From Amphiura filiformis (lineage: Eukaryota > Echinodermata > Ophiuroidea > Amphilepidida > Amphiuridae), in NCBI RefSeq assembly GCF_039555335.1, contig NC_092635.1, forward strand, positions 53,945,755-54,009,754: a stretch of DNA of 64,000 nt, written 5' to 3'. Both the position numbers and the translations under genes were made by a program. Each line of letters starts with the position of its first letter. Positions within the stretch are counted from its first letter, which is position 1. Positions 1-64,000 of the stretch are shown here, in pieces. A model generated the notes under the pieces. That model was not told the DNA's origin. It did not search any database and worked only from the letters and a program-made list of their open reading frames with translations.

Positions 1-250
1 AAAGTCCTTGGAACGCTTGGTACACTCTGTCAAAATTCTGTGCAGAATTTCATATGATCATGGAAATGACGTATATTTTGCCTGGGAACAAGCATGACAT
101 CTACAACAATGATTTACCCTTCCCTCTCCCCATCAATCAATGTTGGAACACATTGGGAAACTGCTGAAGACTTTGGTATTTCTCAACATTGCACGGGGGA
201 GAGGGGGTGACAGTTTTCCGTTATTTACACGCAAGCGTTCCAAGACTTTT
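1..250. mobile_element. Small inverted-terminal-repeat element (MITE-like)
   Basis: The window opens with aaagtccttggaacgcttg and an inverted copy, caagcgttccaagactttt, ends near 251. The interior is non-coding. The left end coincides with the window edge, so full termini and a target duplication cannot be checked. Confidence 0.45.
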
Positions 251-263
251 ATCGTTGATTGTA

Positions 264-410
264 GGTGCGTCATTTTGGTTCAGTATTTGTGACACTTTTT
301 CACTGAGTATTAATGATGAATTACAAATAATAATGTAACAAGCACATTATGATTTGCAAGAGAGCATTCATTAGTGCATCGCTCCTAGTTGCATACAAGA
401 CTAGTGTTAG
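264..410. repeat. Duplicated intronic segment (copy 1; copy 2 at 2669-2820)
   Basis: About 145 bp beginning near 'cattttggttcagtatttg' is repeated with few differences at 2669-2820, in the intron between K22 and K23. It lies downstream of K24. Apart from this and the terminal element, I see no exon in 1-918; the D-type exon expected after K24 would lie beyond the window. Confidence 0.6.
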
Positions 411-918
411 GTGTGTAGGACTAATCCAGTTAGCAGTTACCCTTAGACGTTTTCCTATCTTTATAAGACCCATTACTCATGCCCATAGTGGAAGCATTCC
501 TCCCAAGTTGTCAGTTTAAATGCCACACATCACATACACACCCCTACTTGTAAACATAGGCAACGATGTACATCAAACCACCCTATTGATTATTTTTTTA
601 GTATCCATCTGTGGACACACATACACCCACACATAATTCGAATTCTTATTATCTAAGTGCATACTTAACCATCTGCATGCAATGGCTATAATGCATTCTT
701 ATGCTATTTTGATTCTAGAAATGCTGAACAGGAACTGTGGACATCCACAGTTCCTGTGCATTAGCAATTACAATTACACAGAGATGTCTCATGTACTCAT
801 TATGTGTATGCTAGTTTTCCAGTGTTTACAAAAGCAACACACACATTCACTCCCCCCACACACCCCACACATGAACACTATATATTAGAAATAGGCTTAA
901 AAGTTTGACACTACACAC

Positions 919-1065
919 CGTTTGAGCATCCACCATGGTATGCTATTCTTAGCTGACGGTTTTTGTTGCAAGCTTCAAGTCCTAGTTTACAGCGGTTTGT
1001 GTAAGTCTTGCCATCTGTACCACACACTGGATAATACTCCTCAGTGCAGACTTGTGGGCAATAAT
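919..1065 (-). CDS. Kazal exon K24 (type C), last seen in the window
   Basis: 147-nt phase 1-1 exon; acceptor ...tttgacag, donor gtgtgtag. The domain has six cysteines with Cys1-x3-Cys2 (CPQVC), CTEEYYPVCG, NRC, EAC and GGC. The residue two after Cys2, the P1 position by analogy with ovomucoid third domain, is Glu, unique here. Sequence around KLGLEAC and LRIAY matches the C-type domains K8, K12, K16 and K20, consistent with its place after K22 (A) and K23 (B). The gene must continue beyond base 1 because no stop or 3' end is seen. Confidence 0.88.
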
Positions 1066-1830
1066 CTGTCAAATATCATGACAAAAGTGAAAATTGTTAA
1101 ACTTTTCAAAATTCCAAAACAATCCAAATAATGATGAATAGGCCTTGTCTTTCCAGGTTTCGAAATTCCAGGTTTTCTACAAATCACACTCAAGATGTTT
1201 AGGGTTTGTTGTAGGTGTGTAATTTGATTCACACACCTGGGACATCAAGTGTACTCCCAACATTTACTTTCTTAAAATTGACTGACTGATATTTCAATCA
1301 TTTAACAGTAATGACAGGATTCAATCTAAAGATGTTAAAAATAGATTGAAACAGATTTTTGGATTAACTTGCTCTGTTTATAGACTGATTTCACCATCAA
1401 ACTAATTGTTACTCCTTAAGTACTGGCAAATGGCATGCATTGCATCTTTTTATTTCAAAATCCAGTCGGCAAACGGTTGAAAAACAATGAAAAAAATTGT
1501 CCCTAACTTTAATAGCTAAGAGATTGAGAATCACTCCTTTCGGGTAGAATAAAAATACTTAGTCAAAAGCCATTGTCCCTAATTGCAATCAACAACAGAA
1601 ATGGTATGCACCTCAAAAGCCAGGATGAAGTTCATATAATTATTATCAGTGTGTCACAGAAAGGAAGTTACTTTTCATGACTAGGAAAGATTTACTAGCA
1701 ATCTGCTCCATTTCGCATGGTTCAATCCCCACCGTTTTTTTGCTCTCTCAGTTTATTCTATGTCAGTTTGCCCGAGCTTCTCTTTCAGCTTATTTTGTAA
1801 ATAAGTAAAAAAGATATTCCCTCTGCTTAC

Positions 1831-1977
1831 CTGGAATACACTCGCCAGCATACAAGACTCTCAAATCTGGATTGTTACTACAAGCTTCTTTGTTTAGTTC
1901 ACATCTGTTGGGGTAGGTTCTCCTGTCATTACCACAAACTGGGTTGTTTTCTGTATTGCAGACATCAGGACAACGTG
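1831..1977 (-). CDS. Kazal exon K23 (type B, divergent)
   Basis: 147-nt phase 1-1 exon, donor g|gtaagc, acceptor ttctttgcag. Six cysteines; CPDVC, then CNTENNPVCG, NRC, EAC, GEC. P1-equivalent is Thr. YPNRCEL and the DLRVLYAGEC end resemble the B-type domain K2, so it fills the B slot of the last, partial A-B-C-(D) module. Unlike the four B domains K7, K11, K15 and K19, it keeps Cys1-x3-Cys2 rather than x5. Confidence 0.9.
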
Positions 1978-2191
1978 CTGCAAAGAACAAAATCAACAAA
2001 CATTGACAGGATTAAGCACCATCATGAAAAATTGTCACTTGTAACAACACTTGGCTGTAGAAAGTAGCTCAATTTCCTTTGGCAAAATTAGAAATTAGGG
2101 TGCTTTGATTGAATCTGAAGGAAACAACTGAATAGAAATACTAGGAAACATAAGGTTTAAAATCTTTAACACAGTTTCATACACTCTTAGA

Positions 2192-2603
2192 TAGCGAGAA
2201 CCAATCAGAGCAAGCGTTAGAAAAATCAAAACCATGCATTTATTGTGTCTAATTGCACTCCGCGTACTACGCGCAGTGCTTTCGCGCGCATTCGCGTCTT
2301 GTAGGCTTGATTCATTTTTCGGGCGGGTTGATGCATTTATATTTGGTTCTATTTTCCAATATTTTTAGTGATAATTTTGTTATAAAAACAGCAAATATCA
2401 CATGTTTTTTTTTCTCGTGTATGAAATAGGTTAATGAACTTGTATTACTTGTTGCTCGAGAAATTAGACAAAATAATGCACTTGCGCTGATGTTGATGTG
2501 TCTAATGCACTCCCCCCTTCGGGGCTTGTGCATTAGACGCATCAACATCAGCGCGCGTGCATTATTTTGTCTAATTTCTCTTCCAACAAGTAATACGCGT
2601 TCA
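2192..2603. mobile_element. Hairpin-containing interspersed repeat (relative at 52447-52710)
   Basis: The segment 2192-2455 is clearly homologous to 52447-52710 (shared gtgctttcg, gcgggttgatgcatttatat, tttttagtga). It ends in a large palindrome: 2436-2515 and 2523-2603 are inverted copies, including aataatgca and ctgatgttgatg, around a short ccccttcgggg loop. Non-coding; a MITE-like family is the likely identity. Confidence 0.6.
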
Positions 2604-2668
2604 TTAACCTATATATCATATTAGGCCAATGCAACAATTAAAACAATTTAAGTGCTACCAATTTGTGC

Positions 2669-2820
2669 AATAATAAGTGTGTCATTTTGGTTCAGTTTTT
2701 GTGACATTTCTTCACCGAGTATTAATGATGAATTACAATAATAATGTAACAAACACATTATGATTTGCACAAGAGCATTCATTAGTGTATCACTTCTACT
2801 TGTATACAAGATTAGTGAAG
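2669..2820. repeat. Duplicated intronic segment (copy 2)
   Basis: Second copy of the roughly 145-bp segment at 264-410. The remainder of the K22-K23 intron up to 3305 has no feature I recognise. Confidence 0.6.
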
Positions 2821-3305
2821 GTGGAAGAAATTTGGATGAAATACATTATTTCAAAAATTTCACCCATCCCTACTTGTTCTGTGTGACAACCGGGGACACA
2901 CAATGACACAACACACAGTTTACAACTTTCACTGACAAACTGGGGACTAAATGGAAGATTATTGAGATTTGTTTATGACAATCGGGGTCACCAATACTCC
3001 TTTAAGGTTTACCATGCTGTCTCTGGTCCGAATAATGCCATTTTTGGCATTTTCAGATAGAGTGGGGTACGTAGCATTATTATTACTCCAACCGGGGGGA
3101 TTCATGGGTGGAAAAAAAACGGTGATTACAAATGCAACCAACCCCCATACCCCTAACTCACTCACTCTATCAGTGTATTGGCAAAGATTAAAATAAACCA
3201 ATATTTACAACCAACAAAAACATCCATTTGATCAAAATATGAATTTAGGATCGATTTAAACTTGTTCTTTGATCTCTACAACAAACTCATGTTAATAAGA
3301 CTCAC

Positions 3306-3452
3306 TTCGACATTCTCCAACATGATCTACAGCAAGTTGGCCATTGTTATTGCAGGCTTCAACTTCCAATTGACATTGGTTGGCATAGTTCTGTCCATCT
3401 GTACCACAAACTGGACTGTAGTCTAGCGGACATACTGTTGGACATGGTGGTT
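3306..3452 (-). CDS. Kazal exon K22 (type A)
   Basis: 147-nt phase 1-1 exon; donor a|gtgagt, acceptor ttttag. Begins EPPCPTVCPLDYSPVCG, the A-type signature, followed by NQC, EAC and DHVGEC. P1-equivalent Leu. Opens the partial sixth module (A-B-C). It is shorter than the other A exons (153-156 nt) because the tail after the last cysteine (ISRG/FSRG in K6 and K10) is missing and splicing occurs right after GECR. Confidence 0.92.
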
Positions 3453-3506
3453 CTAAAACAAAAGGATACATATAAGTACAAATAGAAGTAAATCAAAACA
3501 TGTACA

Positions 3507-3799
3507 TTAACCCTAACCGCCTAAGGGCTTTTTGGCGTCGGGAAGGGAAAGAAGGAAGGAATAAAGAGAGAAAAGAAGGAAAGAAGGTGGTTGCTCTGGG
3601 TGGGATTCGAACCCGAGACCCCTCGCATGCCAGGCACGGGGTCGGCGACACTTTGCCAACGGGTCTTGGGCTTCGCTGGTTTAAACCGTGCCTATATATC
3701 ACTTAGGGCGATTGCGTCATCACACCACGTGGGATGCATGCACTAACAGCGCATATATCAAGTAGTATTTTGTAGTTTACCGTCCTGTTAGGGTTAAGG
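3507..3799 (-). mobile_element. tRNA-derived SINE-like element bounded by short inverted repeats
   Basis: On the minus strand, 3658-3648 reads TGGCAAAGTGT (A-box-like) and 3613-3602 reads GGTTCGAATCCC (B box), spaced as in a tRNA. The intervening 7-nt loop could carry a TGG anticodon. The element is bounded by taaccctaac near 3507 and gttagggtta near 3787. The acceptor stem is not convincing, so a functional tRNA is unlikely; a SINE or other tRNA-headed repeat fits better. Confidence 0.5.
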
Positions 3800-4272
3800 G
3801 AATCACACACTCTGATTAATACTGTGTGCTAGCCATATAGGCTTATACATAAAAAACAGTTTTGAGATATTTTCTCAAGATATCAAGAGCTATCTTAAGA
3901 ACCACTGAACCAATATTCATAACCTCATTAATATACGCGAAGCCTGTGATCCAATCAAAAGAAATTGATTGCCTGACCGCGCACTAATTGCGAGGTCATT
4001 AATAACTCACAATGACTCCTGACGCGCTGTAAGTGTGTGCGTGTATAAGCTACGCGTTATGACATTGCACACGCCTACGCGATGATGTCGCGCTAACTGT
4101 GATTGGTAGCTCTTGTTGTCGGCGCGAATGTTAAATTCGCCTGGTCGATTTTTTTTGTAGGGTAGGTTCAACAACAATTCAAACTGGTTATATTTAACAG
4201 CGTTTTATGGCATAAAATAACATAAAATGCCATTTTGATTTGTTCAAAATATTAGAAACGACGGTAATGAAT

Positions 4273-4442
4273 GACAATAATAACTTTGCACCATCTATTT
4301 TGAGGTCATTGTGTGAAATTGGAGGGTTTTGTTTTGGGCCTCGGTATTTTTCCGCTCCCTCGGAAAAATACCTCCGCCCAAAACAAAACCCTCCGATTTC
4401 ACACAATGACCTCAAAATAGATGGTGCGCAGTTATTATTGTC
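4273..4442. repeat. Near-perfect 170-bp palindrome
   Basis: Arms of about 77 bp (4273-4350 and 4365-4442) are almost exact inverted copies, beginning gacaataata and ending tattattgtc, with a short central spacer. Probably a fold-back element or MITE inside the K21-K22 intron. ORFs crossing it on either strand are artefacts of the symmetry. Confidence 0.85.
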
Positions 4443-4757
4443 TAACTAGGCTTGTTTGTAATCGTTGTAATGCATTTTTCATGCTGATTCTAAATATGGT
4501 CATGCAAACTTTGGATTTTGAAATTTTGGACAAAAATGATACTTGTCGTCTGCAGTTGCCACCCGCATAGAGAGTAAAGCTTTTGTCAAACCTCTGTTGA
4601 GATGCCAGTACCTGCTTTTATGGAGTACCAATCCAGATCCAGATACATACAAGATATACAATCATGACAGGATCAATGTCAATAATGTGGATAACCGAAT
4701 CACTTTTCCCTATCAGAATCCATGGAAAAAAAAGAAAATTTTGCCAAAGATAAGTAC

Positions 4758-4913
4758 CTGTTGCACTGATGACACATTCACCAGCATATGCTGCTCTCAG
4801 GTTTTCATTTACAGTACAGGCTTCACGTCCTAAAACACATCTACTGGAGTAGGTTACACCATCCGTACCACATACTGGCTCATATATTGCAGGACACACT
4901 TCAGGACAATAAA
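4758..4913 (-). CDS. Kazal exon K21 (type D)
   Basis: 156-nt phase 1-1 exon, acceptor ctccatag, donor g|gtactt. CPEVCPAIYEPVCG, SSRC, EAC, then NENLRAAYAGEC, the D-type hallmark shared with K9 and K13. P1-equivalent Ala. Ends module 5 (K18-K21). Cys1-Cys2 spacing is x3, as in K17 and unlike K9/K13 (x5). Confidence 0.93.
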
Positions 4914-5003
4914 CTATGGAGAAAATAGATAATACAAATTGTTCCTTTACTTTGAGTTAAGTTATTAGATCCTGAGATATTGCAGAAGTGCAAGACAAAT
5001 TAA

Positions 5004-5490
5004 CAGTCCGGTCCGACTGCCTGATCAGGATATGCTGCCGAGTCAGGCAGTATGGTATCCCACAATGCAAAGATCTATTTCAAATAGAGCATCTTTTAAT
5101 ATACCGTTATTTCTTGGTTTAGAGTAAAGAAGTAGGTAAAATATATAAAATTATCAATGAATGTACAATTAGTAGTAATTTTTCATCAATTTTAGTTAAA
5201 ATAAAGTTAATTTGCATATTTGAATCAAATTTTTTAAAACCGTTAGAAATTGTTTTGTTATTTAAATTATTTTTCTCCCGGTGGAATTTTTTTTCGCCCG
5301 GTGAAAAATTGTCAACCTACATGTAGCTCATGTGTGTCAAAGGAAACTTTCCCCCGATCTTTTATAAAATCACCATGAACAATTTAGTCCTTAGTCTGTC
5401 GAATTCGGAAGGGTTACCAAAGCCCGTGTTGCCTAACTCGGCAACATGCTGCCTGATTCGGCAGTACTTCCTGATCAGGCAGTCGGACCG
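5004..5490. mobile_element. 487-bp TIR element flanked by a 10-bp direct repeat
   Basis: Left end cagtccggtccgactgcc and right end ggcagtcggaccg are inverted copies; similarity extends about 45 bp inward. The sequence gacaaattaa occurs immediately outside both ends (4994-5003 and 5491-5500), a likely target-site duplication. The interior has no ORF. Non-autonomous DNA transposon; superfamily not assigned (9-10-bp duplications would suit Mutator-like elements). Confidence 0.75.
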
Positions 5491-5569
5491 GACAAATTAA
5501 ACATAAAAGAATGAGCAGAAATACAAATTATTTTTCCTCAACGTTTGTTATAATAGGCGCGGGAAGGAA

Positions 5570-6650
5570 TAACATTGGGTTATTCAGTTGTAATCCATAC
5601 ACCCCCAGCAAACACAAAACGTTTTCGACATCATTCGCAAAAGGTTATAATAGGTTGTCAGAAAACGTTTAAATGTCGGGTTATATAAAGGGTATATTAA
5701 AAGGGCATTTCGTGATCCACAGCATCATCCCCCCACTTTTCTCAAAAAAAGTTGAGATTTTTATATCACTGGAAACCTCTTGCTACATAATGTTTATGCA
5801 CAAAATATTTCTTGCAGATTAATTCGTTTAGCACAGATATCGTGAAATTTGAATTTCGTTCTGGTGCACCAGAACGAAATTACAACACATTGTCTATGGA
5901 GCAGTGCAATATTCATAATCGTGCATGACTCGCAAACGCACAATCGGAAGCAACTGAAATTTTGGGAATAAGCTTTTTTTGTGGATATCTACTGAAATAT
6001 GTCATAAAAAGAAGATGCTAGGATCACGAAATACTCCTTTAAGGGTATAAAACGTTTTCATAACATTCAAAAACATTTTTGATAATCTACTGCCTAGCAA
6101 ACACATAATGTTTTACAGAAAACGTTTAAATGTCGGGTTATATAAAGGGCATAAAAACGTTTTATTAACATTCCAAAAACATTTTTGAAAACTTGATACA
6201 AAACATTCTAAACAGAATGTTATTTTGGTGTTGAAAAAAATATTTTGCGAAAAATGTTTTCCCAAAATATTTGCAATAACGTTTTAAAAACGTTTTCATG
6301 ACCTTTATATAACCCGACATTTAAATGTTATTAAAACGTTTCGATAAAAAGATTTTAAGAACATTTTTGTGTTTGCTGGGTGCAAATATTTTAATATAAT
6401 GTTATTTAAATGATGACAAAATATTTGGCATAAAATGTTTGCAAAAATAGTTTACAATAAAATTTTGAAAACATTTTTAAAATATTGCTGTAGTGTGTTT
6501 TCATACAAAACGTTTTAAAACGTTTTCATGTCCTTTATATAACCCGACATTTTAATGTTATTAAAACGTCTTTACCTAAACCAAAAGCCAAAATATAACT
6601 TATTTAAAACGTTTTAAAAACGTTTTTGTGTTTGCTGGGACCCTAATCTT
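5570..6650. repeat. Composite of 'tttgctggg / aacgtttt' interspersed repeats
   Basis: Repeated inverted and direct copies of gtgtttgctggg, aaaacgtttt and ataacccgacattt run through this stretch (for example 6290-6385 and 6500-6640, inverted relative to 6110-6180). A separate TTAA-type element (5698-6044) is inserted in it. No coding potential. Confidence 0.7.
5698..6044. mobile_element. TTAA-bounded MITE, family copy 1
   Basis: Starts TTAA|aagggcatttcgtgatcc and ends ggatcacgaaatactcct|TTAA, giving inverted termini next to TTAA, the target signature of piggyBac-type elements. Homologous copies lie at about 46450-46762 and 52086-52432. About 345 bp, non-coding. Confidence 0.75.
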
Positions 6651-7200
6651 CCACACAGGGAGTATAAATTTCAAATGGGGTTACCTGACTGGGTGACTCC
6701 ATTTAAAATCTACACCCCCTGTGTCTTTGATAAGAAGTGTAAGGATTTCAACTGGAACAGACCATTTCGAAAATCATGTGCCTATAGCTACATTTCAATA
6801 ACACATGTTTTCAAATGGAGCCCCCATTTAGGTAACCCATTTAAAATCTACATCCAATGTGTGGACAATTGTGACACGATCTGGTCCATGGGGGCCAAAG
6901 GAGGCATTTTTGAAAATTGAGTTACTATAACCATTACTTTATACAAACATTAGGCTATTATATACTGAAAACACCAAAGATCTAGGATACTTGGTTCTAA
7001 AGTTATGAAGTTTCGTGATGTCTATTTTCTTATGTATTTTATTGGTTTTTTTACTCCATATTTTTGCCTTTATCTCAATTTCAAATTTGCCGCCTTTGGC
7101 CCCCATGGACCAGATTGTGTCACAATTAAGGTCATGTCTTAGGGGGTGTATGGATTTCAACTGGAATAGCCTAACCCATGTAAACACACAAAAGGTGTGA
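6650..7200. repeat. 'ccagttgaaatcc...ctgtggaaga' repeats with a hairpin at 6866-7128
   Basis: Copies of a short interspersed family (attccagttgaaatcc, ccccctgtggaagat and their complements) occur here and again near 9540, 19000-19400, 49460-49760 and 50110-50300. Within it, 6866-6920 and 7075-7128 are inverted copies (gacacgatctggtccatggg and its complement). Non-coding. Confidence 0.6.
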
Positions 7201-7219
7201 GAGGTAAACAATTACTTAC

Positions 7220-7369
7220 CACTCAAACAGTCGCCATCATAAGCAACTCTCAATTGTGCATCATTATTAGCACAGGCTTCAAGTAATAGTTTACATCTGT
7301 TGGAGTAGGTCTTGCCATCTGAGCCACAAACTGGGGCGTATTCTGCAGTACAAACTTCTGGACATTCAT
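7220..7369 (-). CDS. Kazal exon K20 (type C)
   Basis: 150-nt phase 1-1 exon, donor g|gtaagt, acceptor tttttcag. DECPEVCTAEYAPVCG, then NRCKLLLEAC and LRVAYDGDCLSG. P1-equivalent Ala. Third member of module 5. Nearly identical to K8, K12 and K16. The intron to K19 is only 254 bp, the shortest between exons here. Confidence 0.94.
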
Positions 7370-7623
7370 CTGAAAAACAAAAAAAACTTTTGATATAAGA
7401 ATGTAATTATTGTTTTTGTATGATTGTATATTTTCACATGACCAAAGGCCAACAAAGACAACCCAGGTTGTAAAGAAAGTTGGTATATAGATTCTTATTG
7501 ATAATTGTCCCCCATGCACATGTGGGAAAAAGTTTTAATAATCTATATAAAAATACAGCTTTTCTTAAGAAAAGCAAATATATCACCCATCCCTTTGTAA
7601 CAGAAAAAGAGTCCTATGCTTAC

Positions 7624-7779
7624 ATGTTGGTTCACATCTTCCGTAGTAGATTCCTCTTAGAGTAGGTTTATTAGTACAAGCTTCTCTGCCTAGTTCACAT
7701 CTGTTGGAGTAGGTCTTACCATCATTACCACAAACTGGATCATATTTAGCTGTACAAGTTTGTACATGAGAACACAATT
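7624..7779 (-). CDS. Kazal exon K19 (type B)
   Basis: 156-nt phase 1-1 exon, donor t|gtaagc, acceptor cttcccccag. Cys1-x5-Cys2 (CSHVQTC), CTAKYDPVCG, NRCELGREAC, YYGRCEPT. P1-equivalent Ala. The donor splits a codon as T|.., so the B-C junction encodes Tyr with the 'at' that starts K20; the same junction holds in the other three modules. Confidence 0.94.
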
Positions 7780-8255
7780 CTGGGGGAAGGAAAATTAATA
7801 TCTTGTGATATATACATACTTCACAAAATAAAGCAGTAAAAATGAGCAATTATACTCACAACATAAGATTTCACCAATTTAATGATCGCTAACTCAAAGT
7901 AATCCACTTCATAGTGTGTCTAGTGGAAATTGGCTGCATCCTCATTCCCATGGACTCTACATTTATGTAATTTGTCTAAGTGCATTTTGGAATTCATAAG
8001 AATTGCACCAGCAATTCAGCAAGTGGAAGCACTGCATGCACAGAACAATCTTTTGTTTATTGCTGTATAGACTGGTGCACATAACATTAGAAAAAGTTAC
8101 CTTGTGTTGGCGAGCATAATATTGGCATAATAGGGACTCTAATTTAATAGGCACATATTTATTAAGCACTTACAACATGAATCTTGAAGCCCTGTACAAA
8201 GCATTAAACACATGAAAACAATATGCAAAAAATTACAGCGATTTAGAATGCATAC

Positions 8256-8411
8256 CTCTCCTTGAAACACATTCTCCTGCATAATTTACAGTAAGTTGGC
8301 TATTAGAATTACAGGCTTCAACCTCGAGTTGACATTGGTTGGCATAGGTCTGTCTATCGGTACCACACACTGGACTGTAGTCTAGTGGACACACACTTGA
8401 ACATGGTGATT
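8256..8411 (-). CDS. Kazal exon K18 (type A)
   Basis: 156-nt phase 1-1 exon, donor g|gtatgc, acceptor ctctaag. ESPCSSVCPLDYSPVCG, NQCQLEVEAC, YAGECVSRG. P1-equivalent Leu, shared with K22 only. Opens module 5. Confidence 0.93.
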
Positions 8412-8820
8412 CTTAGAGAAAACATCAAAGATATATTGTAAGATTAAACAATAAAATTATCTAAAATTTTGAATTGCCTCTACAACCAAATTATAAAATT
8501 TGCCTTTAGTTTCTTCAAACCCATTTTTTGGCATATTTGCAATACTTAGGCACAATGTCTGATTTGGTTCTATATTGCTGATGGCCCTTTCTATAATTAT
8601 TTATACCCTGCACATTTTTAGTGAAATGAAAAATGATAACACTATGCAAATGTTAATTATTATGCTTGATACAATTCATTACATCACCAGGGTATGATAG
8701 AAATTGTCATCAGTACCTGTCTGGGCACTGATTGTGCTACAAGACTAAATTTGATGTGGTGAGGTATAGACATGTTTCAACTGATGGTGATAGTGATGAT
8801 GATAAGTTTGATTTGAAGAT

Positions 8821-9010
8821 GACCTTTTCAGTAAATCCAATAAACCTTTGCGTGTACACCTGAGAACTCGTCATCTGACGTCACGCCAACTTGAAATGCG
8901 CAGTAACGATGTTCAATAAATGATGTGCGCATCGGCGCAGATCGGCATGACGTCAAGTGATGAGTTTTCAGGAGTACTCGCAAAGGCTTATGGGATTTAC
9001 CGAAAAGGTC
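8821..9010. mobile_element. 190-bp fold-back element next to exon K17
   Basis: Arms of about 65 bp: gaccttttcagtaaatcc at the left and ggatttaccgaaaaggtc at the right, continuing through gacgtca motifs. It ends 12 bp from the K17 donor. The rest of the K17-K18 intron (8412-8820) shows nothing recognisable. Confidence 0.7.
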
Positions 9011-9022
9011 AATCATAATTAC

Positions 9023-9181
9023 CTGTAGGGGCTACTCTATCACATTCACCAGCATATGCTGCTCTCAGGTTGTCGTTATTATTACAAGCTTCAAAACCTA
9101 GTTGACATCTGTTGGGGTAGGTTCTACCATCTGTACCACAAACTGGCTCAAAGACAGTTGGACATACCTCTGGACAATAAA
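9023..9181 (-). CDS. Kazal exon K17 (type D)
   Basis: 159-nt phase 1-1 exon, donor g|gtaatt, acceptor acccaag. YCPEVCPTVFEPVCG, NRC, FEAC, NDNLRAAYAGEC and a VAPT tail. P1-equivalent Thr. Closes module 4. The Phe before EPVC is unusual, as most domains have Tyr there. Confidence 0.93.
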
Positions 9182-9656
9182 CTTGGGTAAAACAAATTAA
9201 CACATAATTTTACACAAATTATCATAATCCTTCAGAGATCACCAATACATTTGCATAATGCTACTGTTTGGGTAGTGTGTATGGAAGCATATTTGGGACA
9301 GAATTATGCACAAGGGAAACCTGATATGTGCAGAAATGTCAATCAGCCTTGTTGATATAAAGACTTGTACAAAGACTAATTTCAAGCTATGCATTCTAAA
9401 CTGACCAATTACCAAAAATTACATAATAATATTTTCATTCAAATTATGAGCTAAGTCTATACTCAATATTGAATGCTTAGACTTGTGCTAGTAGAGATGT
9501 TTAAATATTTCAACCAGAATTGCACTTTTTTCAAATGTCTTCCATGGGGAGGGGGTGCGGAATTCAACTGGAATAGCCCATTAGCTTGATCAGTGGTAGT
9601 ACCATGAATGGACTTACACCAAATTACAAAAACGTAACGAAAAAACTATCATGTTA

Positions 9657-11286
9657 GGGACTGTTGCGTTATTGACCCGCAGAATTTTCCGGGTCGGACG
9701 ATCAAGGTAGACGAATACATAATCGGGCCGTGGTCTTTACATCATCGTCCCCTGGAATCACTGAAGAATGAAAAGGTCATTCATAAACCAGATAATTGAG
9801 AGGAGCGTCACGACCGCCCGTTGTGAGAATCGATCTTGTAAATTACCGGTATTTTCGATGCTATTGTTATAATTGGTAATAACTTCTCAAAACCACTTAT
9901 CACAACACAAAAGGAAGCTGACCGCATATAATAGCATTTCGCTGTCAAATGTTTGATTCTGATCGATGATTGCTGAATAGACTGCAGGGTCTATGACTAA
10001 TTATAATAAAATAATTATTATGGCGAATAATATAAGGATTATTAATTTGCTTTAAGTTTTATTAATTCTATAGTCCAAAAGTCAGAAGTAGAGAAAAAAA
10101 CCTTCAGCAGTATTGACATATTTTCGATCTGTTTGGAAAATAGTAGGCCTATATGTTTTAGTAGGCCTACACGCAAATTAATAACTCAAAATATATACTG
10201 GTAGCACGCACTATATTTTGGATCTGAGCCAAATCAGCAGTGGTGTAGCCAGGGGAGCGGAGGTATATACCCACAGACATTTTCAGGGATAAAATGGGAA
10301 CAGCAAAGAGAAAAATGTCGTTAAAATTACTAAAAACGGGACGAGAAAAATGACAAATGGGACGAATATTTGGTTGTTCTACTTCACTCTATAAGGCTGG
10401 CTACACTGCTGCAAATCAGGCTCTCGAATCACAACCAAGTATTATAGAAACACGATTTTCTTAAACATGTTAAAGTGCATACTACTTTTACATTTTTCCT
10501 CATGGCTCAACCCCGGGCTCAACGATGCAATAAATTAAAGTTTAAAATATCATAATTATACATCTGAGTCTATTATCTGATAAACTAGTCCTAAACGAAA
10601 GCAAAATTAAAATTCAATATGACCCTGAAGATAAATAAATAAATATGTCAAAATAAAAATGAATTAATGAATAAAAAAACAAGAAACTGCTTAAATATTG
10701 AAATGAAAAATGGATATGATAGATGAATATTAAATTAGTAAATAACTTGTTTGCATCCAGTTCTTTTCGTCAAAACTTTTTAAAGCTTTTTCAATGAAAT
10801 AAAAAGTATGTTTATACAGCTAAGACATGTTTAACCTTGTCTTGCTTGTTGCGAAAGTTTAATCGAATAAATAACTTGGGCAGGATCGTCCATAAAGCAT
10901 CATAGGTATAGGCATATTATAATACTGCTCGTGATTTAAATGTTGTATCATTTTATTTATTATAAATTAAAGAAATATATAGTAATTAAGACGGTTTAAT
11001 CAGGAATCGTTTCTCTAAATCAATAACATGGTTTATAAAAACTAGTCCAGTGCTCCAGTTACGATCAATTTAATCGGTGACCAAACTAATTGACCACTTC
11101 AGCAAAGCACTTGAACGGGCACTTGAAATTGACCACCGCAAATTGCTGTTTGAAGACACGATCGATCTCGGGGGCATCATGGTCATGCTTCTTCCGTCCC
11201 GGTCTTTGAATTTCATCGGGTAGCTAAGCTTGTTTCGTCCCGGGTCGTCCCGGGCAGGTCTTTCGGGTCAATAACGCAACAGTCCC
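9657..11286. mobile_element. 1.63-kb non-autonomous DNA transposon with TTA duplication (PIF/Harbinger-like)
   Basis: Terminal inverted repeats gggactgttgcgttattgac (left) and its complement (right, ending agtccc at 11286) are exact over at least 23 bp. TTA flanks both ends (9654-9656 and 11287-11289), the 3-bp target duplication typical of PIF/Harbinger elements. The interior is AT-rich, with no transposase ORF, and carries a smaller hAT-like insertion at 10238-10411. It explains most of the long K16-K17 intron. Confidence 0.8.
10238..10411. mobile_element. 174-bp hAT-like MITE nested in the 1.63-kb element
   Basis: Begins cagtggtgtagcca and ends tggctacactgctg (inverted). The 8-bp caaatcag flanks both sides (10230-10237 and 10412-10419), the duplication size of hAT elements. 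Non-coding. Confidence 0.8.
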
Positions 11287-11476
11287 TTACTTTATTAGAA
11301 TTGAATTTGCCACCCACTGCATCAGACACAATATTAAAAAATGTAGCATTATAAAGTTGTTATTAAATATTCATAATCCATCAGGGACTAAATCTGGGTA
11401 TGGTTGCAACAAAAACAGAGACTTTACCATTATGCCACACTGCTCTAACAAACAAATAAAATCTGGAAAAACTTAC

Positions 11477-11626
11477 CACTCAAACAGTCCCCATCATAAG
11501 CAACTCTCAATTGTGCATCATTATTAGCACAGGCTTCAAGTAATAGTTTACATCTGTTAGAGTAGGTCTTGCCATCTGAACCACAAACTGGATTGTATTC
11601 TGCACTGCAAACTTCTGGACATTCAT
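11477..11626 (-). CDS. Kazal exon K16 (type C)
   Basis: 150-nt phase 1-1 exon, donor g|gtaagt, acceptor gcttcag. CPEVCSAEYNPVCG, NRCKLLLEAC, LRVAYDGDC. P1-equivalent Ala. Module 4. Nucleotide sequence is near-identical to K8 and K20. Confidence 0.94.
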
Positions 11627-11839
11627 CTGAAGCAAAGAAGAAAACTTTGGAATAAATGATTCCAAATTGCTACTGCATTTACATGTGTAAATATGCATGT
11701 AAAAGACTACTTCCACCAAATATCACCTCTCTCTCCTTAGTATGAAATATAGAAAGGTTAACTTTTTGTTACATCTGAACACAATGCACAATGGTCTGGC
11801 ACCCCCTGTAAGTGTAAAATCAAGGTATCTTAAGCTTGT

Positions 11840-12010
11840 ATATATGTATGTGTGGGGTGGGTATGTGTGGAGGTAGGTATGTGTGGTATTGGTACGTGTG
11901 GGGTGGGTATGCATAGGGGTTGTATGTGTGGGATGGTATGTGTGGGGTGGGTATGTGTAGGGGTAGGTATGTATGGGGTGGGTAGGTGTGGTGGTTATGT
12001 GAGTATATAT
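11840..12010. repeat. GT-rich minisatellite
   Basis: Imperfect tandem copies of tatgtgtggggtggg and variants on the plus strand. The ORFs it opens (Gly/Val/Met-rich) are repeat artefacts. No other feature in the K15-K16 intron. Confidence 0.75.
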
Positions 12011-12157
12011 GCAGGCGTATGCAAAACTGAATTTGTCTATAATATTTTCCGATCTACCGTACTGTTCACTTGTTTGTAGTAAAAAAACACATATCTTTAA
12101 TAAACCACCAAAATTCTGAGGAAATTATAACACAGACAAGAATTCTGTCAGACTTAC

Positions 12158-12313
12158 ATGCTGGTTGACATCTTCCATAGTAGAGTCCTCTTAAGTCAGG
12201 TTTATTAGTACAAGCTTCTCTGCCTAGTTCACATCTGTTGGAGTAGGTCTTGCCATCATTGCCACATACTGGGTCATATTTAGCAGTACATACTTGTGCT
12301 TGAGAACACCATT
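12158..12313 (-). CDS. Kazal exon K15 (type B)
   Basis: 156-nt phase 1-1 exon, donor t|gtaagt, acceptor cttcccag. Cys1-x5-Cys2 (CSQAQVC), CTAKYDPVCG, NRCELGREAC, YYGRCQPA. P1-equivalent Ala. Module 4; nearly identical to K11. It opens no long ORF of its own but has intact splice sites and all six cysteines. Confidence 0.94.
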
Positions 12314-12638
12314 CTGGGAAGTGAAATCAACCGTATTATCATTGTATGATTATTTTTATTTTTTGCTCTCAAATTTATTTAGCTTTCATTATCTTAATAG
12401 TTGCTGTCTTAAAAGTGATCTAGTTCACCATTTCTTGGTGGAAACAAGCTCTAGCCTTATTCCAAGGATATGATAGTGATTTATATACATAATATGAAGA
12501 GATGATATCAATGTCATGGCTCAAAACATGTCTTGATTCAATTGGACTGTGAAGTAACAGCACACTTCAATGGAACTTTAAAAAAATACTAAGAACTTTA
12601 TCTCATGAACAGAACAAGCCTGTGTTTATTACTGTATT

Positions 12639-12923
12639 CACTGTCGAAAAGACGTAATAATCGGATTAATTATCATAGCAATAGATGAATACTGCACTAC
12701 AAGCAGGTTGCACTCATCACCTATGTATGTTTGCAATCATAGATTGAATACAATACCGCTCTTTTCAAAGATACTAATCTTACAGGTGCGAGTGGTCAGC
12801 ATTTCTTTGACATCTGTGGTTCAATGCATAGGTACCGCCTGAACCTTGTAATGCAGGTTGATATAGTCAAAAACTGTGTTTATTTATTGCTATGCTAGTT
12901 AATCCGATTATTACGTTACAGTG
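12639..12923. mobile_element. 285-bp MITE with about 35-bp inverted termini
   Basis: acgtaataatcggattaa with tcatagcaata near the left end is matched by the inverted ttaatccgattattacgt at the right, both bounded by cactgt/acagtg. Non-coding. The rest of 12314-13180 holds nothing recognised. Confidence 0.7.
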
Positions 12924-13180
12924 ATTACACTAATGAGCATATATCTCGTACAATATTCCCTTTATAGGGACGCTATGTAGTGCATCAGAAGCATAGCGAG
13001 CTTCATTGGGTTGGAGGAACTGAACTTAATTGAGGGGGTACTGATCATGTTTTCAGCAATTTTCAATGGATTTTTCAACATATTCACTTCAAATGGGTGG
13101 AGGCATATAAAATTATGTCACTGAAGTACATTGTTACATCTTTGGTTTGCCTTCAAAAATAGCCATTTTAGAATGCATAC

Positions 13181-13336
13181 CTCTGCTGAAAGCACACTCT
13201 CCTGCATGATCTACACTCAGTTGCTTATTCGTATTACAGGCTTCAAGTTGAAGTTGACATTGGTTGCCATAGGTCTGTCCATCTGTTCCACAAACTGGAC
13301 TGTAGTCTTGTGGACACACATCTGGACATGGTGGTT
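13181..13336 (-). CDS. Kazal exon K14 (type A)
   Basis: 156-nt phase 1-1 exon, donor g|gtatgc, acceptor ttgtacag. EPPCPDVCPQDYSPVCG, NQCQLQLEAC, DHAGECAFSRG. P1-equivalent Gln. Opens module 4. Nearly identical to K10, including flanking intron sequence (gaatgcatacctctgctgaa region). Confidence 0.94.
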
Positions 13337-14250
13337 CTGTACAAAAATATATCAAAGATGTGTTGTAAGATTAAACCATATGAAAGTGTTTAATTGCATT
13401 ATTCTTGGCATTAGGGAAATATATACTTAGGTGTGCTGTATAGTATTCAGCTCTTGTGCACCATGTATACCAATATCCACTTCCTAAATCTGCCATTGTC
13501 ATTGTTATCATCATGGTCATAATCATCATCACCAATTGGCTGTACCATTATCTCTTTCTTCCATGGCTGTACTGATGGAATTTTCTCCCAGGCTTATTAA
13601 GGAGAAATATATGGTTTTGTAACTAATTCCAAACTACCAAACATCTTCATCTTTCTTGATAGCCACAATGTGTAGGTACTCAAATAGCCACTCTGAGTGT
13701 TTTCCTATTTTCCTTTCTTGCCCAGTAATTTATTAGTGAAGTCCCTGGACCCAACATCTACAAGGAAATATTAAGCTTCCATCGTGCCTCTTGTCCTTCT
13801 CTGAAAAGGTCTTCATATTTCCACTTTTTTAGTGTCAATAAATTAGTGTATTATAGTAAAATGGGCTCTAAATCAAAAATTTCAATGACAACCAATGATA
13901 CGGATTCAGTCCTATGCCCTGTTTCCCTCAAACTGTAAAATGAAATTCATTGTAATTATCATAGTTATTAGGCCAAACCAACATTATAATTTCCAATTAC
14001 AGAACATGCTATTATTATTTTCCCCTTAATAAACACATAGATTGGAATTTTCCATGCCTGTGCCTTCTAAGTGTGCTTGAATTCAGCTAACGCCGGTACA
14101 GTGTTCAGACCTGGCGACATCAGCCATCTTATGCGCGAAGTTTCTTTTGTGCACACTTGCGCTATTTTTGAATTTGCTCACAAGGTACCTTAGCGTTGAT
14201 CCCTATAGGCAACATGCCATGAATCCGTGGTATGATTTTTCCAAGCTTAC
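13337..14250. other. Intron K13-K14, nothing recognised
   Basis: About 0.9 kb of AT-rich intron. No ORF with domain signal, no clear inverted termini and no tandem repeat seen. Confidence 0.6.
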
Positions 14251-14415
14251 CTGTAGGTGCTACTACAACACATTCACCAGCGTACGCTGCTCTCAGGTTT
14301 TCATTTACAGTACAGGCTTCACGTCCTAAAACACATCTACTGGAGTAGGTTACACCATCCGTACCACATACTGGCTCATATATTTGAGTACATACTTGTA
14401 CATCACGACAATACA
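14251..14415 (-). CDS. Kazal exon K13 (type D)
   Basis: 165-nt phase 1-1 exon, donor g|gtaagc, acceptor ttatag. Cys1-x5-Cys2 (CRDVQVC), CTQIYEPVCG, SSRC, GREAC, NENLRAAYAGEC, VVVAPT tail. P1-equivalent Gln. Module 3. Almost identical to K9, with matching intron sequence upstream of the acceptor, so modules 2 and 3 separated recently. Confidence 0.94.
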
Positions 14416-15125
14416 CTATAATGGGGCAAAAATAACACCAGTTAGTCAAGTTGGCTCCCTAATCACAAATCTTGCCTGAAAGTTCTTTGACACCAAAAGA
14501 ATGAATCTGGTATTCTTTGGGTACTATAATGCATACCCAAAAAAACAACAACAAGAGGTTAATGTTTTAGCTAGCACTGTTCAGTGGCGATAATGGAGCA
14601 ATCCAAAAGGATTGTGAGACAACTCTGGTGCATAGTATGTAAAGAGGAACTCAAAACCACTGCAAACACTTTACACTTTAAATTACCCTCACCTATAATA
14701 GACGAGCTGCATAATGCAAGTTAGGTACTTTATCAGCACACTTTGTGCCATAAATCATATCAGGGATTTGACAGAAAGTCACAAAACACATTACAAATGT
14801 GTGCATGAATTAAGGGCCAACAATGGATCTGAGCACTTATTAAACACACACTGGAAATCTTTATAAAACTGGTCTCATGTTATACAATCAGGGATAACAA
14901 ATTGTGCACAATTTCCAAACACATTCCATAGGGGCAAGTCAGATAACTATTTACAGCAAATTATCTCCTCTTTATTAAACATCGGCTGGTCTGTTCTCTT
15001 GCTGGTGAAGTTGAATTGTTGTTCATCATTGACTTGCCATGCAAGGGCAGAAGTTTACAACTAGACATTCAACATGCAGAAAATAATACAATCTCATGAA
15101 ACCCATCTTTCTATTTGTGACTTAC
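14416..15125. other. Intron K12-K13, nothing recognised
   Basis: About 0.7 kb. The part next to K13 matches the intron next to K9; otherwise no feature. Confidence 0.6.
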
Positions 15126-15275
15126 CACTCAAACAGTCGCCATCATAAGCAACTCTCAATTGTGCATCATTATTAGCACAGGCTTCAAGTAATAGTTTAC
15201 ATCTGTTGGAGTAGGTCTTGCCATCTGAGCCACAAACTGGGTCGTATTGTGCAGTGCAAACTTCTGGACATTCAT
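15126..15275 (-). CDS. Kazal exon K12 (type C)
   Basis: 150-nt phase 1-1 exon, donor g|gtaagt, acceptor tataccag. DECPEVCTAQYDPVCG, NRCKLLLEAC, LRVAYDGDCLSG. P1-equivalent Ala. Module 3. About 28 bp of downstream intron (acttaccact back to atctttctat) is shared with K8. Confidence 0.94.
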
Positions 15276-15790
15276 CTGGTATAGGAGAGACAAAAAAAAA
15301 TTCATTTATTGATAACGTTAAGTTTAGTCCTTTAATCATGAGAATGATAACATTTCAGTACAAATAGAGATGACCATATTACAAAGGTGCACCATATAAA
15401 AATAAACAAATTTTTTTCAGTAGGGCAGCATGCATAAAAGTTCTTTCTTAATTGGGTACAACTTCACAAATGACCAACACTATGATTGTTTTTGCCTGCA
15501 AAGTGTTTGTAAAGAAGGTAATGGGGACACGCATCATGCACAAGAATAAATAAACACAATGGGGAACGATTGCTTGCTACAAGAGGAAACTGAATATAAT
15601 TAATAAGAAAGAAAGAAAAGTTGAAAATGCTGGCACATTCCCTTGCTTTTTTTTTTTTCAAGCTGGGTTGTGTGCCGGTCGGGATTTGTGTTTATTTGTT
15701 GTCTTTTGGTTGGTAAACTGTTCTTTCTTTCCCTTTAAAGTGTTTAGCAACTCACTTGTTCACACCTTTTATATCAACATTATTAGCTCT

Positions 15791-15900
15791 GTCAAAGAAA
15801 TTATTATTTCTTTGATAGAGTCTACTCTGTCAAAGAAATTATTATTCTGTATTATGTTTACATGTATAATTGAATGGATGAAATAAAACTGAAACTGAAA
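15791..15900 (+). mobile_element. 110-bp 5'-truncated retroelement with a 25-bp target duplication
   Basis: A 25-bp sequence starting cttttatatcaacatt is repeated exactly at 15766-15790 and 15901-15925. The insert ends in the short tandem tail actgaaactgaaa, as LINE/SINE 3' ends do, so it is read as a plus-strand, severely truncated non-LTR insertion. Confidence 0.7.
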
Positions 15901-15991
15901 CTTTTATATCAACATTATTAGCTCTAATGCAACAAAAGCATAAAATCATGTACACCTCCTACTATATATGGTATATTTCAATGAAACTTAC

Positions 15992-16147
15992 ATGCTGGTT
16001 CACATCTTCCATAGTAGAGTCCTCTTAAGTCAGGTTTATTAGTACAAGCTTCTCTGCCTAGTTCACATCTGTTGGAGTAGGTCTTGCCATCATTACCACA
16101 TACTGGTTCATATTTAGCTGTACATACTTGTGCTTGAGAACACCATT
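15992..16147 (-). CDS. Kazal exon K11 (type B)
   Basis: 156-nt phase 1-1 exon, donor t|gtaagt, acceptor ttcccag. CSQAQVC, CTAKYEPVCG, NRCELGREAC, YYGRCEPA. P1-equivalent Ala. Module 3. Complete cysteine set; nearly identical to K15. Confidence 0.94.
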
Positions 16148-16499
16148 CTGGGAAAAGTAAAACAAATCTTATTATTATCTTATGATATAGGCATATATAC
16201 TTTACAAATTAGAGCAGTAACAATGAGCAATCAGATTCAACTGCTTGAATCAAAAATGTATCTTTTACCATCTTAGAAGAACTGCAATCTCCAGTGTGAT
16301 CTAGCTCACTGTTTCTGTGGTGGTAACAGACTTTAGCCTCATTCTCTTCATTCAAAGAAGCACTGCATCATGCATCAAACTATTTTTTGTTAACCTTAAT
16401 CCTGTAAAATTTTACAAAATCGTACAAAGTAAAACCACCAGCAGTCCAGCATGCATGCATGCCTCGTGATGCGATGATGCTTAGTTTTGTTGGCCATGC

Positions 16500-16600
16500 C
16501 AGCGAAAAACCCATGGGTACTGGGCAGGGATGTAGTGCTTAGCACACGATGGGTCTGGGGTTCGAATTCAGACAGTAACAAAAAACTGCTTTGTTCATCT
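16500..16600 (+). repeat. Possible tRNA-headed SINE fragment
   Basis: Plus strand 16559-16569 reads ggttcgaattc, a good Pol III B box. It is preceded by tgtagtgcttagcac, a weak A-box candidate, and followed by a pyrimidine-rich stretch. Boundaries unclear. Confidence 0.35.
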
Positions 16601-16771
16601 TCTCTCTTTTTTTGTTCCTTCTTTCCTTTCCGTTAAGCAAAAACCACTTTGAACACTAGGATTAATTGCTATGTACACATTGATACAGTAATGTGTATAA
16701 AAATGTTCCCCTTTTGTAGTGTACATACAGCTATGGTTTATCATCAGAGCTGGTTAATTTAGATTGCATAC

Positions 16772-16927
16772 CTCTGCTGAAACCACACTCTCCTGCATGG
16801 TCTACACTCAGTTGCCTATTCGTATTACAGGCTTCAAGTTGAAGTTGACATTGATTGCCATAGGTCTGTCCATCTGTACCACAAACTGGACTGTAGTCTT
16901 GTGGGCACACATCTGGACATGGTGGTT
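16772..16927 (-). CDS. Kazal exon K10 (type A)
   Basis: 156-nt phase 1-1 exon, donor g|gtatgc, acceptor tacatag. EPPCPDVCPQDYSPVCG, NQCQLQLEAC, DHAGECGFSRG. P1-equivalent Gln. Opens module 3. Confidence 0.94.
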
Positions 16928-17519
16928 CTATGTAAAAATATATCAAAGATGTGTTGTAAGATTAAACCATATCAAAGTGTTCAATTCCATTATTCCTGTC
17001 CTTAGATAATAAAGTTTATTGTATCTATACAATAAACAAATTTACCTCCTGTGAAAGAGTCTAACCCTGGTCCATAGCTTGTGCTTGGACAAATCAATAT
17101 GATTGATTTATTGATTGGTTGCCTAGTAATGGCTTTATTTAAGGACCAATGAGGTTTAAGGTCTATTGTTTGAAGTAGCCAATGGGAAGTGGTTAATAAC
17201 CTTCTGACACTGCCAGTGGTTCAGGGATTAGGCACATTTTTATCTGTCATGGAAGGAGAAGGTTGGATCTCCAATGTGAAGAAAATTTTCCCACCCACCA
17301 CACCCAAAAATTTAGGTCATATCCCAGTATTCAATACCTTTGTGGACAGTCACTTGGGAGCATTAGTTGGCTGGGAAGGCATCCATATCGTACGGGGTAT
17401 AGAGGTACATAGACATAAAGGGTATTGCAGTCTGCGTTTTAATGGTAGCTTCTGGGCATGGGCAAATTACCAGGAAGAGGGCGGTTAAGCTGACCAAGGG
17501 AGAGGATTCAATAAGTGCA

Positions 17520-18330
17520 CATTTTGACTTCTCTTGGAGAGGTTAGGCCACATTTGGGTATACAGATCTAGGTGTTCAGGAAATCCATTTAAAAAGGGTT
17601 CTGTAGCTTGCGGTTAATATATTGCTGTTAACTTCTTTAAAAAGTTGGGCCACACTTGGCGAGTGTGGAAAGGGCTTGAGAGGACCCTGGAGGGCCCCGT
17701 ACCTTACATGAAATTAATTTGGGTTAACTTCTCTGCAAGAAGAGGAGTTGGGCCACACTTGTGTGTGGGCCAGGGAAATTTCCCGGAGGGCCCCGTATCT
17801 TATGAGGAATTAATTTGGGTTAACTTTTGCGAAAAGTTGCGAAGTTGGGCCACACTTGCATGTGTGCAAAGGGGCTGAGGAAATTCCCTGGGGGGCCCCG
17901 TAGCTTATGAGGAATTTGGGTTAACTTCTTTGCGAGACAAGAAGTGGGGCCACACTTGCGTGTGTGCAAAAGGGCTTGGGGTAATACCATGGAGGGCCCC
18001 ATATTCATTAATTCATTTTCATTCATTCATTTCTTTCATGCATTTAAAATGTATTGTACAAGGAATTAACTTGGGTTAACTTCTCTATGAGAAGTTGGCC
18101 CCGTATTAAATTCATTCATTTTCATTCATTCATTCATTCATTCATTCATTCATTCATTCTTCATTGCATTTCATTTATGCATCTTACATGTACAAGGAAT
18201 TAATGTAGTGTAGGCATGAGCTTGGGAAATTACCGGGAGGGCCCCGTATCTTACGGGTGAGTAATTTAGGAATTGGCTCGGGAAATTCCCGGGAGGGTCC
18301 TGTATCTTACGGGTGAGCCAACACTGTGTG
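17520..18330. repeat. About 100-bp tandem repeat (degenerate) with attc microsatellites
   Basis: gttgggccacacttg recurs near 17645, 17750, 17847 and 17946 with gagggccccgta and gggttaacttct at matching offsets, giving a unit of roughly 100 bp and at least four copies. More degenerate pieces run to about 18320. Simple (attc)n runs interrupt it at about 18005-18030 and 18110-18165. ORFs here are repeat artefacts. Confidence 0.75.
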
Positions 18331-18903
18331 TGTATAAAGATGGGAACAGTAAAGACTATCCAGGTCAAAAATTGTGGCGGTAAAAAAGGGACAGGGCCAC
18401 AAATTTAATCTTGAATCGAATTATATGAAAATAATTGGATCACCATAGGTAATTGTATAAGTGTTTACAAATGGTAATAATTCGTAACGAATAAATTTGA
18501 GAAATAGTGCATGAGAAGTTGAACGAAATATGTCAAATATCCAGATTCCTGAATGTTTCCGGCTTCAGGAAAGTAGGATTAATGTATATGCACTTTTCTA
18601 AGGAATTTATATTAAAGGATTGACTCAATAAATGTATGTAAACTTCTCTGGAGAAATTTTCTCTTGAAAAGTTAAGCCAAGTTTGATGTATTATAACGGT
18701 ACCCTTTGGGTCCGTATTTTATTGGATAAGCTGAAGTTAAATCCAATTCTGGTTTACAAATAAATGGAGATACTCCTGACAGATATGCCAGCAAAACTTT
18801 TGAGTAAAATGTGCCTCATTTCATCTGGGGGTAATTACATACTAATATGTACTGTATGTTGATTGGTTGTTGCGCACCATGTATCCGATATCCATTTCTA
18901 AAA

Positions 18904-18958
18904 TTTGCCATTATCATCATCATCATGGTGATGATGATGATGGTGGTCATCATCATTA
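18904..18958. repeat. (atc)n / (gat)n trinucleotide palindrome
   Basis: tcatcatcat followed by gatgatgatg and catcatcat forms a simple-sequence fold-back. It creates an Ile/Met run in a spurious plus-strand ORF. Confidence 0.75.
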
Positions 18959-18979
18959 ATGTTTTTTTATTACAGAAGA

Positions 18980-19400
18980 CAACTCCTCAGAATAGGCTAT
19001 TCCATTCCATCAACTCTCCATGTGGAAAGTTCAGAAAAATCTTCCGCATGGGGAATATGAATTTCAAACGGAATGACCACATTTGTCAGCTCCATTTGAA
19101 TTTAATACACCCTGTGATAAAAGGTGTGTTTGAAATGGAGGGTGTGTTTCAAATGGAACTGTTGATGTGTTCATTCTATTTGAAATTCACACTCCCCTGT
19201 GGAAGCTATTCCCAAAATCGTCCACAGGCGGAGTGTGGATTTTAAATGGAATAGCCTAATGGGATATTCCAGTTGAAATCGATAAACTTTCTATGGAAGA
19301 CATGACCTTAATCTTCCACACATGGGGTATGCCTTACAAATGGAGTTGACTGAATGGGTGACTCCACTGAAATCTACACTTGGTGTATGAATTCAACTGG
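18980..19400. repeat. Interspersed 'attccagttgaaatc' family copies
   Basis: Several direct and inverted copies of the family also seen near 6650-7200, 49460-49760 and 50110-50300 (gtggaaga, atttcaaatgga, ggaatagcc). Non-coding. Confidence 0.55.
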
Positions 19401-19667
19401 AATAGCACAATACCAGAATGCACCAAGTCAAATGACTATTGGTGCCCAATGACTTGGTCCTGGTGCACTTGGTCCTGGTGCACTGGATTTCTGTCTGCTT
19501 TCAGGCCATTCAAAGCATATAATTGCCTAGGTGCACTTGTAACATTGCCTTGGATTGCCTTTCCTCTCAACATTTTATTTGATGGTGTGAAGACATTCAA
19601 CTCCATAGTAGCCTCACCAATATTAATTAACAATTACTGAACATGCAAATATTTTTCAAAAGCTTAC

Positions 19668-19832
19668 CGGTAGGTGCTACTACAACACATTCACCAGCAT
19701 ACGCTGCTCTCAGGTTTTCATTTACAGTACAAGCTTCACGTCCTAAAACACATCTACTGGAGTAGGTTACACCATCTGTGCCACATACTGGCTCATATAT
19801 TTGAGTACATACTTGTACATCACGACAATACA
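19668..19832 (-). CDS. Kazal exon K9 (type D)
   Basis: 165-nt phase 1-1 exon, donor g|gtaagc, acceptor ttatag. CRDVQVC (x5), CTQIYEPVCG, SSRC, GREAC, NENLRAAYAGEC, VVVAPT. P1-equivalent Gln. Closes module 2. The first eight residues resemble the B-type start (CSQAQVC) more than the other D exons, suggesting exchange between B and D exons before modules 2 and 3 split. Confidence 0.94.
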
Positions 19833-20401
19833 CTATAATGGGACACAAATAACACCAATTAGATATGTTGGGTCTTAGATCTATTTGTGATCTTAATCTT
19901 CTAGTTTCATCTGGCATTGTTAGCCTTTAACTGTGAGAAAATACAGTGTACAGAATTAATTGTACTTAACTTTGTAGGTTTTTTGATGTCATTGCATTGT
20001 ATTCATCATTCAGTAGTAATATCAGTGCAATACTTTATAATAGTCTGTTTCATCTGAAGTTGAGAATAATGCCATGTTACATTTTACAGCGACAGATTTG
20101 AATCGCTGCATTTACACTGTTGCGTTGCCAGCATATAGACAATTAAATCACCCTTCTACACATGTGTATATGCCCCACAGGATTTAGCCAATATGTGCAA
20201 TGCAAATCTGCCACTGCAAAATCCAAGATGGAGTTGCTCTCAACATGAGATGAGTCACACCATACTACACATTCTATAAGTGCAGTAACATTGGTGCCTT
20301 GATTTGAGAATAACAGGACCTTTTCCAAGATGATCATAATACAAGAGACTTTGATAGCAATAATATAATCTCATGAACCCATCTTTCTATTTGTGACTTA
20401 C
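19833..20401. other. Intron K8-K9, nothing recognised
   Basis: About 570 bp. The edge next to K9 matches the K13 intron; no other feature seen. Confidence 0.6.
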
Positions 20402-20551
20402 CACTCAAACAGTCGCCATCATAAGCAACTCTCAATTGTGCATCATTATTAGCACAGGCTTCAAGTAATAGTTTACATCTGTTGGAGTAGGTCTTGCCAT
20501 CTGAGCCACAAACTGGGTCGTATTCTGCACTGCAAACTTCTGGACATTCAT
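20402..20551 (-). CDS. Kazal exon K8 (type C)
   Basis: 150-nt phase 1-1 exon, donor g|gtaagt, acceptor gcttcag. DECPEVCSAEYDPVCG, NRCKLLLEAC, LRVAYDGDCLSG. P1-equivalent Ala. Module 2. Confidence 0.94.
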
Positions 20552-20896
20552 CTGAAGCAAAGGAATAAATGACTCAAATATTCACATGTTCATGCAAGTT
20601 TGTGTGAAAATATGTATGAATGATAACAATCAAGTGCAAAATTGCTGGACCACTTCCACAATTCATTGACCCTCACTGTTCCCCTTATTCAATGTTGTAT
20701 ACCAAACGCATCAATTTTGAAATGTGCTACACCTTTGCACTTAATTGTAGTTTGACTTAATTTCCCCCTTAGTAATATGAATGAGCTTCTGTGACCTCTG
20801 ATCACAATGGTCTGTATGTACGCATAATATATGTATGCAAAACTGAAATTGACATACTATGTGTGCTAGTATAAAATGTTTCATTTTCCCTGTTTG

Positions 20897-21010
20897 TCAG
20901 TGGCGTAGTGTCATGGAGGGCACATGCTCCACAATCGATTTGAAAATTTAAAAATTGCCAAAAAAAGGCTTGCCCCCAATCATGGTTGGTGCCCCAACAT
21001 AGTATGACTC
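20897..21010. repeat. Possible hAT-like 'cagtggcgtag' repeat
   Basis: cagtggcgtagtgtcatg resembles the CAG(G/T)G termini of hAT-type elements seen elsewhere in the window. The right end (catgttacactac) is only partly inverted and no 8-bp duplication was confirmed. Confidence 0.3.
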
Positions 21011-21124
21011 ATGTTACACTACTATCATTTATACTGTTAAATATACATAGCTTTAATAAACCACCGAAATTTTGATAAATTATAAATGTCTTACTAATAC
21101 AGACAAGAATTCTGTCAGACTTAC

Positions 21125-21280
21125 ATGTTGGTTCACATCTTCCGTAATAGAGTCCTCTTAAGGTAGGTTTATTAGTACAAGCTTCTCTGCCTAGTTCACA
21201 TCTGTTGGGGTAGGTCTTACCATCATTACCACATACTGGTTCATATTTACTTGTACATACTTCTGCTTGAGAACACAATT
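21125..21280 (-). CDS. Kazal exon K7 (type B)
   Basis: 156-nt phase 1-1 exon, donor t|gtaagt, acceptor ttccacag. CSQAEVC (x5), CTSKYEPVCG, NRCELGREAC, YYGRCEPT. P1-equivalent Ser. Module 2. Confidence 0.94.
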
Positions 21281-22077
21281 CTGTGGAAAATAAACTTAAT
21301 CCTATTACTATCATATGATGCGTAAATTATACTTTGTTGCTAAATAATGCAACAAAAATTAGCAATCAGATCCAAAATTATAAATAGCATTGTTTTTGGC
21401 ATCTATGTTTTCTATTGTTATAATATTTGTGTGTAACTTTGGGTGTGATCAGCCACATGCCTAACATCTTCGATGGCATCCACATCTCATGTAATTTTAC
21501 ATGTATTTGCTTGAATCTGTATATTATATCTTGTTATGTGAGAAGAAAACAATTAAATTGAATTCAATTGAATTGAATTTTAATCACAAGTTTGGCTTTC
21601 ACAAATCACAAACTAGTTCATTGGTGTAAATGGGTAATGTAGCCCCATTCCCTGGGAATGAGAGGGTGTTATTATCCTGGAGTTCCATTAACATAAGAAC
21701 ATTTTTGAAAAATGAATCCTAAGAACTGCAGGCAATTAAAGCTCGATTTAAGCTTAGGGTTTCGTTCATTGTTGTATATAATACACTGATACAATATATC
21801 ATCACCAAGATTGTTTTGAATGTTTTCCCTTTTTCAAGTGCATCATAACATTCGTTTATCATCAAATCCAGTCAAATTACAGGCATGAGCATACACATTT
21901 ATGTCTGGAAATGGGTACAAACCTGGAAATTTTTAAAAATCTGGAAAAGTGCATAAAATTGAACAAAAAGCCTGAAAATGGATTGAAAATAAATAAAATT
22001 GTGAGAATTTTGACATCACAAAAGTCTGGTCCAGTGTTTTGACTGCAAATTCTCATGCCTGAAATTCGAATTCATAC
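21281..22077. other. Intron K6-K7, mostly featureless
   Basis: Contains a tandem aattgaattcaattgaattg tract at about 21550-21580 that resembles the 3' tail of a non-LTR element. Otherwise nothing recognised. Confidence 0.45.
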
Positions 22078-22230
22078 CTCTGCTTATAGCACATTCTCCT
22101 GCATAATCAATGGTAAGTTGCCTGTTGTTACTGCAAGCTTCAACTTCTAGTTGACATTTGTTGCCATAGGTCTGTCCATCTGTACCACAAACTGGACTGT
22201 AGTCTTGCTGACACACTTCTGGACAAGCAA
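22078..22230 (-). CDS. Kazal exon K6 (type A)
   Basis: 153-nt phase 1-1 exon, donor g|gtatga, acceptor atatcag. VACPEVCQQDYSPVCG, NKCQLEVEAC, YAGECAISRG. P1-equivalent Gln. First domain after W2, opening module 2. It lacks the EPP start of the other A exons. Confidence 0.93.
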
Positions 22231-23108
22231 CTGATATTCAAACAAGGCAAGGTTACATTAAATATAATTACACAAAAAGTACATTTTTGTACCATACTGC
22301 TGTTTTCCTTGGTTTTTTAGGACTTATTTATTCACTTTTAGGCAATTTATACATAATACATTGAATAAGCATTTAAACAGTCTTCATATAAAAGAAAGAC
22401 ATGAGGATTGTCCGATGAGTAGCCTGGTGGTAATTTTTGATAGCCCTCAGTGGTGTTGGAAGCAATAAAATTTAGGGGGGTCAGGGGACGAACATAATTG
22501 GTTCTGATTTTACTGGGACTTCTTTTGCGTGTACAAAAAAAATCACACTATTTAAGCCCAATTTTGTGTGTTTTGCCATTTTATGGACCAAAATTGTTCA
22601 ATTTTACCCTATTTGGGCCAAAAACCTGTTTTTTTGGTGCTAAAAGGAAGACACAAAGGGGAATTATTGCTTTATTTCTTCTTCTATTTTCTTCTAAAAA
22701 TTTAGCGGATCCTGACCTATGGTTGCCCTTCAGTTATTTTTATATATTCAAAAGCTGATTCCCATTCTTGAATATGAACATTTACATTTACAGGCATTTA
22801 TGGCACCATTCACCAAGGTACCATGGCGCTTACAAAAATATACACAAAAAGTCAAATAACAAGCAAATGGTTCAAGAAACCTTTAAAAGTGTGGTGCAAA
22901 ATTGAAATACCTGACTTTATGTGTTGATTGTCTGAGACTGCACTTCAAGTTGCTCTGCGTCAGATGAAATTGCACAAATTTTAAAAATCTGGTGCAAAAG
23001 TGCAGCCCAAGATAAAAAAATCACTTCGAAGACTGATTGTAATGTAAAGATTACTTAAGTTCCATAATGATCTTCTTTGAAACTTTAAATATGATATGAA
23101 TGTAGGCG

Positions 23109-23335
23109 ACAACTCTCTAGTCCAAGGGTTCGCTAGTCTGAATAATAAATAAGGTTCTCTAGTCTGAATATAGCATAAGGCTCGCTAACTCTAACTCTAA
23201 ACTCTAATCTTAACCCTTAAGTCTATATTCGGACTATAGAACCTTCAGAATAGCAAAGTTAATTTGATTTCTGACTAGCGACCCTTTGGACTAGGGAACC
23301 TTTTGGACTAGCAACCCTTTGGACTAGAGAGAAGT
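23109..23335. repeat. Fold-back of 'ctctagtccaaggg' motifs beside exon W2
   Basis: ctctagtccaagggttcgct at 23114 is inverted in three successive gactag...ccctttgg copies at 23270-23325. The middle has a run of aactctaa motifs. It ends about 20 bp from the W2 donor. Confidence 0.6.
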
Positions 23336-23353
23336 CATGATGTATGTACTCAC

Positions 23354-23491
23354 CTGGCTGCATACACTCACTGCCACATCCATTGGAACAGCACTTGTCA
23401 GCACCTTGACAGTGTGAATCCTGTCTACAGAAGGTAACACATCTACCTACTGTGCCAGCAGCAATTGCTGGGCATAGGCCTGCTTTGGGAC
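23354..23491 (-). CDS. WAP (four-disulfide core) exon W2
   Basis: 138-nt phase 1-1 exon, donor g|gtgagt, acceptor ctttttgcag. The eight cysteines are GLC, GRC, TFC, SHC, KCC (two), NGC and SEC, the complete whey-acidic-protein pattern. WAP domains are small secreted modules, often serine-protease inhibitors or antimicrobial. The exon starts with 'gt', which completes a TGT cysteine codon with the terminal T of K5, the nearest upstream exon, 26.4 kb away. Confidence 0.92.
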
Positions 23492-23578
23492 CTGCAAAAA
23501 GGCAACAAATTAATATCTTGAAATTTTGCACAGGAGTTAAAACATCTTCTTCCTACTACTGTGACAGCAGCAATAATA

Positions 23579-24146
23579 ATTGTGACCGTACAGCATGAAT
23601 GAGCCGTAAATGTCCTAAATTGTATTCTGATTTACAGTGTAAAATGTGCATGAAGGTCGTATTGATCGATACCTCAAGTTGACGCAACATGTATCGCATT
23701 TTGATAGTCAAACACTTTTTAAACCAATCAATAATCTATTGTTGAAGAGAATAATAAGCTTTTACCTTAGATGTCTATAGAATTTTTAATAGCTCCGGTC
23801 TTTGTTTGCATTGTATTTTCTCTAGGTATGTATAACCAAAAATTAACAATGAATCCTGAATCTCATTGACTTGGGGATGATTTGAAATGACCGCCAATTA
23901 TGACTGTTTGATATTTATCACCAGCAACATGGCAATGTGGAAAACGAGACACATGTAGAAACAAAAAAAGCTACCATTTTGTTGAAGGAGCAAAGTTCAA
24001 CAAACCATAACCCCGCTTCTGGATGTCGTTTGAAGTCAAATGATATACCATTTTAAAGCTTATGATATAGATTTTCTAAACACAGAATAAAACAAAATTC
24101 ACAGGGGGAGGAATTTACGGCTCATTTGTCGTGTACGGTCACAATT
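23579..24146. mobile_element. 568-bp TIR element (non-autonomous)
   Basis: Left terminus attgtgaccgtaca...atgagccgtaaat is matched by the inverted atttacggctcat...tgtacggtcacaat at the right (about 33 bp each). The interior is non-coding. Target duplication not resolved. Confidence 0.7.
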
Positions 24147-24359
24147 GTTTGAATGTCTAATAGCTTCCTCCAGCATCCTATGTCAAAAGCTTTCTCAAAG
24201 TCTTAGCAAATACAAATTCATGTCATGTCCCAGACTTTCTTCATTCAAATTATGATTCTCTGGTGAAAAGCCCTTGCCTAAAACCAAACTGGGGTTTTCC
24301 AATGCAGTTTTTGGCCTTTGATTCCATCCTATGAGTGATGATTTATAGCATACTCTTAT

Positions 24360-26695
24360 ATGCATATGAATTAAGCTGATGGTTCTTTGGTCTTTGTATT
24401 AGTGGCATCATTTACCCTGACCAAGCCCAATTACTGGTAATTACCCCTTTGGTCATTTGTCCCCACCTAATGATCCTGGTGAACAAATATGGGCACAATT
24501 TGATGCATATGAAATCTGATGGTTTTGTGGTCTTTGTATTCAGTGGCATCATTTACCCTGCATTTTCCTGACCAAGCCCAAATACTGGTACTGATCCCCT
24601 TTGGTCATTTGTCCACACCCAATGATCCTGGTGAACAAATACGGGCACAATTTGATGCATATGAAATCTGATGGTTCTGTGGTCTTTTTATTCAGTGGCA
24701 TCATTTACCCTGCATTTTCCTGACCAAGCCCAAATACTGGTAATTATCCCCTTTGGTCATTTGTCCACACCCAATGATCCTGGTGAACAAATACAGGCAT
24801 AATTTGATGCATATGAAATCTGATGGTTCTGTGGTCTTTGAATTCAGTGGCATCATTTACCCTGCATTTTCCTGACCAAGCCCAAACACTGGTAATTATC
24901 CCCTTTGGTCATTTGTCCCCACCCAATGATCCTGGTGAACAAATACAGGCACAATTTGATGCATATGAAATCTGATGGTTCTGTGGTCTTTGTATTCAGT
25001 GGCATCATTTACCCTGCATTTTCCTGACCAAGCCCAAATACTGGTAATTATCCCTTTGGTCATTTGTCCCCACCCAATGATCCTGGTGAACAAATACGGG
25101 CACAATTTGATGCATATGAAATCTGATGGTTCTGTGGTCTTTGAATTCAGTGGCATCATTTACCCTGCATTTTCCTGACCAAGCCCAAATACTGGTAATT
25201 ATCCCCTTTGGTCATTTGTCCCCACCCAATGATCCTGGTGAACAAATATGGGCACAATTTGATGCATATGAAATCTGATGGTTCTGTGGTCTTTGTATTC
25301 AGTGGCATCATTTACCCTGCATTTTCCTGACCAAGCCCAAATACTGGTAATTATCCCCTTTGGTCATTTGTCCCCACCCAATGATCCTGGTGAACAAATA
25401 CGGGCACAATTTGATGCATATGAAATCTGATGGTTCTGTGGTCTTTGAATTCAGTGGCATCATTTACCCTGCATTTTCCTGACCAAGCCCAAATACTGGT
25501 AATTATCCCCTTTGGTCATTTGTCCCCACCCAATGATCCTGGTGAACAAATATGGGCACAATTTGATGCATATGAAATCTGATGGTTCTGTGGTCTTTGT
25601 ATTCAGTGGCATCATTTACCCTGCATTTTCCTGACCAAGCCCAAATACTGGTAATTATCCCTTTGGTCATTTGTCCCCACCCAATGATCCTGGTGAACAA
25701 ATACGGGCACAATTTGATGCATATGAAATCTGATGGTTCTGTGGTCTTTGAATTCAGTGGCATCATTGAATTTTCCTGATGTGTATTAGTCGGATTTTGC
25801 TATGAAAAAGGTTACAAAACCAAGCCTAATTGCTGATAATTACCCCCATTGGTCATTTGTCCCCACCCAATGATCCTGGTGAACAAATACGGGCACAATT
25901 TGATGCATATGAAATCTGATGGTTCTGTGGTCTTTGTATTCAGTGGCATCATTTACCCTGCATTTTCCTGACCAAGCCCAAATACTGGTAATTATCCCCT
26001 TTGGTCATTTGTCCCCACCCAATGATCCTGGTGAACAAATATGGGCACAATTTGATGCATATGAAATCTGATGGTTCTGTGGTCTTTGTATTCAGTGGCA
26101 TCATTTACCCTGCATTTTCCTGACCAAGCCCAAATACTGGTAATTATCCCCTTTGGTCATTTGTCCCCACCCAATGATCCTGGTGAACAAATATGGGCAC
26201 AATTTGATGCATATGAAATCTGATGGTTCTGTGGTCTTTGTATTCAGTGGCATCATTTACCCTGCATTTTCCTGACCAAGCCCAATTACTGGTAATTATC
26301 CCCTTTGGTCATTTGTCCACACCCAATGATCCTGGTGAACAAATACGGGCACAATTTGATGCATATGAAATCTGATGGTTTTGTGGTCTTTGTATTCAGT
26401 GGCATCATTTACCCTGCATTTTCCTGACCAAGCCCAAATACTGGTAATTATCCCCTTTGGTCATTTGTCCCCACCCAATGATCCTGGTGAACAAATACGG
26501 GCACAATTTGATGCATATGAAATCTGATGGTTCTGTGGTCTTTGAATTCAGTGGCATCATTGAATTTTCCTGATGTGTATTGGTCGGATTTTGCTATGAA
26601 AAAGGTTACAAAACCAAGCCTAATTGCTGATAATTACCCCCTTTGGTCATTTGTCCCCACCCAATGATCACGGTGAACAAATAAAGGCACAATGG
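24360..26695. repeat. 152-bp satellite, about 15 units, with two 186-bp variants
   Basis: The landmark tttgatgcatatgaaatc occurs at 24499, 24651, 24803, 24955, 25106, 25258, 25410, 25562, 25713, 25899, 26051, 26203, 26355 and 26507, so the unit is 151-152 bp. One spacing is 186 bp (25713-25899), and a second long unit ends the array after 26507. The long units share the insert containing gatgtgtatt and ggattttgctatg. Units are highly similar. Two 87-aa minus-strand ORFs inside it are artefacts. Related but degenerate sequence continues to about 27420. Confidence 0.95.
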
Positions 26696-26848
26696 CTCAA
26701 ATACTGATGGGTCATTTAACGATTGCCAGAAGAAGACGGAAGAAACTATATGTACACACAGTGCACGACCCTTAGCCAGTGACATTTGTATGATCCTTGA
26801 CTTTGAGTTAGTCAAGTGGCACTTGTGCATCAGCCGTTATTCCTACTG

Positions 26849-27210
26849 ACAAAGTGACATCATTGTAATTGGCCGAAGTAGTAGCATTTTGAAGATATTT
26901 CATAAATGACCAAAAGTGACCGCTAAATGACCTTTGATCCTAAATCGGAGATTAACTTTTGTGCACCAGTGAACGTCAATGCATGTGTGCAAGTCCCAAC
27001 GCTCTGCTAAGGAATTTGTGGAAGGAGTAGCATTTTGAGTGAATGGACCTAGTGACCAAGTGATATTGTTAAACTATGTAATTGGCGGAAGTAGCACCAT
27101 TCTAAAGGTATTTCATAAATAACCAAAAGTGACCCCTAAATGACCTTAGATCCCAAATTGAAGATAACCTTTTGTGCACCAGCGAAGATCAATTCAAGTA
27201 TGCAAGTCCC
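26849..27210. repeat. Diverged tandem duplication of about 207 bp
   Basis: cataaatgaccaaaagtgac at about 26901 and cataaataaccaaaagtgac at about 27113 mark two copies of a segment that also share the 'cttttgtgcaccag' stretch. Adjoins the satellite and is probably derived from the same ancestral repeat region. Confidence 0.55.
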
Positions 27211-27429
27211 AACTCTGTAAAATTTAGTATTTTGGTTGAAAATAACATTTTTGGCTATTGACCGGAAGTGGATGACCTTTGACTGGAGGCTGGTCACGTT
27301 ACATTTGTCCCCAAACAATGGTCCTAGTGACTAAATATGGGCACAAGGGCTCAAAGCATATGGCTGCGATGGCTCATTGTATGGTTGCCAGAAAGAGGAA
27401 AAAAGAATGTGGCAAAAACAGACCTTAGC

Positions 27430-29400
27430 AAAGCAGACCTTAGCAAAGAAAAGAAAGAACCTGAAAAAAACCCAGACACAGTGATGACATAATCATAGTC
27501 ACTAATGAGCAGACAGTGTAATTACAAACAAGACAACATATCTGACTTCAGCTGCACCTACTAGTTGAACTAATGAAGCACATGTGAACAAAGAAAAAAG
27601 AGATTACAGTAATTATGAAAAACACTGTTTTAACATTCAGAGGTACAGAATTAATTAATTTATTATCTACCTAGCTGCTAAACAAGTCAGAGGCAACTTT
27701 ATCACTTAATACATTTATCTGGTTTCACTTAGCCAGGACGTGGCAGATACTTATTCCACAGCTGTTAGTTTTGACATGTAACTCAAATAAGTATCTTGAT
27801 TACATACCTCAATATACTAGACTAAAGGGAATTTCATTGTGAAGAACTTCTTGGCTTAACTGCACTCTTATATTTTTCAAACTACTTAATCTCTGTGATT
27901 TGCATCTGGGTATGCACGTGCCATTAACCATGGATGGAGCAATCTTGGAGTAATGGAGCAATGTTGACATCAATTAGACAGCAAGAGCAGATGGTAATCC
28001 TGCTATAAGTCAATTCGCGCACAAGGATTTCTCCAACAAACACTGATGCATAGGTGGTGTTAGCTCTTGGTAATCATCATATGAAGTGTGTTCTTTGGTG
28101 CAGAGTTTAACTCAAACTGAACAATAGAAGTCTAACTTAAGTACTGTAGACACTTGTTTTAGCTGGCAAACAGCAATATATCATCACATACACAGTGTAA
28201 CTATGGTGTAAATATGCAATGTGCATTCTGACAGTCTGAGAACAATTGAAATCAAACCACTGTACGCACTTGTTTATCTGAAGAAGAGCAAAGTACCACC
28301 ACAGTGAAACTATGATTTCAACAATGAAACCAGTTTAAAATCATCATAGTCCATTGTAACATTGATTTATGCAACTGAAATGAACTTTCATATCTCTAAA
28401 TTGCTTAGTTATTGGAGATAATGTGACACAAATGAAAGCCGCCAAGTTGTTATCTAAGTACCACTATACCTTTGGTGATTGCACTCAAAATAAACACATT
28501 TATATTAAGGAGAGGAATATTTTCAAACTTATTTAATTGCAGTGATCAAAATTCAGATACATCTATCGCTATGGTGCATTGATCTGCAGTGGAATTTTTA
28601 CAATTACATGTTACTGTATGCCTCATCCATGTACTGTGTAAGCTGAACTTATCGTTTGAACTTAGCAGCCAGGACAATATCTACTTCATGGAAAGCTCTA
28701 ATGTAATGCAACTTGTTGGTTCTTGACAACAGGATTATTCTAAATCAATAAAGGTAAAATATCCAACTTGTATTTACTAATGGATATCAAGGAGCAAATT
28801 CAAAAAGTTACTTTGAAGATGACAGCAGTTTTACTCATTGAAACTTATTTTTAAACTGTTTGAAGTTAACATTTTATAACAGAATATATGTCTAGTATAA
28901 GTGTAACTTGTAGCATAATATATATATTTAATGTTAGTGATATCAAATTTTGTGTCACATAGTTTTTAAGAATTTATTATTGTATTTGAATTGTATATCA
29001 TGATCATAATGTTGCATGTTTGTATTTGAACACAGATCCTGATTTGACATATTCTATATCTTTCAATATCATTCTAATTTTCTATTGTATGCGTTTCTAA
29101 ACTAATTAGGTTAAATCTTGCCTGGCCCACTGACCAAAATGTGTGATCTGAAATATTATGTGTACTGATCCTTTAGGATTTATACTTTCTGATTGCAAAC
29201 ATTTTTTTTGTGATAATCTAATATTATAGCAAGCATTAGATGTGATTTGAAATTTGCACTTGATTGCAAACATTTCCCTATGATAAACAAATATAGCAAG
29301 CATTAGATTTGATTTTAATTTGGCACATAAAAAAGGATAAAAGTATTGTACCAGTCACCATATGTTTTGACTAGCTATATGAATTATCTACTAAACTATA
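27430..29400 (+). other. 5' flank of GPCR copy 1 (tandem-unit sequence)
   Basis: Homologous to the flanks of the other copies (about 34000-36462 and 42300-44366), sharing landmarks such as ggtttcac...ggcagatac, ttagttttgacatg and aaggagaggaat. At about 28634 it carries the uninterrupted catccatgtactgtg, the empty version of the SINE-like insertion in the other two flanks. No exon of the Kazal gene seen. Confidence 0.7.
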
Positions 29401-30930
29401 ATGGGTAGTTTAAGTGTCGTTCAAGAAGTATGGGTTGCAGCTACTGTTTTAATTGGTATCCCAGGGAACATACTCATACTTGTTGTCCTGTTTTCCCGAC
29501 AGCTGATCCGTAAAGCACAGTATTTCATTTTCCTACTTGCTATAGCTGATCTCCTTTTCTGCCTCATTTTGCCCTTTACATGTGCTTATTGGTATTCTGC
29601 GAATTCATTTCAAGAAGCCATTTCCAATATTTTGGTATTTTTACAATCGTGGGGTTTTTTCTTACTTGGCTGTGCTGCTTTTGAGAGATACACGGCAGTT
29701 AGAAATATCGTCAGGAGACGCTTGAGTACAAAATCTGTCATTTTGTTGACTTTGCTAAGTGTCTTTAGTGCAGCATTAATAACATGCAGCATTTTTCTTC
29801 CTAATGTAAGTGGAGACGGATTTCAACCTAAGCAAATGCTAAAACTCATACTAGTACCTAACATAATTCTGATTGTTGTATGTCATATTCGTGTAGTAAG
29901 GCAGCTGAATAGACAGATTGGACCAGACCCAGACACAGTTGCACCTGTTGACCTTCATCAGCCAGCTAATAGGCCAATAGAGATGTCAAATATCCAGCAA
30001 ATCCACCTTAATGCTTCAGTGCATTTACCATGTGACAAAACATCAGCCATATCAGCAAGTTGTCAAATGAAACAGGACTCGTGTGATGACCATTCTATAT
30101 TAACAACAAGACCCACAGCAAAGATTCAGCATCAAACACCTCCAAAAAAGGACAATGATTGCCTCCAACCAGATCCAGCACTTCATGCTCTTTCATCCTC
30201 TCACACAATGCAGCCACAATTTAATCTCCAAAACAGTTTCCAAACTGCACAAATATCTAACAAAGAGATTTCAGAAGAGGCAAATCACAATCATCTGGAA
30301 GACAGCCAACTCCACAACAGAAGAAGTTGCAAGAGAGATTATGAAGATAAGATATCAGCTGGTGACATCAGCCTTAATTTCACAAATTTAAGCCATGAAA
30401 TTAAGTGCTCTGATGGCTTGTTGGATATAACACCATCAACCTCCAAAGATACAACTCCAATGCACCAACTAACAAACCTAGACAAAGATGAAATGTGGAA
30501 GACTCTACCTGGTGCTGTCACGTCTGAACAGAATTCAGATGAAACAAACTTTAATGTTTGTGTAAAAAGAGTTTCCACCCATCTACCTGAGACGGATCAC
30601 CCTGATGACTTCACGCCAAACATCCCTACACTTAATGCCTCTGAGGACAATGAAGCAATGTATCAATGTCATTTCTTGAGGAAAGTGTCCATGATGCTTT
30701 TAATTGCAACAGCAGTTTTCTTTATTACTTATGGTCTACTCCTTATAACAGCTTTCATATCATATGCTGATCCAACTTTGATAGATATACATGTATATCG
30801 TTTGGTATGGAATGTTACATTCATTAATAATTGCATTAATCCCTTCATTTACAGCTTTGTAAATGAAAGTTTCCGTACGGAATGCAAGAGGGTATATCAG
30901 AGAATGCTACAATATTTTAGAAACCAGTAG
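29401..30930 (+). CDS. Class A (rhodopsin-like) GPCR, copy 1, intronless
   Basis: 509 aa, single exon; the ATG context (ataatgggtag) is conserved in the sister copies. Seven predicted helices: about 11-31, 41-62, 75-96, 112-133, 145-165, 430-454 and 468-487. Class A marks: Asn23 in GN, Asp50 in LAIAD, ERY at 95-97, Pro153 in helix 5, NPFIY at 480-484. Departures: extracellular N-terminus of only about 10 residues; no cysteine near the start of helix 3 or in the very short second extracellular loop; no Trp in helix 4; TYGL replaces CWxP in helix 6. The third intracellular loop is huge (about 264 residues, Ser/Thr- and acid-rich). An N-glycosylation site (NVS) lies at 135. Ligand unknown; a lineage-specific receptor is likely. 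A possible poly(A) signal ATTAAA lies at 30992. Transcribed opposite to the host Kazal gene. Confidence 0.88.
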   Translation: MGSLSVVQEVWVAATVLIGIPGNILILVVLFSRQLIRKAQYFIFLLAIADLLFCLILPFTCAYWYSANSFQEAISNILVFLQSWGFFLLGCAAFERYTAVRNIVRRRLSTKSVILLTLLSVFSAALITCSIFLPNVSGDGFQPKQMLKLILVPNIILIVVCHIRVVRQLNRQIGPDPDTVAPVDLHQPANRPIEMSNIQQIHLNASVHLPCDKTSAISASCQMKQDSCDDHSILTTRPTAKIQHQTPPKKDNDCLQPDPALHALSSSHTMQPQFNLQNSFQTAQISNKEISEEANHNHLEDSQLHNRRSCKRDYEDKISAGDISLNFTNLSHEIKCSDGLLDITPSTSKDTTPMHQLTNLDKDEMWKTLPGAVTSEQNSDETNFNVCVKRVSTHLPETDHPDDFTPNIPTLNASEDNEAMYQCHFLRKVSMMLLIATAVFFITYGLLLITAFISYADPTLIDIHVYRLVWNVTFINNCINPFIYSFVNESFRTECKRVYQRMLQYFRNQ

Positions 30931-33095
30931 GTCTAAAAGGGATATACATGCAGTCATTTAATTTCACCACTCAAACATAAGACTTATCAATATTAAAGAG
31001 CATGTAAGTTGTTATTAAAACACCCTGACCCTGCTACTGAATTTCAATCGAAACTGTTTTCTTCATATCTTCATCAATTAGACCTTTTTTTCAATTGTAA
31101 AGTTTTCCAAAGACAGCTGATGTTTGTTTATGGATGACCCAGTTTATAATTACAGGCCATCAACGCTGACACAAACGCAACTATTTAGCTTGAACACAAA
31201 CCTGTGTGAAATACACCATGAAAAGCGAGGTATATCTTGTGTAAGAGACTGATGTTTACGTTATCAAGTGTCACATTGTCCTAAGCTAAAGTGCCCCAAA
31301 TTAGAGAATAAACGATAGGAATTTTTATTTTGACTATCCTCTACTGTGTGGTAGACGACAGGCAGGTCCAATATTTTGAGTAGTGGATGCAGGCGCAGCC
31401 GGTTACTACGATAAAAATATTGGACCTGCCTGTCGTCTACCACATGTTAGAGGATAGTCAAAATAAAAATTCCTATCGTTTATTCTCATTCTTAGTCAGT
31501 TAAACATTATTTTAATAACTGTAAACTATTTTTTTAAAGCAAAAATTAAGTTACCGTCATAAAAACTCCCCTTTTCTAAAATGAACGAAACTTGTTTACA
31601 ACTTCACATATTTTGTTGCGCGTACTGCTAGCGTGTGCGAGTATTCAGCACTCCGTCTACGCATACAACGCGATACATATGTGCACCTCTATGAGCGTGT
31701 TACGCATTATCAACATTCATGATGACGTGGAGTCATCTACAGCCTGATAGACGACACCCAAAATCATGCGATTGTCCAATCAGATATGTCTACGTAATAG
31801 ACCACTCCCACTGACTAAGAATGACAAACATTTGTACTCTTCGTTCCATTACTGACATACTGTGGATAGCTTTGCTCCAAAAATGACCTTAAATTTTCCA
31901 TGCGATAGAAAAAAGAAGAAGAAAAAGGAAACTGAGACAAAAAAAACAACCATGACATATCCCCTCTGACACTAGTCCGACAAACGTCCACAGCTTGTGC
32001 TCGGCTAGTACTAGACTTTTGTGGTTTCTGGGCTTTGTAGACAGTGGTCTCTACTTCTAGGCTTGCGAAGCGAGCAGATATTGGTCATGGTGTGGTTTAC
32101 TTCTAAGCTTGCTTTGCAAGCCATTGTTGGTGGCTTTTGTATATAGCTAGGCTTGTAATGCTAGCATATAATTTCTTATCAGAATAGGAAGATAATGTCT
32201 TTGAAGCTGAAACTGTGAATCTGTGATATATCTATCACTGTGATAGTATTGGTGCATTGATCTGCAGTCACATTTTAACAATTACATGTTAGTGTGTACC
32301 TCCACCATGTGCTGTGTAAACTGATCTTATCGTTTGTACTTAGCAGCCAGTCGAATATTTATAACCTTGTTTTGGAAAGCTTGAATGTAATGCAATTTGT
32401 TGGTTTTGACAACAAGATTATTCTAAATGAATCAACGTAAAATATCTGAGTTGTACTTACTAATAGATATCAAGGAGCAAATTCAAAAACATCAAGCTAT
32501 TTTAAAGATGACAGCAGTTTTACTAATTGCTCATTGAAATTTATATTTAAACTGTTTGAAGCTGACATTTTTATAGCAGAATAAATGTCTAGTATAAGTG
32601 CAATTTGTAGCATAATATATTATATATATATATATATATATATTTAATGTTAGTGATATCAAATGTTGTGTCACATAGATTTTATGAATTTATAATTGTA
32701 TTTAATTTGCATATCCTTTGATTATAACGTTGCCTGTTTGTATTTGAACATAGATCCTGATTTGACATATTCTATTTCTTTCAATATCATTTTAATTTTC
32801 TATTGTATGCGTTTCTAAACTAATTAGGTTAAATTGTTATAGCTAAATCATCAGCTAATTATCCTGGCCCACTGACCAAAATGTGTGATCTGAAATATTA
32901 TGTGTACTGATGCTTTAGGATATATACTTTCTGATTGCAAACATTTTTTGTAATAAACTAATATTATAGCAAGCATTAGATTTAAATTTAATTTTGCACT
33001 TACAAAACCCAGATTGTATAAGTATGTTTAAGCTTCCTTATTGTACCAGTCATCATACATTCTAACTAGCTATAATCATTACCTATTGAACCATA
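30931..33095 (+). other. Spacer between GPCR copy 1 and remnant 1
   Basis: The 3' flank (gtctaaaagggatatacatg at 30931) is almost identical to the one after copy 2 (38194). An insertion at 31301-31823 is described separately. From about 32220 the sequence is again 5'-flank type, leading to remnant 1, with a (ta)n run at 32619-32642. Confidence 0.65.
31301..31823. mobile_element. Hairpin insertion absent from the paralogous flank
   Basis: The copy-2 flank reads agtgccccaaaatgacaaac uninterrupted at 38562-38581. In copy 1, about 520 bp separate the two halves. The insert starts with a fold-back of about 75-bp arms (31302-31375 and 31418-31490, agaataaacgatagg and its complement). A second inverted pair, cattcttagtcagt (31489) and actgactaagaatg (31810), spans the rest. 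No ORF. Confidence 0.75.
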
Positions 33096-33470
33096 ATGGG
33101 TAGTCTAAGCATCATTCAAGGGGTATGGGTTGCTGCTATTGTTTTAATTGGTATCCCAGGGAACATACTCATACTTGTTGTCCTGTTTTCCCGGCAGCTG
33201 ATCCATAAAGCCCAGTATTTCATTTTCCTACTTGCTATAGCTGATCTCCTATTTATTGCAACAGCAGTTTTCTTTATTACTTTTGGTCTACTCCTTATAA
33301 CAGCTTTCATATCATATGCTGATCCAAATTTGATGTATATCGTTTGGTATGGAATGCTACATTCATTAATAATTGCATTAATCCTTTCATTTACAGCACT
33401 GTAAATGAAAGCTTCTGTGTGGAATGCAAGAAAACATATCAGAGAATCCTACGACAATGTTGTGTCACAT
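33096..33470 (+). pseudogene. GPCR remnant 1: helices 1-2 fused to helices 6-7 by internal deletion
   Basis: Starts like the intact copies (MGSLSIIQGVWVAA) and continues to LLAIADLLF. It then jumps directly to IATAVFF of helix 6, losing about 1.1 kb (helices 3-5 and the long loop). A 10-nt deletion after PNL shifts the frame, so NPFIY is out of frame and the ORF ends at 33404. Recognisable 3' coding sequence (gaatgcaag, tatcagagaat) runs to about 33455, then abuts 5'-flank-type sequence. Not expected to be functional. Confidence 0.9.
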
Positions 33471-33870
33471 AGTTTTTAAGAATTTACGATTGTATTTGAT
33501 TTGATTTGCATATCCTTTGATCATAATGTTGCATGTTTGTATTTAAACACAGATCCCGATTTGACATGTTCTATTTCTTTCAATATCATTCTAATTTTCT
33601 ATTGTATGCCTTTCTGAACTAATTAGGTTAAATCGTTAAAAGTAAGTCATCAGCTAATTTGTTTGGCCCACTGACCAAAAATGTGTGATCTGAAATATTA
33701 TGTGTACTGATGCTTTCGGATTTGGTACTTTCTGATTGCAAACATTTTCTTGTGATAATCTAATGTTATAGCAAGCATTAGACTTGATTTTAACAGATTG
33801 TACAAGTATGTTGTTTCTTATTGTACCAATAATCATACATTTTATCTAGCTATATGTATTACCTACTGAA

Positions 33871-33967
33871 CCATGTGTAGTTAAAGTGTCATTGAAGGGG
33901 TATGGGTTGCTGCTATCGATTTTGCAAGAATGCAAGAGAATATATCAGAGACTATGACAATATTTAT
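33871..33967 (+). pseudogene. GPCR remnant 2: first and last about 15 codons only
   Basis: ttgaaggggtatgggttgct (N-terminal codons as in copy 3) is followed within 10 nt by gaatgcaagagaatatatca, the C-terminal codons. The start codon is damaged (accatgtgtag versus accataatgggtag). It has its own 5'-flank copy at about 33480-33870, so it represents a fifth tandem unit that collapsed. Confidence 0.75.
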
Positions 33968-36462
33968 AGTTGTAGAACTTAGTTATACTAGAAAGATTAT
34001 AAAAGGTGGTAATAAGTCACTGATAAGTTACAGAAAGTAGGATCACAATTTGGTTTATGAAAAATAAAATAATGAAGTGATATAACATCATTAGCACAAC
34101 TAATCAAGAAAACAGAGAATAGTGATACAAACAATAAAGTGATGATTCAAGGAAACCAGGTAAACACTACAATGGGCTCAACCATTCTCTGCTGAGATAA
34201 ATTGGCTCTATTTAAACAAGCTAAATATAACCGTATTAGCACAACTAATCAAGAATTTCCGAGAATAGTGATAAAAACAGAGTTAATACATAGACCTTGA
34301 TTAATACAATGACTAGAATTAAGAGTTAGAATTAAGTAAATTAGTTTGCTTTTCATTGTCTATGTAGCTGGTACACAAGGCAGAGGCAGCTTAATCAATC
34401 AACACATTTATGTTACTGGTTTCACTCAGGCAGCACTTGGCAGATACTTATGCCATTGCAGTTAGTTTTGACATGGAACTCAAATATACATCTTGATTTC
34501 ATGCCTCAATATACTAAAGGAATTTCATTGTGAAAACCTTCTGCATCTTTTGTTGTTCAAAATTAGCCCAAGTGCAATCTTATATTTGTCAAACCACTTA
34601 ATCTCTGTGATTTGCATCTGGGTATGCATGTGCCATTAACCATGGATGGAGCAATGTTGGATTAATGGACCAATGTTGACATCAATTAGACAGCGACAGC
34701 AGATGGCAATCCTGCTTTAAGTCAACTTGCGTGCAAGGATTTCTCCAACAAACACTGATGCAATGGTGCTGTTAGCTCTCGGCAATCATCATATCAAGTG
34801 TGATCTTTGATGCAGAGTTTAACTCAGACTGAACAATGAAAGTCAAACTAAAATGTATTGTAGACACTTGTTTAAGCTGACAAACAGCAATCTATCACCA
34901 CATACACAGTGAAACTATGAGGTGATGGTCAAACTAGTTTCAAATCATCACATAAAAATACAATGTGCATTCTGACAGTCTAACTGAGAATAATTGAAAT
35001 CAAAACGCTGTATGCACTTTATCTGAAGAACAGCAAAGTTCCACCACAGTGAAACAATGACTCCAACAATGAAACCGGTTTAAAATCATCATAGTATAGC
35101 GTAGCATTGATTCAAGGAACTGAAATGAACTTTCAGATCTCTATATTGCTCAACTTATTGGAGATAATGTGTCACAAATGAAAACCACCAAGTCGTTATC
35201 TAAATATCATTATACCTTAGGAGATATTTTGATTGCACTCAAAATAGACAAATTTATATTAAGGAGAGGAATATTTTCAAACTTACTTAATTGCAGTGAT
35301 CAAAATTCAGATAAGTCTATTGCTATGGTGCATTGATCTGCAGTCACATTTTTACAATTACATATTACTGTGTACCTCCACCATGTAAAAAAAAAAGGCA
35401 GTGATCCACAAGCCTCAGCACACTTTACAGGTTGTCGCTGACCACTACGGCCCCACATCATTCCATAAACCATTTAACAACAAATAAGGGACTTTGCTGC
35501 TACAAGAGCGCACACCCTAGACATTCCACAAATAACCATCGCAACCAGGATCAGCTCCCCGAGTTTTGTACGGGTTACAACGAGACAATAAGCATTAAGT
35601 TCCTTGTCCAGGGGAATTTCAAGCTAACTCAATTTTTCCACGAGAGGATACGAGGTACCGCCAGGGTTCGAACCGGCAACCTCTTGCACCATAGCCGAAT
35701 GCCTTAACGACTGAACTAACTTGTACTGTGTTAACTGAACTTATCGTTTGAACTTAGCAGCCAGCAGAATATCTAGTTCATGGAAAGCACTAATGTAATG
35801 CAACTTGTTGGTTTTTGACAACAGGATTATTCTAAATCAATAAGGTAAAATATCCAACTTGCACTTACTAATGGATATCAAGAAGTAAATTCAAAACATT
35901 TCAAACTGTTTGAAGTTAACATTTTATAGCAGAATATATGTCTAGTATAAGTGCAACTTGTAGCAGAATATATATACTTGATGTTAGTGATATCAAATGT
36001 TGTGTCACATAGATTTTAAGAATTTTTGATTGTATTTAATTTGCATATCCTTTGATTATAACGTTGCATGTTTGCATTTGAACACAGATCCTGATTTGAC
36101 ATATTCTATTTCTTTCAATGTCATTCTAATTTTTTGATTTTATGCGTTTCTAAACTAATTAGGTTAAATCGTTAAAGTTAAATCATCAGATAATTTGTTT
36201 GTCCCACTGACCAAAATGTGTGATCTGAAATATGTGTACTGATGCTTTAGGATTTATACTTTCTGATTGCAAACATTTTTGTGATAATCTAATATTATAG
36301 CAAGCATTAGATGTGATTTGAAATTTGCACTTGATTGCAAACATTTCCCTCTGATAAACAAATATAGCAAGCATTAGATTTGATTTTAATTTGGCACTTT
36401 AAAAAAAAGATAACGGTATTGTAATGTTTTGTCTAGCTATATGAATTATCTACTAAACTAAA
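33968..36462 (+). other. 5' flank of GPCR copy 2
   Basis: Tandem-unit sequence homologous to 27430-29400 and 42300-44366. Contains the SINE-like insertion at 35388-35721. The last 250 bp carry a local duplication of gcaagcattagat shared with copy 1 but not copy 3. Confidence 0.65.
35388..35721 (-). mobile_element. tRNA-headed SINE-like element, copy 1
   Basis: On the minus strand it begins with TAGTTCAGTCG (A box, near 35719-35709), then GGTTCGAACCC (B box, near 35673-35663), and ends in a homopolymer run that is A on the plus strand. The flank of copy 1 lacks it (catccatgtactgtg near 28634), so the insertion is bounded by a short tgta duplication. Homologous to 43259-43626. Confidence 0.7.
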
Positions 36463-38193
36463 ATGGGTAGTTTAAGTGTCGTTCAAGAAGTATGGGTTGT
36501 GGCTACTGTTTTAATTGGTATCCCAGGGAACATACTCATACTTGTGGTCCTGTTTTCCCGACAGCTGATCCGTAAAGCCCAGTATTTCATTTTTCTACTT
36601 GCTGTAGCTGATCTCCTTTTCTGCCTCATTTTGCCCTTTACACGTGCTTATTGGTATTCTGCCAATTCATTTCAACAAGTCATTTCCAATATTTTGGTAT
36701 TTTTACAATCGTGGGGTTTTTTCTTACTTGGTTGTGCTGCCTTTGAGAGGTACACAGCAGTTAGAAATATTGCCAGGAGACGCTTAAGTACAAAATCTGT
36801 CATTTTGTTGACTTTGCTAAGTGTCTTCAGTGCAGCATTAATAACATGCAGCATTTTCCTTCCCAATGTAAGTGGAGAAGGATTTCAACCTAAGCAAATG
36901 CTGAAACTCATACTAGTACCTAACATAATTCTGATTGTTGTATGTCATATTCGCATAGTAAGGCAGCTGAATAGACAGATTGGACCAGACCCAGATGCAC
37001 CTGTTGACCTTCATCAGCCAGCTAATAGGCCAATAGAGATGTCAAATATCCAGCAAATCCACCTTGATGCATCAGTGCATTCAAGTGACACCACATCAAC
37101 AAGTTGTCCAATGACAAAGGAATCATTTGATGCTCATTCTATATCAACAACGAGACCCACGGCAAAGATTCAGCATAAAACACCTCCCGAAGAGGACAAT
37201 GATTGCCTTCAACCAGATTCAGCACTCAATGATCAGGCAGCAAATACGCCAATAGAGATGTCAAATATCAAGCTAATCCACCTTGAAGCATCAGTGCATT
37301 TACCAAGTGACACCACATCAACAAGTTGTCAAACGACAAAGGAATCATTTGATGCTCATTCTATATCAACAACAAGACCCACAGCAAAGATTCAGCATAA
37401 AACACCTCCCAAAACGGACAGTGATTGCCTCCAACCAGATCCGACATTTGATGTTGTTTCATCCTCTCACGCAATGCAGCCACAATTTGATCTCCACAAC
37501 AGTTTCCAAACTGCACCAACATCTAACAAAGAGAATTCAGAAGAAGTAAAATACAATCATCTGGAAGACAACCAACTCCAAAACAGAAGTTGCAAAATAG
37601 ATTATGAAGACAAAATATCAGCTGATGATATTAGCCTTAATTTCACCAACTTGAGCCATGAAGTTGGGTGTCCTGATGGTTTGTTGGATATCACACTATC
37701 AACATCGAAAAATGAAATTCCAATGCACCATCTAACAAACCAAGACAAAGATGAAATGTGGAAGACTCTACCTGGTGCTGTCACGTCTGAACAGAATTCA
37801 AATGAAACAATCTTTAATGTTTGTGTAAAAAGAGTTTCCATCCATCTACCTGAGACGGATCACCCTGATGACTTCACGCCAAACATCCCTACACTTAATG
37901 GGTCTGAGGACAATGAAGCACTGTATCAATGTCATTTCTTGAGGAAAGTGTCCATGATGCTTTTAATTGCAACAGCGGTTTTCTTTATTACTTATGGTCT
38001 ACTCCTTATAACAGCTTTCATATCATATGCTGATCCAACTTTGATAGATATACATGTATATCGTTTGGTATGGAATGTTACATTCATTAATAATTGCATT
38101 AATCCCTTCATTTATAGCATTGTAAATGAAAGTTTCCGTGAGGAATGCAAGAGGCTATATCAGAGAATGCAACAATATTTTAGAAACCAGTAG
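36463..38193 (+). CDS. Class A (rhodopsin-like) GPCR, copy 2, intronless
   Basis: 576 aa, one exon. Helices 1-5 and 6-7 are nearly identical to copy 1 (helix 6 about 497-521, NPFIY 547-551; ERY at 95-97). It is 67 residues longer because the third intracellular loop carries an in-frame duplication of about 219 bp (units starting at 37030 and 37249, both with PIEMSNI and TTRPTAKIQHKTPP). It has the same unusual features as copy 1: no disulfide cysteine pair at helix 3 and loop 2, no helix-4 Trp, TYGL in helix 6. Possible poly(A) signal ATTAAA at 38255. Plus strand inside the K5-W2 intron. Confidence 0.88.
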   Translation: MGSLSVVQEVWVVATVLIGIPGNILILVVLFSRQLIRKAQYFIFLLAVADLLFCLILPFTRAYWYSANSFQQVISNILVFLQSWGFFLLGCAAFERYTAVRNIARRRLSTKSVILLTLLSVFSAALITCSIFLPNVSGEGFQPKQMLKLILVPNIILIVVCHIRIVRQLNRQIGPDPDAPVDLHQPANRPIEMSNIQQIHLDASVHSSDTTSTSCPMTKESFDAHSISTTRPTAKIQHKTPPEEDNDCLQPDSALNDQAANTPIEMSNIKLIHLEASVHLPSDTTSTSCQTTKESFDAHSISTTRPTAKIQHKTPPKTDSDCLQPDPTFDVVSSSHAMQPQFDLHNSFQTAPTSNKENSEEVKYNHLEDNQLQNRSCKIDYEDKISADDISLNFTNLSHEVGCPDGLLDITLSTSKNEIPMHHLTNQDKDEMWKTLPGAVTSEQNSNETIFNVCVKRVSIHLPETDHPDDFTPNIPTLNGSEDNEALYQCHFLRKVSMMLLIATAVFFITYGLLLITAFISYADPTLIDIHVYRLVWNVTFINNCINPFIYSIVNESFREECKRLYQRMQQYFRNQ

Positions 38194-39105
38194 GTCTAAA
38201 AGGGATATACATGCAGTCATTTAATTTCACCACCCGAACATACGACTTATCAATATTAAAGAGCATGTAAGTTGTTATTAAAACACCCTGACCCTGCTAC
38301 TGAATTTCAATTGAAACTGTTTTCTTCATATCTTCATCAATTAGACCTTTTTTCAATTGGAAAGTTTTCCGAAGACAGCTGCTGTTTGTTTATGGATGAC
38401 CCAGTTTATAATTATGGGTCTTCAACGCTTACACAAATGCAACTATTTAGCTTGAACACAAATCTGTGTGAAATACACCATGAAAAGAGGGGTATATCTT
38501 GTGTAAGAGACTGATGTTTACATTATCAAGTGTCACTTTGTCCTAACCTAAAGTGCCCCAAAATGACAAACATTTGTACTCTTCTTTCCATTACTGTCAC
38601 ACTGTGGTTAGCTTTGCGCCAAAGATGACCTTAAATTTTCCAAAAAAAAGGAAACCGAGACAAAAAAAAAACCCATAACGTATCCCCTTTGACACTAGTC
38701 AGAAGAACATCTGCAGCTGGAGCTCGGCTAGTAGACTTTCTGGGCTTTGTAGACAGTGGTCTCTACTTCTAGGTTTGCGAAGCGAGCAGATATTGGTCAT
38801 GTGTGATTTACTTCTAAGCTTGCTTTGCAAGCCATTGTTGGTGGCTTTTGTATATAGCTAGGCTCACAATGCTTGCATATTAATTCTTATTCTTGCACAG
38901 TGAGAATCAATTTTACTGGGACATCTCACGTGGGAAAATTTTCAATTTCATACTATTTTAAGTGAAAGATGATAAAACATATCTGGTTAATTTTGTGCAA
39001 AACATGTAAAAATTGGCAATTTTACACCATTTTAAACCCGAACTGTTAAGAGATAGCTTTTATCCACAAAGTACATTACGAGCTATTCTCCAAAAGAATG
39101 TCATC
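38194..39105 (+). other. 3' flank of GPCR copy 2
   Basis: Close match to 30931-32170 without the hairpin insertion; includes the empty site near 38562-38581. No ORF of interest. Confidence 0.65.
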
Positions 39106-39109
39106 TTAA

Positions 39110-40700
39110 GGTGGTTCGAAAGGCAAGGTTTAGGGAAATCATGAATTCCAACATTTTTGCAAATATCTCCAAAACCTTTCATGATACAATCTCAAGTGAG
39201 TTTGTGCTTATGTAGGGATATGTTGGCCATGTTATGAAGGTAATAAACAGGGCAGCGAAAAATAATTTCCTTTCTGGGAACGTGAACTGTTGTTTGAAAT
39301 ATTTTCTGCGAGCGTGGAGCCGGAGCGCGAGTATGAACACAATTATTGGACAGGTGGGGTCCAGGGGCGAAGCCGCAGCGCAGTCTTGGAATTAATTTGC
39401 GCGAAGCGCACAAAAATTGGCACTTTTTTATTTTAAAATGACCAAATATGGGTTTAATTTTGGATAGAAACCCATATACAGGCGTCAATTTTGAGGGGAT
39501 GGTTGTATGAACCATCCCTAACAATATATTGGGGATTTATCCCCCACCCGGATCTACCCTATGTCATTAACTCATTAGGTAAATACCGTTTGGAGTTATT
39601 ACTCATTGGAGTCATAGTGTTACACCCAAATTGTAAAGTGCGCACATTTTGTTGATTTGTAGCTTGAGATTACAAAATTGAATACTGAACATTAGGTAAA
39701 GCGCTTGTGAGCGTGCAAAATTTTGGAATGTACATGCCTTCTTGTACATTTTACTCCGAATTTTACCCTCGAATTTTTTGATCCCCCCTCTATTAAGGAC
39801 TGATTTTTTTTATCCCCCCTTTTTAGGACCCAAAATCCTAGTTATTGAACATTAATTTAGTTCCAAAGATATGAACAGTTGAAGTTTTTTCAAAACAATA
39901 TGCAACAAAAGAAATTATTTCCCTTGGCAAAATATTTCACGAGTAATCGTGTTCACAGAATATTTTCAGAGCTTCAGAAAAATGATACTAAAGATTATTT
40001 TTCCCGTCTTGATTTTTTTTCTGCGACTCCGATTTTTTTCTGGGAACGCCGGTACCACGATACCGGGGATTTCGTAGCCCTGGTAATAAAACCGTTGCCA
40101 TGGTAACCAAGCAGTCGCTATTGGCTTCTGACCAATCACATTCAAAGTTGGTTTTTCCTGTTTTTTACATAAATCACTTCATTTTCCCAATAGAATATAC
40201 TCACATACTGCACACCTCCATGATTTTCCGTAAAAAAATCCCAGTGGAGGGGGGTCAAAATGAAATTTTCGTTTTTGGCCAAAAATTCCATATTCCACAA
40301 ACTTTTACGGGAAAATCAGTGGAGGTGTGCAGGAACAGTAATATGGAATTTTTGGCCAAAAAACGAAAATTTCACTTTGACCCCCCCTCCACTGGGATTT
40401 TTTTTACGGGAAAATCAGTGGAGGTGTGCAGGAACATGACTCAACATGTGAGTATACTTCTATTGGGAAAAATGAAGTGATTTATGAAAAAACAGGAAAA
40501 ACCAACTTTGAATGTGATTGGTCAGAAGCCAATAGCGACTGCTTGGTTACCATGGCAACGGTTTTATTACCTTCATAACATGGCCAACATATCCCTACAT
40601 AAGCACAAACTCACTTGAGATTGTATCATGAAAGGTTTTGGAGATATTTGCAAAAATGTTGGAATTCATGATTTCCCTAAACCTTGCCTTTCGAACCACC
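39110..40700. mobile_element. 1.59-kb TTAA-flanked element with about 137-bp inverted termini
   Basis: Left end TTAA|ggtggttcgaaaggcaagg and right end ccttgcctttcgaaccacc|TTAA are inverted, and identity continues about 137 bp inward (to ttatgaaggtaataa). The right part is itself a nested palindrome: 40081-40190 and 40455-40570 are inverted copies, with another pair around 40215-40440. TTAA on both sides suggests piggyBac-type integration. No transposase; ORFs up to 126 aa arise from the palindromes. Confidence 0.8.
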
Positions 40701-40965
40701 TTAAGCAAATGATGCAATATTCATAGAAAATAAAAGGTACTAATTTTGGCACAAAAAAAGGAAAAAACAAAAAGGTTGACACAATTTGTCTAAAACATAA
40801 TTTGAAATTAATCAAGATTTGGATACAGAGAAGAGAAGTGATATAACCTCATTATTACAATCAAGTCAGCACATCTGGCTTGAACTGCACCTACTATAGT
40901 TTGATCAGCTTGTAATCTGCATTTACCACTATGCCGAAAAGTAGACCCACATTAAGAGTGATATA

Positions 40966-42030
40966 CACTACGCAAAAAAAGTTTCTTTATGGTTAGCAAA
41001 GTTACCCACTATTAAAATCTAGCGACTTATTTTGTACGTTTACTAAATAATCGCATGCGGTGATTGTCCTTCGCATTTTTACACCTCAATCACTACCCTA
41101 CGGCACTCCTGAGAAAAGATATGAATGTTTAGGTAACACGAGGTCGAAAAATAAAAATTACAAAAAGGCCTATTCAAGTTTTCAGCATAAAAGAACACAA
41201 AAAAACAACAAACATGCAGGTAATATTTTTTGTTTACTTGCTGAGCACATTTCAGGCATCATACTGCCGCTTCCAACTTCACTTGAGATTAATCTCTTTT
41301 CTTTCAGCACTTTGTGTGTCCACCGTTGATTCCCTTACACAACAACCACGCCGCCGTGTCTCATGCTCCTAATGAGGCGTCGAATGTTACCATGCCCAAT
41401 CCCGTTCCACTCATTGATAACGATGCGGACTTAATCATACCAGAGTTATATGTATCTGCCTTTATCTTCCTGTTGACTCGTCTCTTGAGCTGATCCCAAA
41501 GGTTCTCCAAGGGGTTAAGATCAGGGCTTCTGGAGGGCCACTCAAGTGTCTCAATTCTTTCTGTTTTGGTAACATATTGAACATACAGTATTTTCCAAAC
41601 TGCTGTAATCATGACCTGTTTTGAATCCCTTTTCCGAACCCATCTCTCAAAACAAAACGTAAATGTCTTAGTACCCACTCACCTTTGTTTTTGATCATTC
41701 ATCTGCACAATAAACAAAGGATTATCCAACATGCAGCAAGGAAAATGCTTTAAATTCAAATTGAAAAGGCGGGAACAATGAAACCGTCTTCGATTAGTGA
41801 ATCAGCTCTAAAACCATTGAATATGCTTCTTTGCAATTTTTTATTTTTCGACCTCGTGTTACTTAAACATTCATATCTTTTCTCAGGAGTGTCGTAGGGT
41901 AGTGATTGAGGTGTCAAAATGCGCAGGACAATCCTCCGCATGCGATTATTTAGCAAATGTACAAAATTAGTTGCTAGATTTTAAAAGTGGGTAAAATTCC
42001 TAACCATAAAGAAACTTTTTTTGCGTAGTT
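40966..42030 (-). mobile_element. Tc1/mariner element, decayed, with TA duplication
   Basis: Starts cactacgcaaaaaaagtttc and ends with the inverted gaaactttttttgcgtagtt; inverted similarity extends about 200 bp (including actcctgagaaaagatatga). TA flanks both ends (40964-40965 and 42031-42032). The paralogous unit after GPCR copy 3 has the uninterrupted site gtgatatagttgacctgt at about 47518, which proves insertion. Confidence 0.93.
41361..41678 (-). pseudogene. Tc1-like transposase C-terminal fragment
   Basis: The 105-codon ORF contains [20 protein letters not shown], the conserved block around the second Asp of the Tc1 DDE/D catalytic triad. The upstream helix-turn-helix and first catalytic Asp regions are missing or out of frame. 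The C-terminus runs into unrelated residues. The element is about 1.07 kb, below the usual 1.3-1.6 kb for complete Tc1 elements, so it is internally deleted and inactive. Confidence 0.85.
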
Positions 42031-42032
42031 TA

Positions 42033-44366
42033 GTTGACCTGTTTGGTCTACATTATGTGTGTTAAAGAAAGTAGACAAAAGTATAGGACTTAATAAATAG
42101 GATTTTGTCTTTGGTGGAAAAACAGTGAGTGTTTTACATAATGCAAACAAGTACTTCACATTATACTTTTGGTACATGAAAAAAAAAAGATATAAGAAAA
42201 AAAAAACTTTTCCCGACCGACCGACCCAACTTCTGAAAGTGATCTATGGACAAGCAAATAATTTATTTTTTTGGCCTAATGAGCTGATCAAATTGCAAAT
42301 GAAGCAAATATGAACAGAGAACAACATTATAACATTCAGAGGTGTAGGCATAGAACAATAATGACACAATTAAGTAAATTGGTTTGTTGCTCATTATCTA
42401 GCTAGCTGGCAAGCAAGACAGAGGTAGCTTTAACAATCAACACATTTATGGTTTCACACAGGCAGCATGTGACAGATATTTACATCATTGCAGTTAGTTT
42501 TGACATGTAACTCAAATATATATCTTGATGTCAAACCTCAATATACTACACTAAAGGGAATTTTAATGTGAAGAACTGCTTGGCCTTTTGTTGTTCAAAA
42601 GTGGTCCAAGTGCAATCTTATATTTTTCAAACTATTTAATCTGTGTGGTGTGCATCTGGGTATGCATGTGCCAATAACCACGGATGGAGTAATATTGGAG
42701 TAATGGACCAATGTTGACATCAATTAGACAGCAACAGCAGATGGCAATCCTGCTATAAGTCAACAAACACTGATGCAATGGTGCTGTTAGCTCTCGGTAA
42801 TCATCATATCAAGTGTGATCTTTGATGCAACATTTAACTCAGACTGAACAATAGAAGTCAAACTAGATAGTATTGTAGACACTTATTTTATCTGGCAAAC
42901 AGCTCTATCACAAAATACACAGTAAAACTATAATGTGATGGTCAAACTAGTTTCAAATCATCACATCAAATTGTGCATTCTAACAGTCTAACTGAGAACA
43001 ACTGAAATCAACCCACTGTTTGCACAGTGAAACTATGATTCCAACAATGAAACCAGTTTAAAATCATCATAGTTCATCGAGCATGGATTTATGCAACTGA
43101 AATGAACTTTGGGCTCTCTAAATTGCTCAACTTATTGGAGATAATGTGCCACAAACGAAAGCCACCAAGTTGTTATCTAAGTATCACTATACGTTTTATT
43201 GCACGAGACAAATTTATATTAAGGAGAGGAATTACTGTGTGTGTACCTCCACCATGTAAAAAAAAAGCGCAGTGATATATAGTGCGCTACGCACAGGCAC
43301 AACGCCTAGACATTGATCCGCAAGCGTCAGCACAGTTTACAGGTTGTCGCTGACCACTATGGCCCACATCATTCCATAAACCATTTAACAACAAATAAGG
43401 GACTTTGCTGCTACAAGAGCGCACAACGCCCTAGACATTCCACAAATAACCATCGCAACCAGGATCAGCTCCCCGAGTTTCGTACATGTTACAACAAGAC
43501 AATTAGCAGTAAGTTCCTGGTCCAGGAGAATTTCAAGCTAACTCCACAAGAGCATACTAGGCACCGCCAGGGCTCGAACCTGCAACCTCTTGCACCATAG
43601 TCGAAGGCCTTAACGATTGAGCTAACTTGTACTGTGTTAACTGACCTTACCGTTTGAACTTAGCAGCCTGGAGAATATCTACTTCATGGAAAGCTCTAAT
43701 GTAATGCAACGTGTTGGTTTTTGACAACAGGATTATTCTAAATCAATAAACATAAAATTTCCGACTTGTAATTACTAATGGATATCAAGGAGCAAATTCA
43801 AAAAGTTACTTTGAAGATGACAGCAGTTTTATTCATTGCTCATTGAAACTTATTTTTAAACTGTTTGAAGTTAAGATTTTATAGCAGAATATATGTCTAG
43901 TATAAGTGCAACCTGTAGCAGAATATATATACTTGATGTTAGTGATATCAAGTGTTATGTCACATAGTTTTTTAGAAGTTATGATTGTATTTGATTTGTA
44001 TATCTTGATCAAAATGTTGCATGTTTGTATTTGAACACAGATCCTGATTTGACATATTCTATTTCTTTCAATATCATTCTAATTTTCTATTGTATGCCTT
44101 TCTAAACTAATTAGGTTAAATTGTTAAATGTTAAATCTTCTAATAATTTGTTTGGCCCACTGACCAAAATGTGTGATCTGAAATGTTATGTGTACTGATT
44201 TATACTTTCTGATTGTAAAATTTTTTTGTGATATACTAATATTATAGCAAGCATTTGAATTTAATTTTGCACTTAAAAAAACAGATCGTATATAAGTATG
44301 TTATTTTCTTATTGTACCAGTCATCATATATTTTAACTAGCTATATGTATTACCTACTGAACCATA
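42033..44366 (+). other. 5' flank of GPCR copy 3
   Basis: Homologous to the other GPCR flanks; carries SINE-like copy 2 at 43259-43626. A TATA-like tatataag lies at 44289-44296, about 70 bp before the ATG; remnant 1 has gtataag at the equivalent place. Confidence 0.6.
43259..43626 (-). mobile_element. tRNA-headed SINE-like element, copy 2
   Basis: Same insertion point and orientation as 35388-35721, bounded by ccaccatgta and cttgtactgtg. B box on the minus strand reads GGTTCGAGCCC. It is longer than copy 1 at its low-coordinate end (cgcagtgatatatagtgcgc). Confidence 0.7.
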
Positions 44367-45887
44367 ATGGGTAGTGTAAGCATCATTGAAGGGGTATGGG
44401 CTGCTGCTATTGTTTTAATTGGTATCCCAGGGAACATACTCATACTTGTTGTCTTGTTTTCCCGACAGCTGATCCGTAAAGCACAGTATTTCATTTTCCT
44501 ACTTGCTGTAGCTGATCTCCTTTTCTGCCTCAATTTGCCCTTTGCATATTTTGCTCATTGGTATCTTTCCATTGGTTCTGCAGGGATAATTATTTCCAGT
44601 ATTTTGGTATTTTTACAATCGTGGGGTTTTTTCTTACTTGGTTGTGCTGCTTTTGAGAGATACACAGCAGTTAGAAATATCGTCAGGAGACGCTTGAGTA
44701 CAAAATCTGTCATTTTGTTGACTTTGCTGAGTGTCTTTAGTGCAGCATTAATAACATGCAGTCATTTTCTTCCTCATGTAAGTGGAGAAGGATTTCAACC
44801 CAAGCAAATGCTGCAACTTGTATTAGTACCTAACATAATCCTGACTGTTGTATGTCATGTTCGTATAGTAAGGCAGCTGAATAGACAGATTGCACCAGAA
44901 CCAGTCGCACCTGTTGAGCTTGATCAGCCAGCAAATAGGCCAATAGAGATGTCAAATATCAAGCAAATCCACCTTGATGCATCAGTGCATTCACCAAATG
45001 ACAACACATCAACAAGTTGTCAAACGACAAAGGAATCATGTGATGACCATTCTATATCAACAACAAGACCCACAGCAAAGATTCAGCATAAAACACCTCC
45101 CAAAAAGGACAATGATTGCCTCCAACCAGATCCAGCACTTCATGCTGTTTTATCCTCTCACACAATGCAGCTACAATTTGAACTCCAAAACAGTTTCCAA
45201 CCCGCATCAACATCTAACAAAGAGATTTCAAAAGAGGCAAATCACAATCATCTAGAAGACAGCCAACTCCACAACAGAAAAAGTTGCAAGAGAGTTTATG
45301 AAGATAAGATATCAGCGGCTGACATCAGCCTTAATTTCACAAATTTAAGCCATGAAGTTCAGTGCTCTGATGGCTTGTTGGATATAACACCATCAACCTC
45401 CAAATATGAAATTCCAATGCACCATCTAACAAACCAAGACAAAGATGAAAATATGTGGAAGGTTCTACCTGGTGTTGTCACCTCTGAACAGAATTCAGAT
45501 GAAACAAGTTTTATTGATTGTGTAAAAAGATTTTCCACCCATCTACCTGAGACAGATCACCCTGATGACTCCTCTCCAAACATTCCTACACTTAGTGCCT
45601 CTTGAGACAATGAAGCACTGCATCAATATCATTTCTTAAGGAAAGTGTCCATGATGCTATTAATTGCAACAGCAGTTTTCTTTATTACTTATGGGCCAGT
45701 CATTATAATATTTTTCATGTCAAGTGCAGATCCAAATCTTAATCATTTATTATTTACTTTAACAAGGGACCTTTCATTCATTAATAGTTGCATTAATCCA
45801 TTTATTTACAGCTTTGTAAATAAAAGTTTCCGTGATGAATGCAAGAGGATATACCAAAGAATGCGACAATATTTTAGAAACCACTAG
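44367..45887 (+). pseudogene. Class A GPCR, copy 3, full length with one in-frame TGA
   Basis: 506 codons before the final TAG, interrupted only by TGA at 45603-45605 (codon 413), at the end of the third intracellular loop. The sister genes read tctgaggac where this reads tcttgagac, consistent with a one-base gain and a one-base loss that restore the frame. Everything after the stop stays open and well conserved, including helix 6 with TYGP (Pro at the CWxP position, which copies 1 and 2 lack) and NPFIY. Helices 1-5 and ERY are intact. As read, the product would be a 412-aa five-helix protein. It could be a young pseudogene, a readthrough product, or an assembly error. It is more diverged than copies 1 and 2 are from each other, especially between helices 2 and 3. 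Confidence 0.75.
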
Positions 45888-47636
45888 GTCTAAAAGAGAT
45901 ATACAGTTATTTAAATTCACAACCTAAAACATAAGACCAACTTATCAATATTTTGAAAGAGTATGTAAGTTGTTATAAAAAAAACCCTGACCCTGCTATT
46001 GCCGGTTCATAGATAATCTACAGAGAAGACTATTGTTGTCCTTTTTGTCCTCTTTGTTGTCCAGTATGCTCTGAGTATCACAACAAACCCGTTTTTATTC
46101 TGTAGCTACTTTTGTACGAGGACATGATATTTGAAGAAGTTCAATTAAGTTTGTGGAAATTATGGCTTTCATCTTGACAAAACCAATTAATTGACTTTGT
46201 CCTGACAGTTTTGGCTATCACTGGATCAACTGCCCAAATCCGGATTTGACTTGTTTTTAAATTCACATTGCGTATGAATTATTTACAATAAAGGGACCAG
46301 TGCTTTAGCTTCAGAGGGCAGCAGTGAAACAGGATTGAATCCCTAAATAATTCATTTTAATCACATGGGGGGCTAAGGCACCCACCCGCTCTCGTAATTC
46401 TATTTGAAACATACACTTCCTGTGTGAAAGAATAAGTTCAAACAACAAACTATTAGAGAACAAACATTTTTATACCACTGGAACCCTCTGGCTACAAAAT
46501 GTTTATATACCAACAATTTCTTGCAGATTAATTCGTTTAGCAAACACAATCTTCAAATTTGAATTTTGTTCTAGTATACCAGAACGAAATTACAACACTG
46601 GCCTATGGAGCAGTGTAATAGGCCTACACATAATCATGCATAACCCACAAATGCAAAATCAGAATCAACTGAAATTTTAGGAATAAGCTTTTTTTTTGAA
46701 TATATATTGAAAAGTGTCATAAAAAGAGGATGTTAGGATCACAAAATCCTCCTTTAAGCTTTTATGTAGGTATTATCATCACAATTGTGGGAATAGCATG
46801 AAGAACAAGCTAGGTGGAAAGGTTGTCAAATTCAGAAACCTTTTTTCGATTTGCTTGTTGCAGAACATTACCAGATACCGTATTGTCTGTAATAAATGCC
46901 TTGGGGGCATTGCATTTTTCCAAAAGGGTTCCAAAATCTGGTTCAATTTCCCAATGGTGCTCCCGTAGAAAGGAGAGATTTACCATTATACTAATACTAC
47001 TACCATGGTGGCACCCATGGAAATCGAGTGAAAAATTACATTCTCATGGTAAATAGTAAATACAACAAAATTACAACTGCAAGTGCATCATAAAGCAAGA
47101 ATCTGGTGAAATTCTACCATAATAAGATTATGAAATGGATGGAAGTTTGAGTCATAATAGGTTTTGTCCATGCAATTTAGCGATCGTCACTGATGTGACT
47201 GACATGACTGATGCAAGTTTTAAGCTTACTCACACGATATGGCATGGAAATGTTTATATTTTTGTCAATTTTTCACAGAAAAATTGGAGGGAGCGTTTAT
47301 TAGAGGGGGAGTGTTTACATTCCATGCCAACTCAACAAGGGGTATATACCATACCTCATGGATTTTCGTCTTAGTTTGAGTATTAATAGATATCAATACC
47401 CAATACGGTAGCATTATTGTGTTCACAGATAGCTAGCTATGTAGTTTGATCAGCTCGTAATCAGTGGGAAATGTTAGGCTTTTAAAACTATGCCCCAAAG
47501 TAGACCCACATTAAAAGTGATATAGTTGACCTGTCTGTTTTATATTTTATGTGTTACAGATTTGATGAATGTAAAGAGTGTGCAAATGTTCTATATTTTT
47601 TGGATAAATTTGTGAAGTGTTTGTATTAAATTGTTA
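45888..47636 (+). other. 3' flank of GPCR copy 3
   Basis: Starts with the shared ggtctaaaag tail, then diverges. It contains a partial TTAA-type MITE (46450-46762) and, at 47440-47570, the empty-site counterpart of the Tc1 insertion. Open frames at 46814 and 47135 have no recognisable domain. Confidence 0.55.
46450..46762. mobile_element. TTAA-bounded MITE, family copy 2 (left end degraded)
   Basis: Matches 5698-6044 from ttttatac...ctggaaccct to the right end ggatcacaaaatcctcct|TTAA. The left terminal repeat is not clear. Confidence 0.6.
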
Positions 47637-49351
47637 AGGTAGCATAATTATGATCACTGGTAGGTAGCATAATTGTAATCACAGATAGGTAGCATAATTG
47701 TGATCACAGAAAGGTAGCATAATTGTGATCACAGAAAGGTAGCATAATTGTGATCACAGAAAGGTAACATAATTGTAATCACAGATAGGTAGCATAATTG
47801 TGATCACAGAAAGGTAACATAATTGTAATCACAGAAAGGTAGCATAATTGTGATCACAGAAAGGTAACATAATTGTAATCACAGATAGGTAGCATAATTG
47901 TGATCACAGAAAGGTAGCATAATTGTGATCACAGAAAGGTAGCATAATTGTAATCACAGAAAGGTAGCATAATTGTAATCACAGATAGGTAGCATAATTG
48001 TGATCACAGATAGGTAGCATAATTGTGATCACAGAAAGGTAGCATAATTGTGATCACAGATAGGTAGCATAATTGTGATCACAGAAAGGTAGCATAATTG
48101 TGATCACAGAAAGGTAGCATAATTGTGATCACAGAAAGGTAACATAATTGTAATCACAGAAAGGTAACATAATTGTGATCACAGAAAGGTAGCATAATTG
48201 TGATCACAGAAAGGTAACATAATTGTAATCACAGATAGGTAGCATAATTGTGATCACAGAAAGGTAGCATAATTGTGATCACAGAAAGGTAGCATAATTG
48301 TAATCACAGATAGGTAGCATAATTGTGATCACAGATAGGTAGCATAATTGTGATCACAGAAAGGTAGCATAATTGTGATCACAGATATGTAGCATAATTG
48401 TAATCACAGATAGGTAGCATAATTGTGATCACAGAGAGGTAGCATAATTGTGATCACAGAAAGGTAATATAATTGTAATCACAGATAGGTAGCATAATTG
48501 TGATCACAGAAAGGTAGCATAATTGTAATCACAGAAAGGTAGCATAATTGTAATCACAGATAGGTAGCATAATTGTAATCACAGATAGGTAGCATAATTG
48601 TGATCACAGAAAGGTAACATAATTGTGATCACAGAAAGGTAGCATAATTATGATCACAGAAAGGAAGCATAATTGTGATCACAGAAAGGAAGCATAATTG
48701 TAATCACAGAAAGGTAGCATAATTGTGATCATAGAAAGGTAGCATAATTGTGATCACAGAAAGGAAGCATAATTGTAATCACAGATAGGTAGCATAATTG
48801 TGATCACAGAAAGGAAGCATAATTGTAATCACAGAAAGGTAGCATAATTGTAATCACAGAAAGGTAGCATAATTATGATCACAGAAAGGAAGCATAATTG
48901 TGATCACAGAAAGGTAGCAAAATTGTAATCACAGAAAGGTAGCATAATTGTGATCATAGAAAGGTAGCATAATTGTAATCACAGAAAGGTAGCATAATTG
49001 TAATCACAGATAGGTAGCATAATTGTAATCACAGATAGGTAGCATAATTGTAATCACAGAAAGGTAGCATAATTGTAATCACAGAAAGGCAGCATAATTG
49101 TAATCACAGACAGGTAGCAAAATTGTTATCACAGAAAGGTAGCATAATTGTAATCACAGAAAGGTAGCATAATTGTAATCACAGAAAGGTAGCATAATTA
49201 TGATCACAGAAAGGTAGCATAATTGTAATCACAGAAAGGTAGCATAATTGTGATCATAGAAAGGTAACATAATTGTAATCACAGAAAGGAAAGGTAGCAT
49301 AATTGTGATCACAGAAAGGTAGCAAAATTGTAATCATAGAAAGGTAGCATA
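47637..49351. repeat. 25-bp minisatellite, about 68 units, with palindromic TGTGATCACA
   Basis: Unit aaggtagcataattgtgatc + acaga, exact period 25 (for example 47701, 47726, 47751, 47776). Many units contain the perfect 10-bp palindrome tgtgatcaca; others have tgtaatcaca. A few coordinated variants recur (aacat for agcat, gatagg for gaaagg, ggaagcat). One unit near 49287 has an extra aaagg. There is no spacer variation, so it is not CRISPR-like. Confidence 0.97.
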
Positions 49352-49459
49352 ATTGTTGAATAATACCAGTTGAACTCAAGGCAACTTGATTGTTAGTTGC
49401 TCTGCAAAGTTAAGCTGTGACTGAATTAGAGATTAATGTCAGTGCATCAGTTGTTTTGA

Positions 49460-49760
49460 GATTATTGGGCTATTCCAGTTGAAATCCACACTCCCCCTGT
49501 GGAAGATTTTGGAAATATCTTCCACAGGGGGAGTATGTTTTTCAAATTTAATTGGTCAGAGTTAATCATTTTGAAACCCATACTCCCCCTCTATTATGGC
49601 TTTACCTATATCTTCCACAACTGGAGCAAGTATTTCAAATGGAAGTTACCCAAATGTGTATGCTATTCAAAATTGATACGCCCTCTGTGGCAGGCTTTAG
49701 CTAAATCTTCCACAGCGGTAATGGATTTTAAATGGAATAGCCCATTGCGAAAAATATACA
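49460..49760. repeat. Fold-back copy of the 'attccagttgaaatcc' family
   Basis: cactccccctgtggaagat followed by atcttccacagggggagt forms a hairpin at about 49488-49537, and further inverted copies run to ggaatagcccat at 49742. Confidence 0.65.
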
Positions 49761-49894
49761 CATTTTGCTTTTGAAAACAAGGAATATTGCCCCCACAAGA
49801 TATATTCTGCAGTCTAAGCAAAATATTTAGATTCTTCAAAATTCCTAAAAAATAACTGCTGCAAAGTCATTTGAATTGGTTAAAAACTACTCAC

Positions 49895-50035
49895 AGCTTC
49901 CAGTATGAGCCACTGTTAGTTGTCTGTTGTTAGTGCAAGCTTCAACTTCCAGTTGACATTGGTTGGTATAGGTCTGTCCATCTGTACCACAAACTGGACT
50001 GTAGTTAGTTGGACATACATCTGGACATGGTGGTT
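49895..50035 (-). CDS. Kazal exon K5 (type A) with split last cysteine
   Basis: 141-nt phase 1-1 exon, donor t|gtgagt, acceptor tttatag. EPPCPDVCPTNYSPVCG, NQCQLEVEAC, AHTGS then the sixth Cys. P1-equivalent Thr. The exon ends ...AGC T, so the sixth cysteine exists only if the next exon starts with GT (or GC); W2 starts with GT. Skipping W2 and joining to K6 (starts TT) would give Phe and lose the disulfide. It is an extra A domain outside the ABCD modules. Confidence 0.9.
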
Positions 50036-50109
50036 CTATAAATAAATGGTGATGACACAATGGAATTGGTTAATTGTATGCATTTCTAACCTGGCACTAG
50101 AAAGCGGTA

Positions 50110-50300
50110 TTTATTGGCTATTCTAGTTGAAATCCATACACCCTATGGAAGACATGACCTTAATCTAACACACAGGGGGTGTAGATTTCAAATGGAGTCA
50201 CTCTTTCAGGTAAACCGCAATTCACACTCCCTGTGTGGGAGATTAAGGTCATGTCTTCCATAGGGGGTGTATGGTTTTCAATTGGAATAACCCATTGACA
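50110..50300. repeat. Fold-back copy of the 'attccagttgaaatcc' family
   Basis: ctattctagttgaaatccat at 50120 pairs with atggttttcaattggaataa near 50271; gaagacatgaccttaatc and its complement lie inside. The rest of 50301-51510 has no feature I recognise. Confidence 0.65.
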
Positions 50301-51510
50301 GTGACAGGTGGCAATGGCTGACCTGGGACCCGGATGGTAATGGTTTCGCAAAGCAAGTTACAGGGATAGAAAAGAGAGGTAAGTGTATAGAATTGCTATT
50401 CTGATCTTTTTAAAAGTTCATATGTTGCTGCCACAGACCACTACTTCGCAAATAGGTTAAGTCCTCACATTCCTTGTTAATGAGGGCTGATCATTCCATG
50501 AAGTGCGACAGACGAAACTTTGATGCAGATACACGAAGGCACGTAACACTGGTGATTGAGCGATCGGTCCTCATGAATATGCAAGAATTCACAGCACACA
50601 AAGCACAGGGACTTTAGCTGTTTGCAAATAGTCTGTGGTTGCTGCATACTTTGTGAAAAACGTTTCAGTTCCAGGTTTGAATTTGTCATTTGCCAAATTC
50701 AACCAAGATATACATCCATTGGGCAAGTTTAAACAGAGCCAACACTCACATCGCATTGCCCTCTCCCACATACACACCCACCCCTACACGTTTTCACCAA
50801 CAACCGTGAACCCGTATTGTGTGTGTGGCTGTTAACAGTGAAACCGGGGACCCACACACACAGATATATCATAATCCAAACGTGGAGTTCTGTGAAATAT
50901 CACCACTAACCTTGGACCTGGTATTACACCTACGATAGAGAACCCAACCCAAATGCATAGTTATGCTGTATAGCACCCTCTGCCACTGTCTTATGACTGT
51001 GGACATCCATGTTTTGCAGTGTGTGGTTTTTCACTACATAAGTGTGGGCTCAAAGTCCACGTTTGTAGGTGAAAACAAATGCACCCACACACCCTACCTG
51101 AAACCACCCCCCCAAACGGGGACACTGTTTATGACTATGCAAACAGGGATGTTACTTCTGGACTTTCACGGGTTTACCCAGAACGTTACACAAATTATAC
51201 ACAATTTTCATGACCTTTAACCTAGCAATTGGGGACATGTTTTTTGATCACCAACAGGAGATGCACTCTCAATTTTTTATTTATGTTACATTTACATACA
51301 TGTAAAATGGTGGATAGTCCCCCATTCCCAAGAGGTCCCCAGTTAGAATATAGGATATCACACTTACGTCCCCATATGAGGTGATTACAAACGCTTGCAC
51401 ATTACCCACAAAAACACTCATACTTAACGCTCTGCATGCTACCATAGGCTTCAGCATAACAAGTCCAACTGTTGAGGTATTTTCTCAAAATATCAAAATT
51501 CCAAATATAG

Positions 51511-51760
51511 TAAGGGACCATTCACAAACACTTGTAAGAGGGGCCTGATGCAAAAAGGGGGGCCCTGAAAAAAAATGACCACAAATTTTCCTGGAAAAAT
51601 TGAGTTTATATGCTTTTCTATGGGGTTGACCCATAATTTTCATGTCAAACAGGGGGGGGCCCTGAAATTTTTGAGGTCTGTAAAGGGGGCCCGAAAAATT
51701 TGTGCGATGAATTTTTTTGGCATCAGACCCCCCTTACAAGTGTTTGTGAACGGTCCCTAA
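51511..51760. mobile_element. 250-bp MITE with about 40-bp inverted termini
   Basis: agggaccattcacaaacact at the left matches the inverted agtgtttgtgaacggtccct at the right, continuing into ggcctgatgc/gcatcagacc. Bounded by TA(A). Non-coding; the ORF across it is spurious. Confidence 0.75.
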
Positions 51761-51867
51761 TGACAATGTACAATTATGAAATTTTTGAATTTTTAAGAAA
51801 AATTTGAAATTTGTCGTCTGCTGTCGACACCCGCATGGAGAGAGTTAAGAAAGGGTTCATACTTTAC

Positions 51868-52023
51868 CTGTAGGAGGCTGTACACATGCACCACCATATG
51901 CTGCCCTCAAGTTTTCATTGTTGTCGCATGCTTCTTTTTCTAATTCACACCTGTTAGAGTAGGTGTTACCATCTGTACCACACACTGGTGCATAGACTGA
52001 TGGGCACACACTCGGACACACTT
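51868..52023 (-). CDS. Kazal exon K4 (type D)
   Basis: 156-nt phase 1-1 exon, donor g|gtaaag; acceptor best placed at tttgtccag, although the upstream tract is weakly pyrimidine-rich. CPSVCPSVYAPVCG, NRCELEKEAC, NENLRAAYGGAC, QPPTG. P1-equivalent Ser. An extra CPEVC-like string overlaps the acceptor, so a slightly different start is possible. The NENLRAAY match marks it as D; it closes module 1. Confidence 0.87.
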
Positions 52024-52085
52024 CTGGACAAATATAAATCATATTTATATGTATGAGGTTAATATTGTTTATATCAATGTCCTTA

Positions 52086-52432
52086 AAAGGCATTTTCATG
52101 ATCCACAGCACCATCCCTCCACTTTTCTCAAAAAAAGTCAAGATTTTTATGCCACTGGAAACCTCTGGCTACATAATGTTTATGTACACAATTTCTTGCA
52201 GATTAATTAGTACAGCAAAAATATCGTCAAATTTGAATTATATTTTGATTTACCAAAATGGAATTACAATAGTGACCTATGGAGCAGTGTAATACATAAC
52301 ACATAATCATCAATAACTCGCAAACGCAACATCAGAATCAACTGAAATTTTTGGAATAAGCTTTTTTCGTGTATATCTGCTGAAAAATGTCCTAAAAAGA
52401 GGATGCTAGGATTACAAAATACTCCTTTAATC
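52086..52432. mobile_element. TTAA-bounded MITE, family copy 3
   Basis: TTAA|aaggcattttcatgatcc to ggattacaaaatactcct|TTAA; interior parallels 5698-6044 throughout. It sits just upstream of exon K4. Confidence 0.75.
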
Positions 52433-52446
52433 AGTTCATGTCAGTG

Positions 52447-52710
52447 TTGTAGGCAGTGAAAACCAAATCAGAACAAACGTTAGTAAAATACGAGCTGTGT
52501 ACAAATATTGTATAATGTCACGGGTGTGCATTACACGTAGTACGTGCAGTGCTTTCGGACACATTCATTTTTCTTGCGGGTTGATGCATTTATATTTGCT
52601 TGCATTTTCCAACATTTTTAGTGACAATTTTTTTATGAAAGTAGCAAAAATCACAGGATTTTTTTTCTCGTGCATAAGATAGGTAAATAAATGCGTATCA
52701 CTTGTACACA
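52447..52710. repeat. Relative of the 2192-2455 repeat
   Basis: Shares gtgctttcg, cgggttgatgcatttatatt, tttttagtgacaa and ttttttctcgtg with 2192-2455 but lacks the terminal palindrome. Confidence 0.55.
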
Positions 52711-52869
52711 CTCACACACTAGTGGTAAGTACCAACTGTGCCATGTTTAATATATTAAGTCTGTTATAATTAGTCAAGAATATGGAAACAAATTAGCTCA
52801 ATATGCTTGACGTGACATCAATTACTTTAACGAAGCCAATGCAACGCCTGTCATTATAATCTATTGTTA

Positions 52870-53257
52870 GGCCCTTGGCACTTGATTATTAGTTTCCTGT
52901 TTACCGCCCGCATCCAAAATTGAAAATCTCAAAATAATTAATTATTTTATTTTTATTTCTAATTTTCTGCTTTAAAATAACTTTCAACTACTTCTACTTG
53001 CCATTTTCTGACTTTAATAATATCAACAATAATGATGAATAAACAAGGAGTACAACTCCACCTTCACTTATTTATAAAATCAAATATTGTTGTGAAATAA
53101 TTAAATGCCCGCTCTAGTCAAAACGAATCAATAGTTGCTTGTAATAGTTCAAACTAAATAAAGAAAATAAAAGATAATTAATAATTAATAATTAAAAGTC
53201 ACCTCGTCCCTTTTTCAAAATCTTTAACAGGAAACTAATAATCAAGTGCGAAGGGCC
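52870..53257. mobile_element. 388-bp MITE with TTA duplication and adjacent empty site
   Basis: ggcccttggcacttgattat and the inverted ataatcaagtgcgaagggcc form 32-bp termini. TTA flanks both sides (52867-52869 and 53258-53260). A tandem copy of the target, ctattgttaaagatctcatt at 53301-53320, is uninterrupted. A 3-bp TTA duplication with GGCC termini suits PIF/Harbinger. Confidence 0.85.
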
Positions 53258-53663
53258 TTAAAGATCTCAGTAAGGGCAATGCAATGCCTGTCATTATAAT
53301 CTATTGTTAAAGATCTCATTAAAGTATAATTAGTAAAATCCTAATTAAGTGCAGCCCATGGTTATGACACACCTAGACTTGTCTCTGTAACGTTTGCCAT
53401 ATTAATTACACGGTTTGTCTCAGAGCTCCTTTTCCTTTTTTTGTGTTTTTTTGTATTTCAAACCAAATAACATTATCATCTAACACAACATGTTTATTCT
53501 GTCGGTCCGTGCCACGTCACTTCCGGTTGATGATGCGACTCACGGTCGGAAAACAAGTCCCTGATTCGATTATTGTTGATGATTTCTGTCATTGGTGTTA
53601 TGTAAATTTCGATCGCAAATAGTCAGTGGAATCAAACAACCGTTTCTAAGTCTTCAGAGTGGA

Positions 53664-54384
53664 GTGGAGGGAGGGGAGGGGAGGGGAGGGGAGGGGAAAG
53701 GAGAGGAAAGGAGAAAAGAGGGGAGGAGAGGAGAAAAGAGGAGAGGAGAGGAGAGGAAGGGAGGGAGATGAGAGGAGAGGAGAGGAGAGGAGAGGGGAGG
53801 GGAGGAGAGGGAAGGTGAGGGGAAAAGAGGAGAGGAGAAAAGAGGAGAGAGAGGAGAGGAGAGGAGAGGAGAGAGGAGAGGAGAGGAGAGGAGAGAGAGG
53901 AGAGGAGAGGAGAGGAGAGGAGAGGAGAGAAGAGAAGAGAAGAGAAGAGAAGAGAAGAGAAGAGAAGAGAAGAGAAGAGAAGAGAAGAGAAGAGAAGAGA
54001 AGAGAAGAGAAAAGAGAAAAGAGAGAAAGAAGAAAAGAAGAGAAGAGAAGAGAAGAGAAGAGAAGAGAAGAGGAGAGGAGAGAGAGGAGAGGAGAGGAGA
54101 GGAGAGGAGAGGAGAGAGAAGAGAAGAGAAGAGAAGAGAAGAGAGAAGAGAAGAGAAGAGAAGAGAAGAGAAGAGAAGAGAAGAGAAGAGAAGAGAAGAG
54201 AAGAGAAGAGAAGAGAAGAGAAGAGAAGAGAAGAGAAGAGAAGAGAAGAGGAGAGGAGAGGAGAGGAGAGGAGAGGAGAGGAGAGGAGAGGAGAGGAGAG
54301 GAGAGAGAGAGAAGAGAAGAGAAGAGAAGAGAAGAGAAGAGAAGAGAAGAGAAGAGAAGAGAATAGAAGAGCAGAGAAGAGAAT
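53664..54384. repeat. Polypurine tract of (gagag/gagaa)n pentamers, about 720 bp
   Basis: Almost exclusively A and G on the plus strand in blocks of ggaga and agaag pentamers. It opens long frames on both strands (REEKR-rich on plus; LLFSS-rich, up to 322 aa, on minus) that are low-complexity artefacts. It lies in the K3-K4 intron. Confidence 0.97.
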
Positions 54385-54800
54385 ATTCTGTCTAATGTAC
54401 ATGTATTCCCAAATTCAAAAAAAGTGTGCACCAAATTGCACAAATCCTGTTTGAAAAATAAAATTTCCAGCTTCTGAGGGGGCATATCCCACCTCAGACA
54501 CCCCCTGTGCACGCTTACGCGTGCATGTTGGCGCTTACAAGCCAGATTTGCCCCCCCTTTCCAAAACCTTTCGCCGGCCCTAAAGGTAAGGCTGAATATC
54601 TTTCTTTCTACCAAGTTATGTTACCATGGATCTTGGGGATGCATGTATATGTACCCGTGGATGGATGGAGCGAGGGATAAGCAATTACCAGGCTCCTTCC
54701 TGATATAATTTATTTATTCTTTATTATTTTATTTACTCTATTTTATTTTTCATTATATCACTATTTATTTATTACTTAATATAATTTATTTTCTACTCAC

Positions 54801-54953
54801 CATCTAGACAATTTCCTGCATAAGCAACCCTTAGCTGTGAGTCCCCTTTATTGCATGCTTCCCTTTGTAACTGACACTCATTTGGATACACCACACCATT
54901 GCTACCACAAACAGGGTCATATAACGAGGTACAAACATCTGGACAGTCATAAG
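54801..54953 (-). CDS. Kazal exon K3 (type C)
   Basis: 153-nt phase 1-1 exon, donor g|gtgagt, acceptor gttttcag. DCPDVCTSLYDPVCG, NECQLQREAC, QLRVAYAGNCLDG. P1-equivalent Ser. The LRVAY..C.G end and the extra residue before it match C-type domains. Third member of module 1, more diverged than modules 2-5. Confidence 0.92.
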
Positions 54954-55308
54954 CTGAAAACAGAAAATCATACCAAAGGCTACAATCCTGGGAAAAAAGA
55001 TTGCCACACGAAAGTTGGCCAACAATACAGGATAAACTCAACTTGAAAAAAAGTTGGGTTGTTTGTAAGTTTGAAAGTTTATTTTTACAAACAATAACAA
55101 AAAAAAATACACTGCCATTCTCTTCTTAATTCAGTGGCATATCCAGGGGGGTACTTTGGGCGCTGAAGTCCCCTGCACTTTGTTAAAAATCATGTAAATC
55201 AGCCGTTTTTTTGGCGATTTTAGCCAATAAGCCCCCGCATAACTCTGAAAGCCCCTCTGAGCCCCCGCAGGAACAGATCCTGGTCACGATGGTGCAATTG
55301 ATACTTAC

Positions 55309-55455
55309 TTGGAACGCATTCTCCAGCATAGAGCGCCCTCAAGTCTGTCTGTCCACTGCATGCTATTCTGCCTAGTTCACATCGGTTAGGGTAAGTTGTA
55401 CCATCATTACCACAGACAGGCTCATATTTCCTTGAGCAGGCATCAGGACAAAGAT
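55309..55455 (-). CDS. Kazal exon K2 (type B)
   Basis: 147-nt phase 1-1 exon, donor a|gtaagt, acceptor tacacag. LCPDACSRKYEPVCG, NRCELGRIAC, LRALYAGECVP. P1-equivalent Arg, the only basic one among the 24, so this is the best candidate trypsin-type inhibitor. Module 1. Confidence 0.93.
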
Positions 55456-56171
55456 CTGTGTACAAGAAAAGGACAAGTGACTTTAAATGAAATTAATATT
55501 TTTTGAAAGTAGTATAAGAAATGTTGTAATTATTGTAGTAACATTTTCAAAACGTCTAACTGGGGTAACACTGAAGCTATTTTTCTATTATGTTATTTTC
55601 AATATTTCAATTACTTCCTGAAATTACTGATTTTTATAATTATTTCCAAATACTTTTGACAATTTTAAGTGCAAATTGCAAGAACATTTTATGATTTCTT
55701 ACCAATTTTACACATAAAATGAAGAGGATTTACAGATTTTCTTAAAACAACTGGGATGTCATTCCAGGATTTGCATAGACAACTGAAAAAGGTTTAGCTA
55801 ACAAAGTTTGTTCTGCACTTATGGGATAAATGAAAGACTGACAAAAACAGCATACAGACTGAAGGAGTGCTAATTTGCGTGCAAACTATGTAGATTAGAT
55901 TATTATCATAAAAATGAATCTGCAAATTAGACCCCCCAAAAAAAAACAAATAGCAGCCAGAGTTTCTGACCATGACCTACCTATGATAAAAAATCCACAG
56001 TCAAACCCTCAATCATGTAAGAGCTACATTATCTGGATAGATAAAGGTAATTATGATGGTACAGACGGGCTTTGCAAAAACAATACACCTGACGGTGGAG
56101 GCATAAAAATTGACATGGCTTTAGAAACAAGGGCACAATTGATTAACTTTGCTTTATTTTGATATACTCAC
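55456..56171. other. Intron K1-K2, nothing recognised
   Basis: AT-rich intron. An 82-codon plus-strand frame at 55914-56162 abuts K1 and has no domain signal. Confidence 0.6.
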
Positions 56172-56327
56172 GTGTAAGACATTCTCCAACATGGAATAAT
56201 TCAGCTTTTGGATCGTGCTTACATTTATATATTTCTAGCTCACACAAATTACTGAAAGTATTATAATTCACCCCAATCTTTCCACACACTGGACTGTAGT
56301 CTGCAGTGCATATCTGTGTGCAGGATT
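56172..56327 (-). CDS. Kazal exon K1 (type A, divergent)
   Basis: 156-nt phase 1-1 exon, donor c|gtgagt, acceptor tactgcag. SCTQICTADYSPVCG, then an altered Cys3-Cys4 stretch (GKIGVNYNTFSNLC, 13 residues between the cysteines instead of 10), KC and VGEC. All six cysteines are present. P1-equivalent Ala. DYSPVCG places it as type A at the head of module 1. The usual G(T/N/S)DG(K/Q)TY motif is lost. Confidence 0.87.
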
Positions 56328-56635
56328 CTGCAGTAAAAGAAATATCATAAATAACATGGTAAATTAGACTATGACAATTCACTTTTGTATGGACTGAATA
56401 CAGCATACTACACATTATTTCAAACACATTAAAAATCACATTTGCTGTTTGACACCTTGACAATTTTGACACCATATCACATCAAATCAATACAGATATT
56501 TATTTTTTGATTTAACCTACGCTCACACCCTTTTTATGATATGTAAGGAGTAAAGAAAATTTGGCTGAAGATTAATTCAAACAGTGGACAATTTTTATGT
56601 TGCAATAAGCTTTATATTTATTATCATGGTATTCT

Positions 56636-56868
56636 CAGGGCTGGATTTACCATAGGGCCAGATGGGCCCGGGCCCAGGGCCCCCAAAAGTTTGTTTTGAG
56701 CCAAAATAGGGTACAAAAAACGTTATATAGCAACATTCAACTTCAATTTGGGCTAAAAAAAAGTCTAAAATTGAAATTTTTGCCCACTTGAGTGCACATT
56801 CACAGTGCGTTTGGGGGCCTCCAAATTTTGGCCTGGCCCAGGGCCCCCAAAAGGTAAATCCAGCCCTG
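56636..56868. mobile_element. 233-bp hAT-like MITE
   Basis: cagggctggatttacc and the inverted ggtaaatccagccctg form the ends. The flanks ggtattct (56628-56635) and ggtattat (56869-56876) are an 8-bp duplication with one mismatch. Interior is rich in gggcccc. Confidence 0.82.
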
Positions 56869-57062
56869 GGTATTATGTGACACATATTCCAGTTGTCTGT
56901 TTATAGCAAAGTTGTACTGCATGGGGCCATCAATCCAGGGGGGAGGAGGGAAAGTCCACATGCCAAGCGCACAAAAAATTGTAATTTTAATGTTTAATTG
57001 GGTCAAAATTAGGCTCTATTGGCATTGGGTCTAATTCCAATTTAGTCCATATACATTTAGTC

Positions 57063-58614
57063 AGACATGCCAACTTTGAAATCCAGATTCCCGTACTCAG
57101 AAGAACAAAAATCCGTATTTTGCACCCTAAAACAGTATTTTTTTAAATATGTACCTTTTGCATACCTGCCAACCCCAGAAACCCCAAAAGTAGAACACCG
57201 TGAGAGGGAGCACTTGTGCGACTGAGCACGTAACGGCCCGGGTCCAGGGGCCCACTTTACAAATTTGCAATCAAATTTGGCAATACCAAAGAACCATTCC
57301 ATCAAAGTAATAAATCAATACAGAAAGATGCTTCCTTTACGAGTTATCACTCATTGAAAGTGCTACTTTGCTATACTTTACATGGAAAGCGGCCATCTTA
57401 AAGTCGTCATATTTCCTTAATTACATAACTGATCAAGCTGAATTCCGGATATATGATGCACAGTGGAAAATTAATTTTTAAAAGATTTGGTGACCTCAGT
57501 CGATCTTTGACCTTGTATGTGACCTTTGACCTCACAAAATTGGATCAAGTATGTAGACCAAACAAACTGATATACTTCTGAAAACATTGGGTTTTGTTAC
57601 TTCTAATGTTGTTAGAAGCATGCTTTGTTCAAACTTTCAAGTTCAGAAAATCATTGATCATCATCATCTGAATCTGAATAAAAAAAGTCGGAAAGCATCT
57701 TGCAGGCCTATACATATTTCTTTAATGTGCATGCATGGTGCGAAAGTCGGAAGTAAAAGGAGGTTGGAAACCTTCTTTAATGCCTATTCTTTTGCACCAA
57801 TAGAGCTAAATAGTTAACTAATACCTTCAGAAGACATATAAAAAACATTAATGTGCATGAAAAATCTGCAAGTGGAAAGAAAATTATTTAGGAAAGAATC
57901 TTGTAGGCCCATTAAATATTTCTTTAATGTGCATGCATTTTGCGAAAGTCGGAAGTAAAAGGAGGTCGGAAACCTTCTTTTATGCTTATTCTTTTGCACC
58001 AAAAGAGCTAAATAGTTAACGAAATACCTTCAGAAGACATAGCATTAGGTGGTTAATAAAAAACATTAATGTGCATGAAAAATCTGCAAGTCGGAAGAAA
58101 ATTATTTCGGAAACCATCTTGTAGGCCTATTAAATATTTCTTTAATGTGCATGCATGGTGCGAAAGTCGGAAGTAAAAGGAGGTTGAAAACCTTCTTTAA
58201 TGCCTATTCTTTTGCACCAATAGAGCTAAATAGTTAACTAATACCTTCAGAAGACATAGCATAAGGTGGTTAATAAAAAACATTAATGTGCATGAAAAAT
58301 CTGCAAGTCGGAAGAAAATTATTTCGGAAAGCATATCTTGTAGTCCTATTAAATAATAATTTTTTAATGTGCATGCATCACCGAAGTCAAGAGAAAAACG
58401 ATGTAGGCAACCACTTTAACCAAGAAAGTGGTCAAATGATACCAGTAATTCAGTCGGTAGTCTAATCTTGCAGCTGTTTATCTTTTTAAGACACAACATT
58501 TTATTATTTTGGTCAAAATTTGGAATTCCGTATTTTTTGGGGGTGACCGTACTATCCGTATTTATCACGTTTTACCGTACAAAATACGGTGAAACCGTAC
58601 TAGTTGGCATGTCT
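57063..58614. mobile_element. 1.55-kb element with agacatgccaact termini and internal tandem repeats
   Basis: agacatgccaact (57063-57075) is inverted at the right end (58602-58614), with ccgtac motifs just inside both. The interior holds about 3.5 tandem copies of a 203-228-bp unit (landmark tttaatgtgcatgcat at about 57720, 57923, 58140 and 58367). It interrupts a 'tttagtc...ggtctatt' repeat region. No transposase seen. Confidence 0.7.
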
Positions 58615-59470
58615 GTTTAGTCTATATACATTTGGTCTATTACCAGAAAGGCTGATTATCCCTTGTTCTAATAATCATATAGTCTAATGTCCATTTAGTC
58701 TATTATTGTTTGGTCCAATAACCAGAATGTCTACTAACCGTATTGTCTATTAACCATTTGGTCTCATATTTTTTAAATAACCATTTGGTCTGATAACTAT
58801 TTGGTCTAATAACAGTTAGGTCATAATTATATGGTCTAATAACCAGTTAGTCTGATACATCTTGTCTATTTGCCAATTCGTCTAAAAGAATTGCCATTTT
58901 GTCTACTACTGGTTATGGGCTGTAAATATGTGTAATGAGACAAGCATGTGTATAAACAAATCATGCATTATTCCCAGGAAATCTCTGTATTATTTTTTAT
59001 TTATTTATTTATTTTTATTTTTATTTCAACTTTCTTCATACAGGGTAGCTCCTTTAGTGTAAAAGCACTGCTATTCTTGGAGGTCCTGTGACATACATGT
59101 ACAGGGTGTAATTTACTTAAATATAAATTATATATTACACAAATATTACAAGAAAAATATGCAATACCATTATAAAGAAATTACAAGAATCATTATATAA
59201 AAGTGAAAATCAATGAACAGTGTGGTTTGTGAGAGCTCTGTAAAATTAGTATTGTTTATTAATACATCCAAAATAATGAAAAAAGAGAATAATTATTGGT
59301 TATTAGACTAAATGGTTTTTAGTGTAAATGATTATCAGACCAAATGGTTATTGGACCAAATGATTATTGACATGGACATAGACCTCATGGGTTTAGACCA
59401 AATGGATGTGGACAAAATGGGTACAAGACAAATACCCAAGATGAAATAGTATTAGACCAAATTGCAAATC
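58615..59470. repeat. 'ggtctaataacca' short repeats, inverted across the region
   Basis: From 58615 to about 58915 variants of ttggtctaataaccattt recur every 20-25 bp. From about 59290 to 59470 the complement (ttagaccaaatggttatt) recurs. The middle contains (attt)n at 58990-59030. Confidence 0.7.
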
Positions 59471-59539
59471 CCCAAAATTAGGACAATCATGGCCTAAAAC
59501 TGAGCCAAAGGAAGATGCCCCCCTGGACCAAATAAAGCA

Positions 59540-61012
59540 CACTAGAAATGTACTTTATCTGTACTTTATGGGTACTTTAACTATACTTTATAGGTAATAA
59601 GAACATATAAAGTGTACTTTAAATGTGCTTATTTTTCATATCCTGAAAAACATTGTACTTTTAAAGGTACTTTAAATGTGCTTTATATGACTTTAATTAT
59701 GCTTTATGAATATTTTGATAAATATGTGAAATTTGTTATGCTTTAACTATACTTTATTTGGACTTAGATTTTTTTCCAGTGTCAGTGAGTATACTTTAAT
59801 TGTACTTATTTTGGACTTAACCAAATTTTGAACATCAGTGTGTACTTTAAATATACTTTATCAGTACTTTATGTATACTTTACCTGGACTGATTTTCCTG
59901 GTGGTATTGTCAGCAGTGTAAGAGTACTTAAAATGTGCTTTTCAGTGTACTTTAAATGTACTTTAATGTGGTCATGTGATGTTTACATGTACAAGTCACA
60001 TGACTCCATTCTTCTAGATTTGAAAAATACCAACAGCCATCTTGTGGCAGTTGTGCTAAGGTTGTATATTGCAGTGGATGTATAAAACTATTCATATTTA
60101 TATAAAATGAAGGACTTAATGGACTTACAAATACAGGCTTGATTGCAGGAGATAGAGTTACTGGTAATGTATGCTTGTGAACACAATTGTGTTACCAACA
60201 CTTTGAGAATTAGCTCCATAAATGTGGTAAGCTTATAAAGCTTGTAATTATAACCTTACTGTAGTGCCGTACTATTACGCTGACTTTCGTATTCGGCGAG
60301 GACGATTTCGACCTCCTGGTTTGTTTACAAACAGAGAGGTAGACAGAAGACCGTTCCGCTTGTCCAAACACTCAAGTATCAGAAGGATGGTCCACAATAG
60401 TGTGATTCACGTAACCTGAATAGGGATTAAAAAGCTGTCACGTAGAACCATGTGCTTCTATTGTCCAATTTGCCATCAAGATTTCATATGGAAACAGTTC
60501 AGACCCAGAACAGGATCATGTCAGAAATTAATATTTTGTTCTGGGTCTGATTATTCGGACTAACCTTACTGGTGCATGATGAATACTGAATATGCTTGTT
60601 TGGTATAAAGTACAATTAAAGTACAGTACTTAAATGTGCTTTTTTCAGTATGCTTTAAATGTACTTTTCTGGTCATTGTGCTTTATTTGTACTTTAAAGG
60701 TACTTTATCATCGCTCCAAATGTCGCACATTGAGTGTTGTTTAGAAAGCATATTTAAAGTACAGTGCTTTAAATATACTTGTTTTGGTATAAAGTATCAT
60801 TAAAGCACAGTACTTTAAATATGCTTGTTTGGTATAAAGTACAATTAAAGTACAGTACTTTAAATGTGCTTTTTTCAGCATGCTTTAAATGTACTTTTCT
60901 AGTCATTGTGCTTTATTTGTACTTTAAAGGTACTTTATCATCGTTTCAAATGTCGCACATTGGAGTGTTGTTTAGAAAGCATATTTAAAGTACAGTGCTT
61001 TAAATATACTTG
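59540..61012. repeat. 'tactttaaatgt' rich region with a 235-bp tandem duplication
   Basis: tactttaa, tgctttaaat and agtacagt motifs are repeated dozens of times. Two near-identical copies (about 60592-60826 and 60827-61012 onward) share cttttttcag, tcattgtgctttatttgtac and aatgtcgcacattg. A stretch at 60240-60540 is different, and includes a small hairpin (cagacccagaaca and its complement). Confidence 0.8.
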
Positions 61013-61059
61013 TTTTGGTCCAGGGCCATTACAACTTTTGCCCCCCCCCCCCCGATCAA

Positions 61060-61412
61060 TATGTACCGTATTTCGTCAAATAGTCGCCCCCCTCAAATAA
61101 ATGCCCCCCACCACTTTTTTCAACCAAGATGTTTAAAAAAATGCTGATATTTCCATGCTATCTTGTGTAGAAGCTTACCAAGTTGCCCACATGGTCAATA
61201 ATAGCGTCAATAATTGGCGAAAATCTGGATCAGAAACCCGGAAGTGAACCAGAAGTCAGTGTTTCTAGTTCATAGTTCATCATTTTAGCGTGTGTTTTTA
61301 GTTTACCTAATGATTTTAACGGGAATTATCGTTCTAAAATTGACCTTGAATAAATGCCCCCTTGGGAAAATGTAACGCCCGAGGCGTTTATTTGACTAAA
61401 TACGGTATCTGG
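61060..61412. mobile_element. 350-bp MITE with 'taccgtatttcgtcaaata' termini
   Basis: taccgtatttcgtcaaatag (left) matches the inverted tatttgactaaatacggta (right). Internal ataaatgcccccc blocks are also inverted. A C homopolymer sits just outside the left end. Confidence 0.7.
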
Positions 61413-61471
61413 TCAGTAGCTAGACTGACTATCCATTCCAGTAAATATCTATAGTTAAATTGGCCACATAC

Positions 61472-61645
61472 TTTTTATAGCACACCTAGATCCACCACAG
61501 CTAGTACCACAGCAATGATGAGTTTCTCTGCAATCGCTATCATCTTTACATTCTGTGACACACACTCCTACATCTGCATCCGCATCACACTGTGGAAGCC
61601 CTGTTATCAACTGTGGTCCTCCTGATATTACTCGACTGGCAGGTG
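61472..61645 (-). CDS. WAP (four-disulfide core) exon W1, most upstream exon seen
   Basis: 174-nt phase 1-1 exon, donor a|gtatgt, acceptor attcacag. About 20 residues of linker (APASRVISGGPQ...) precede eight cysteines: QC, GVC, TEC, SDC, HCC (two), TSC and SRC. Complete WAP pattern with an acidic first loop (DADADVG). At least one exon with the start codon and signal peptide must lie further upstream; I could not place it in 61646-64000. Confidence 0.87.
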
Positions 61646-64000
61646 CTGTGAATAAAATAATTGGATGAGAAGTAGGTGAGGCTGTGCAGATTTGGCAGTG
61701 GTGTTGCCAATGGGCTGGCCAATGAGACTCAAACCGCTCGATTTACCCCTCCCTTTCTCCTAGTCAACAACGACATGCCACTACTTCTTGCAATTTACAA
61801 TGTACATTGGGACATAATCAAGGTGAATTTTGGTGTTTAACGGTATTTTCTGATTTTCAGGGTATGATTCAATAGATATCCATATAAAAAAGTTTATTTC
61901 CAAAATTTCAGTTAATTTGGACCATGAATTTGCAGGTTACACATAATTACATGAACTACAGTGCCCATAGGCTACTGTGTTGTAATATCCGGTTTGGAAA
62001 GTGACTAAATCTGCAAAAAAGTCAGCCCATCCGATAAGAGCCGTCTGAGGAATTCTGCTACTCCAACATTTCAAATAGGTACCTTCATCTTCTTTCCAGA
62101 AATTAGTTTTGTAACAAGCAGTGGCGGCGCTACAGGGAGGGGGGCATATTTTTCTTGCCCCTCCAGCTTTGAGGCAAAACCCCCCAAATTATGTAAATGT
62201 CCACTTTTTGCGGGAATTTTGTGCAAAATTTGTCGATTTTGCCCCCCCCATGCCCCCCCCCCCCACCCCGAAAAAAATTCCTGGTGCCGCCACGGGTAAC
62301 AAGGCTGAGACATTCATGACTTTGTCACCTTATTATCTTGAAAGTTTGATTAAATATTTGGTTGAGGGAAAATAATCCTAGCCATTGGTATGAAGCAAAA
62401 CAAAAATCTGAAAGAATCATTTGCTTGGCAATGCCAGTGTAAATAAGCCCTTTTAGATAGACCTACATATTTTTTATTATATTTCCTTTGTTGATCAAAT
62501 TTGATATAATGAAGCCCATATTCTGATGGGTATGTCAGATTAAGCCTTAGCACCTATTTCAGTCATAACGTTCAAATGCATGATTTAAAATAACAATTAT
62601 GAAACAGCTTTTATTCTTGATCTATTGCACAAAATAATAAATAAACATAAAACAGTAAACACAAATTGACACTACTTAATATGCAAATAAATAGACAAAG
62701 TAATGTTAACTGAAATAAACAACAATTTACAAACTGATCTGATAAAACTACGTAACAAAGTAAAAGATGGTAAAATCACAAAAATAAACAAATTCACCAT
62801 GTATTTGATGACACTGGCAATCACATCAATTATGTCTCCAAAATCTTGTGACAAAAGACTGACATTATTTAGTACGGAGCGTAAAATACACCACAGTTGG
62901 TGTAAGCTAGCCAAGCACACAGAATTTGATCTGCACATTTTGAATTTAGTGTCGGGGAGGATAGCTTCAGCTAAACTTGTGAGCATAATTATGGGCATGG
63001 AAGTTTAGGTCTTGGCCTCTCACAATACTTCATCTTTACAAAGGTGTACTCTCACAGAAATTTTGATTTATAACAATTCCATATCTTCCTCATTAATTTT
63101 TTCTAGTATTCCTCTCCCTCATGTTTTCTCTTATTTTATGTGATTGGTTTTTGGTTGGTGCTCCAACCAAGGTTATCACCACATTAACAGTGACAATGAC
63201 AGGAACACAGTTCACTATGGCAACAAAATGTCAGCCTTTACTAGAGACATTGGATGACAAATCGGAGACTGCCTAAACATTGGGGCTATCCACTTGATTG
63301 ATTTGTTTTGAATCTAGAAATGACCACAATTGCAACATAGTATACCAAGTCCAAGTAATGATGCACAATAATAATGGTATCATGTGTTGCATAACATGAA
63401 GGGGAGTTTCATGCTGTAAGCTTTATAACGTGTTTATTCCCAGAATATATCACCTGGTTTCAAAATCCTAAAACACCCTTTAATCATGCGGCATGTGTAA
63501 TGCTCTTTTTAGAAACCTACAGTTGTTTGAAAAGCATGTTTAGGTCCACTTTAATCCACTTTGATTCATGATAAATCTACCATGTGGATAGTCCCATTGA
63601 TGTATATCAAAGAATAAATCAAGTTTAGTTTTCAACAAATGGACTATAAAACAGAAAACCCATAAGTGTACTGAACTACAAGATGTTAGACAATAACAGG
63701 AAAGAAAACAAGAAACCACTACAATGAAACCGTAAAACTGACATTGTTAATAAAGAAATCATACATATATGACTTTTTAAACATAAAACAAAAGATTTAA
63801 AATTTTGATGAAGTACATGAAAATGTTAGTTCAAAACAATTAAATACCATCTAGTAAGTGTAGCAACTCAAAGAGATGGTTGCAAGAATCAACTTTTTGG
63901 TATCGTCGCATGCAAATTAGTAATACCTATGAATACCGTTATTCATTTAGGAAATTAGTAATACCTCATGTTTACCAACCTAGAGTACCAAGTAATTTCA
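61646..64000. other. Upstream region, no secure exon
   Basis: Contains the hAT-like element at 62119-62295. Minus-strand 62998-62672 is a 108-codon frame with hydrophobic stretches and an AATAAA about 60 bp after its stop (complement of tttatt near 62609). It could be the last exon of a neighbouring minus-strand gene, but an equally long plus-strand frame overlaps it and no family is recognised. The remainder, to 64000, shows nothing. Confidence 0.35.
62119..62295. mobile_element. 177-bp hAT-like MITE
   Basis: Begins cagtggcggcgctac and ends ggtgccgccacgg (inverted, imperfect). gtaacaag flanks both sides exactly (62111-62118 and 62296-62303), an 8-bp duplication. Confidence 0.85.

Follow-up and report, generated by a model that had tools for sequence, protein, structure and literature searches.

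The question raised by this locus is how 24 Kazal exons came to follow one another in a repeating order of four sequence types, A, B, C and D, and what has acted on the copies since. The window (the whole stretch of 64,000 nucleotides of the Amphiura filiformis contig NC_092635.1 that was analysed) holds all 24 exons. The answer that we favour, with somewhat better than even confidence, is that an old duplication of a four-exon block was followed by exon-sized gene conversion within types and by change at the contact residues, in two genes that would encode a secreted inhibitor.

Kazal and WAP exons of the locus

An HMM profile search of the six frames of the window detected 24 Kazal domains, each of them on the minus strand and with a score of 72-86 bits, and the next-best match reached 7.2 bits; the profile was built locally, and its seeds were ten Kazals from the same window. 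The search confirmed the coordinates and the order that an earlier note, made from the sequence alone, had given for the 24 exons, and the outer limits named there, 919 and 56327, are exon edges. The six Kazal cysteines are present in every exon, and the three of the 24 that were submitted to Pfam (A1, C5, D3) all exceeded the cut-off of the Kazal family (Kazal_1/Kazal_2). The same note had placed a WAP exon between A1b and A2, which is indeed found there, but had overlooked a second, WAP-like exon at the upstream end. This second exon has the eight cysteines, scores 19.0 bits with the Pfam WAP profile (PF00095), under the cut-off of 20.8, and is classed as WAP-like only. The features, in transcription order and with the Kazal exons as located by the HMM search, are the following:

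61472..61645, minus strand: WAP-like exon 1, upstream of A1; eight-Cys pattern, AG/GT flanks, phase 1 on both sides
56172..56327, minus strand: Kazal exon A1 of module 1, long branch, P1 Ala; Pfam Kazal_2 37.4 bits
55309..55455, minus strand: Kazal exon B1, P1 Arg, the sole basic P1
54801..54953, minus strand: Kazal exon C1, long branch, P1 Ser
51868..52023, minus strand: Kazal exon D1; acceptor TTTGTCCAG/AA at 52024/52023
49886..50035, minus strand: Kazal exon A1b; in-frame TAG one codon past the last Cys, no GT donor
23354..23491, minus strand: WAP exon 2, upstream of A2; Pfam WAP 49.6 bits (cut-off 20.8), phase 1 on both sides
22078..22230, minus strand: Kazal exon A2
21125..21280, minus strand: Kazal exon B2
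20402..20551, minus strand: Kazal exon C2
19668..19832, minus strand: Kazal exon D2
16772..16927, minus strand: Kazal exon A3
15992..16147, minus strand: Kazal exon B3
15126..15275, minus strand: Kazal exon C3
14251..14415, minus strand: Kazal exon D3, protein identical to that of D2
13181..13336, minus strand: Kazal exon A4
12158..12313, minus strand: Kazal exon B4
11477..11626, minus strand: Kazal exon C4
9023..9181, minus strand: Kazal exon D4, diverged from D2, D3 and D5
8256..8411, minus strand: Kazal exon A5
7624..7779, minus strand: Kazal exon B5
7220..7369, minus strand: Kazal exon C5, Kazal fold in the AlphaFold2 model (pLDDT 94.5)
4758..4913, minus strand: Kazal exon D5
3306..3452, minus strand: Kazal exon A6
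1831..1977, minus strand: Kazal exon B6, divergent
919..1065, minus strand: Kazal exon C6, divergent; weak donor GTGTGT, in-frame TAG after it (GGT GTG TAG)

A loose match to the WAP pattern also occurs at 8151-8237. Neither Rfam families (at the gathering threshold) nor tRNAs (tRNA scan) were found in the window.

AG/GT ends with phase 1 on both sides were seen in 23 of the 24 Kazal exons. The first reading of the splice sites used phase 1 as a criterion; when it was repeated with no phase imposed, the nearest upstream AG was in phase 1 for all 24. The donors of A3, C2-C5 and D5 were set by hand from the consensus. D1 is not a broken exon, since the acceptor listed above is present in phase 1 and makes the residues CPEV ahead of D1 intron; a second AG three bases on is likewise in phase 1. 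A D1 core that included the four intron residues was used in the trees, the shuffles, the silent distances, the triplet scan, the P1 tally and the contact test, and the tests on modules 2-5 exclude D1. As phase-1 introns flank each Kazal exon except the terminal A1b, whole exons can be added with the frame intact.

Order of the four types

In transcription order the exons read ABCD, A, then ABCD four times, then ABC, with the WAP exon between A1b and A2. Mean amino acid identity at a lag of four exons was 84% for exons 6-24 (the 19 exons of modules 2-6) and 76% for all 24, whereas at lags of one to three it was 55-57% (56-57% within modules 2-6); the values were unchanged when the lag table was redone with the corrected D1. 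None of 20,000 shuffles reached the observed period-4 statistic, and none reached that for the type labels; an origin of the order by chance or by duplication of neighbours was rejected. The earlier note had set against its repeat the case that adjacent exons are the closest kin, and what we found, with the corrected D1, is that 22 of the 24 exons have only same-type nearest neighbours. The other two are B6, for which B1 and D4 tie (30/45 each), and A1, which is nearest to B3, B4 and B5 (21/45 each), with A6 at 20/45.

In the protein tree of the 24 exons a single branch sets off type A (90/74), and another type B (99/97). Two changes are required for C and two for D, and all four labels can be mapped with three changes, the minimum. 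In the DNA tree it is B (55/0) and D (57/86) that are each set off by one branch, weakly supported, A and C are split, and the labels together take four changes; the AU test on this tree does not reject A (p 0.33) or C (p 0.45) as a group. When A1 and C1 were left out, the label total was three in both trees, with A and B firm, C weak and D paraphyletic. The expectation of four clades with one member per module is borne out in part: with these two long branches omitted the trees back types A and B, C weakly, and D as a paraphyletic group; A1b is a seventh A exon.

The B-C junction codon T/AT (Tyr; the stroke marks the splice junction) proposed for modules 2-5 is present in all four, and it differs in module 1 (A/CT) and module 6 (G/AT). 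The linker from D to A has 8-9 residues and ends in TEPP or TESP in all five cases, and the linkers within a module have 3-6 residues (17 of 17); that the D-A linker is the longer speaks for ABCD as the module. The order is most economically derived from a block of four exons, and this much of the proposal that the block was the duplicating unit stands, together with the higher-order repeat itself; the present similarity, however, is not that expected of recent block copies (see below). The further idea of a tetra-Kazal functional unit may hold, and the order, the linkers and the contact residues suggest a four-headed module.

Exon similarity and intron divergence

Identity between exons of the same type is largely limited to the exon. 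In the 24 same-type pairs of modules 2-5 the match ran past the exon by a median of 8 nt on the upstream side and 6 nt on the downstream side, although some tracts reach further into the introns: eight of the 24 pairs have 39-95 nt of intron in common upstream, and three have 43-86 nt in common downstream. Past such short flanks the introns of different modules cannot be aligned, and in intron blocks at least 100 nt out the 24 same-type pairs were on average no more alike than 96 different-type pairs. The DNA of C2-C5 is 94-99% identical, that of C2, C3 and C5 98-99%. Silent distances, which rest on only about 30 silent sites per exon, were 0-0.03 among C2, C3 and C5, 0.16-0.71 among A2-A5, and 0.59-0.75 when D4 was compared with D2, D3 and D5. 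Silent divergence differed among A, B, C and D in five of the six module pairs (p < 0.05; the pairs are not independent), with the strongest contrast between modules 2 and 3 (p 1.9e-5). A weak residual similarity of introns at the same junction was detected (p 0.024, introns of 260 nt or less left out), the best pairs being D2>A3/D3>A4, A3>B3/A4>B4 and A4>B4/A5>B5, and this suits an old block duplication that included the introns. It must be noted that the end of D5 was three bases off in the intron-block, residual-intron and silent-divergence tests.

Three tandem GPCR copies in the window served as a control. Their first 900 coding nt are 89-92% alike, and their flanks can be aligned, at 84-96% identity out to 800 nt (counted over the aligned columns, which make up 136-197 of 200 in each block). 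Among 10,534 triplets scanned for recombination, significance after correction (p 0.007-0.03) was confined to C2-C5 with C1 and B5 as parents; the four significant rows are related and not independent, the C1 parent is a long branch, and as a signal of conversion the scan is only suggestive. Duplication of identical blocks by the assembly is unlikely, because the introns differ.

It is worth asking whether the same pattern could have arisen without conversion. Recent tandem duplication of whole four-exon blocks with their introns, and with no exon-specific exchange, would account for the strict order with its period of four, for the D-A linker being the longest, and for the upstream intron tracts and the weak same-junction similarity. 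We nevertheless consider it very improbable: beyond about 100 nt the introns are at background while C2, C3 and C5 are nearly identical, the silent distances are unequal among the four types of one and the same module pair, and the GPCR duplicates of the same window do retain flanking homology; if this contrast holds, recent block copying as the sole explanation is contradicted. A second possibility is that the block duplicated long ago and that, with no gene conversion, strong purifying selection has since acted on the exons and on their silent sites as well (splicing enhancers, codon use). This would explain conserved exons and diverged introns jointly, and replacements in the scaffold are in fact suppressed. 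It, too, appears quite unlikely: the silent distances within type C are so much smaller than those within A2-A5 or between D4 and the other D exons that such a difference between neighbouring exons of one gene is hard to obtain from silent-site selection alone.

According to the conversion model, an ancient duplication of the four-exon block would have set the ABCD order, and exons of the same type would later have been homogenised singly by gene conversion, which we take as the probable cause of the within-type similarity. The conversion tracts would stop at the exon edge or shortly past it because the introns had already diverged, and limitation of conversion to the type would keep the four types distinct.

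Protease-contact positions and predicted function

For ten protease-contact positions taken from a published list (in the accessible part of PMC1236909), modules 2-5 had 25 replacements in 40 contact codons versus 22 in 119 others, and seven silent changes at contact codons versus 31 elsewhere. This enrichment was reached in none of 20,000 permutations (Fisher p 0.0015). Modules 1-6 gave 54 replacements in 39 contact codons versus 82 in 117 (Fisher p 0.0014). Type A alone showed no enrichment (permutation p 0.35), and the Fisher test was non-significant within every single type (p 0.06-0.15). Cysteines and gapped columns were excluded from the contact and P1/loop counts, the first loop test having dropped only in-loop cysteines and gapped columns. 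The C1-to-C3 loop contrast was picked after viewing the alignment, and the contact test, with its positions from the paper, was run after that look. In the reading that we favour, selection would conserve the scaffold and let the contact residues change at roughly the neutral rate, and in this way the copies would offer many related but different loops.

P1 is Ala in nine of the 24 exons, Gln in five, Ser and Thr in three each, Leu in two, and Arg and Glu in one each. It is mostly small and neutral (Ala, Ser or Thr in 15 of 24), which points to elastase- or subtilisin-like proteases as the probable targets. At P1' and P18', two protease-contact positions, the consensus residues of the types differ from one another. 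The product is likely a secreted multi-headed serine-protease inhibitor, with both secretion and inhibition predicted from sequence. The best matches of the C5 model (one exon of 24) are ovomucoid third domain, a SPINK2-derived inhibitor and a follistatin-like domain. No relatives of C5 were found in viral contigs, and no relatives of one of the GPCRs in prokaryote genomes.

Instead of inhibiting proteases, the domains could have a structural or binding role in an agrin- or follistatin-like protein that belongs to the extracellular matrix or binds growth factors. Among the sequences of solved structures agrin is the top match of C5 by summed score, with follistatins next after ovomucoid, and agrin-like Kazal proteins are described from echinoderm skeletons (in the accessible parts of PMC4336488 and PMC5460417). 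Still, the best single-domain solved match of C5 is an anemone elastase inhibitor, the Kazals here form bare arrays with short linkers, and replacements cluster where a protease would be contacted, so that we regard a structural role as unlikely.

One gene or two

The array probably consists of two head-to-tail, paralogous WAP-Kazal genes, because A1b meets a stop codon without a donor. The short gene would be WAP-ABCD-A followed by the stop, A1b likely being its terminal coding exon, and the long gene WAP-(ABCD)x4-ABC, possibly extending past the window. Given its weak donor and the in-frame TAG, C6 may end the coding part of the second gene. Poly(A) signals give no guidance: within 1,500 nt past A1b only the variant ATTAAA occurs, at 49552, and neither AATAAA nor ATTAAA is present in the 918 nt from C6 to the window end. 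A search of the window, including the 27 kb gap between the halves, found no convincing signal-peptide or start exon; the best candidates, at 29741, 36803 and 44713, were dropped as antisense to GPCR frames, and the remaining ones have weak donors or none. The missing start exon for a second gene, and the common strand and matching phase 1 of all exons, would suit a single gene of the form WAP-ABCD-(A1b skipped or alternative end)-WAP-(ABCD)x4-ABC. We consider a single gene possible but doubtful, since A1b encodes a whole domain, has a good acceptor and carries its stop where a terminal exon would have it, ABCD is preceded by a WAP or WAP-like exon at the start of both halves, and tandem GPCR reading frames on the opposite strand sit between them.

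Comparison with known systems

One point of comparison, among arthropod proteins with many Kazal domains, is a sequence of S. maritima, which we take to be the centipede Strigamia. It has 24 putative Kazal domains, a number comparable to that of the array, and the accessible part of the source (PMC5673224) does not give the order of its types or the structure of its introns. Another is offered by the non-classical group I Kazal inhibitors, such as the anemone elastase inhibitor (1y1b/1y1c), horseshoe crab CrSPI-1 and the four-domain crayfish inhibitor, which are invertebrate proteins with a single or several domains and, like the array, have six cysteines, short C1-C2 spacing and P1 two residues past the second Cys (accessible part of PMC3082530). 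The C1-C2 spacing is three residues here (five in B2-B5 and D2-D3), which fits group I by sequence. The group I inhibitors named in that part of the source have one, two or four domains and none has an ordered four-type repeat; the P1 set of the array also differs from theirs (PMC3082530).

The potato type II (Pot II) inhibitors of Solanaceae appear to work alike, with tandem repeats in which the Cys scaffold is conserved and P1 changes under positive selection. They are, however, plant proteins of another fold with eight cysteines, the array shows enrichment alone where Pot II shows positive selection, and the accessible text does not mention an ABCD super-repeat (PMC2259423). In nebulin and titin, too, domain repeats are ordered in a super-repeat with homologous positions several domains apart, but those are muscle scaffolds with structural registers, whereas here the units are putative inhibitor heads, one exon each, with largely exon-limited identity (accessible parts of PMC7109182 and PMC10665226). 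WFIKKN/GASP proteins share the succession of WAP and Kazal-type domain, and WFIKKN adds Ig, two Kunitz and NTR domains, where we see a Kazal array in a window scanned for Kazal and WAP patterns (accessible part of PMC3427181). Among the literature matches listed, mostly papers open without subscription, no title or abstract opening describes an ordered Kazal super-repeat, by which we make no claim of absence.

Implications

Multi-headed inhibitors are usually taken as plain domain repeats. It is possible, though less likely than not, that the locus is a within-gene diversification device, in which exon-limited conversion between exons of the same type would keep the four heads distinct and ordered while the few contact codons escape homogenisation and diversify; if this is true, the gene maintains a repertoire of loops carried by four constant scaffolds. 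The largely exon-limited identity offers a natural experiment in which homogenisation of the scaffold and change of binding residues can be compared within one gene. It is also a warning against dating the duplications of such arrays by the high similarity of their exons.

The Kazal array

A local profile search of the six frames of the window, with a profile seeded with ten Kazal peptides from the window itself, gave 24 Kazal domains of 72-86 bits, all on the minus strand; the best match outside the array was 7.2 bits. Each domain is a single exon, with a length divisible by three in 24/24 cases. The acceptor AG is present in all 24 exons and the donor GT in 23, the donor-bearing exons are in phase 1 at both ends, and with the phase left free in the search the nearest upstream AG gave phase 1 for 24/24. 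The sole exon without a donor is A1b (49886-50035, minus strand), the extra type A exon after D1, in which a complete domain is followed by GAG TAG. D1 has the acceptor TTTGTCCAG|AA, and its apparent lack of an acceptor was therefore rejected. In C6 a weak donor precedes an in-frame TAG (GGT GTG TAG); coding may stop with this exon, or the chain of exons may run past the window edge.

The AlphaFold2 model of C5 (pLDDT 94.5, remaining 23 exons used as alignment) matched ovomucoid third domain, a SPINK2-derived inhibitor and a follistatin-like protein in Foldseek. By sequence, the top summed match of C5 was agrin, through the many Kazals of that protein, and the top single-domain match was an anemone elastase inhibitor. 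Judged from its sequence, the array is a putative protease inhibitor.

Along transcription the exons read ABCD, A, four times ABCD, and ABC. The strict A-B-C-D order of four exon types, proposed in an earlier note, was confirmed for the 24 domains: the period-4 statistic and the within-type statistic were each reached in 0/20,000 shuffles. Mean amino acid identity in exons 6-24 was 56, 57, 56 and 84% at lags 1, 2, 3 and 4, and 81% at lag 8 (lag 4 gives 76% when all 24 exons are included). Nearest neighbours were exclusively of the same type for 22 exons; B6 had a tie between B1 and D4, and A1 was nearest to B3-B5, i.e. to another type.

The expectation that each type would form a clade held in part. 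The 24-exon protein tree had 3 label changes, as few as four labels allow. The corresponding DNA tree had 4, with A and C split and B and D grouped with weak support; neither A nor C was rejected as a clade by the AU test on the DNA tree. When A1 and C1, two long branches, were omitted, protein and DNA trees alike had 3 label changes, A and B were starred, but C was weak and D paraphyletic.

The linkers, counted from the last Cys to the first Cys of the next domain, are 3-6 (A-B), 4-5 (B-C), 4 (C-D) and 8-9 (D-A) residues long, and the D-A linker ends in TEPP or TESP in 5/5 cases. The longer D-A linker supports the view that ABCD may be a module of the protein.

One gene or two

Features accompanying the Kazal exons
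61472-61645, minus strand: WAP-type exon 1, upstream of A1; eight Cys; 19.0 bits, under the Pfam cut-off of 20.8
23354-23491, minus strand: WAP exon 2, upstream of A2; 49.6 bits (Pfam cut-off 20.8)
29395-30927, 33090-33401, 36457-38190 and 44361-45602, plus strand: intronless rhodopsin-type GPCR reading frames in tandem, between the two Kazal groups
41364-41678, minus strand: DDE-type transposase fragment; Pfam DDE_3, 34.9 bits

The WAP exon previously noticed between A1b and A2 is there, but it is not the only one, as a second WAP-type exon lies at the head of the array; both are in phase 1 on either side. These two exons and the A1b stop would be most simply explained by two head-to-tail genes, WAP-ABCD-A and then WAP-(ABCD)x4-ABC, with the GPCR frames on the opposite strand between them. 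All exons may instead belong to one gene, in which A1b would be an alternative end, since a search for a start exon found no convincing one for either putative gene, and the poly(A) signals do not help to choose between one gene and two: after A1b there is only the variant ATTAAA at 49552, and after C6 neither AATAAA nor ATTAAA occurs in the remaining 918 nt of the window.

Two tandem arrays were also seen, one of a 25-bp unit (68.6 copies, 47636-49356) about 500 bp past the A1b stop along transcription, the other of a 152-bp unit (about 97% matches, 24416-26561) about 1 kb from WAP exon 2 on its upstream side. Three of the four GPCR frames were given to Pfam and all matched 7tm_1; the second frame is a remnant. 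Long matching blocks among the four copies, flanks included, are 75-92% alike.

Identity largely limited to exons

In modules 2-5 (24 same-type pairs) the match extends past the exon by a median of 8 nt upstream and 6 nt downstream. The exon edge is not an absolute boundary: 39-95 nt upstream are common to 8 pairs (A3/A4, A3/A5, A4/A5, B2/B3, B2/B4, B3/B4, B3/B5, D2/D3), and 43-86 nt downstream to 3 (A3/A4, B2/B4, C2/C3). In intron blocks at least 100 nt out, the average similarity of same-type pairs does not exceed that of different-type pairs. Silent change depends on the type. Between modules 2 and 3, 46% of the silent sites changed in A, 10% in B, 0% in C and 12% in D (chi-square p 1.9e-5), and the types differed at p < 0.05 in 5/6 module pairs, which are non-independent and have about 30 silent sites per exon; silent distances among C2, C3 and C5 are 0-0.03. 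As a control from the same window, three GPCR copies (the remnant left out), 89-92% alike over the first 900 coding nt, can still be aligned to 800 nt upstream, at 84-96% identity counted over aligned columns.

The proposal that a four-exon block was the duplicating unit is thus partly supported: the ABCD order and the longer D-A linker agree with it, but the introns are unmatched and the silent distances type-dependent. Recent whole-block copying is disfavoured, because it would make introns match as silent sites do. We favour an ancient duplication of the block, which would have been followed by exon-sized gene conversion among same-type exons, on the strength of the unmatched introns, the type-dependent silent change and the retained GPCR flanks. 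The main rival is selection on silent sites alone. In a mosaic scan of 10,534 triplets, only C2-C5 passed correction, with C1 and B5 as parents, in rows that are non-independent. Introns at the same junction are slightly more alike than those at different junctions (p 0.024), as expected if the original block included introns; strong scores between different junctions also occurred, arising from dispersed repeats.

One dispersed repeat of about 290-350 bp (5697-6042, 46466-46758, 52083-52430; 82-84% alike) has two of its three copies in C-D introns, and a long AGAGA/GAGGG purine tract (53657-54383) lies in the C1-D1 intron. D2 (19668-19832) and D3 (14251-14415) share with B2-B5 a longer spacing between the first and second Cys, and D3 is B-like in that stretch; a short B-to-D exchange, non-significant after correction, is a possible cause.

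Contact positions and putative targets

Multi-Kazal proteins are already known; the S. maritima example (PMC5673224) has 24 putative domains, the same number as the array. Diversification of the reactive site on a fixed scaffold is described for Pot II inhibitors (PMC2259423) and ovomucoids (as cited in PMC1236909), and domain super-repeats for nebulin and titin (PMC7109182, PMC10665226). A literature search covering few subscription papers did not find the combination of an ordered four-type array with identity mostly confined to exons and contact residues that change.

According to PMC1236909, the Kazal contact positions are P6-P3', P14', P15' and P18', ten being hypervariable. P1 lies two residues past the second Cys in the array Kazals, matching CrSPI-1, where P3 is Cys (PMC3082530). 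With Cys and gapped columns excluded, modules 2-5 require at least 25 replacements in 40 contact codons vs 22 in 119 other codons (0/20,000 permutations; Fisher p 0.0015), with 7 and 31 silent changes, respectively; for modules 1-6 the replacements are 54 in 39 vs 82 in 117 codons (Fisher p 0.0014). By permutation the enrichment was found in B (p 0.003), C (p 0.011) and D (p 0.001) and was absent in type A alone (p 0.35); Fisher tests per type were not significant (p 0.06-0.15). All 4 replacements in C2-C5 are at contact positions. The 25:7 ratio of replacements to silent changes is near the neutral expectation, thus the contact positions appear to change freely, and we do not claim positive selection.

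The consensuses of A, B, C and D all differ at P1' (D, K, E, I) and at P18' (Q, E, K, V). P1 is Ala in 9 exons, Gln in 5, Ser and Thr in 3 each, Leu in 2, and Arg and Glu in 1 each. The P1 residue of an inhibitor is linked to its target protease, and with this set, targets like elastase or subtilisin would be expected rather than trypsin.
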